A DNA stretch of 23,682 nt from a virus: the IMG/VR virus record IMGVR_UViG_3300044733_003528, positions 1 to 23,682 of that record. One strand, written 5' to 3'. Below, piece by piece: positions 1 through 23,682 of the stretch. The position numbers and the translations under genes were made by a program. Position 1 is the first letter of the stretch; every line of letters starts with the position of its first letter. Under the pieces are notes generated by a model. That model was not told the DNA's origin, searched no databases, and saw only the letters and a program-made list of their open reading frames with translations.

Positions 1-18
1 TGAGTATAATAATACTCA
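1..18. repeat. Perfect 7-4-7 inverted repeat at the window edge
   Basis: TGAGTAT (1-7) and ATACTCA (12-18) are perfect reverse complements around AATA. Its size suits a repressor operator or a small RNA hairpin. The rest of 1-90 holds no convincing gene. There is only a 10-codon minus-strand ORF (48 to 16) and the dyad at 55-70. In the minus direction this stretch would be the leader of a gene lying outside the window. Role unknown. Confidence 0.4.
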
Positions 19-54
19 CAAACGTCGATTTATCCCCTTGCGCGGCATAGGTAT

Positions 55-70
55 TACGAAAACTTTCGTA
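55..70. promoter_or_regulatory. Dyad TACGAAAACTTTCGTA, operator or translational hairpin
   Basis: Perfect inverted repeat TACGAAA / TTTCGTA around AC. A 15-of-16 match lies on the opposite strand at 1455-1470. Both copies sit a few bases upstream of a minus-strand ATG (48 here, 1452 there). Two near-identical dyads at matching positions suggest one regulator acting on both, either a DNA repressor or an RNA-binding translational repressor covering the start region. The regulator is not identified. Confidence 0.45.
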
Positions 71-90
71 GTCGCGCAGCAAAAAAAATA

Positions 91-558
91 TTACTTGAGA
101 GGAACGGTCTCTAACTTCTCTTGCATTTCGACCTCTGCATAATTGCATTCAATCCACCCTTCGGGAAAGTCAACCCACCTCTTGGTAAGTGTTAGATTGG
201 CAATGAATTTATCCTCCGCTACAAGTGAGTCTAAGAAAGCTTTGGTCAAGTTGTCAATATCCGGCTTTGATTGATGGAGAAGTCCGTGGTGCGCGGTTTT
301 CTTTTTTTGCGACCAGCTCTGCGGAACGGGTATGTAGAATGTTACGGAAAGTCCTGATGGTGGTAGCTCAAAGTTTTTAACCTTGGCTTCGGCCAATAGA
401 TCAATCTTGTACTGATTGTATCTTTCTAATCTAAGAAGTCTTTTCAGTCCGGCTGGACGCAGCTTTTCTCTTGGTATTCTAAAAAATATGCTATCATTTT
501 GGGTGGCTCTAATGTGGGTCTGGGGCGTTATGCGTAAAACTATCTTATTTTGTGTCAT
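91..558 (-). CDS. RusA-family Holliday junction resolvase
   Basis: A 155-residue protein. The C-terminal half carries KPDIDNLTKAFLDSL (about residues 98-112), the RusA signature in which the aspartates bind metal for cleavage of four-way junctions. A basic stretch (SWSQKKK) lies just before it. The length fits the family, usually 120-160 residues. It probably resolves recombination or replication intermediates before packaging. It is the last gene in the window of a leftward recombination block after the exonuclease and annealing protein. There is no Shine-Dalgarno sequence, as elsewhere here. The 48-base gap to the exonuclease gene shows nothing notable. The family is clear; the substrate preference is inferred from the family. 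Confidence 0.87.
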   Translation of the reverse strand: MTQNKIVLRITPQTHIRATQNDSIFFRIPREKLRPAGLKRLLRLERYNQYKIDLLAEAKVKNFELPPSGLSVTFYIPVPQSWSQKKKTAHHGLLHQSKPDIDNLTKAFLDSLVAEDKFIANLTLTKRWVDFPEGWIECNYAEVEMQEKLETVPLK

Positions 559-606
559 ATAAGTACCAAAAATAGCACATTTTGCATCCTATAAGGTGCA
601 AATAAG

Positions 607-1452
607 TCAAATTATGTTGATTTTGGTGTGCATTTCTTCAAATTCAGCGAGCCATTGGCGACATTGTTGTACCTTTTGGTACATATTTTCAATCACTTGC
701 TCGTCTCTTGGTACCTTAAACTTGATAATGCGCTCCGTTTCGGGAATATCACCGAACGTCATATTGTTTTCGAGGCGCTCTACTGCCTTTTTATAGTCCG
801 CATTGTCCTCTGTTGCGGGGTTCATTAGGTAATAAATGCGCTTTTTCTCGCTGTTAATGATTTCATCGGGCATCGATACCAAGCAATAGGCTATTTCGGC
901 CTCGGTAGCCCCTGTCAGGGCCATATAACCCTGCACTTGGTAGAAATAATTGGAGTTGAGGGGTTGGCCTAGGTTGGCCAGTAGGCTTGCTCCGTCCCAC
1001 GATGACTTAATATCGATGATTTTGGTGGCATTTCCGGCTTCGTCACGAACCACAATGTCTGGGGTGCCCATTATGAAGTCGTTTTGGAAAAAGTCCTCGT
1101 TTTTAAGGTACTTTTGGCCGTCCAGACGCATTAAAAGCTTGATGCTATCACCCTCTACCGATACGCCCTTGATGGTGTACTTGCTTCTCTCTGATCCACC
1201 AGCGGTTTCTTTGCCGTATTTGTTAAAGAGGTAGACTTCTCTAAGGTAAGACTTAGCAGTATCGGATAGTTCTGGGGGAGCGTTCTTCTTCTCTAGTAGT
1301 CTTTGATAAGTGGCTTCTTGTTTTTCTGTGCGGGGAAGTGATGATAGTCGCTCCAGCTCATCAGCTTGTTTGTCCGTTAATATAGTTCCCTTACCGGGTG
1401 TCATAATTTTGCCTAAGCAAGAACACCTAATTTTAGTTTCGTTCCAGTTCAT
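607..1452 (-). CDS. PD-(D/E)XK exonuclease, YqaJ/Cas4-like
   Basis: A 281-residue protein. The nuclease core is GTPDIV (D132) followed by IIDIKSS (D147, K149), a typical PD-(D/E)XK layout. Downstream, YFYQVQGYMALTG has the glutamine and tyrosine common in YqaJ/RecB-like exonucleases. The early RCSCLGKIM resembles the start of viral recombinases that select substrate near the N-terminus. It likely resects double-stranded ends to give 3' single strands for the annealing protein encoded just upstream at 1493-2161, as in Red-type exonuclease/annealase pairs. The dyad at 1455-1470 lies 2 bases before the start codon and may control translation or transcription. Fold confidence is high; the exact subfamily is moderate. 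Confidence 0.8.
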   Translation of the reverse strand: MNWNETKIRCSCLGKIMTPGKGTILTDKQADELERLSSLPRTEKQEATYQRLLEKKNAPPELSDTAKSYLREVYLFNKYGKETAGGSERSKYTIKGVSVEGDSIKLLMRLDGQKYLKNEDFFQNDFIMGTPDIVVRDEAGNATKIIDIKSSWDGASLLANLGQPLNSNYFYQVQGYMALTGATEAEIAYCLVSMPDEIINSEKKRIYYLMNPATEDNADYKKAVERLENNMTFGDIPETERIIKFKVPRDEQVIENMYQKVQQCRQWLAEFEEMHTKINII

Positions 1453-1454
1453 TG

Positions 1455-1470
1455 TACGATAGTTTTCGTA
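1455..1470. promoter_or_regulatory. Second copy of the TACGAAAACT dyad, before the exonuclease gene
   Basis: Read on the minus strand it is TACGAAAACTATCGTA, one base different from the element at 55-70. It ends two bases before the exonuclease ATG (1452), so as RNA it would form a 5-bp hairpin over the ribosome entry region. No TAnnTTTG box was seen close by, which favours a post-transcriptional or autoregulatory role over a simple promoter operator. This is inference from position only. Confidence 0.45.
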
Positions 1471-1492
1471 GTTGTAATAGGTTGGTTTATAA

Positions 1493-2161
1493 TTACTTAC
1501 CTTTAAGTTCTCTTAGTTTTTGCTCATAAAGCGTTTGTACTTCGTGACTAATACTCTTACTATAAGCAATCTTTTGGTAAGTCTTTAGATCCTCTAGTGT
1601 TTGTACTTTCCTAATAGAATCCGGGATAGAGTCTATTTCTTCTTGGATGCTGGGTGCAGCGGGAACTTCTGACACTTCCTCTTCTACTCGGTTAAGGTAT
1701 TTACCAAAGAAGCCGCCTAATTGCTTTAGAGCGTTCTTGACAGCCATTGACGAGGCCTTTGGGGTGGCTAGTTCTAAGCCCTGAATGTTCGGGGAAGTCA
1801 CAGAAGCGATGCCGTGAGCGACGTGTTGGCCGTAGGAATAACCCAATGAGTATTCTGCGGTCACAGAGACGCTAAATTTGCCCGTTTTATCTTGGATGAT
1901 GATTGGGCTTGATATTTGGGCGATACCGCTCTCATAGCCAAATATACGCCTTGCAGCGGCCTCCATTAGATCCAGAGGCAATGTCTTGTAGGTGCCGTTT
2001 TTAAGTTGTGAGGGAAGTTCTAGCACCCACGACGCGGGCGGCTCGTACTTGTCTAATAATTCAAGGACGGTCTCAAGGGAGTCTGGAGAGGCCTCAAATT
2101 CGGCTATCTTAAGAAAGATAGGTTCTGCCTCATTTAAGAGGTCAAGAGTTGTTTGTGTCAT
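1493..2161 (-). CDS. Rad52-like single-strand annealing protein (putative)
   Basis: A 222-residue protein. I chose the ATG at 2161 because the upstream in-frame extension is hydrophobic, unlike the family, and overlaps the leader hairpin, while AAACAAACAACA lies just before this ATG. The middle segment around LPLDLMEAAARRIFG, followed by ATPKASSMAVKNALKQLGGF and FGKYLN, resembles the Rad52/ERF-type motif in which a helix reading A-K-x-A-L-K-x-L-G precedes the DNA-binding groove. The C-terminal third is acidic and low in complexity. Its position directly before an exonuclease gene supports the exonuclease-annealase pairing. It would coat resected strands and anneal them. Family assignment rests on one motif plus context; an unrelated recombinase type is possible. 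Confidence 0.6.
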   Translation of the reverse strand: MTQTTLDLLNEAEPIFLKIAEFEASPDSLETVLELLDKYEPPASWVLELPSQLKNGTYKTLPLDLMEAAARRIFGYESGIAQISSPIIIQDKTGKFSVSVTAEYSLGYSYGQHVAHGIASVTSPNIQGLELATPKASSMAVKNALKQLGGFFGKYLNRVEEEVSEVPAAPSIQEEIDSIPDSIRKVQTLEDLKTYQKIAYSKSISHEVQTLYEQKLRELKGK

Positions 2162-2170
2162 TGTTGTTTG

Positions 2171-2209
2171 TTTTTTTAATAAAACCGCCCAGTATAGAAA
2201 TACAGGCGG
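2171..2209 (-). terminator. Leader hairpin with T-tract, possible attenuator
   Basis: CCGCC (2185-2189) pairs with GGCGG (2205-2209), and inside it GTAT (2192-2195) pairs with ATAC (2200-2203) around AGAA. On the minus strand the stem is followed by TTTTATTAAAAAAA. It sits between the minus promoter (2232-2263) and the annealase start (2161), so it looks like an intrinsic terminator placed in the leader of the recombination block. This suggests control by readthrough or antitermination. Confidence 0.5.
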
Positions 2210-2231
2210 GGCCAAACTGCTTATGAAAAAG

Positions 2232-2263
2232 CAAATATAAACCCTTTCTAAGACCATTCCAAA
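2232..2263 (-). promoter_or_regulatory. Bacteroidetes-type promoter for the recombination block
   Basis: On the minus strand TTTG (2263-2260) is followed after 20 bp by TATATTTG (2239-2232). This matches the -33 TTTG / -7 TAnnTTTG pattern of the Bacteroidetes primary sigma factor. The predicted start is near 2225, giving a leader of about 60 nt that contains the hairpin at 2185-2209. A 5-6-5 dyad (TGCTT 2218-2222, AAGCA 2229-2233) overlaps the start region and could be an operator. Confidence 0.65.
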
Positions 2264-2344
2264 TTTTTTTTAGAAAAAGTTCGGGGAAGTCCTGCCGATC
2301 ATTAAAGTATCTTTATGCCTTGCGTTTTCATTGTTTGTTTGTTT

Positions 2345-2375
2345 ACCCCCTGCTATTTCTATAGCGGGGGTTTTT
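2345..2375 (+). terminator. Strong GC-rich hairpin with T-run
   Basis: ACCCCC (2345-2350) pairs with GGGGGT (2366-2371) and GCTAT (2352-2356) with ATAGC (2361-2365), with one bulged T and a TTCT loop. TTTTT follows at 2371-2375. It has intrinsic terminator form for plus-strand transcripts, although no plus-strand gene precedes it. Read on the minus strand it sits just before AAACAAACAAACAATG, so it could also shield a leader mini-ORF. Confidence 0.5.
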
Positions 2376-2402
2376 GGCGGCGGGTACGCTCTTGTAGGGG
2401 TA

Positions 2403-2431
2403 CCCCACGCGGTGCGTGGGGTTTGGGTTTT
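2403..2431 (+). terminator. Perfect 8-bp hairpin followed by a T-rich tail
   Basis: CCCCACGC (2403-2410) and GCGTGGGG (2414-2421) pair perfectly around GGT. TTTGGGTTTTT follows. A competing palindrome GGGGTACCCC (2397-2406) shares the left arm. It may be a plus-strand terminator or part of a structured origin; the overlap of two mutually exclusive palindromes is unusual. Confidence 0.4.
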
Positions 2432-2707
2432 TGGGGTTGCGGGTTGCCTTGACTGGGTGGCCTTGTTTTTTTGCTTTGCCTTGTTGGTGTGGTTGCGCAA
2501 GTGCTGAGGGTGGCGGGCGGGGTGGGGTTGTTGCCCTTGTTGGTCCGATGTGTTGCGGGAAGTCGCGGGGCTGGTTGGGGGTCTCGCTTTGCCTTGTTAT
2601 ATATAGGGGGGGTGGGGGTATAGGGTCGCGGGAAGATACGCCGGTACTGATACCCTTTTGCTCTCTTTATTCTCTCTATCTTATAGGGTAGGGGGAAGTG
2701 GTGAATA

Positions 2708-2737
2708 TTGTTAATTGTAAACTATTCCCTATATTTG
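2708..2737 (+). promoter_or_regulatory. Bacteroidetes-type promoter for the small HTH gene
   Basis: TTG (2708-2710) is followed after 19 bp by TATATTTG (2730-2737), a full match to the -33/-7 pattern. The first ATG of the next gene is at 2742, only 4 bases after the box. Transcription would start at or next to the ATG. Either the mRNA is leaderless or translation starts at the second ATG (2757). Confidence 0.65.
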
Positions 2738-2741
2738 CGGT

Positions 2742-2903
2742 ATGAAAGAACAAATAATGTCCGTTACCAGCTACGCTAAAATGCTGGGGCTTACCAGACA
2801 AGCTATCGTAAAAAGAATTAAAAAAAATCAACCCCTTCCGGGCGTCAAGCATCTTTACAAGACGGGGGAGAAGACCTGCCATTATATTCTGATTATGGAG
2901 TAA
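2742..2903 (+). CDS. Small helix-turn-helix DNA-binding protein
   Basis: A 53-residue ORF. SVTSYAKMLGLTRQAIVKRI (residues 7-26) fits a helix-turn-helix of the excisionase or plasmid-initiator type: a Y-A-x-x-L-G-L-T-R-Q turn followed by a basic recognition helix, then KKNQPLPG and a short beta-rich tail. The promoter box at 2730-2737 ends 4 bases before the first ATG. The second ATG (2757) has an A-rich lead (AAAGAACAAATA) and would give 48 residues beginning just before the HTH, so the start is uncertain. It lies beside the candidate origin and faces away from the recombination block. It may repress that block or act at the origin. The HTH is fairly clear; the role is inferred. Confidence 0.68.
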   Translation: MKEQIMSVTSYAKMLGLTRQAIVKRIKKNQPLPGVKHLYKTGEKTCHYILIME

Positions 2904-2908
2904 CTTTG
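2901..2908 (+). promoter_or_regulatory. -7 box TAACTTTG overlapping a stop codon, before the lipoprotein gene
   Basis: TAACTTTG matches TAnnTTTG. Its first three bases are the stop codon of the HTH gene, and CAGGT leads directly to the next ATG at 2914. No clear TTG lies 19-21 bp upstream, so strength is doubtful. The layout TAnnTTTGC-(1-3 nt)-GTATG is the same as at 2730 and 9822. Confidence 0.45.
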
Positions 2909-2913
2909 CAGGT

Positions 2914-3054
2914 ATGAAAAAGATTGTCATTGTCGCCCTTATCGCAGCTTCCCTAACATCCTGCGTAACCATCCAGAAGCAATACGTTGACGGAAAGGTA
3001 ATCAAAGACAGCACCAAAGTCTTTGTAGGATTGGAGTTTCGTAAAGGCAAGTAG
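2914..3054 (+). CDS. Tiny predicted lipoprotein
   Basis: A 46-residue protein. It starts MKK, has a hydrophobic stretch IVIVALIAAS and then LTSC, a good lipobox with the cysteine at residue 19. The mature part is only about 28 residues (CVTIQKQYVDGKVIKDSTKV and 8 more), charged and without a domain I recognise. It should be exported, lipidated and anchored at the inner or outer membrane. Small phage lipoproteins of this kind often alter the host surface, for example by blocking receptors against superinfection; spanin subunits are the other common class. The proline-poor sequence and the distance from any lysis gene argue against a spanin. It follows the HTH gene and ends before a bidirectional terminator. 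Lipoprotein call good, function unknown. Confidence 0.72.
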   Translation: MKKIVIVALIAASLTSCVTIQKQYVDGKVIKDSTKVFVGLEFRKGK

Positions 3055-3106
3055 TTGCCGTTTTAATTATTATTCATCGGGTTGGTCCTTGGTTTCGTAA
3101 GACGGC

Positions 3107-3140
3107 AAAAGGGCAGGAGAATATCCTGCCCTAAATTTTT
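3107..3140. terminator. Bidirectional terminator between convergent genes
   Basis: GGGCAGGA (3111-3118) and TCCTGCCC (3124-3131) form a perfect 8-bp stem with loop GAATA. It is flanked by AAAA (3107-3110) and by AAATTTTT after the stem, so each strand has a T-tract after the hairpin. It separates the plus-strand lipoprotein gene from the minus-strand gene whose stop codon begins at 3131. Confidence 0.75.
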
Positions 3141-3313
3141 GGTTTTGCCCGCGAGCTAAGCCCGGGCGCTATCTGAAGATACATTCTCTCAAATTTCTTA
3201 CCCACCATCTTTTTCCAGCCATCAATAATTCTGCTACGGTGGTTGGCGGACTCGTACTGAGCAAACTTGAGTAATGCGCCGTCAAAGTCAAATAAGTATA
3301 CTGATCCTATCAT
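3131..3313 (-). CDS. Small protein of unknown function, 60 aa
   Basis: A 60-residue basic protein beginning MIGSVYLFDFDGALLKFAQY. The opening resembles a P-x-L-Y-x-F-D-F vicinity motif: a hydrophobic strand followed by a sequence over the gene boundary, as seen in several small phage proteins of this replication neighbourhood. No catalytic motif is visible; FDFDGALL looks faintly like a HAD motif I, but the protein is far too short for that fold. It starts two bases after the SSB stop codon and ends inside the terminator stem, so it is the last gene of the replication operon. It is probably real because of the tight spacing; function unknown. Confidence 0.5.
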   Translation of the reverse strand: MIGSVYLFDFDGALLKFAQYESANHRSRIIDGWKKMVGKKFERMYLQIAPGLSSRAKPKI

Positions 3314-3315
3314 AA

Positions 3316-3873
3316 TTAAAAGGGTAAATCTGTTTCTTCTTTGCTTACATCTTTTACAGGCTGCGCCACTTCTTCCCCGACAGCATTGCCCAGCCAGTTT
3401 TTCCAGTACTCTAATTGTTTCGCATTGTAGTACTTGGTTTCACCCTTAAAGGTTACTTTTTCTAGCTGGGGAAGATCTCCCGGATTATCTTTTGTGTGAG
3501 CGTGCTTTAAGTATTTGCCGTTCTGGGAAACAAAACAGGTTGCGGTCGTCTTTCCGTTTTCTTTAGAGTATGCGGGCTTGATAAACACTTCCCCTTTTGG
3601 GTTGCCGCTCTTAAGCGCATTACAAAAGTTTCTGAAATAGCCGCTATCTATTCGCATTTGCAAAATAAAGTTCTGGTCAACGTGGCTAATGTAGATGTTT
3701 GCCTTTTCGTATGGCTTTCCATCGTACTCGTCCTTTACAAATTCCACTTTGTCAATTCTTCCCCCTACACCATCGTAAGTTTCTACTTCACCTTGTTTGT
3801 TTTTGTGAACAAGCTTACCCTCTTTGATATTGAGGTAAATGTAGCTTCCTCCACCTTTTACTAATCCTGACAT
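3316..3873 (-). CDS. Phage single-stranded DNA-binding protein
   Basis: A 185-residue protein. It ends KEETDLPF, the acidic hydrophobic tail through which SSB proteins recruit replication and recombination partners. The N-terminal two thirds are beta-rich and aromatic (SYIYLNIKEGKLV, ANIYISHVDQNFILQMRI, GEVFIKPAYSKENGKTTATC), consistent with an OB fold although diverged from bacterial SSB. A flexible segment then leads to the tail. It would cover the single strand at replication forks and resected ends. It lies in a leftward operon with the primase-helicase and near the exonuclease-annealase block. The DLPF tail makes the call strong despite weak similarity to cellular SSB. Confidence 0.82.
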   Translation of the reverse strand: MSGLVKGGGSYIYLNIKEGKLVHKNKQGEVETYDGVGGRIDKVEFVKDEYDGKPYEKANIYISHVDQNFILQMRIDSGYFRNFCNALKSGNPKGEVFIKPAYSKENGKTTATCFVSQNGKYLKHAHTKDNPGDLPQLEKVTFKGETKYYNAKQLEYWKNWLGNAVGEEVAQPVKDVSKEETDLPF

Positions 3874-3884
3874 AAAATTACTGG

Positions 3885-4100
3885 TTATCGAGAGCCAGTA
3901 TCGTTTGAGTATGTGTTGTTATAATATTCTCCTGAGTCGGTTATGATTATTGATAAGTCCCCTACTGCGTGACCGTCATCCCAAGCGTCTAAGATAGCCT
4001 GCTTTTCTTTTTCTAAAAATTCTTTTTCTACCTGCTTAGGTAAACCTATTTGATAACGCTCTTCTATCCACTCAAGAGCCTGAGTTAGTGGTGTCTTCAT
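3885..4100 (-). CDS. Small conserved-type phage protein, 71 aa
   Basis: A 71-residue acidic, helical protein. It reads MKTPLTQALEWIEERYQ, then KEKQAILDAWDDGH, then GEYYNNTYSN. The pattern T-P-L-x-x-A-x-x-W-I-E, E-K-x-x-I-x-D-A, Y-Y-N-x-T-Y is one I recognise from many short uncharacterised proteins of Bacteroidetes phages. No enzyme motif is seen. It overlaps the upstream 77-residue gene by 29 bases, which indicates translational coupling within the replication operon. Function unknown. Confidence 0.68.
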   Translation of the reverse strand: MKTPLTQALEWIEERYQIGLPKQVEKEFLEKEKQAILDAWDDGHAVGDLSIIITDSGEYYNNTYSNDTGSR

Positions 4101-4305
4101 CTTTTTTTAATTTTAATCGGTTAATAAGTTCTTCTATGTGAGGGAAGTTCTCGCAGAGGTAGGTCATCTCCGCACTTATCTTAAACACTCTTCTTGCTTG
4201 CTCTTCCGCGACTTCCCCCTCAACACCAGTAATTAGATTTCTGTATTTATTTTCACCTAAGTATCGGTAGTATGTATTATTTTGTACGTTTCTTACTATT
4301 GCCAT
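4072..4305 (-). CDS. Small hypothetical protein, 77 aa
   Basis: A 77-residue protein with a short beta-rich start (VRNVQNNTYYRYLGENKYRN) and a helical, charged C-terminal half (CENFPHIEELINRLKLKKDE). I do not recognise a family. The start codon lies 2 bases after the primase-helicase stop codon, and its end overlaps the next gene by 29 bases, so it is embedded in the operon and very likely translated. Its role in replication is suggested only by position. Confidence 0.6.
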   Translation of the reverse strand: MAIVRNVQNNTYYRYLGENKYRNLITGVEGEVAEEQARRVFKISAEMTYLCENFPHIEELINRLKLKKDEDTTNSGS

Positions 4306-4307
4306 TA

Positions 4308-6218
4308 TTAAAAAGATATTTCACTTCCAGATTCATCTCTATACGGAAGCCATTGATTAGATATTTCAGCCTGTGTTATATTATCTGGGTTGTGGGAAGA
4401 CTTGGACCTCTCTGCTTCATATTTATCACAAAAAACTTTTCTTGTAATCGGGTCAATAAACCTTTTAGTTTTCCAATCTAAATATAAATCGAAGTGGCCA
4501 AGTTGACCTCCAGTTCTTTTTCTTTTAACCTTCTGTATATATATCTCAACCTCACAACTGTTTTTATCTTCGTGAAATCTGGGTCGATAGTAAGATATTA
4601 TTTGGTCAACCTTATTACCCCACATTGCTCCGCCAGCTAAATCATACATATCAGCAACAGGAAGAGACTTGTCTTCTCGATAGCTCGGGCTTTTAGGGTG
4701 AGCAATAATATTGTAACAAATGCCATTAAGAAGCGCAAATCTTTTTATATCCTTTAATATACTCGACAAATACTGGTCTTCTCTTTGATAAGATTTCTGC
4801 ATTGAGTCTAATTGATTAAATGGATCAATCATAACACCATCTAATCCCTTTTTCAAAATCAAATAACGAAACTTATCGTGTACAGACTCAATATCGTGTT
4901 CGTTTTCTGGATAGACAAAGAAAATGTGATTACCAATAAACTTACAAGCCTCCGTATATTCTTCTTCAGTTAAATTAGAGGTCCACTTGCCAGTATACAT
5001 TTCAACTAAGTCGTCATAAAAATCATTTGCAGGATAATTCTCTGGACTAAATATCGCCCACTTCCAGCCATCCCATATACTCTTTGTAAGCATTAATTGT
5101 AGCATAAAGGTTGACTTACCCGCATTTGCATATCCAGTACATAAATTTATATCCCCTTTTTTCCATCTAAAAAAGTTGTCCATTTCGCCAAAATTGGTTG
5201 GCGGAGCGACCTGAACACCCTTCTTAAAGTTTTCCAACATCGAAGAAAATATGTCTTCAACATAAAAAATCCCGTCAACTGGAATTTCCTGCGAACTCAA
5301 TACAAGCGATTTAAGGGCCTCTTTTCCAAAGTGGCACAATACCTCATTAAAGTCTTTTGGTGCGAAATTTGGGCCGTTTCCGTGCGTCTGGTGCGATTGT
5401 AGGATTTCCCATCTGACAGTTCGGCACTTTTCCACGCCAAGTCGGCGGATTAGCTCGTCCCGAAGCGCCTGACCCGGCAGGTCGTTGTCGGTCGCAATTA
5501 CAAATTCTTCAATAGTGCTTAAATAGTCCGAACTGTTGTCGAGGTACTCAAGTCGGTTGTTTCCAGAAACCGCTCCGTTCGGAACCGAGATTACCGCAAA
5601 TCGACCGAGTTCGTGTTCGACGATTTCCCCGTCCTCGTTGCAAACCGCATCGTAGTCCTGACCAAATCCAGCTTCGTATGCCGAAAGCGCATCGATTTCA
5701 CCTTCGACGATGATGGCACACCTGCGGCCCTCAAGCGATTGCATTCCGAAAAAAATCAATTCAGCATCCTTGATGAGCTTGAAATTTTTCTTTCCGTCCC
5801 GGTATTTCGCATTGACAATTTCGTTGTTTCGGATGTAGGGGAAGACGATGCAGCGTTCCTTCTGCTGTGTCTGAGGCATCCACTCTTCCTTGCCGTGAAT
5901 GAAAAACTTTTTAAGCGTTGTTTCGCTAATTCCCCGACCATCAAAATATTTTTTTACCCTGTCATTCAGCTCGATGCTCTTGAGCATATCCTGACTTGGT
6001 CTTTCAAATTTTTTCAATGTGCTCTTGGGAACAAACGATCTTACGTTTCCCATCCAACCGCAGTTGTGGCAGTTGTAGTCGCCCTGCGAAATGTTCACCG
6101 ACAAGCAAGGGTCTGTTTTTTTCTTCCGACCCGCTGAGCATTGCGGGCAGGTTGTTTTTTCTTGTCCGCTGCGTTTGCGAAGTCTGATGCCGAGTTTTGT
6201 GAGTTGGTCAAAATACAT
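4308..6218 (-). CDS. Bifunctional DNA primase-helicase, T7 gp4-like
   Basis: A 636-residue protein with full-length architecture. The zinc ribbon has CPQC (C24, C27) and CHNC (C50, C53). The TOPRIM domain shows IIVEGEIDALSA (catalytic E172), ATDNDLPGQ (D244, D246) and a later KDFNE. A RecA-like hexameric helicase domain has Walker A TGYANAGKST (361-370), Walker B VMIDPFNQLD (462-471) and the sensor IIAHPKS near 504-510, as in T7 gp4. It unwinds DNA and makes primers at the phage fork. It is the largest gene of the leftward replication operon. The start codon lies 11 bases after the stop of the DUF4373 gene. Expected motifs are all present; nothing suggests truncation. Confidence 0.92.
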   Translation of the reverse strand: MYFDQLTKLGIRLRKRSGQEKTTCPQCSAGRKKKTDPCLSVNISQGDYNCHNCGWMGNVRSFVPKSTLKKFERPSQDMLKSIELNDRVKKYFDGRGISETTLKKFFIHGKEEWMPQTQQKERCIVFPYIRNNEIVNAKYRDGKKNFKLIKDAELIFFGMQSLEGRRCAIIVEGEIDALSAYEAGFGQDYDAVCNEDGEIVEHELGRFAVISVPNGAVSGNNRLEYLDNSSDYLSTIEEFVIATDNDLPGQALRDELIRRLGVEKCRTVRWEILQSHQTHGNGPNFAPKDFNEVLCHFGKEALKSLVLSSQEIPVDGIFYVEDIFSSMLENFKKGVQVAPPTNFGEMDNFFRWKKGDINLCTGYANAGKSTFMLQLMLTKSIWDGWKWAIFSPENYPANDFYDDLVEMYTGKWTSNLTEEEYTEACKFIGNHIFFVYPENEHDIESVHDKFRYLILKKGLDGVMIDPFNQLDSMQKSYQREDQYLSSILKDIKRFALLNGICYNIIAHPKSPSYREDKSLPVADMYDLAGGAMWGNKVDQIISYYRPRFHEDKNSCEVEIYIQKVKRKRTGGQLGHFDLYLDWKTKRFIDPITRKVFCDKYEAERSKSSHNPDNITQAEISNQWLPYRDESGSEISF

Positions 6219-6229
6219 TCAAAAATTTT

Positions 6230-6817
6230 TTAATAAATCTCTCCCTCAATAATTTCGTAATAGTGTAATTTGTTTTCAGCTAAAAGTTTTTTCTGCTCTA
6301 CGCCGAGCTCCTGAAAAACTGTGCCGTCGGATGTGAAGTATGCTCGACCTAATTCCAAATCCAAAAAAACGGCACTTTTCTTTTTTTTATTTTTCTTTTC
6401 TTTTTCTTTATTTTCCTTTTCTTTCCTTTCCTTTGCATAAGGGGTGCCATAGCCACCCTTATCGCCACCCCATCTTAAATCAGCCCCTTTTTTGCCACTT
6501 TCGGATAGTTTTTGCCTGTGTAATTTATGAGATAAAAGCCTGTTACTGAAGAAGTAACCATCACTTTCGTAAAGTAGTTTTAATTCAACACATTTATTTA
6601 TAATATCGTTTAATTTATTTTTAGCCACCCCAAAGCCAAGCGATAGCCCCCCTAATAGTGATGCTTTAATTCCACAGTTCTCGTTTTCTGCCATAGTTTC
6701 GACAATCATCCAAAAAATACCATATCCTTCTGGCCCAAATTCAGCCCTTAGTTCAAGTATTTTTTCGTCATTTCTGGCATTATAATCGTGACTAAAGTAA
6801 AATGTTTCCTTAGGCAT
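6230..6817 (-). CDS. DUF4373 (Lin1244/Lin1753-like) replication protein
   Basis: A 195-residue protein. The N-terminus reads FYFSHDYNARNDEKILELRA, then EGYGIFWMIVETMAE, the signature of the DUF4373 / Lin1244-type N-terminal domain of phage replication-initiation-like proteins, a winged-helix fold. After about residue 110 comes a very basic Lys/Glu linker (residues 128-147), then a short C-terminal part that may contact the helicase. It precedes the primase-helicase gene, matching a role in origin binding or helicase loading. The linker is encoded by a nearly pure purine tract (minus strand, about 6366-6433) that could be slippage-prone. Domain call good; function inferred from the family and position. 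Confidence 0.75.
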   Translation of the reverse strand: MPKETFYFSHDYNARNDEKILELRAEFGPEGYGIFWMIVETMAENENCGIKASLLGGLSLGFGVAKNKLNDIINKCVELKLLYESDGYFFSNRLLSHKLHRQKLSESGKKGADLRWGGDKGGYGTPYAKERKEKENKEKEKKNKKKKSAVFLDLELGRAYFTSDGTVFQELGVEQKKLLAENKLHYYEIIEGEIY

Positions 6818-6849
6818 AAATCACAAATTTATAATGTTGTAAATTAAGG

Positions 6850-6917
6850 TTGGCTTGCCCATAACGGTTGCTAAGTCAATTCCGATGAAGGGATGGACCC
6901 GCTACGGGACAAGCCAG
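6850..6917. ncRNA. Candidate structured RNA with a three-way junction
   Basis: TGGCTTGCCC (6851-6860) pairs with GGG-A-CAAGCCA (6906-6916), ten base pairs with one bulged A. Inside are two hairpins: CGGTTG (6865-6870) with CAA-TT-CCG (6877-6884), and GGG (6890-6892) with CCC (6898-6900). The segment is richer in G+C than its AT-rich surroundings. The strand is undecided because the stems form on either. I tested tRNA and hammerhead layouts and neither fits. It lies in the 192-base gap between the sugar cassette and the DUF4373 gene, so it could be a leader regulator, a processing site or a small RNA. The rest of the gap holds only the small ORF at 6902-6979. Confidence 0.4.
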
Positions 6918-6979
6918 TATTTTTGAAAATATGTTTTATTAATTTCATCAAAATTGAACTTAGCGGCACGAATATACAT
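6902..6979 (-). CDS. Possible 25-aa peptide in the operon gap
   Basis: An ATG at 6979 opens 25 codons ending in TAG at 6902, beginning MYIRAAKFNFDEINK and ending KYWLVP. The frame continues after the TAG with protein-like sequence (VHPFIGIDLATVMGKP) to a TGA at 6821, so a longer broken or readthrough gene is conceivable. The downstream half coincides with the hairpin region, and TAG is an ordinary stop elsewhere in this window. Either a tiny real peptide, a decayed gene or chance. No function can be given. Confidence 0.25.
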   Translation of the reverse strand: MYIRAAKFNFDEINKTYFQKYWLVP

Positions 6980-7009
6980 CACATCTTCCCAAACTTCCAA
7001 AAAAAATTT

Positions 7010-7759
7010 TTAGATCACCGAAACACCCCTTTCTGATACCACTTCTGAAGCCTCCTGATTAGCCTTTTGTATAGCATATCTTATATCCTTCTTTTCCATA
7101 TAATAGAAGGCTAATGCAGCTAAGAATGTGTCTCCTGCTCCTGATACATCGCTTGTTATTTTCTTTATGCCGGGGAAGTCTTGATTGTCATAGCGCGCAC
7201 CATTTCCACCTCGAGTAATGATAACTTTTTCCTTATATAGCATTGCTATTGGTTTGTTAAGCTCGTATTCCGTTTCATTAAGCTTGATAAAATCATAGTA
7301 ATCAAGTATGCCACTATTGAGATCCTTTTTTGAGTCAAGAAAAGCGATGCAATCATCTTTTTTCTCTTGGCAAATTTTACACAAATCCGACTTTGATAAA
7401 AACCCCTTATCGTAATCAGAAACTAATATGCAGTCTGCACTTTTAATAAGCTTCAGGAGGTAGCTTGTAAATTCTATTGGCTGAGCTGTATCGTTTTCGT
7501 CAATACGAATTAAATAATGATTTGATTTTTCTTCCACATATCTTGTCTTCTTAATGTCGCTGCTAGAGAAGTGGCCCACAATAGATGCCTTTTTCTCAAT
7601 AAGAGAAAACAAGTTGTTGTATACGTTTTGCGCCATACCTCCATTTTCAACCGTTTTTAGCGGCTTAAATATTGGCACAGGGGCTTCTGGGCTGAGCCTT
7701 GTAACTTCCCCGTACACAAAAACATCCTTACATTTTTCTCCAATGACCAAGAAGTTCAT
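7010..7759 (-). CDS. PfkB-family sugar kinase, heptose-7-phosphate kinase-like
   Basis: A 249-residue ribokinase-fold enzyme resembling the kinase domain of HldE/RfaE. Matching segments are YGEVTRLSPEAPVPIFK (16-32), NGGMAQNVYNNL (39-50), VSDYDKGFL (113-121), LNETEYE (160-166) and the catalytic VSGAGDTF (205-212, base D210). HldE kinase phosphorylates D-glycero-D-manno-heptose 7-phosphate at C1. The protein is somewhat shorter than the roughly 310-residue bacterial domain. It stands alone, with the adenylyltransferase half encoded separately at 8540-8941. Its start overlaps the HAD gene by ATGA (7756-7759). Family sure; the exact sugar substrate is inferred. Confidence 0.82.
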   Translation of the reverse strand: MNFLVIGEKCKDVFVYGEVTRLSPEAPVPIFKPLKTVENGGMAQNVYNNLFSLIEKKASIVGHFSSSDIKKTRYVEEKSNHYLIRIDENDTAQPIEFTSYLLKLIKSADCILVSDYDKGFLSKSDLCKICQEKKDDCIAFLDSKKDLNSGILDYYDFIKLNETEYELNKPIAMLYKEKVIITRGGNGARYDNQDFPGIKKITSDVSGAGDTFLAALAFYYMEKKDIRYAIQKANQEASEVVSERGVSVI

Positions 7760-8046
7760 AGCTCTTCTATTCTTTTAGTTTTGTCACAAATTAGTAGGTC
7801 ATAAGCAAGCTTATGGTTCATTATTACCCCGTGATATTTACACCCCCAGTCATTCAACTGTTCTACGGTTAATTCCGTATAATCTATGCCACTACTTCTT
7901 CCTCTAGCTGTGTAGTAGATTATTGTGTTACCCTCTTCATAGAGCTTGTTTATTTTTTCTATGTTATCGGGAAGTGGCGACGCTTTGTCATATTTTCTCT
8001 CAGCGCTCTCGCAAATTGTTCCGTCGATGTCTACCAGTATTTTCAT
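7756..8046 (-). CDS. Small HAD-like protein, possible sugar phosphatase
   Basis: A 96-residue protein with HAD motif I near the start (ILVDIDGTIC, nucleophile D7 and D9) and motif II (TIIYYTARGR, T46). After SGIDYTELTVEQLNDWGCKY it ends in a short segment with IMNHKLAYDLLICD, which may supply motif III lysine and motif IV aspartate. This is the compact HAD type found beside capsule and LPS sugar genes. In the ADP-heptose route a HAD enzyme (GmhB) removes the C7 phosphate between the kinase and adenylyltransferase steps; this protein is much shorter than GmhB (about 180 residues), so that role is only possible. It overlaps both neighbours. Confidence 0.7.
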   Translation of the reverse strand: MKILVDIDGTICESAERKYDKASPLPDNIEKINKLYEEGNTIIYYTARGRSSGIDYTELTVEQLNDWGCKYHGVIMNHKLAYDLLICDKTKRIEEL

Positions 8047-8197
8047 TGTTTAGTGTTTTTAATAGCGTATCAGCAATCTCTACCGCCTCTTTGCAAACGT
8101 CTTCTATTGTCTCAGCGTTACTCGAAGCAATTAGCATAGATAAAACCTCAATAGCAATATGCTCCCTAATGGTTATATCTTTTAGTTTCCTTTCCAT
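8000..8197 (-). CDS. Small helical phage protein, 65 aa
   Basis: A 65-residue protein, mostly two helices: LKDITIREHIAIEVLSMLIA and EDVCKEAVEIADTLLKTL. This A-x-E-A-x-x-I-A-D-x-L-L pattern is frequent in short uncharacterised phage proteins. Its last 47 bases overlap the HAD gene and its start overlaps the cupin gene by 16 bases. It is probably a real passenger inside the sugar cassette, although the last ten residues are low-complexity and imposed by the overlap. Function unknown. Confidence 0.6.
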   Translation of the reverse strand: MERKLKDITIREHIAIEVLSMLIASSNAETIEDVCKEAVEIADTLLKTLNNENTGRHRRNNLRER

Positions 8198-8547
8198 ACT
8201 CGGTAGCTGTCTGAGTCAAAGTGTTGGGTTGATATCTCAAAGATTTCGCCGTCCTGAAGAGCCTTTAGTTGGTGAGGCATACCGATAGGTATTGTTACAA
8301 CGTCTTGCTCGTAAAGTATCTTCGTGTGCTTTTCACCCTTTTCGGTGTCAATCCAAGAAAATTCAAACTCACCTTTGTTGACGTACCAAGTCTCTTGCTT
8401 AATAATATGATAGTGCATACTAAATTGGCACCCGCTATTGAAGACAAGTATTTTGCCGCAATAAAGTTCGTTATTAACTATAACCGTCTCTCCACCCCAA
8501 CCTTTGGGAACGTGGCAGCACTCGGTACAGATTGGCTGTTTATCCAT
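8182..8547 (-). CDS. Cupin protein, sugar isomerase or epimerase-like
   Basis: A 121-residue single-domain cupin. GWGGETVIVNNELYCGKIL leads into the first cupin motif SMHYHIIKQETWYVNKGEFE (metal-type HxH and E) and the second, VVTIPIGMPHQLKAL (H). EISTQHFDSDSYR closes the barrel in the manner of mannose-6-phosphate isomerase type II and related nucleotide-sugar cupins. It likely acts on a phosphorylated or nucleotide-linked sugar. It lies between the adenylyltransferase gene (overlap 8 bases) and the 65-residue gene (overlap 16 bases). It could replace a missing isomerase or epimerase step (GmhA or HldD), neither of which is seen here. Cupin call firm; reaction inferred. Confidence 0.78.
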   Translation of the reverse strand: MDKQPICTECCHVPKGWGGETVIVNNELYCGKILVFNSGCQFSMHYHIIKQETWYVNKGEFEFSWIDTEKGEKHTKILYEQDVVTIPIGMPHQLKALQDGEIFEISTQHFDSDSYRVWKGN

Positions 8548-8941
8548 TTTTAATCTTGTTAATTATTTCGGTCGTTGAATGAAGTGACTTTGGGAAAAAG
8601 ACAATCCGCTTGACGCTTTCAGCCCCAATAATAGTGCGGTCCTTATATTCATCGCCTATCACCATAAAGTCGGGCTTAAGCTTTTTCATCGTTAATCGTA
8701 AGTCCCAGTCTGTCTCAAAGATGTAAACTTTTTTAATAAAAGAAAAGCAGGTTAGCATATCAGCCCGAAACCCTTCATCAAAGATAGGTCGGCTTGGGCC
8801 TTTAGACTTGCTTACTCTTAGGTCTGAGTCGATGCCAACGTGGAGTTGACCAAGTGTGGCGGCATAACGCAGTAGCTCAAAGTGTCCGGGGTGGATAATG
8901 TCAAAGCATCCGTTAACCCAGACAATTTTTTTGCGAGTCAT
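8540..8941 (-). CDS. RfaE-domain-II nucleotidyltransferase, heptose-1-phosphate adenylyltransferase-like
   Basis: A 133-residue cytidylyltransferase-fold enzyme. KIVWVNGCFDIIHPGHFELL (5-24) contains the HxGH nucleotide-binding motif (HPGH 17-20). FRADMLTCFSFIKKVYIF and DFMVIGDEYKDRTIIGAE match the RfaE domain II core, and LHSTTEIINKI near the end corresponds to its S-T-T-x-I-I-x-K-I signature. The family transfers AMP to heptose-1-phosphate; TagD-type glycerol-3-phosphate cytidylyltransferases are the main alternative. With the kinase gene it makes a split HldE (HldA plus HldC style). The start overlaps the stop of the ribbon-helix-helix gene (8938-8941), indicating coupling. Confidence 0.82.
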   Translation of the reverse strand: MTRKKIVWVNGCFDIIHPGHFELLRYAATLGQLHVGIDSDLRVSKSKGPSRPIFDEGFRADMLTCFSFIKKVYIFETDWDLRLTMKKLKPDFMVIGDEYKDRTIIGAESVKRIVFFPKSLHSTTEIINKIKNG

Positions 8942-9111
8942 ATATTTGCCTCTTTAACAAGTTTAGGCAAAATTTCCTCTCTTACAGCGTTGGTAACAGA
9001 ACCGTATTTTTCAACGATTTTCTGTTTTTCTTCTTTCTTTAAGTAAACGGAAACGAGAATTAATTTTTCGTCTCCAAGTGGCTTTCGCCCTCTTTTTTTT
9101 GGATTTTCCAT
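8938..9111 (-). CDS. Small ribbon-helix-helix-like DNA-binding protein, 57 aa
   Basis: A 57-residue basic protein. It starts MENPKKRGRKPLGDEK, with an AT-hook-like RGRKP. Then comes one beta strand, LILVSVYLKKEE, and two helices, KQKIVEKYGS and TNAVREEILPKLVKEA. That strand-helix-helix order is typical of ribbon-helix-helix (CopG/Arc-type) repressors, which act as dimers. It is the gene directly before the adenylyltransferase (ATGA overlap), so it may control the sugar cassette, perhaps from the promoter at 9756-9786. No domain search was possible; the call rests on the predicted pattern. Confidence 0.6.
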   Translation of the reverse strand: MENPKKRGRKPLGDEKLILVSVYLKKEEKQKIVEKYGSVTNAVREEILPKLVKEANI

Positions 9112-9123
9112 AATGGGTAGTAT

Positions 9124-9219
9124 TTAATCGTTATTTAAGAATGTATGCTTTATTGCTTTTACAATAATCCAAATGCAGAAAAGTAATAGCACTAAAAATA
9201 TGTAGTCTTCAGTTTTCAT
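9124..9219 (-). CDS. 31-residue single-helix membrane peptide
   Basis: The start at 9219 overlaps the end of the HNH gene by 11 bases. After MKTEDY comes one hydrophobic segment, IFLVLLLFCIWIIVKAI, followed by KHTFLNND, giving a basic then polar tail. The charge pattern suggests a membrane helix with the N-terminus outside. Such micro-proteins are common in phages as host-interaction or lysis-timing factors, but nothing identifies a function. Overlap and codon pattern support translation. Confidence 0.5.
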   Translation of the reverse strand: MKTEDYIFLVLLLFCIWIIVKAIKHTFLNND

Positions 9220-9700
9220 TTTGCATATAATTTAAGATGATGTCGGGGAAGTGACGACGCTCATCATCGGCTAATTCTGGATAAACCATAATCAAGCGAT
9301 CACGAACTTCTGGGAAACAACCCCACTTCGCTATATCTTCCCACGCACTATTATCAAATTTGTAGTGACAATCTGGACACAGCTCAATCCAGTTGTTTTC
9401 ATTTGTAGCCACACTTGGGGCTACTGTTTTTCTTTTAGCAAGTAAGTGGCAAATAGAGTGAATGGCCAATTCATAGACTTTTGTCGTGGTCGGCTTTCCA
9501 CACTCCGCACAATTGCCACTCATTTGCTTTTGGCAGTTCTTGTAGAACTTAACCAGTTCTGTGTCTTCCCCCGCACGCTCCTTTCTCTCTTCTTTTTCTT
9601 GCTTTAGTTTTTTGGCAGATTTTTTTGGGATAGTGTATTTCTTAGGCGCTTTGGGAAGTCCTGCCTCAGCCTTTAATTTCCTAATTTGTTCAATACCCAT
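9209..9700 (-). CDS. HNH-type zinc endonuclease-like protein
   Basis: A 163-residue protein. The first 60 residues are very basic and helical (KKSAKKLKQEKEERKERAGE). A zinc-bound nuclease-like core follows: CAEC (C64, C67), IHSICHLLAKRK (H81, H85), NENNWIELCPDCHYKFD (N102-N103, C108, C111, H112). That order of cysteine pair, histidines, asparagine and CxxCH fits HNH folds with a structural zinc. It may be a nicking or homing enzyme, or a recombination nuclease of the NinG kind. It is the first gene of the long leftward operon, read from the promoter at 9756-9786. Catalytic activity is unproven because the HNH motif is divergent. Confidence 0.65.
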   Translation of the reverse strand: MGIEQIRKLKAEAGLPKAPKKYTIPKKSAKKLKQEKEERKERAGEDTELVKFYKNCQKQMSGNCAECGKPTTTKVYELAIHSICHLLAKRKTVAPSVATNENNWIELCPDCHYKFDNSAWEDIAKWGCFPEVRDRLIMVYPELADDERRHFPDIILNYMQNEN

Positions 9701-9755
9701 AACCCGACCAAATTATTATTATTATTTTACTTTTATCAACCAAATAAATTCTACA

Positions 9756-9786
9756 CAAATTTATAGACAATATTCATATATCCAAA
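9756..9786 (-). promoter_or_regulatory. Bacteroidetes-type promoter for the leftward operon
   Basis: On the minus strand TTTG (9786-9783) is followed after 19 bp by TAAATTTG (9763-9756), matching -33 TTTG / -7 TAnnTTTG. The predicted start near 9750 leaves a leader of about 50 nt containing ATT repeats (9713-9726) before the HNH gene at 9700. It probably drives the sugar cassette and possibly the replication genes behind it. Confidence 0.6.
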
Positions 9787-9801
9787 TTTTAATTAAATTT
9801 T

Positions 9802-9829
9802 TTTGTAATTATTTTTATACATATCTTTG
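9802..9829 (+). promoter_or_regulatory. Promoter-like box for the LuxR-type HTH gene
   Basis: TATCTTTG (9822-9829) matches TAnnTTTG and is followed by CCGT and the ATG at 9834. A TTTG lies upstream at 9802-9805, with a short 16-bp spacer. Spacing to the ATG implies a leaderless or nearly leaderless message, as at 2730. Confidence 0.5.
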
Positions 9830-9833
9830 CCGT

Positions 9834-10058
9834 ATGGACAAACAAGAAAACGCATTTAACCCTCCCACGCCTACCGAGGAAGAGATTTCTTGGGTTCGCC
9901 TACTCGCGACTGGGGAGAAGGCTAAGGGTGTGGCTGAAAAGTTGGGCCTTAACAAGAACACATTTGCTTACAGGCTCCAGCTTTTGAGGGCTAAGTTTAA
10001 TTGCAAAAACACAACCCAGTTGGTATCTTATTTTATAACAAACAAATACATTGACTAA
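9834..10058 (+). CDS. LuxR/GerE-type HTH regulator, 74 aa
   Basis: A 74-residue protein that is almost only a GerE-type helix-turn-helix. After MDKQENAFNPPTPTEEE comes ISWVRLLATGEKAKGVAEKL, GLNKNTFAYRLQLLRAKFNC and KNTTQLVSYF. The E-E-x-x-x-x-x-L-L-A-x-G, A-x-x-L-G-L-x-x-x-T, L-x-K-x-N and T-Q-L-V pattern is the LuxR DNA-binding domain with no receiver or ligand domain. I start at 9834 because an upstream in-frame ATG would run antisense through the HNH gene and across its promoter. It sits at the divergence of leftward early genes and rightward late genes, so it is a good candidate for the switch regulator. Fold confident; targets unknown. Confidence 0.82.
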   Translation: MDKQENAFNPPTPTEEEISWVRLLATGEKAKGVAEKLGLNKNTFAYRLQLLRAKFNCKNTTQLVSYFITNKYID

Positions 10059-10225
10059 TGGCAAGGAAAAAGAAAATCAACGCAGATCAGTTGGCGGAAC
10101 AAATTTCCCAATTAGATGTTTCTGAGCAAGTTGTATTGCTTAAAATCCTAAAAGACGCTATCAGCACTTCCCTCGCAAAAAAACAAGAAGAGCTGGCTGA
10201 ATTAAACGCTAAGTTTAACCAATAA
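10058..10225 (+). CDS. Small helical protein, 55 aa
   Basis: A 55-residue ORF whose ATG overlaps the HTH stop codon (TAATG), so it is translationally coupled. After a basic start (MARKKKINADQLAEQI) the rest is one long amphipathic helix: SEQVVLLKILKDAISTSLAK and KKQEELAELNAKF. It probably forms a coiled coil and could partner the HTH protein. It ends one base before the terminator stem region. No family recognised. Confidence 0.6.
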   Translation: MARKKKINADQLAEQISQLDVSEQVVLLKILKDAISTSLAKKQEELAELNAKFNQ

Positions 10226-10257
10226 AAAAACCGACCTTTTTAGGGGTCGGCTTCTTC
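10224..10257. terminator. Terminator between convergent genes
   Basis: CCGACC (10231-10236) pairs with GGTCGG (10245-10250) around an 8-base loop. An A-run (10224-10230) precedes it, giving an excellent T-run for minus-strand transcripts. CTTCTTC follows on the plus side, a weaker tail. It separates the HTH operon from the minus-strand gene ending at 10274. Confidence 0.7.
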
Positions 10258-10273
10258 AATGAGTAAAACTCAA

Positions 10274-10534
10274 TTAGGCGTTAGCCAAAGTCTGTACTTG
10301 AGCAACGGTTCTGTCAGTAAAGAACTTCGTAGAGATTTGGTTCAAACCTTGAGGAAGGACTTCGATGACAGCGTTACATTGTACTTGGGCTTGACCACGA
10401 ACTTCGGTAGTGGGGTAAACGTGAATTGGGCTTTGAGAGGCAAACAAGTTAGCTTGTCCACCAGCAGCCGCAATGTCAGTCTGTCCACCGGGCGCGTCTA
10501 TACCATAGACTTGCACCAAGAAAAGATTAGCCAT
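10274..10534 (-). CDS. Isolated minus-strand hypothetical protein, 86 aa
   Basis: An 86-residue, neutral, Gln/Ala-rich protein beginning MANLFLVQVYG. It has segments VYPTTEVRGQAQVQCNAVIE and TDRTVAQVQTLANA. The composition resembles small secreted or virion-associated beta-rich proteins rather than DNA-binding ones, but there is no signal peptide. I prefer this strand over the overlapping plus-strand frame. It is flanked by a strong terminator on its 3' side, a TATCTTTG box on its strand (10600-10593) and a dyad in its leader (10566-10583), and it has an AT-rich lead (TTGTTAAAAA) before the ATG. It interrupts an otherwise plus-strand stretch, so it is likely a separately regulated gene. Function unknown. 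Confidence 0.62.
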   Translation of the reverse strand: MANLFLVQVYGIDAPGGQTDIAAAGGQANLFASQSPIHVYPTTEVRGQAQVQCNAVIEVLPQGLNQISTKFFTDRTVAQVQTLANA

Positions 10535-10554
10535 TTTTTAACAATTTAAGCTGT

Positions 10555-10583
10555 GAAGAAAACTCTTCGCAAACGCTTGCGAA
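10555..10583. promoter_or_regulatory. Two overlapping inverted repeats, operator or RNA switch
   Basis: TTCGCAA (10566-10572) and TTGCGAA (10577-10583) form a perfect 7-4-7 dyad. GAAGA (10555-10559) and TCTTC (10564-10568) form a second one sharing TTC, so only one hairpin can exist at a time. They lie between divergent genes, just downstream of the minus-strand -7 box at 10593-10600. A repressor operator overlapping the transcribed start is the simplest reading; a leader RNA switch is the alternative. Confidence 0.5.
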
Positions 10584-10592
10584 ATATCCTAA

Positions 10593-10600
10593 CAAAGATA
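10593..10600 (-). promoter_or_regulatory. -7-like box for the isolated minus-strand gene
   Basis: Read on the minus strand this is TATCTTTG, matching TAnnTTTG. No convincing TTTG is found 19-21 bp further upstream. The box overlaps the ATG of the divergent glycosyltransferase gene, so the two genes would interfere with each other's expression. Confidence 0.35.
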
Positions 10601-11397
10601 TGACAAATGTCTTAAAATATAAAACATCTTCTCCGGCGGGCGACCTAATTAGTTTTCTGGCAGGGGTAAAGAAGATGTGGGAGGATACGGGGAAGAAGGG
10701 TGTTATTTATCAGCGCCTTGATATGCCGGGGGCGGGAACGGATACAAGTATACACCCCTACAAAAACAAATATGACGAGCCTGTTTGTATGAATAGGTAT
10801 ATGTATGAAATGCTATACCCCTTGATAATCTCCCAAGAGTATGTAGAGGATTATGTCGTGTATGCGGGGGAAGAGGCGGATGTCGATTTCGACCTTATCA
10901 GAATGGAGCGCTATACTAATCAGCCGAGGGGTAGCCTAAATCGCTGGTTCAATTACGTTTTCCCTCAAATGGCATCGGACCTGTCTATTCCGTGGCTCAC
11001 GATTTCCCCGAACAAAAACGACAAAATAATCATCAACTTTACCCAGCGATACCGAAACCACTTGATTAACTACTTCTTCTTAAAGGAATATCAAGATCGA
11101 ATTGTCTTTGCTGGATTAAAGGAAGAACGCGACCTGTTTTGTTCCACATGGAACCTTGATATTGAGCATCTTGAGGTATACGACTTTTATCAATTAGCTA
11201 CCCTAATTGCGGGCTGCAAGTTCTTTATGGGCAACCAAAGTTTTTGCTTTCAGGTAGCCGAGGCGGTCAAGGCTCCGCGTATCTTAGAGATATTTCCAAT
11301 GATGCCAAATGTTGTCCCATCAGGCAACTTTGCATACGACTTTTACCACCAAGGAAGCTTAGATTTTTACTTTCATAAACTACTAAAAAATGAATAG
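10600..11397 (+). CDS. Glycosyltransferase-like protein, GT9/GT-B type
   Basis: A 265-residue protein. The C-terminal half is laid out like heptosyltransferase-type GT-B enzymes: a strand (RIVFAGLKEERDLFC) followed by VYDFYQLATLIAGCKFFMGN and QSFCFQVAEAVKAPRILEIF, the GT9 segment that reads 'G-x-D-S-G-x-x-H-x-A-x-A-x-x-x-P'. Here the usual GxDSG aspartate is replaced by MGNQS, which weakens catalytic prediction. The N-terminal half is less recognisable (GDLISFLAGVKKMWEDTGKK, then GVIYQRLD). It opens the rightward block with the Nmad1 and fusion glycosyltransferase genes, and overlaps the next gene by 8 bases. Likely sugar transfer or sugar recognition. Confidence 0.65.
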   Translation: MTNVLKYKTSSPAGDLISFLAGVKKMWEDTGKKGVIYQRLDMPGAGTDTSIHPYKNKYDEPVCMNRYMYEMLYPLIISQEYVEDYVVYAGEEADVDFDLIRMERYTNQPRGSLNRWFNYVFPQMASDLSIPWLTISPNKNDKIIINFTQRYRNHLINYFFLKEYQDRIVFAGLKEERDLFCSTWNLDIEHLEVYDFYQLATLIAGCKFFMGNQSFCFQVAEAVKAPRILEIFPMMPNVVPSGNFAYDFYHQGSLDFYFHKLLKNE

Positions 11398-11713
11398 AGA
11401 AGAATTACTGCGTTTTGCTGGCGAGTTTTTTGGAACTTGCACTAAGATTATGCAAAACAAGAACAAAGACTACACGGGAGCAAAAGAGGTGGAAGACCCC
11501 TTTTCCAACTTCAGGGCGGTAGAAATGTTTGGCATTGAAACAGAAACAGGCTTCATAACCAGAATGACGGATAAGATGGCTCGCATAGGTTCTTTTGTTA
11601 AGCGGGGGGAACTTGCGGTAAAGGATGAAAGTGTGAAAGACACCCTTGTTGATCTGGCTAATTATGCGATGCTATTTGCCGCCTACTTGGAAAGTAAAAA
11701 GGTTGTAAAATGA
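11390..11713 (+). CDS. DUF1599 / nucleotide modification associated domain 1 protein
   Basis: A 107-residue, all-helical protein. NKNKDYTGAK (K26-D27-Y28), DPFSNFRAVEMFG (37-48), GFITRMTDKMARI (54-66) and VKDTLVDLANYAMLFAAYLE (82-101) match the DUF1599 (Nmad1) pattern, including the conserved D-K and D-T-x-x-D-L-x-N-Y. The family resembles MazG-like nucleotide pyrophosphohydrolases and has been linked by gene context to modified nucleotides in phages. It could cleave or sense an unusual dNTP. It lies between two glycosyltransferase genes and overlaps the next gene by ATGA. Family confident; activity unproven. Confidence 0.8.
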   Translation: MNREELLRFAGEFFGTCTKIMQNKNKDYTGAKEVEDPFSNFRAVEMFGIETETGFITRMTDKMARIGSFVKRGELAVKDESVKDTLVDLANYAMLFAAYLESKKVVK

Positions 11714-11931
11714 TACACGAATTTAAGACACCCCTACCAGTCCACACTCCTCACGGAGAAGGGGAGGCTATTTTGATTATTGACTACGGCATTGACGTAA
11801 ACACTATTTGGCTGATTAGACTTGAGGGCGGCTTAGTCAAGCACTATAATTCAGATGATATTCGCTTGTACGGAAACCCGATGCACGGGAAAGGATATGA
11901 TGTTCAAATACCTATAAACTGGAAACAATGA
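11710..11931 (+). CDS. Small phage protein of unknown function, 73 aa
   Basis: A 73-residue protein. VHTPHGEGEAILIIDYGIDVN leads to TIWLIRLEGGLVKHYNSDDI and RLYGNP. The pattern T-P-x-G-E-G, W-x-x-x-L-x-x-G-x-x-x-H-x-x-S-D-x-I-R-L is common in short phage proteins near modification or replication genes; it suggests a small SH3-like barrel. The start overlaps the previous stop (ATGA at 11710) and its stop overlaps the next start. Function unknown. Confidence 0.7.
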   Translation: MIHEFKTPLPVHTPHGEGEAILIIDYGIDVNTIWLIRLEGGLVKHYNSDDIRLYGNPMHGKGYDVQIPINWKQ

Positions 11932-12053
11932 GAAAAGTAAGAGCTAAACAGCTTAAAAGAATTGCAAAGTCGATAACCGCGTCTTCCCCAGAGATGATGA
12001 GAAAAGTATACCGCAGACTTAAAAAAACGTGGAGTGCGAACAAGTCTAAATAG
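11928..12053 (+). CDS. 41-residue strongly basic peptide
   Basis: The ATG at 11928 overlaps the previous stop (ATGA). The product is rich in Arg and Lys (MRKVRAKQLKRIAKSITASS, then PEMMRKVYRRLKKTWSANKS and K), without acidic clusters. It resembles short basic proteins of the type R-K-x-x-K, Y-R-R-L-K-K found in phage operons, perhaps DNA- or RNA-binding. It overlaps the following glycosyltransferase start by 20 bases. Confidence 0.6.
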   Translation: MRKVRAKQLKRIAKSITASSPEMMRKVYRRLKKTWSANKSK

Positions 12054-13470
12054 CGTAACCCTTATCTGTGTTGACTGTTCAAGACACGCAGAAGCATTGG
12101 CGGCTATACGAAAAAGTATGGCTGAGTGTGATTTTGCGGCGGTCAAGTTTTTGTCCGATAGGCAGTTTTATTTTGAGGGTATTGAGTCTGTAATTATACC
12201 TAAGATAAGCTCTAAGGAAGAGTACTCAGAGTTTATAATAAAGAAGCTAATCAAGTATTTTGATACAGAATTTGTATTGTTAATACAGCACGATGGGTAT
12301 ATACTGAACGGGAAGTCTTGGCTGCCAGAATTTTTGGATTACGACTACATTGGCGCTCCGTGGCTTTACTCTGACGGGAAAAATGTGGGTAATGGCGGTT
12401 TTTCTATCAGGTCCAAAAAGCTTCAAGATATATTGGCTGCAGATGATTTTATTTTTGCTTCGGATCCCGAAGATCAAGCAATAGGTCGCCTATACCGAGA
12501 TTATTTAATAAAAAAGTACTCGATTAAATTTCCTTCTGAGGACATTGCTGATAAGTTCGCCTACGAACTTCGCACACCTATTTACGACACATTCGGGTTT
12601 CACGGCAAGTTTCATAAACCCTTTCAAAAGACGGTCATTATCAAGCGAAGTGCGGCGATGGGTGATGTTATTTTGGTTGAACCCGTATTGCATTACTTTC
12701 ACAAAAAAGGCTATCGGGTGGTTATTGATACACCTGAGCAATTCTATATGCTTTTTGTGAGCCATTACTTCCCCGTACACCACATAAGCAAAATAGACGC
12801 AAGGCTTATTCCCGGAGCCGAACACTATAACCTTGATATGGCTTACGAGGCGTTGCCTAAACAGAACAGGTTGCTTAGTTACTATCAGTTTTGCGGCATC
12901 AAGGACGGGGAAATGAGAAACCCTAAATTATCGGTAGGTTTCCAACTAAGTCAATACACCAAATTATTTCCTAAATATTGCATCATACACCTTGAGGGCA
13001 TAAGACAATCTGGAAGGAATGTTTTTGGGGTGGACTGGGAAAATGTGGTAGCCAATATCCAAGCAAGGGGCTATTCGGTATTTCAAGTTGGTAAACGGAA
13101 TGTGCCTCTTATCAAGAACGCTATCTATCTTAACACAATGAACGAGAATTTTTTGTGTTATGCGGTGGGAAGTGCCGACTTCTTTATCGGAATAGATAGT
13201 GGGGTAAGCCACGTTGCGTCTGCCTTTAATGTGCCGTCAATCCTGTTTTTTGGCAATACCAACCCAGAGATTGTCCACGCCGACCTTTCTAATAAAGTTG
13301 TCCTGACAAAAGTTGTTTGCGAAAAGCCCCACTGCTGGCACGAACAAATCGGGGTGGAAAGTAGCGAGTGTTACATTGACCCACAACTTCCCCCTTGCGC
13401 AAAATACACCACAAAAGAAGTTTTAGAAGCAATAGATAAAATAATCCAAAATGAGAATAACAACCTATAA
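12034..13470 (+). CDS. Two-domain glycosyltransferase: DUF5672 fused to GT9 heptosyltransferase-like
   Basis: A 478-residue fusion. Residues 1-190 match DUF5672: FVLLIQHDGYILNGKSWL (80-97), FLDYDYIGAPW (100-110) and VGNGGFSIRSKKL (118-130), a GT-A-like domain. Residues 197-478 are GT9-like: VIIKRSAAMGDVILVEPVLH (201-220) and ADFFIGIDSGVSHVASAF with NVPSILFFGNTNPE (381-412). GT9 enzymes transfer heptose from ADP-heptose. A cysteine-rich tail (CEKPHCWHEQIGVESSECYI) may bind a metal. The start is GTG at 12034, overlapping the basic-peptide gene by 20 bases, because SVTLICVDC begins the domain a few residues later; no ATG fits before residue 29. It ends overlapping the methyltransferase gene by 20 bases. 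Confidence 0.83.
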   Translation: MRTSLNSVTLICVDCSRHAEALAAIRKSMAECDFAAVKFLSDRQFYFEGIESVIIPKISSKEEYSEFIIKKLIKYFDTEFVLLIQHDGYILNGKSWLPEFLDYDYIGAPWLYSDGKNVGNGGFSIRSKKLQDILAADDFIFASDPEDQAIGRLYRDYLIKKYSIKFPSEDIADKFAYELRTPIYDTFGFHGKFHKPFQKTVIIKRSAAMGDVILVEPVLHYFHKKGYRVVIDTPEQFYMLFVSHYFPVHHISKIDARLIPGAEHYNLDMAYEALPKQNRLLSYYQFCGIKDGEMRNPKLSVGFQLSQYTKLFPKYCIIHLEGIRQSGRNVFGVDWENVVANIQARGYSVFQVGKRNVPLIKNAIYLNTMNENFLCYAVGSADFFIGIDSGVSHVASAFNVPSILFFGNTNPEIVHADLSNKVVLTKVVCEKPHCWHEQIGVESSECYIDPQLPPCAKYTTKEVLEAIDKIIQNENNNL

Positions 13471-14053
13471 GCAAAACGGCGACTCAGCCCTGCAAGTTCA
13501 AGTCCTAAAAGCAATCTGTGGCCCAACCGAGGATAAAACCCTAATAGACCTTTGTTGCGGATCAGCCCCGCAAACAGGCCAAATAGCTTTTAAGCAAAAA
13601 ACCCACGTTGACGCCGTATATAGAGATCTTGTGGGTGGAGGGGAAATGATAGCAGACGATGTTATTGAATTTCTAAAAAAATCGTTTGGGCGTAAATGGG
13701 ATATATCCATTAGTACCGACTCTATAGAACATTTTAGAGATAAGGATGCTTGGGAATTCGTGGAACTTACCTCTAAGGTGGCGTCTAAAAATATATGGTT
13801 CACGCCTTTAGGAGAGTTCTGTATGACCTTAGACCCTAATAATAATGACCCGGACACCCACAAGTCGGAGTGGACACCTGAAAAGCTGGAGAAAGCTCAG
13901 CCGGGCTACTGGTCCTTTCTTGCCTTTCCAAGCTGGCACCCTACCCTTAGAAACTCAAAAGATGAAATACTCGGAGCCTTCTTTTTCTGGCACTCCAAGG
14001 ATCCAGACGCCGACTTTGCCCGTGTAAAATCTGAACTTAAAAATTTGGAATAA
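13451..14053 (+). CDS. Class I SAM-dependent methyltransferase
   Basis: A 200-residue protein. Motif I is LIDLCCGSAPQTGQI (31-45, D33 and G37) followed by HVDAVYRD (52-59) as the acidic strand-2 end. A post-motif DISISTDSIEHF (84-95) and NIWFTPLGE (113-121) complete a Rossmann-type core. The target could be DNA, protein or a sugar. No N-terminal DNA-recognition domain and no DPPY or NPPF motif is seen, so DNA N-methylation is less likely than small-molecule or sugar O-methylation. The start overlaps the fusion glycosyltransferase by 20 bases, suggesting it may methylate the same glycan. Confidence 0.78.
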   Translation: MRITTYKQNGDSALQVQVLKAICGPTEDKTLIDLCCGSAPQTGQIAFKQKTHVDAVYRDLVGGGEMIADDVIEFLKKSFGRKWDISISTDSIEHFRDKDAWEFVELTSKVASKNIWFTPLGEFCMTLDPNNNDPDTHKSEWTPEKLEKAQPGYWSFLAFPSWHPTLRNSKDEILGAFFFWHSKDPDADFARVKSELKNLE

Positions 14054-14059
14054 TTGTAG

Positions 14060-14067
14060 TATTTTTG
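14060..14067 (+). promoter_or_regulatory. -7-like box upstream of the small structural gene block
   Basis: TATTTTTG matches TAnnTTTG and lies 16 bases before the ATG at 14083. The nearest TTTG is at 14044-14047, too close for the usual spacing. It may give the packaging-region genes their own promoter. Confidence 0.35.
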
Positions 14068-14082
14068 GTAAAAGGTATCTTC

Positions 14083-14397
14083 ATGCCAAAGCTTAGATTT
14101 AAAACAGCCGCTTGGTCTCGCTCAGAAGGGAAGGCAAAATCGGGTGGCTTAAACGAAAAAGGCCGCGCTTCCTACAAGGCTGAAACAGGCGGAACCTTAA
14201 AGGCTCCTGTTAAGTCTGGAGACAACCCTCGCAGAGCTAGTTTCCTTGCTCGTATGGGCGGTATGCCCGGACCCGAATATAAAGACGGAAAACCAACCCG
14301 CCTGCTTCTTTCTCTAAGAGCGTGGGGCGCATCTTCTAAGGCTGACGCAAAAGCAAAAGCTAAAAATATTTCTGAACGCAATAAAAATAAAAAATAA
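14083..14397 (+). CDS. DUF6321-type small phage protein
   Basis: A 104-residue, very basic protein. I start at the ATG at 14083 rather than the TTG at 14065. Segments KSGGLNEKGRASYKAETGG, LKAPVKSGDNPRRASFLARM and KDGKPTRLLLSLRAWGA match the DUF6321 pattern (G-L-x-x-K-G-x-x-x-Y, R-R-x-S-F-x-A-R-M-x-G, G-x-P-T-R-x-x-L-x-L-R-x-W) seen in many phages. The function is unknown; its position shortly before the terminase suggests a role in packaging or the virion. It is the first of three small basic genes in a row. Confidence 0.68.
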   Translation: MPKLRFKTAAWSRSEGKAKSGGLNEKGRASYKAETGGTLKAPVKSGDNPRRASFLARMGGMPGPEYKDGKPTRLLLSLRAWGASSKADAKAKAKNISERNKNKK

Positions 14398-14398
14398 A

Positions 14399-14677
14399 AT
14401 GCCACAACAATTACCAAAGGACAGGCCTACCGCGGCTGACAAAAAAAGAGAGCAAGACCTAATCAACGCCTTGCAAAAAGAAGATTTTTACGGCAAGAAA
14501 AAAGCTCCTGCTAAGGCATCTCCAAAGCCAGTAGTAAAGGTTACAAAAGTTCAAATGAGCGTAGATAGACCTACCGCTGCGGACAAGAAAAGAGAAGACG
14601 ATCTCGTGAAGGCCCTTCAAAAGGAGAAGTTTTATGAAAGCCCCTTGATGCGTGCCGCCAAGGCAAAAAAGCAATAA
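14399..14677 (+). CDS. Small basic protein with an internal 24-residue duplication
   Basis: A 92-residue protein containing two copies of a 24-residue unit, at residues 8-31 and 56-79 (DNA 14420-14491 and 14564-14635). Each begins DRPTAADKKRE and ends in ALQKE-x-FY, with about 20 of 24 positions identical. A Lys/Pro/Val-rich linker (KKKAPAKASPKPVVKV) joins them. The DNA differs at many third-codon positions, so the duplication is old and kept by protein-level selection. The start follows the previous stop by one base. No known domain; perhaps a two-site binding protein. Confidence 0.65.
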   Translation: MPQQLPKDRPTAADKKREQDLINALQKEDFYGKKKAPAKASPKPVVKVTKVQMSVDRPTAADKKREDDLVKALQKEKFYESPLMRAAKAKKQ

Positions 14678-14678
14678 T

Positions 14679-14909
14679 ATGCCGCAAAAAGATAAAGCAT
14701 TTGAAAAGGAGCTATCTCAGCAACAGGTAGACAAACTTGCTGATAAGCTAATTAAGAATATGGCCGAAAAAAAGAGGCTTGAAAACCCTGTTATGGCCTC
14801 TATCGTTCGGTCTGCCGGAACTGAAAAACAGAAGGAGCTTCTTCGTAAAAAAGGAATTGATGGGCCAATATTTCGCGCCATCGTTCGTACTTCGACAAAA
14901 AAGAAGTAA
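14679..14909 (+). CDS. Small basic helical protein, 76 aa
   Basis: A 76-residue protein starting at the ATG at 14679, overlapping nothing; the upstream GTG in the same frame lies inside the previous gene. FEKELSQQQVDKLADKLIKN and ENPVMASIVRSAGTEKQKEL form helices, and the C-terminus is GIDGPIFRAIVRTSTKKK. The N-P-V-M-x-S-I and G-P-I-F-R-A-I repeats suggest a duplicated short motif, and a related ESPLMRAAKAKK ends the previous gene. These three neighbours may share ancestry. Function unknown. Confidence 0.6.
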   Translation: MPQKDKAFEKELSQQQVDKLADKLIKNMAEKKRLENPVMASIVRSAGTEKQKELLRKKGIDGPIFRAIVRTSTKKK

Positions 14910-14936
14910 CTTTATAACAAACAAACACAAACGCCT

Positions 14937-15602
14937 ATGCTCGCTGTAGAGGGAAGAGTTGTTATTAGCGTTGATTTAGAAAGTAAGAATAGCCATACCT
15001 TTTCGGATGGCACAAAGATTAGATTAGAGAGGGACTATAACAACCTAAACCAAAGAGAAACAAAGCCCGTCAATGCGACTGTAATTGACGGCGAAGGAAT
15101 TAAGTCTGGCAGTCAAATCTTGATCCACCCTAATTTTACTCACGAAACATACAAGATAAATGACAGGACCAGACTTTCTGGTGAAGTCGAGGGAAGTGAT
15201 ATTAAGTATTTTTCAATACCAATGGAAAAATGCTTCGCGTGGCTGGATGGGGAAACGTGGAAGCCGCTTAAGACCTTTGAGTTTGGCCTTCGTGTATACA
15301 AGCCCTACGAAGGAATGATACAGGGTATTGAGCCTAAGTTGATACCTGATGTATTGTACGTTACAACAGGGGAGTTGGCTGGAAATATAGTGCAAACCCT
15401 AAAGGCTTGCGATTATGAAATTATCTTTCAAGGAATTAACGGACAAGAAGATAGATTGATACGCTTTCGCCACTTCCCCGACGAGGACCACGAAAGAGAA
15501 GAAGTGATAGCAATGAGAGATGATTTAACGGAGCGATACAATAAGGGAGAGATACTAATTGGATTATCTCCGTCTACCGCTAAAACAATCAACGATGACT
15601 GA
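14937..15602 (+). CDS. Hypothetical phage protein, 221 aa, beta-rich
   Basis: A 221-residue acidic protein. The first 90 residues (GRVVISVDLESKNSHTFSDG, then PVNATVIDGEGIKSGSQILI) look like a small beta barrel with a passing resemblance to GroES-type co-chaperonins (strand-glycine-strand with 'V-x-x-G-x-G-x-x-x-G'). The second half repeats a similar pattern (EKCFAWLDGETWKPLKTFE), and it ends with a charged region HFPDEDHEREEVIAMRDDL. I cannot assign a function; a co-chaperonin or head-associated protein are possibilities. It has the A-rich leader AACAAACAAACACAAA and overlaps the next start by 8 bases. Confidence 0.6.
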   Translation: MLAVEGRVVISVDLESKNSHTFSDGTKIRLERDYNNLNQRETKPVNATVIDGEGIKSGSQILIHPNFTHETYKINDRTRLSGEVEGSDIKYFSIPMEKCFAWLDGETWKPLKTFEFGLRVYKPYEGMIQGIEPKLIPDVLYVTTGELAGNIVQTLKACDYEIIFQGINGQEDRLIRFRHFPDEDHEREEVIAMRDDLTERYNKGEILIGLSPSTAKTINDD

Positions 15603-15924
15603 TGCCGCTAAAAAAATCTTGGAAGACCGAATAGCCGAGCTTGAAAAAGAGCTTGAAGGTTATAAGAATAATGGAGTAGAAAAACTCTATTACAGCCTTC
15701 AACGTAAGGCAAACGAAATGGCTGACCTATTAAATAGCGTCAACCTAAAGAATGTAAACATTGACGATGCCAAAGACAAGAGCTTTGAGCGTATTTTCAA
15801 AATCCTTGAGAAGAGTAACGCGGTAAGTGAGTCAATCAGAGCGCTCAGGGATAGCGTTCCGGGCGTCAAAAAAGAAGAAGTTAAAAAACCATTTTTAGAC
15901 CGCATCGCGGAAGAAAGAAATTAA
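15595..15924 (+). CDS. Coiled-coil protein before the terminase, 109 aa
   Basis: A 109-residue protein. I start at the ATG at 15595, coupled to the previous stop, rather than 36 bases upstream. KKILEDRIAELEKELEGYKN and EKLYYSLQRKANEMADLLNS are long coiled coils, and the C-terminus GVKKEEVKKPFLDRIAEERN is charged. Its position two genes before the large terminase and its helical, oligomer-like sequence make it a candidate for the small terminase subunit, although no helix-turn-helix is evident. Plain scaffold or tail roles remain possible. Confidence 0.55.
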   Translation: MTDAAKKILEDRIAELEKELEGYKNNGVEKLYYSLQRKANEMADLLNSVNLKNVNIDDAKDKSFERIFKILEKSNAVSESIRALRDSVPGVKKEEVKKPFLDRIAEERN

Positions 15925-15926
15925 TT

Positions 15927-16058
15927 ATGGCAAAGTCAAAATCCAGCGGCACCAGCACCAAGGTGGTCTTCTTTAAGACAAAGGGAGGAAAAGCTAAAAA
16001 AAGTAGAAACAAGCACGACCGCAAATCGAGGACGTATCGCGGCCAAGGCAGGGTCTAA
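15927..16058 (+). CDS. 43-residue strongly basic protein before the terminase
   Basis: The product is 43 residues: MAKSKSSGTSTKVVFFKTKG, then GKAKKSRNKHDRKSRTYRGQ and GRV. The stop overlaps the terminase ATG (TAATG). The pattern K-A-K-K-x-x-N-K-H-D-R-K-x-x-x-Y-R-G-Q-G is one I associate with tiny proteins placed just before large terminases in Bacteroidetes phages. It may bind DNA during packaging, or be a virion component. Confidence 0.68.
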   Translation: MAKSKSSGTSTKVVFFKTKGGKAKKSRNKHDRKSRTYRGQGRV

Positions 16059-18136
16059 TGACAACTGAGTTAATATACGGTACACAATGTCGGCTACCAG
16101 AACTTCCCCCGCATACTAAAATACTCAACTTTGACAAGAAAGTAGAGGATCAAATGTGGGTTAGGGAAGAACTGCCCGACTATTTTGAAAAGATTGAGTA
16201 TACTAAGACGGGCGACTTAGTTCTTACCGAAGAACAGGAAGAATACGCTATTAGAGAACTTGAAAGATGTAAAAAGGGTCTCTGGGTTTACATTTTAGGC
16301 AAACCCTATTTTATTACCAAGAAGTATTATTTTTATCTTCAATGGTGGACACTTGAGGACGGATCTAGGCCAGAATATCGAGATGCCGATAGGAGATATT
16401 TTACATTCTTAGAACATTGGGAGAATATACCTTGGGCGCTTGGGGTTATTAGATCAAAGAAACGACGCGAAGGTGCGTCTTCCCAAGCAACGTCAAATCT
16501 TGTCTACGAGGCAATATTTTACAAGAACTCTAACTGTGGTCTGGTGTCTAAGTCTAACGAGGACGGGCGGGCCACATTTACGGAGATGGTCGCTTATGGG
16601 TATAGGCAATTACCAGCCTTTCTAAAGCCAAAACAAATTAACCGAGAAGATAGTGTAACAGAGCTTGTTTTTGCTCAAAAGGTTTCTAATGTCCGGGAAG
16701 GAACGGCTGCCACCCAAAAAGAAGATGAAGGCAACAGGTCAAAGATTAACTACCGGGCCCCTGTATTAAACGCCTATGACCGTGGTCGTATGAGCCGCCT
16801 ACTGCTGGATGAGTTTGGTAAACTTGAAAAAGAGGTGCAGGCCTCTCAGTTGTTTGCGATTATATCCAAGACGCTGGTAAAGGGTGTTAAAAGAGTAGGG
16901 TTTGTTGAAATGCCCTCTACCGTTAATAAGCTTTCTAAGGGAGGTTCTGAGTTTAAGTTGTTGTGGGAAAACGCGGATCTCGGAAAGAAGTCGCCGACTA
17001 TCAACCGCCTTGTCCGTTATTTTAGCCCCGCCTACGACGGCTACGAGGGTTTTATTGATAAATACGGGTTCTCTGTCATCAATTCCCCGACACCCGAACA
17101 AAAAGCTTATTTAGTAGAAAAGTGGGTAGTAAAGGATGAAGACGGAAATACCATAAGTGAGATTAGCGAAGAAGATATTGACTTAGGCTCAAAGGCATAT
17201 ATAATAAAGAGGCGGGAGGGAAGAACTGGTGATGACTTAGAGGAAGAGATAAGGATGAACCCCTGCACAGAGGTAGAAGCCTTTATGTCGGCAAACGCCG
17301 ATTGTATTTTCAATGTTGTGAAACTCAATGAGCAAAGTGAAAAATTAAAGCAAAGTCCCGTCTACAAGCGCAAGATATTATTTTTCAGAGATGAAGTAAC
17401 TCAAACAGTCCGCTGGAGAGATGCCACAGATTCGGAAAGTAATTTTTGTTGGGAATTTATAGGCGACCTCAAACCAACCGATGCAAACAAGCACTACTGG
17501 GACACAGGGATAAAAAAGCCCGGAAGGGCGGATATAGGAGTGATAGGGGTGGACGGATACTCAAACTCACAAGGCGGTAAGAAGTACGGCTCAAAGGCTT
17601 CGGCGTGGGTATACCTTAAATACGATATTCGAGACCCAGAAAACACGGGCCTCTTTACCGCGCACCTTTACGGAAGACCGCAAGAAAAGGACGACCTGCA
17701 CAATCAGGTTATGCTGGCTGCCGAATACTTGGGATTTCAATGCTATTACGAATTTGTGGCCGATGATTATTACACCTATTTTAAGAATAGGGGAAAATTA
17801 GGGTATCTGGCAAAGTTCCCAATGAACGCGATTGACCCCAATAAGCGAAAAGCTGCCGAAAGACATTACGGCTTCCCAATTACAGACTTTGCAATGACTA
17901 AGCAGAATGATGCGATGATTAGCTATATTGAACACTATTGCGAAAAAATATACTGGCTTGAACTTATCGAGGACTTAAAAAGTTACGATCCTCAAAAGCG
18001 TACACCTAGCGACCGATCCGTTTCGGCTATGATTGCCCTCGTTGCAGGGCTTGAGCCTATCTATAAGCCAGCACCTCCCCAAACACCGTTAATTAAAATT
18101 TATCCGAATTACGGCACCGCAAACGCCGGAAGGTAG
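16058..18136 (+). CDS. Terminase large subunit
   Basis: A 692-residue protein. The ATPase domain has a deviant Walker A around RSKKRREGASSQ (132-143) and Walker B RLLLDEFGK (247-255, with D251 and E252). The nuclease domain has the first acidic strand ADIGVIGVDGYSNSQ (491-505, D499), a second aspartate in EFVADDYYTYFKNRG, and a last one in TPSDRSVSAMIALVAGL near the C-terminus, as in RNase H-type terminase nucleases. It cuts concatemeric DNA and powers filling of the head through the portal. Complete, at a normal length for this type. The start overlaps the stop of the 43-residue gene. Confidence 0.85.
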   Translation: MTTELIYGTQCRLPELPPHTKILNFDKKVEDQMWVREELPDYFEKIEYTKTGDLVLTEEQEEYAIRELERCKKGLWVYILGKPYFITKKYYFYLQWWTLEDGSRPEYRDADRRYFTFLEHWENIPWALGVIRSKKRREGASSQATSNLVYEAIFYKNSNCGLVSKSNEDGRATFTEMVAYGYRQLPAFLKPKQINREDSVTELVFAQKVSNVREGTAATQKEDEGNRSKINYRAPVLNAYDRGRMSRLLLDEFGKLEKEVQASQLFAIISKTLVKGVKRVGFVEMPSTVNKLSKGGSEFKLLWENADLGKKSPTINRLVRYFSPAYDGYEGFIDKYGFSVINSPTPEQKAYLVEKWVVKDEDGNTISEISEEDIDLGSKAYIIKRREGRTGDDLEEEIRMNPCTEVEAFMSANADCIFNVVKLNEQSEKLKQSPVYKRKILFFRDEVTQTVRWRDATDSESNFCWEFIGDLKPTDANKHYWDTGIKKPGRADIGVIGVDGYSNSQGGKKYGSKASAWVYLKYDIRDPENTGLFTAHLYGRPQEKDDLHNQVMLAAEYLGFQCYYEFVADDYYTYFKNRGKLGYLAKFPMNAIDPNKRKAAERHYGFPITDFAMTKQNDAMISYIEHYCEKIYWLELIEDLKSYDPQKRTPSDRSVSAMIALVAGLEPIYKPAPPQTPLIKIYPNYGTANAGR

Positions 18137-18165
18137 TAAAAAAAAATTTTTTCGTATAATTTAAC

Positions 18166-18173
18166 TATATTTG
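18166..18173 (+). promoter_or_regulatory. -7 box TATATTTG before the portal gene
   Basis: A full match to TAnnTTTG in an AT-rich 57-base gap; the portal ATG is 20 bases downstream after an A-rich leader. No TTTG was found 19-21 bp upstream, only a T-run. It is a plausible internal promoter for the structural genes. Confidence 0.45.
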
Positions 18174-18193
18174 TTTCGGATAAAAATATAAAG

Positions 18194-20638
18194 ATGCAGG
18201 ATTTCTCTGCTCAACCCTTAAAGTCGTTTCAGCTTGACCCTAAGCTAACTATCAAAGATAAGTCAGACTGGGAATACGGAAAACGACTCGCTATATATAT
18301 CGATTCTACTATAAGGGGTGGAATATCAAGTTATTTCTTTGTTCGCAATGCTCGTTGGAGAACTAATCGCGGTTACGCTAATGGTCGTATTCCGATGAGC
18401 AAGTTTCAAGACTTGCTTGAGTTCAATGGTAAGGTCAACTATCTTAATATCAACTGGCAATCAATTAACATTGTTAATCGTATTATCTCCGGCTTGGTAG
18501 GTAGATGGATGGCTCGTAGCGAAAAAATACAAGTAACTGCCACCGATAGTATTTCTAATAAGCAAAAGAAAGAAGAGTACGAACAACTAGAGTTCATCCT
18601 TGAGAATAGAGCGATGCTGGAACGCCTGCAAGAAGAGTCGGGTGTTCCGCTCTTGCCACAAGGAGAAGAACTTCCCGAAGACAAAGAAGAACTCAAGCTT
18701 TGGCAATCTCAATTCCAGCGCTTGCCAGAAGAGATTGGTTACGAGCTTGCCTGTAATGATGTATTAGCTGCTAATGGCTGGTTTGATACATTAAAGGAAA
18801 AGATGCTGCACGACAGCGCTGAAACAGGTTTTGTTGGTACCTATACATGGATGGATGACCAAGGTGTTATTCACGTTGAGTGGCTGAAGCCTGAAAATTG
18901 TTTTTATTCCTACTCTTCCTATCCAGATTTTAGAGATACGACGTGGCGCGGTGTAATTCGCACCTATAAAATTAGCGAACTCAGAAGAAAGTATGGCGTT
19001 GAGTTTGGTGGAAAGATTAGCGAAGAAGAGTTATGGAAGATGGCTCAGTTTTCTAAGGAGTTCCAATTATACGACAATATCACTTGGCTTACCGAGTGGA
19101 ATGTAACCTTCCTTCGCCCTTATGACGAGTGGAACATTGACGTAATTGAGTTTGAGCTAAAGACGGTTGATAGCGATGACTACACCGTTGTTACAACAAA
19201 GAAAAATAAGTCTACAATCGTTAAGAAAGGTAGACCCGATAAAACGGCTGAAAACGAAAAGCTTTTGTCGGATACAAAATGGAATATATACCGCGGGGTG
19301 TATTGCAGACCTACTAATACCGTTCTTGAGTGGGGCCTAAAGAAAAATATGATACGCCCGCAGGATCCGAAGGAAATTGGAAATGCCGAGTTCTCGTACA
19401 GCTTTTATATGGTGCAGAACTACGACATGACTTCCCTCGCCATCCCGGAAAAAATTCAAGAGCCAGTAGACCAGATGATTATTGCTCGTCTTCGCATGCA
19501 GCAATTAGTGGCAAAAATGAGACCTACTGGTTCGGCTGTAAACTGGGACGCCTTACAAAATATTGACTTTGGATTAGGAGACCAGAATAAAGGTATTGAC
19601 GTTAAAAAACTTTACGACCAAACAGGTGATATTTACTATCGCGGTCGTGATGCGGAGGGAAATCCTATCCCTGTGCCTATTCAGGAGTTAAGCAATTCAG
19701 GGTTCTTGGCCCAATTACAAGGTCTTATCTTATTATATGATAAGCACTACCAGATTTTGAAGGATGAGTTGGGGGAAGACCCGAACCTCATAGCCGCCGC
19801 TATTCAGCCCCGTGTTGCTGTTTCAAATATCAATACCGCTGAGCAGGTGGCCCAAAATGCTACCGATTACTTTTATTGGGCGTACACTAATTGTATGGCC
19901 GATACCGCGAAGAAAGTAGCATCGCTTCTTAAGACTTCTGTAATGTACGGGGCTAATGTGTATCGTGATATTGTTAAGAGCAATAGCGACGAAATCGCTG
20001 CCCGTATCTTTAATGCGAGAATACAAATGCTGCCCGATCAGTATGAGCTGGCCCGTTTTGAGGCTATGCTTAATCAGGCACTCGCATCTTCCCCCGACCT
20101 AGTACTATTCCTTGACCCCTTCCAAATAATGCGTGTAGCCAAGGAAGATGTGAAATTAGCAGAGGCCTTGTTTAGAAGAGCGCAAAAGAAGATGATTATT
20201 TACAATCAGACAAGAGCCGCAGAAAATCAACAAGCTACTATTCAAGGGCAAATCCAAGCCGCTCAAATAGCAGAGCAAGAAAAGAGGGCTACAAAGGAGC
20301 AGGAAGGCCTTATGGACATGAAACGTGCCGAGATGGCCGCCAATGCCCAAAATAAAACCGCTGTTCTTCAAATGGCGACCCAAGCCTACCTGAAGCACAT
20401 GGAAACTGGCCAGCCAATTCCTCCAGAAATTTTGCCGCTAATCCAAGCCGTAATGGAGAATGTAGCTTTATCCTCTGTCATATCTTCCCAAGAGAAACAA
20501 GAAGAAGTTCTTGCTAAAATGCAAATGGCAGCGGCAATGCAGCAACAACAGGGTGCGGGGGAAATGATGCCAGAAGGTGAAATGCCCGCCGAAGAGCAAA
20601 TGATGCAAGAACAACAACCACAACTTCCCCAACAATAA
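18194..20638 (+). CDS. Portal protein
   Basis: An 814-residue protein placed directly after the terminase. The central part has features of large P22-like portals: WQSINIVNRIISGLVGRWMA (residues about 91-110), a segment with KPENCFYSYSSYPDF, and VDQMIIARLRMQQLVAKMRP and PNLIAAAIQPRVAVSNINTA further on. The last 150 residues are helical and rich in Gln, Met, Glu and Ala, ending in a low-complexity tail (QQQQGAGEMMPEGEM), like the barrel and crown of such portals. It forms the twelve-subunit ring at one vertex for DNA entry. Call based on size, position and pattern; no single diagnostic motif exists. Confidence 0.78.
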   Translation: MQDFSAQPLKSFQLDPKLTIKDKSDWEYGKRLAIYIDSTIRGGISSYFFVRNARWRTNRGYANGRIPMSKFQDLLEFNGKVNYLNINWQSINIVNRIISGLVGRWMARSEKIQVTATDSISNKQKKEEYEQLEFILENRAMLERLQEESGVPLLPQGEELPEDKEELKLWQSQFQRLPEEIGYELACNDVLAANGWFDTLKEKMLHDSAETGFVGTYTWMDDQGVIHVEWLKPENCFYSYSSYPDFRDTTWRGVIRTYKISELRRKYGVEFGGKISEEELWKMAQFSKEFQLYDNITWLTEWNVTFLRPYDEWNIDVIEFELKTVDSDDYTVVTTKKNKSTIVKKGRPDKTAENEKLLSDTKWNIYRGVYCRPTNTVLEWGLKKNMIRPQDPKEIGNAEFSYSFYMVQNYDMTSLAIPEKIQEPVDQMIIARLRMQQLVAKMRPTGSAVNWDALQNIDFGLGDQNKGIDVKKLYDQTGDIYYRGRDAEGNPIPVPIQELSNSGFLAQLQGLILLYDKHYQILKDELGEDPNLIAAAIQPRVAVSNINTAEQVAQNATDYFYWAYTNCMADTAKKVASLLKTSVMYGANVYRDIVKSNSDEIAARIFNARIQMLPDQYELARFEAMLNQALASSPDLVLFLDPFQIMRVAKEDVKLAEALFRRAQKKMIIYNQTRAAENQQATIQGQIQAAQIAEQEKRATKEQEGLMDMKRAEMAANAQNKTAVLQMATQAYLKHMETGQPIPPEILPLIQAVMENVALSSVISSQEKQEEVLAKMQMAAAMQQQQGAGEMMPEGEMPAEEQMMQEQQPQLPQQ

Positions 20639-20648
20639 AAAATAAAAT

Positions 20649-20918
20649 ATGTCAGTAACAGTAACAAATAGAAAAGCGTCTCAAGCCCTTAGAGGTCAAA
20701 GCGTCAAAGTAACACTTAACGCAGCACAATCCGCCAATCTATCTTCATTTCAGGTAGGTATGCGTTGCCAAGCCGGATCGTTTGTAACCCTTGGCTACAT
20801 TGGAAGCGTTGATTACTTTGGAAACTCTTTTAAGGTTATACCCGCTCAGCCCAATAAAGAATTTGGAGCCAACGGATATTTAAGCGCTCTTGAAACAATA
20901 ACAGTAGTAACATCATAA
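20649..20918 (+). CDS. Small structural candidate, 89 aa
   Basis: An 89-residue beta-rich protein (MSVTVTNRKASQALRGQSVK, AQSANLSSFQVGMRCQAGSF, EFGANGYLSALETITVVTS). Neutral, rich in Ser, Ala, Val and Thr, without a signal peptide. Such proteins after a portal gene are often head decoration or completion proteins. It follows the portal stop by 10 bases and shares its opening MSV with the next gene. No family recognised. Confidence 0.55.
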   Translation: MSVTVTNRKASQALRGQSVKVTLNAAQSANLSSFQVGMRCQAGSFVTLGYIGSVDYFGNSFKVIPAQPNKEFGANGYLSALETITVVTS

Positions 20919-20928
20919 AAATAAAAAT

Positions 20929-21306
20929 ATGTCAGTACAAGTAATAATTGATGCCACAGAAGAGTATACCTCTGGAACCGAGTCAGGGACACCCTTTCTC
21001 GTTAAATTAGACACAGGGGGCTTTGATTATGCGGTTGTCCAGTTTGTCGGAATAGGCGGAGAGGTAGCCTTTAAGCATACCAACGACTCAGGAGCTATCA
21101 ACGGCGTTTCAGACGGTAGTGCGGTATCCTCGGCTAACGCATTAGCCCTACAAGGGGTTAACTTGGCTTCAGGCGCAACAGCAACCTCAACATTGACGGC
21201 TTCAATCTTCCGTTTTCAATCATACGCAAGATTTTTGTGGATTGACGGAACGGCTACAAGCGCCACCTTGGATAAGCTCATTGTAAGACTTTACAAAATT
21301 TGCTAA
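20929..21306 (+). CDS. Possible capsid decoration protein, 125 aa
   Basis: A 125-residue protein with a beta-sandwich-like composition: MSVQVIIDATEEYTSGTESG, FDYAVVQFVGIGGEVAFKHT, GVNLASGATATSTLTASIFR and LWIDGTATSATLDKLIVRLY. High Ser/Thr/Gly/Ala and a hydrophobic end typical of virion surface domains. Gap to the previous gene is 10 bases. I infer a structural role from composition and position only. Confidence 0.55.
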   Translation: MSVQVIIDATEEYTSGTESGTPFLVKLDTGGFDYAVVQFVGIGGEVAFKHTNDSGAINGVSDGSAVSSANALALQGVNLASGATATSTLTASIFRFQSYARFLWIDGTATSATLDKLIVRLYKIC

Positions 21307-21308
21307 AG

Positions 21309-21512
21309 ATGAAAAAGGTAAAACTCAAAGTAAAAAAGAAAGGCCAAAAGCCTATTGAGTTCAAGGCAGGTGCGCTTCGCGCTCAACTTGGGGCCAAGAA
21401 GGGTGAGCCTATCCCTGCCTCTAAGATGAAGGCAGCCGAAAGCGGTGAGCTTGGAGAACTTGCTAAGAAGCGTGCCTTATTTAAGAAAAACGTATTAACT
21501 GGTAAGAAATGA
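21309..21512 (+). CDS. Small basic protein, 67 aa
   Basis: I start at the ATG at 21309, not the TTG at 21300. MKKVKLKVKKKGQKPIEFKA leads to GALRAQLGAKKGEPIPASKM and ESGELGELAKKRALFKKNVL. Strongly basic, with a glycine-lysine turn and helix. This G-A-L-R-x-Q-L-G, K-G-x-x-I-P-x-x-x-M pattern recurs in short phage head-region proteins. Its stop overlaps the next start (ATGA). Function unknown; DNA contact in the head is possible. Confidence 0.62.
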   Translation: MKKVKLKVKKKGQKPIEFKAGALRAQLGAKKGEPIPASKMKAAESGELGELAKKRALFKKNVLTGKK

Positions 21513-21664
21513 AAGAGATGATTAAAAGAGCGGACGGAAGTTACTCTCAAAGAGGACTTTGGGATAATATCCGCGCTAATGTTGGTAGCGGTAAAGCGCC
21601 GACCAAGGAAATGCTAAAGCAAGAAAAGAAAATAAAATTGCGAACCAAAAAAAAGAAATCATAA
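21509..21664 (+). CDS. 51-residue phage protein with RADGSYSQRGLWDNIRAN motif
   Basis: The product includes KRADGSYSQRGLWDNIRANV, then GSGKAPTKEMLKQEKKIKL, followed by a lysine-rich tail. The R-x-D-G-S-Y-S-Q-R-G-L-W-D-N-I-R-x-N-x-G-S-G-K-x-P-T-x-x-M-L motif is one I recognise from many short uncharacterised phage proteins, so strong constraint is likely. Start and stop both overlap neighbours (ATGA and TAATG). Virion role is probable but unknown. Confidence 0.72.
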   Translation: MKEMIKRADGSYSQRGLWDNIRANVGSGKAPTKEMLKQEKKIKLRTKKKKS

Positions 21665-22029
21665 TGCAAAATCAAAAGCCAGACCCAAAGAAGCAGCCGG
21701 ACCCAAAGAAACAACCCAGTAAGGTTGTTATGCGTGTTAAATGGGAACACGATGTAAAGAACCCGGAAAATGCTGAATTTGTCAAAGAGGTTGCAGACGA
21801 TCTTGGTAAAGGAACGAGGAACATAACACAAGACGAGTTCAATAGAAGATATGAAATCAAAAAGACCAACGAGTATTACGATTATGATGTTCAGGTTCCT
21901 AAAAAAATCAATATCAAGCTAAGAAGCCCCGTTGATATAAAATTCAAAAATCCGTTTAAGTCTAATGCAGGACCTAATACGGTAGAGAGAACTAAAAAAG
22001 AAGTTAAAGAAGCTAAAAAAGGAATGTAA
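21664..22029 (+). CDS. Hypothetical protein with an N-terminal PDPKKQ repeat, 121 aa
   Basis: A 121-residue basic protein. The first 18 residues contain two tandem PDPKKQP units. The middle (VVMRVKWEHDVKNPENAEFV, then KEVADDLGKGTRNI) looks like a small folded domain, and the end is lysine-rich (RTKKEVKEAKKGM). Start overlaps the previous stop (TAATG), and two bases separate it from the next gene. No family recognised. Confidence 0.58.
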   Translation: MQNQKPDPKKQPDPKKQPSKVVMRVKWEHDVKNPENAEFVKEVADDLGKGTRNITQDEFNRRYEIKKTNEYYDYDVQVPKKINIKLRSPVDIKFKNPFKSNAGPNTVERTKKEVKEAKKGM

Positions 22030-22031
22030 TT

Positions 22032-22463
22032 ATGGCAATAACAGCTAAAATCAGAATGTCAGGGGAAGAGGTGAAAGCCAAGACTTCCCTCACACCCGAA
22101 GAAATCCGCGATAGATTATTCTATTTTCACGATGCCGCACACGAATTTCATCAGCAAACTAAAGGCGGATGGGAACACGACGCGCTTGGTAAGTTATACG
22201 AGGGTCTAGAAGACTTCTCTGATGATATTCCAGAAAAGATGATGGGCTATATGGACGGCAAAAGACTTGGAGCCCTAGTTCGCATCCCTACTCCAAAATA
22301 TGGAGGACACGAGTCTTCTGTAAAGCTGGTTAAAGAGTTATTAGACTTCTCTTACGACTTATATGAATTTGCGTGCGAGAAAAAATTGCTTGACGTGGAA
22401 AATAGATCTCAAGAACTTTCTGGTCTTGCCGCAAAGACTATTTACCGCTTAACGCTTAGCTAA
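22032..22463 (+). CDS. Dps/ferritin-like protein (DUF5856-like)
   Basis: A 143-residue helical protein. FYFHDAAHEFHQQTKGGWEH (30-49) and DALGKLYEGLEDFSDDIPEK (50-69) followed by MMGY recall the Dps helix pair. His49, Asp64 and Glu68 have the same spacing as Dps ferroxidase residues H63, D78 and E82 of E. coli; H37 or H40 may supply the partner of H51. The counterpart of D67 is G53, so iron oxidation may be lost. Dps proteins bind and protect DNA or store iron. Here it lies among head genes, so it might be a virion component or protect DNA in the cell. Fold moderately sure; activity uncertain. Confidence 0.65.
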   Translation: MAITAKIRMSGEEVKAKTSLTPEEIRDRLFYFHDAAHEFHQQTKGGWEHDALGKLYEGLEDFSDDIPEKMMGYMDGKRLGALVRIPTPKYGGHESSVKLVKELLDFSYDLYEFACEKKLLDVENRSQELSGLAAKTIYRLTLS

Positions 22464-22483
22464 TTATTAACCAAATAGACTTT

Positions 22484-23682
22484 ATGTCAGAAAACAACAA
22501 CAACCAAGAACAGGTACAAGAAAACGTACAAAATGCTGCACAAGAAAATGTACAGCAACAGTCCTTTAATCCATTTTCGGATAACGCTTGGAGCGCTACG
22601 CCGGATTTTACAAACAATCAAGCTCCCGAAACCACATCTTCCCCCGACACTCAAGAAGAATACGAGGAAGAGATAGTAGACGCGGACGAGTGGTTAAAAG
22701 GACAATTTGGATGGGATAATGCCGATGCCGCGAGGGAAGAGATAGAGCAACTTCGTCAACTTCGCGATACCGCATCTTCCCCCGCAGAAATAGAATTTGC
22801 CAACGAACAAAGCGCAAAGTTCTTTAAGCTAATGCAAGAAGGTAAAGAAGACGACCTTTACAGCTTCTTAGAGAACAAAAAGAAATTCGATCGCCTTACC
22901 AGTATATCTGAGTTAGACACGCGGTCTGCTGCTGAGATTATCAAACTCAATATGCAGCAAAAGTACAAGGACTTAACTCCTAACGAAATTGAGTATAAGT
23001 TCAATAAGCAATTTTCTGTTCCCCAAAGACCCGCTCAAGGCGACTTGGAGACAGATGAAGAATATCAAGAAAAACTCTCTAATTGGGAGGCAAGAGTAAA
23101 GGACGTTGAAACAGAAATGTTCATCGAGGCTAAACTTGCCAAGCCCGAATTAGAGAAATTCAAAAACGAGCTAGTTCTCCCTGACGTACAATTTGAAACG
23201 GGACAACAAGGCTATGAGCCAACCCAAGAGGAATTGGATGCTCAATCGGCCCTGATGAACCAATTCAAGGAGTCAGCGATTGCTGCACTTTCTTCCTTTG
23301 ATGGCTTTAGCGTATCGGTAAAAGACGAGGAAGTTGAAATACCGCTATCTTATGCCGTATCAGATGAAGAGAAAATTGCAGTTGCTTCGCAAATTGAACA
23401 ATTTGCCGACGCTAATTTTGACGCCAATGTTGTGCTGGCAGAAAGATGGTTGAAAGATGACGGGAATGGAGGGTATAAATTAAATACCAATCAAATTATC
23501 CGCGACTTAACGCTCCTGCAGAGCGAAGGAAAAGTGAATCAGAAGTTTGTGAACGATGCGGCCTCAAAAAGGCTTGCGGAGTACATTAAAAAGACGAGTA
23601 ACGTAAGCGTGACTTCCCAGACAGCCCAATCAACTTTCTCAGGCAATAACAAATCAGACTTAGACCGACAAATTGAGTACAT
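22484..23682 (+). CDS. Acidic coiled-coil protein, possible capsid scaffold (incomplete)
   Basis: Opens at the ATG at 22484 and runs past the window end for at least 399 codons without a stop. The start is low in complexity (MSENNNNQEQVQENVQNAAQ). The rest is acidic and helical, with EYEEEIVDADEWLKGQFGW, EIIKLNMQQKYKDLTPNEIE and DLETDEEYQEKLSNWEARVK. No enzyme motif. An acidic, helical, Gln/Glu-rich protein after the portal and before the expected major capsid protein fits a scaffolding protein. The C-terminus, where a scaffold would bind the capsid protein, lies outside the window. Confidence 0.6.
   Translation, partial: MSENNNNQEQVQENVQNAAQENVQQQSFNPFSDNAWSATPDFTNNQAPETTSSPDTQEEYEEEIVDADEWLKGQFGWDNADAAREEIEQLRQLRDTASSPAEIEFANEQSAKFFKLMQEGKEDDLYSFLENKKKFDRLTSISELDTRSAAEIIKLNMQQKYKDLTPNEIEYKFNKQFSVPQRPAQGDLETDEEYQEKLSNWEARVKDVETEMFIEAKLAKPELEKFKNELVLPDVQFETGQQGYEPTQEELDAQSALMNQFKESAIAALSSFDGFSVSVKDEEVEIPLSYAVSDEEKIAVASQIEQFADANFDANVVLAERWLKDDGNGGYKLNTNQIIRDLTLLQSEGKVNQKFVNDAASKRLAEYIKKTSNVSVTSQTAQSTFSGNNKSDLDRQIEY

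Follow-up and report, generated by a model that had tools for sequence, protein, structure and literature searches.

A clade-variable site with a GGGGAAGW core, maintained by phages and possibly read by their own exonuclease-annealase cassette

Introduction

What keeps a short G-rich word so frequent along a phage genome, and what might read it? The question was raised by the window, the whole 23,682-nucleotide stretch of viral DNA analyzed here, in which a first-pass annotation had described GGGGAAGW as strongly over-represented and as a Chi-like or genome-shaping motif. Chi, which is GCTGGTGG in Escherichia coli and has variants by species, is known to control end resection by bacterial RecBCD and AddAB. 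To our knowledge, the exonuclease/annealase pairs of phages are regarded as sequence-blind, with the exception of pausing by lambda exonuclease. The phage group to which the window belongs is uncultured, and its hosts are probably Bacteroidota.

Results

We found 54 copies of GGGAAG on the two strands of the window (28 plus, 26 minus), 50 of which have A or T as the next base, and 27 copies of GGGGAAG (12 plus, 15 minus), every one of them followed by A or T. Markov models of order 0, 1, 2, 3, and 4 predicted 7.6, 12.0, 12.8, 19.1, and 34.9 copies of GGGAAG, respectively, and it was the top-ranked 6-mer under all orders tried, including order 4, a model that has GGGAA and GGAAG built in. The over-representation reported in the first-pass annotation was thus confirmed and persisted in the high-order k-mer check. 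At order 2, the octamers GGGGAAGT and GGGGAAGA were observed 14 and 13 times, compared to expectations of about 0.7 and 1.0, while the control word made of the same letters backwards occurred once. When the genes were shuffled among synonymous codons, the 49 GGGAAG copies in coding DNA fell to 14.7 (standard deviation, 3.5; maximum, 30) and the 25 GGGGAAG copies to 3.8 (maximum, 10), which upholds the earlier statement that codon use is not the cause. The word also occurs in several reading frames on both strands and is absent from relatives with similar composition. A compositional or codon artefact, for which one could cite the part of the excess absorbed by the order-4 model, is refuted by these controls and retains practically no probability. 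The GGGAAG excess is real and under selection, and the label of a genome-shaping motif is supported.

The octamer GGGGAAGW forms the core of a more extended site (Table 1). The full asymmetric site consists of a T-rich stretch followed by approximately KGYSG-GGGAAG-W-N-R-Y-G-R, carries about 17 to 18 bits, and occurs in both orientations at 2.5 to 3 per kb, or about every 350 bases counting both strands and every 700 bp per strand, with more than 100 sites per phage genome. Thus the octamer named by the first-pass annotation holds as a core, while the true site extends beyond it, with flanks that vary with phage clade; in clade D the sites have the form GTNNGGGAANW. For L128 and L120, the motif was refined with a hard threshold, as expectation maximization there drifted to codon periodicity. 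The consensus lacks dyad symmetry. Convergent pairs are a minority of sites and are in excess at separations of 20 to 40 bp; a 4-bp periodicity in their distances largely disappeared when orthologous pairs were removed (P = 0.015). Both the extended flanks and the convergent-pair excess lack a counterpart in known Chi and count against a Chi-like reading.

Table 1 Cassette genes, word cores, and related features in the window
Feature	Coordinates	Strand	Remarks
RusA-type Holliday-junction resolvase, third cassette gene	91..558	-	Pfam PF05866, E 7e-12
Phage exonuclease (PHROG "exonuclease"/RecE-like family)	607..1452	-	phrog_5715, E 1e-38
Rad52-like single-strand annealing protein	1493..2257	-	Pfam Rad52, E 1e-3; AlphaFold and Foldseek
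Small protein, acidic tail ending DLPF	3316..3873	-	Read from translation
Non-coding G-rich segment	2270..2707	+	4 GGGAAG sites, all in + orientation
Core GGGGAAGT	1332..1339	+	21 bits
Core GGGGAAGT	1791..1798	+	
Core GGGAAG	2012..2017	+	25.0 bits, best in window
Core GGGGAAGT	2283..2290	+	
Core GGGAAG	2557..2562	+	21.4 bits
Core GGGGAAGT	2692..2699	+	
Core GGGGAAGA	3371..3378	-	
Core GGGGAAGA	3468..3475	+	
Core GGGGAAGT	3587..3594	-	
Core GGGGAAGA	3757..3764	-	
Core GGGGAAGT	4211..4218	-	21.7 bits
Core GGGGAAGA	5838..5845	+	
Core GGGGAAGT	7172..7179	+	
Core GGGGAAGT	7704..7711	-	
Core GGGGAAGT	9245..9252	+	22.2 bits
Core GGGGAAGA	9564..9571	-	
Core GGGGAAGA	10689..10696	+	
Core GGGGAAGA	10867..10874	+	24.3 bits
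Core GGGGAAGA	11982..11989	-	
Core GGGGAAGT	12767..12774	-	24.8 bits
Core GGGGAAGT	13386..13393	-	
Core GGGGAAGT	15472..15479	-	
Core GGGGAAGT	16102..16109	-	23.1 bits
Core GGGGAAGA	19772..19779	+	
Core GGGGAAGA	20087..20094	-	24.9 bits
Core GGGGAAGT	20623..20630	-	22.5 bits
Convergent pair	22062..22090		+ core 22063, - core 22089, 26 bp apart; relatives keep the pair in the same gene
Core GGGGAAGA	22637..22644	-	22.8 bits
Core GGGGAAGA	22775..22782	-	21.6 bits

Across 16 pairs of related phages, GGGAAG was retained at 47 to 76% of aligned positions, compared to 19 to 51% for permuted control hexamers. Losses between relatives were mostly point changes, so we rejected an insertion element as the source. 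Sites cover entire genomes and are mostly intragenic. Sites on the same strand were seldom closer than 100 bp: in 14 phages, all or nearly all had fewer such close neighbors than expected (about 0.04 versus 0.11 when pooled), and this repulsion was limited to sites on the same strand. In the window, 28 GGGAAG copies lie on the strand opposite the gene, 21 on the same strand, and 5 between genes; the tilt toward the template strand claimed earlier (about 31:18) is therefore present in weaker form, and across 13 whole contigs same and opposite orientations were about equal. These contigs also showed no strand skew or strand domains, with plus and minus sites in balance. A transcription pause site, suggested by the resemblance of the downstream YG to the RNA polymerase pause consensus, was rejected since site orientation is independent of transcription.

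One end of the window carries a recombination cassette (Table 1). The exonuclease shows homology to phage exonucleases, with its profile also matching PDB 3k93, a "phage related exonuclease" (E 3e-28); it reached no Pfam family, which leaves YqaJ as a name without Pfam support. The Pfam Rad52 match of the neighboring annealase lies just under the curated cut-off, and in Foldseek its AlphaFold model was paired with human RAD52 and yeast Mgm101 (probability 1.00, E 5e-7), so that the product is modeled with a RAD52 fold; its true start is probably internal, near 2152. The RusA-type resolvase gene is found in 20 of 22 cassette loci and has phmmer matches in the motif-negative phages G420, G419, G423, and G416 as well, and it is therefore not the word-linked gene. 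The small acidic-tailed protein appears SSB-like by inspection only and matched no Pfam or PHROG family.

The presence of the word follows the subfamily of the exonuclease. The 25 contigs or loci with an exonuclease at least 54% identical to that of the window are motif-rich (GGGAAG, 4.2-fold), while GGGAAG is unenriched in the 54 whose exonuclease is at most 43% identical. All 21 loci found via annealase homology are motif-rich, with 370 words versus 85 expected, and the reversed-word control there gave 73 versus 86 expected. Diverged annealases are present without the word in L478/L479, L429, and L431, so having the annealase fold is not enough to predict the word. Other exonuclease subfamilies had no clear words of their own in G416, G419, G423, G424, and G418. 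An initial search for word-linked genes by BLAST, HMM, and profile-profile comparison of partial contigs found none, because most contigs lack the cassette-bearing genome end.

In the terminase tree, a single clade of motif-positive phages was rejected (AU test, P = 0.00016), so by phylogeny the trait was gained at least twice. In the exonuclease tree, motif-positive exonucleases from both phage clades fall on one side of a branch (81/95), with moderate support for a single group (78% of bootstraps). The window is 41 to 43% identical to clade D/E in terminase and 54 to 60% in exonuclease; the corresponding values for motif-negative G423 are 55% and 31%. L091, L139, and L136 are further motif-negative sisters. 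Since the exonuclease forms one group across both clades, it appears that the cassette was transferred from one to the other and that the word went with it. The association of word and cassette is a correlation drawn from two phage clades, which makes the loci non-independent, and another gene at that genome end could be responsible instead.

We found no enrichment of the word in 395 Bacteroidota genomes scanned with two patterns or in 299 genomes of one Bacteroidota order scanned with one pattern (about 690 in total), all from the nearest host phylum. Even where asymmetry was greatest, in the four genomes G308, G389, G202, and G269, GGGAAG reached just 1.2- to 1.6-fold. Pattern scans of viral contigs for unrelated carriers found the word only in phages related to the known clades and, seemingly, in L359, where the excess disappeared under the full matrix.

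Discussion

We put the chances as evenly balanced that GGGGAAGW is the core of a phage-maintained, Chi-like recognition site read by the phage's own recombination machinery, with a biochemistry that we infer. Either the phage exonuclease by itself or an exonuclease-annealase complex would read the site while resecting double-strand ends; on meeting it in the right orientation, the enzyme would pause or be attenuated, so that a 3' single strand remains on which the annealase can act. Phage ends would then be spared and recombined, while site-free DNA of the host or a competitor would be degraded further. More tentatively, a mobile exonuclease/Rad52-annealase cassette may read the genome-wide word as "self," with selection rewriting each genome that acquires it. 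Of the first-pass idea, what stands is an asymmetric, selected, genome-wide word in both orientations; the candidate reader is phage-encoded and not host RecBCD/AddAB.

That a host enzyme reads the word as its Chi, with the phages enriched for protection as are lambdoid phages without RecBCD inhibitors, is distinctly improbable. The form of the word, its spread in both orientations, and its having been reached by two phage clades would fit, and inhibitor-less phages do over-represent E. coli Chi (PMC3784561). However, a matching enrichment, which the first-pass annotation had proposed to look for in the host, is lacking from the Bacteroidota genomes scanned, word presence tracks a phage gene subfamily, and the flanks change with phage clade. 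An alternative that we consider unlikely, if less so, is a phage-encoded sequence-specific DNA-binding protein, stoperator- or nucleoid-like, that organizes, packages, or silences the genome, with the cassette as a passenger marker of clade. The extended asymmetric site with clade-specific flanks is in its favor, convergent pairs suggest cooperative binding, and stoperators are an earlier example in which a monomer binds many asymmetric sites (PMC9283540). Against it, sites are mostly intragenic and unoriented with respect to transcription, repulsion acts just between same-strand sites, a restriction for which a protein that binds duplex DNA would have no need, and BLAST, HMM, and profile-profile comparisons of partial contigs found no other gene family common to both motif-positive clades and absent from motif-negative phages.

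The anatomy of the site also matches that of the uptake sequences USS and DUS, with a strong core, an AT-rich flank, unbiased orientation, more even than random spacing, some close inverted pairs, point-mutation origin without insertions, and subclade variants (PMC1626085). An uptake-like drive, in which word-bearing copies are preferentially captured in phage-phage recombination with no benefit to the phage, seems very improbable to us, as USS and DUS are abundant chromosomal words of competent bacteria, whereas the word here is phage-only, with no enrichment in the Bacteroidota genomes scanned, and function explains the conservation too.

The phage-read, Chi-like site that we favor shares with Chi a short, G-rich, asymmetric, over-represented word in both orientations, strand-specific spacing, a tie to exonuclease-driven recombination, and over-representation in some phages (PMC3784561). 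It differs in its longer, degenerate form, its balanced strands along the 13 contigs, its link to a phage exonuclease and Rad52-like annealase instead of a helicase-nuclease, and its density (about 2.8 per kb versus 0.2 per kb for Chi in lambdoid phages). The available portion of PMC7496540 provides a precedent in lambda exonuclease, which pauses strand-specifically at GGCGATTCT (core GGCGA), likewise a G-rich, pentamer-type core read by a phage resection nuclease; genome-wide over-representation in lambda is not reported in that portion, and pausing by the exonuclease here is proposed by analogy. Cluster A mycobacteriophages (L5/TipsytheTRex repressor) have about 20 to 26 stoperators of 13 bp, oriented with transcription in promoters and short intergenic spaces (PMC9283540); they resemble the sites here in being dispersed and asymmetric, but the latter exceed 100 per genome, are intragenic, and ignore the direction of transcription. 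The 17-bp repeats of cluster O mycobacteriophages, of unknown function, are also dispersed (more than 30 copies, about one-third intragenic) and lost by point change (PMC4351075), but they are perfectly dyad symmetric, whereas the sites here are asymmetric, degenerate, and far denser.

A phage may thus have a Chi signal of its own, a counterpart of the bacterial instruction to "stop degrading, start repairing." If this is true, a virus can carry a self-recognition code and impose it on its own genome, phages gain a self/non-self rule for degrading DNA, and the evolution of a Chi-enzyme pair becomes testable by comparing the flank-diverged clades A, C, D, and E.

Results

We counted 54 copies of GGGAAG in the 23,682-base window (28 on the plus strand and 26 on the minus strand), 50 of which have A or T as the next base, and 27 copies of GGGGAAG, all followed by A or T. 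GGGAAG was the top enriched hexamer under each Markov order tried (12.8 copies expected at order 2), no unrelated word equaled it, and its reversed word occurred once. The full excess was seen up to order 3, with a smaller one at order 4, solely because that model already includes most of the word. When synonymous codons were shuffled within the 36 gene models of the window, coding DNA had 14.7 copies of GGGAAG (SD, 3.5; maximum, 30) compared to 49 observed and 3.8 copies of GGGGAAG (maximum, 10) compared to 25 observed, bearing out the view of the first-pass annotation that codon use cannot explain the word. Thus, by counts, Markov ranks, codon shuffling, and the reversed-word control, the excess withstood the two challenges which that annotation had set, disappearance under a higher-order model and equal enrichment of unrelated words. 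Other words are strongly avoided in the whole window compared to order-1 Markov expectations (GAATC/GATTC, 5 versus 50; TTTAAA, 2 versus 60; CATGA, 3 versus 35), as would be expected under restriction or methylation pressure.

The true site is longer than the octamer, with information on both flanks of the core. A position matrix fitted to the aligned flanks with an order-3 background has ~17 to 18 bits; upstream, the site is T-rich from about -14 to -6, followed by K-K/G (-5 and -4), Y (-3), and a preference for G (-1), and downstream of GGGAAG it continues with W (+6), R (+8), Y (+9), G (+10), and R (+11). Sites above 10 bits number 60 in the window, compared to 3 in its reversed sequence and 0 to 2 in motif-negative relatives, and enrichment is barely present in single-mismatch neighbors of GGGAAG.

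Site orientation is balanced, without dependence on gene direction, nearly all 2.5-kb bins contain at least one site, and we found no strand domains along the contigs. Of 14 phages, all or nearly all show a depletion of same-strand neighbors less than 100 bp apart (pooled, ~0.04 versus 0.11 expected). Opposite-strand neighbors are not depleted. Convergent pairs 21 to 40 bp apart show a ~3-fold excess in clade A, one of the motif-positive groups; orthologous copies account for part of the raw excess (57 raw pairs, 20 distinct). Between relatives with 75 to 86% DNA identity, GGGAAG is kept in 47 to 76% of aligned occurrences, compared to 19 to 51% for permuted control hexamers, and is lost mostly by point changes. 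We take this behavior to mean that purifying selection acts on a strand-specific signal, with one copy per several hundred bases being sufficient. A segment between early genes whose top strand is extremely G-rich has four GGGAAG sites in a single orientation, unlike the remaining window, and is a possible origin or regulatory region.

Features of the window and of a related contig
Feature	Position	Remarks
RusA resolvase	91-558	Left end
Phage exonuclease	607-1452	Left end
Rad52-like annealing protein	1493-2257	Left end; RAD52 fold by AlphaFold and Foldseek
G-rich segment	2270-2707	
Sugar-nucleotide genes	7010-8941 and 12034-14053	PfkB-type kinase, cytidylyltransferase, cupin-like, HAD-like, heptosyltransferase-type glycosyltransferase; may serve the phage in surface or sugar modification
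DUF5856 protein	22032-22463	Clade A/C phages; PHROG "starvation-inducible" family
Ferritin-like protein	L173:872-1369	Clade D/E phages; structural module

The window is a piece of a virulent-looking, podovirus-type phage. The isolates with related terminases (<30% identity) are phages of Flavobacterium, Cellulophaga, Tenacibaculum, and Maribacter, so an uncultured member of the Bacteroidota is the probable host. The word is the top or near-top hexamer in phages with a terminase at least 78% identical to that of the window (except in a short one, L025, where it is weak), does not rank so in relatives at 52 to 70% identity, and does so again in a second set at 40 to 43%. Whole long contigs of clades A and C have 35 to 64 extended-site matches versus 1 to 4 for reversed controls; with the clade D form of the site, GTNNGGGAANWNNY, the counts were 65 versus 1, 56 versus 0, and 75 versus 2. 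Every motif-positive phage has ~2.4 to 3.1 sites per kb, with a common core, GGGAA(G)W, and clade-specific flanks. In a terminase tree of 60 rows, the trait requires at least two changes, and a single grouping of all motif-positive phages was rejected (AU P = 0.00016).

A homology search of viral contigs with the annealing protein as the query, independently of the word, gave 21 loci (clades A, C, D, and E), all GGGAAG-rich (pooled, 370 versus 85 expected; reversed control, 73 versus 86) and all with annealase and exonuclease, most also with RusA. In a second search, by exonuclease, with motif-negative versions included, no loci fell between 54% and 43% identity to the window. The 25 loci above this gap were enriched 4.2-fold (control, 0.85-fold), and the 54 below it were not (0.92-fold without annealase, 0.32-fold with a weak one, and 0.88-fold with a diverged one). 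Among loci L446 to L482, with exonucleases ~38 to 39% identical, the contigs whose annealases show just weak similarity are depleted of GGGAAG (8 versus 25 expected), opposite to the window. RusA was ruled out as the gene tracking the word, since that of a motif-negative contig (G420) is closer than that of a motif-positive one (G004).

A single branch of the exonuclease tree (81/95) has every motif-positive row on the same side, with moderate support. The window shares 41 to 43% terminase and 54 to 60% exonuclease identity with clades D and E, and 55% and 31%, respectively, with the motif-negative contig G423. The simplest history would be a transfer of the recombination cassette (the genes at the left end of the window) from one phage clade to another, with the word arising alongside it in the recipient genome; the association rests on two independent phage clades, not 25 independent points.

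Six contigs that bear the cassette (L386, L388, L391, L392, L400, and L404), drawn from three phage clades and different metagenomes, are perfect palindromes throughout, centered just past RusA; in the window, this corresponds to position 1, at its left end. Their centers, marked here by a slash, end alike, in ...TTGATTaTCA...TTTTGCA/TGCAAAA or TACA/TGTA, suggesting that the genome truly ends there, in a hairpin or a head-to-head junction, rather than that these are random fold-back chimeras.

Discussion

The word is real, under selection, spaced in a strand-specific manner, and linked to particular genes. Lambda exonuclease is the classic partner of an annealase. In the mechanism that we propose, the phage exonuclease, alone or in complex with the annealase, would read the word while resecting the 5' strand and would then pause or hand over, leaving a 3' tail available for annealing. 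The reading step has precedent, since lambda exonuclease pauses in a strand-specific manner at a G-rich motif, GGCGA (PMC7496540).

The first-pass annotation had pointed to a host Chi, and phages that use the Chi of their host are known (PMC3784561). However, when we scanned 395 Bacteroidota genomes for GGGAAGWNNYG and GTNNGGGAANTNNT and a single order (299 genomes) for GGGGAAGWNNTG, covering part of the phylum, no genome approached the density in the phages (roughly 600 to 1,000 per Mb, versus typically 2 to 12 per Mb in the one-order sample). A host Chi thus lacks host-side enrichment in the genomes scanned, and it leaves the gene linkage unexplained. The word is possibly the site of a genome-binding or regulatory protein, but we found no candidate common to both clades among the contigs compared, which are incomplete.

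That the word is read by the phage recombination machinery is, in our estimate, an even call, because there are only two independent clades and the exonuclease tree has moderate support. If it is true, we speculate that the word would provide a self/non-self rule, with resection of site-free host DNA going further than that of phage DNA.

Follow-up and report, generated by a model that had tools for sequence, protein, structure and literature searches.

What is the target of the glycosyltransferase genes clustered in this phage genome? The window, i.e. the whole 23,682-nucleotide stretch from the IMG/VR virus record IMGVR_UViG_3300044733_003528, carries a rightward block at 10600–14053 in which glycosyltransferase genes lie together with an Nmad1-like gene and a methyltransferase gene. 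The original prediction allowed for hypermodification of phage DNA or, alternatively, for glycosylation of host LPS or virion proteins. The block itself was found as described: its five plus-strand open frames were confirmed, consecutive genes overlap by 8, 4 and 20 bases, and a single gap of 102 bases interrupts them. The nucleotide-sugar cassette expected on the other strand is likewise present at 7010–8941 and comprises a sugar kinase, a HAD phosphatase, a cupin and a nucleotidyltransferase. Several small proteins had been proposed within the block; just one, of 73 aa, lies inside its coordinates. The functional unit begins to the left of 10600 and includes the minus-strand gene m86. Its features are as follows.

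7010–7759, minus strand: PfkB sugar kinase resembling the HldE kinase domain (PF00294, 47.7 bits; TIGR02198)
7756–8046, minus strand: small HAD phosphatase, homologue of cyanophage T4-GC306
8000–8197, minus strand: conserved 65-aa cassette protein of unknown function (relatives 46–59% identical)
8182–8547, minus strand: single-domain cupin, homologue of cyanophage T4-GC307 ("cysteine dioxygenase"; phrog_7851, E 2.9e-39)
8540–8941, minus strand: nucleotidyltransferase resembling the HldE adenylyltransferase domain (PF01467, 52.7 bits; TIGR02199; phrog_7878)
10274–10534, minus strand: m86, 86 aa, divergent from GT9a, recognised by coding bias, family and adjacency
10600–11397, plus strand: GT9a, a 265-aa GT-B glycosyltransferase with a truncated GT9 (heptosyltransferase) fold according to its AlphaFold2 model, conserved in relatives
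11390–11713, plus strand: DUF1599/Nmad1-like all-helical protein (PF07659, borderline), accessory and patchy among relatives
11710–11931, plus strand: conserved 73-aa protein without assigned function, located between both glycosyltransferase genes
12034–13470, plus strand: bifunctional glycosyltransferase, a DUF5672–GT9 fusion (Pfam matches, conserved motifs)
13451–14053, plus strand: class I SAM methyltransferase-like protein (profile comparison), in a slot that varies among relatives

Most genes of the block are conserved at the protein level across many related phage contigs and are therefore regarded as genuine. The host probably belongs to the Bacteroidota. Hydropathy analysis revealed no membrane protein in the locus.

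The two glycosyltransferases were assigned by different types of evidence. For the fusion protein, both DUF5672 (PF18922, 62.9 bits, cut-off 24.4) and Glyco_transf_9 (PF01075, 32.5 bits, cut-off 22) were matched, confirming the predicted two-domain enzyme with a GT-A domain at about residues 58–181 and a GT9 domain at about 200–470. The GT9 half conserves the G-D and D-S-G-x-S-H motifs, with G210, D211, D388, S389 and G390 invariant, and its D-S-G aligns with the D-T-G-L-S-H of WaaC. GT9a, by contrast, falls outside the GT9 family at the sequence level: Pfam, PHROG and NCBIfam searches gave no match, and N-Q-S occupies the site of the D-S/T-G motif, in an alignment that is weak at this position. 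A sequence search of the PDB returned chance matches only, and the fold search decided its identity. The AlphaFold2 model (pLDDT 89) superimposed in VIA on the heptosyltransferases WaaF (Z 16.6), WaaC (15.8) and TibC (14.4) over about 228 residues, and on 1psw, 2h1h and 3tov with Z 16.6, 15.8 and 16.1 over about 230 residues, while the next unrelated structural group reached a Z of about 10. As modelled, GT9a is thus a GT9-fold glycosyltransferase, in line with the GT9-like protein originally proposed. In the genome contigs scanned, the full fusion protein occurred only in one Bacteroidetes bin, and because terL is also present there we regard this as a phage contig; the remaining matches cover the DUF5672 half only and stem mostly from Betaproteobacteria.

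In related phages, both glycosyltransferase genes recur immediately upstream of terL. The third slot, held here by the methyltransferase gene, is occupied across relatives by unrelated methyltransferases, GT2 or GT17 enzymes, whereas terL, portal and capsid genes are conserved. On its own, the methyltransferase sequence matched no family, Pfam included, and a match to KwaB (E 0.1) was treated as chance. Comparison of its profile with a Methyltransf_11 family (hhalign probability 82%, E 1.1e-5, 94 columns, spanning motif I through the DxxxEH region) would fit the SAM methyltransferase suggested earlier.

Next to these genes, the cassette offers a plausible sugar donor. The kinase and the nucleotidyltransferase resemble TIGR02198 (E 2.3e-32) and TIGR02199 (E 5.9e-28), but their scores of 112 and 97.5 bits lie below the equivalog cut-offs of 345 and 181.5 bits. 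Judged by sequence, they appear to be relatives of the HldE domains, and their sugar may differ. Neither a GmhA-type isomerase (SIS domain) nor an HldD-type epimerase was found among the window genes scanned, which included part of the small open reading frames; host enzymes or the cupin could fill these steps of the ADP-heptose pathway. In the distant relatives L126 and L131, tblastn placed the kinase, cupin and nucleotidyltransferase genes inside the glycosyltransferase operon, in L126 between GT9a and the fusion gene. In addition, one methyltransferase family accompanies the cassette in 9/10 cassette-bearing contigs and in 0/9 others (Fisher p 1.2e-4, not corrected for phylogeny). Many relatives with the glycosyltransferases have no cassette, and their enzymes must therefore draw on a host sugar or a different donor.

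The most constant neighbour of the glycosyltransferases is m86. Codon-position and synonymous bias support coding on the minus strand, and the plus-strand frame opposite is an antisense shadow. In single-sequence scans of viral contigs, m86 lies less than 100 bp from GT9a in 27 of the 29 contigs having both, although adjacency counts from related phages are not independent evidence. Where GT9a is inverted and apart from the fusion gene (L215), m86 stays with GT9a; where GT9a is missing (L122–L124), m86 adjoins the fusion gene. Two contigs (L379 and L380) retain m86 without the operon, which counts against a link. The m86 domain also forms the N-terminus of a 324-aa protein encoded among the virion genes and of fibre-like proteins of 618 and 982 aa inserted beside GT9a. 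Since its domain also begins fibre-like and structural-module proteins, m86 is the best candidate acceptor. In isolated phages, tblastn gave no match to m86, GT9a or the methyltransferase.

Altogether, the GT9 folds, the cassette, the interchangeable glycosyltransferase and methyltransferase genes and the union of cassette and glycosyltransferases in one operon in distant relatives support the glycan alternative of the original prediction. We read the locus as a phage glycan assembly kit whose most likely substrate would be a phage protein synthesised concurrently, above all m86 or one of its fibre-like relatives, a reading to which we assign roughly even confidence. The classes of the enzymes, the linkage of the genes and their interchangeability were observed, while the identity of the sugar, the sequence of reactions and the acceptor are predictions. 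The cassette would phosphorylate, trim and nucleotidylate a heptose-like sugar phosphate, with the cupin probably serving as an isomerase, an epimerase or a sugar-modifying step. The GT9-type enzymes would transfer the sugar from this predicted donor, the DUF5672 GT-A domain would attach a second sugar, and the methyltransferase would cap the chain. More specifically, and only tentatively, a cytosolic phage system might heptosylate and O-methylate its own small virion or fibre-attachment protein of the m86 family, i.e. a TibC-like O-heptosylation for virion decoration, with swappable capping enzymes varying the sugar coat between relatives.

Glycosylation of virion proteins is our preferred reading, and glycosylation of the host envelope is considered less likely. 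In the latter case, the same enzymes would, during infection, place heptose-like and methylated sugars onto a glycan of the host surface, such as the LPS core, and thereby prevent superinfection or change adsorption. WaaC and WaaF are GT9 enzymes acting on the LPS core at the cytoplasmic face, so no phage membrane protein would be needed, and they are the top structural matches of GT9a. Furthermore, cassette homologues in cyanophages and other large phages lie within islands containing epimerases and other sugar genes. However, the glycosyltransferase genes are read in the late direction with terL, portal and capsid genes, their constant neighbour encodes a virion-type domain and not an envelope protein, and tail fibre genes also border the cassette region in P-SSM2 and S-CAM1. 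A host-surface target has a lower but appreciable probability. Another explanation could be that the cassette yields a diffusible nucleotide sugar acting alone, for example as a host-defence decoy or signal, while the operon independently uses host sugars. The opposite strands of cassette and glycosyltransferases in the window and the many relatives without cassette would fit this view, but the cassette inside the operon of distant relatives, its co-occurrence with one methyltransferase of this operon and the glycan islands adjoining its homologues in unrelated phages make it improbable.

Glycosylated DNA had been suggested in part by the Nmad1 annotation. The product of 11390–11713 reaches 24.8 bits against PF07659 (cut-off 25), its best PHROG is 1485 (function unknown), and its phage homologues carry the DUF1599/Nmad1-family annotation; the family assignment is thus borderline. 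The proposed role in DNA modification was not supported: the gene is absent from 4/11 close relatives with the same glycosyltransferase genes and from every more distant relative. Its homologues elsewhere lie mostly amid DNA-metabolism genes and not glycosyltransferases. For both reasons, Nmad1 looks like a passenger in the locus and provides no argument for glycosylated DNA. A relationship to MazG-like all-alpha NTP pyrophosphatases is not claimed: in Foldseek and VIA, the four-helix model matched 4qgp, DCTPP1, 1vmg and MazG no better than the helical-bundle background (Z about 6.2–6.3, equal to unrelated rows), and the PDB sequence search gave chance matches only. A DNA target would need a pyrimidine hydroxymethylase or similar gene beyond the window, yet PF00303 (thymidylate synthase/hydroxymethylase) was found in 0/26 related records, none known to be complete, while the control was positive in 9 genomes. 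ThyX occurred in 2/17 records, and TET/JBP (PF12851) in 0/17, in a search run without a positive control that proves nothing. Among 37 unannotated open reading frames from the early and end regions, Pfam searches revealed no base hydroxylase and, as the sole DNA-modifying gene, one C5 methylase (in G010). Phages bearing glycosylated hydroxymethyl bases are well known, but with these results, a dispensable Nmad1 and no Pfam match of the glycosyltransferases to T4-type DNA glucosyltransferases, it is highly improbable that the locus glycosylates a modified base with Nmad1 acting on nucleotides.

Consequently, Nmad1 beside glycosyltransferases need not imply glycosylated DNA, which removes a false lead. 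For virion-protein glycosylation, the pair of m86 and a GT9-type enzyme with a swappable capping slot provides a concrete enzyme–acceptor hypothesis. To our knowledge, virion glycosylation has been described for few phages, and sequence has seldom been used to predict the acceptor. Our literature search yielded no study of DUF5672 or DUF1599 in such a setting. Glycan kits of this type have precedents among other phages, whereas a small virion-type protein as constant partner is a new feature.

The closest known counterpart of the cassette is the cassette T4-GC304-307 of marine cyanophages (P-SSM2 PSSM2_309-312; S-CAM1 SXBG_00217-00220; S-SM2), which has tail fibre and glycan genes on its flanks. 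Its four homologous genes share 34–43% (nucleotidyltransferase), 34–41% (PfkB kinase), 40–54% (HAD) and 43–49% (cupin) identity with those of the window. Cyanophages have an extra nucleotide-sugar epimerase and further sugar genes, whereas in the window the extra gene encodes the 65-aa protein, and the cassette is accompanied by the DUF5672–GT9 fusion and m86. Compared with WaaC and WaaF, the LPS heptosyltransferases, GT9a is about 60–80 residues shorter and carries N-Q-S at the D-S/T-G site, while the fusion protein retains G-D and D-S-G-x-S-H but has an additional GT-A domain. The autotransporter heptosyltransferases TibC/AAH share the GT9-type fold and the logic of an ADP-heptose donor and a protein acceptor, for which a candidate exists here; TibC modifies protein serine using ADP-heptose (PMC4358343). 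However, GT9a lies far under the NCBIfam cut-off, and the iron finger and the dodecamer are TibC/AAH features. Finally, in A064R of chlorovirus PBCV-1, virus-encoded glycosyltransferase domains are linked to a methyltransferase capping a glycan on a virion protein (PMC7019647). This likeness is drawn from its description and not from sequence, and A064R differs in combining three domains in one protein, in using rhamnose and in building the N-linked glycan of the major capsid protein.

The most probable role of this locus is to assemble a short, methylated glycan and attach it, and a virion protein is the acceptor we favour, at about even confidence. Of the original prediction, glycan building was retained and glycosylation of DNA was not. 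Reading of the open reading frames (ORFs) confirmed the predicted five-gene block at 10600-14053, with mostly overlapping genes. The genes concerned are:

7010-8941 (-), sugar cassette: PfkB kinase, HAD phosphatase, 65-aa protein, cupin and nucleotidyltransferase
10274-10534 (-), m86, an 86-aa protein
10600-11397 (+), GT9a, a 265-aa GT9-type glycosyltransferase
11390-11713 (+), DUF1599/Nmad1-like protein (Nmad1)
11710-11931 (+), 73-aa protein
12034-13470 (+), fusion glycosyltransferase
13451-14053 (+), methyltransferase

A sequence family search gave no match for GT9a. The predicted structure showed similarity to WaaF (Z 16.6), WaaC (15.8) and TibC (14.4), against about 10 for the next group, and depicts a complete but shortened GT9 fold. 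The N-terminal G-D motif is kept, and N-Q-S replaces the D-S/T-G of GT9 enzymes, so that the donor or mechanism may differ from theirs. The fusion glycosyltransferase (478 aa) combines a DUF5672 domain with a GT9 domain whose motifs are canonical, and the 200-aa methyltransferase is probably of class I.

Next, related loci were gathered independently via the terminase, GT9a, fusion glycosyltransferase, Nmad1, methyltransferase, cupin and m86. Directly upstream of the large terminase gene (terL), GT9a, the 73-aa protein and the fusion glycosyltransferase recur in this phage group. The slot after the fusion gene holds the window's own methyltransferase, a Methyltransf_11 protein (alone, with a second methyltransferase or with a GT2), a GT17 that may or may not be fused to a methyltransferase, or other glycosyltransferases; it varies while the major capsid protein candidate remains 92-98% identical among closer relatives. 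One methyltransferase family occurs in 9/10 cassette-bearing contigs versus 0/9 without the cassette (p 1.2e-4, ignoring contig kinship). This pattern among relatives fits sugar-chain assembly with changing caps. Besides that, at 14065-14909 (+), right before terL, a DUF6321 protein, 90-96% identical in relatives, precedes small, lysine-rich proteins that repeat a DRPTAADKKREQDLINALQKEDFYG-type motif. A small protein at ~9836-10058 (+), 43-53% conserved among relatives and showing, to the eye, a LuxR/GerE-like helix-turn-helix, sits between divergent early and late gene sets and is a possible switch regulator. The metallophosphoesterase of relative G007 (L075:8544-10292 (-)) has 582 aa versus 366 aa in relative G005 and likely carries an intein (splicing domain match E 1.5e-4, below cut-off).

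As to the acceptor, m86 belongs to a divergent family accompanying the glycosyltransferase operon throughout. A plus-strand ORF at 10259-10549 is its antisense shadow, because the coding bias lies in the minus frame: nine relatives differ at codon positions 1/2/3 by 323/145/935, with 768 synonymous versus 318 non-synonymous codon differences. In 27/29 contigs with both genes (counted by hand), m86 lies within 100 bp of GT9a; the exceptions are L209 (683 bp) and G009. The pair is usually divergent (convergent in locus L121), m86 stays beside GT9a where the latter is inverted away from the fusion gene (L215), and it lies by the fusion gene in loci without GT9a (L122-L124). A domain model built from short m86 proteins alone also matched fibre-like proteins of 618 and 982 aa, inserted directly behind GT9a, at their N-termini (E 1e-26), and likewise the N-termini of proteins of 319-324 aa encoded among the virion genes (E 2e-4 to 8e-4). 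On this linkage and domain sharing, m86 and its fibre-like relatives are, purely by association, the foremost candidates for the acceptor. L379 and L380 keep m86 without the fusion glycosyltransferase, so that m86 has its own function; at 4763-6095 of these loci, a natural version lacking the operon, a pair of m86-family genes, of 268 and 77 aa, adjoins the terL block. The host envelope ranks next after a virion protein as acceptor of the glycan, and we consider it possible but doubtful.

The kinase and nucleotidyltransferase of the cassette are relatives of the two HldE domains, with scores far below equivalog cut-offs; the HAD phosphatase is small and the cupin single-domain. In L126 and L131, kinase, cupin and nucleotidyltransferase genes are grouped with the glycosyltransferase operon (gene order read for L126), and this links the window's cassette, on the opposite strand, to the glycosyltransferases. 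All four enzyme genes are homologous to adjoining genes in cyanophages P-SSM2, S-CAM1 and S-SM2. The cupin alone gave 229 viral candidate stretches; among the best 80 loci, 39 have a kinase and a nucleotidyltransferase gene no more than 3 kb away from it, and in those read out the cassette lies within bigger groups of sugar genes (types judged by eye). The cyanophage genes labelled 'phosphoheptose isomerase' (T4-GC306; PSSM2_311, NC_006883.2; SXBG_00218, NC_020837.1; SSM2_207 and SSM2_210, NC_015279.1) are homologous to the HAD phosphatase, so by sequence this label is probably wrong. In relative G010, a PAPS-reductase-like gene is inserted in the cassette (L082:7913-8683 (-)), and the early genes include one for a C5 cytosine DNA methylase (L082:2193-2954 (-)).

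Nmad1, whose DUF1599/Nmad1 match scores slightly under the curated cut-off, is present in 7/11 close relatives with glycosyltransferase genes (read from a table; the window's own phage accounts for two of them) and is absent from all more distant relatives. Elsewhere, homologues adjoin genes for recombination nucleases, peptide deformylase, DNA polymerase, primase and dCMP deaminase. The predicted fold has four helices, with MazG-type pyrophosphatase likeness at background level only. Nmad1 probably acts on nucleotides in general, as a passenger at this locus. That DNA is the target is very unlikely: the pyrimidine hydroxymethylase that a DNA target would need elsewhere in the genome was sought as PF00303 and found in 0/26 related records, none known to be complete, with positive controls detected; ThyX occurs in two more distant relatives, 37 otherwise unannotated ORFs included a single C5 cytosine methylase, with a base hydroxylase not among them, and nothing in these records points to a glycosylated base.

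The window is a 23.7-kb piece of a virus record, and a 46-kb contig from a different sample (G001) shows 100% protein identity to it from about position 2676 onward. Its terminase matches phrog_6681 and its portal phrog_6547; judged by the terminase, the closest isolates are phages of Flavobacterium and Cellulophaga (~28%), and a large virion protein of G005 shows a weak, below-cut-off match to the crAss muzzle domain. A Bacteroidota host is therefore probable. In addition, a locus of like kind, together with a terL, lies on a contig that was binned with a Bacteroidetes MAG. Altogether, every main part has known relatives in other phages; what is new is their combination with m86 and an exchangeable capping slot.
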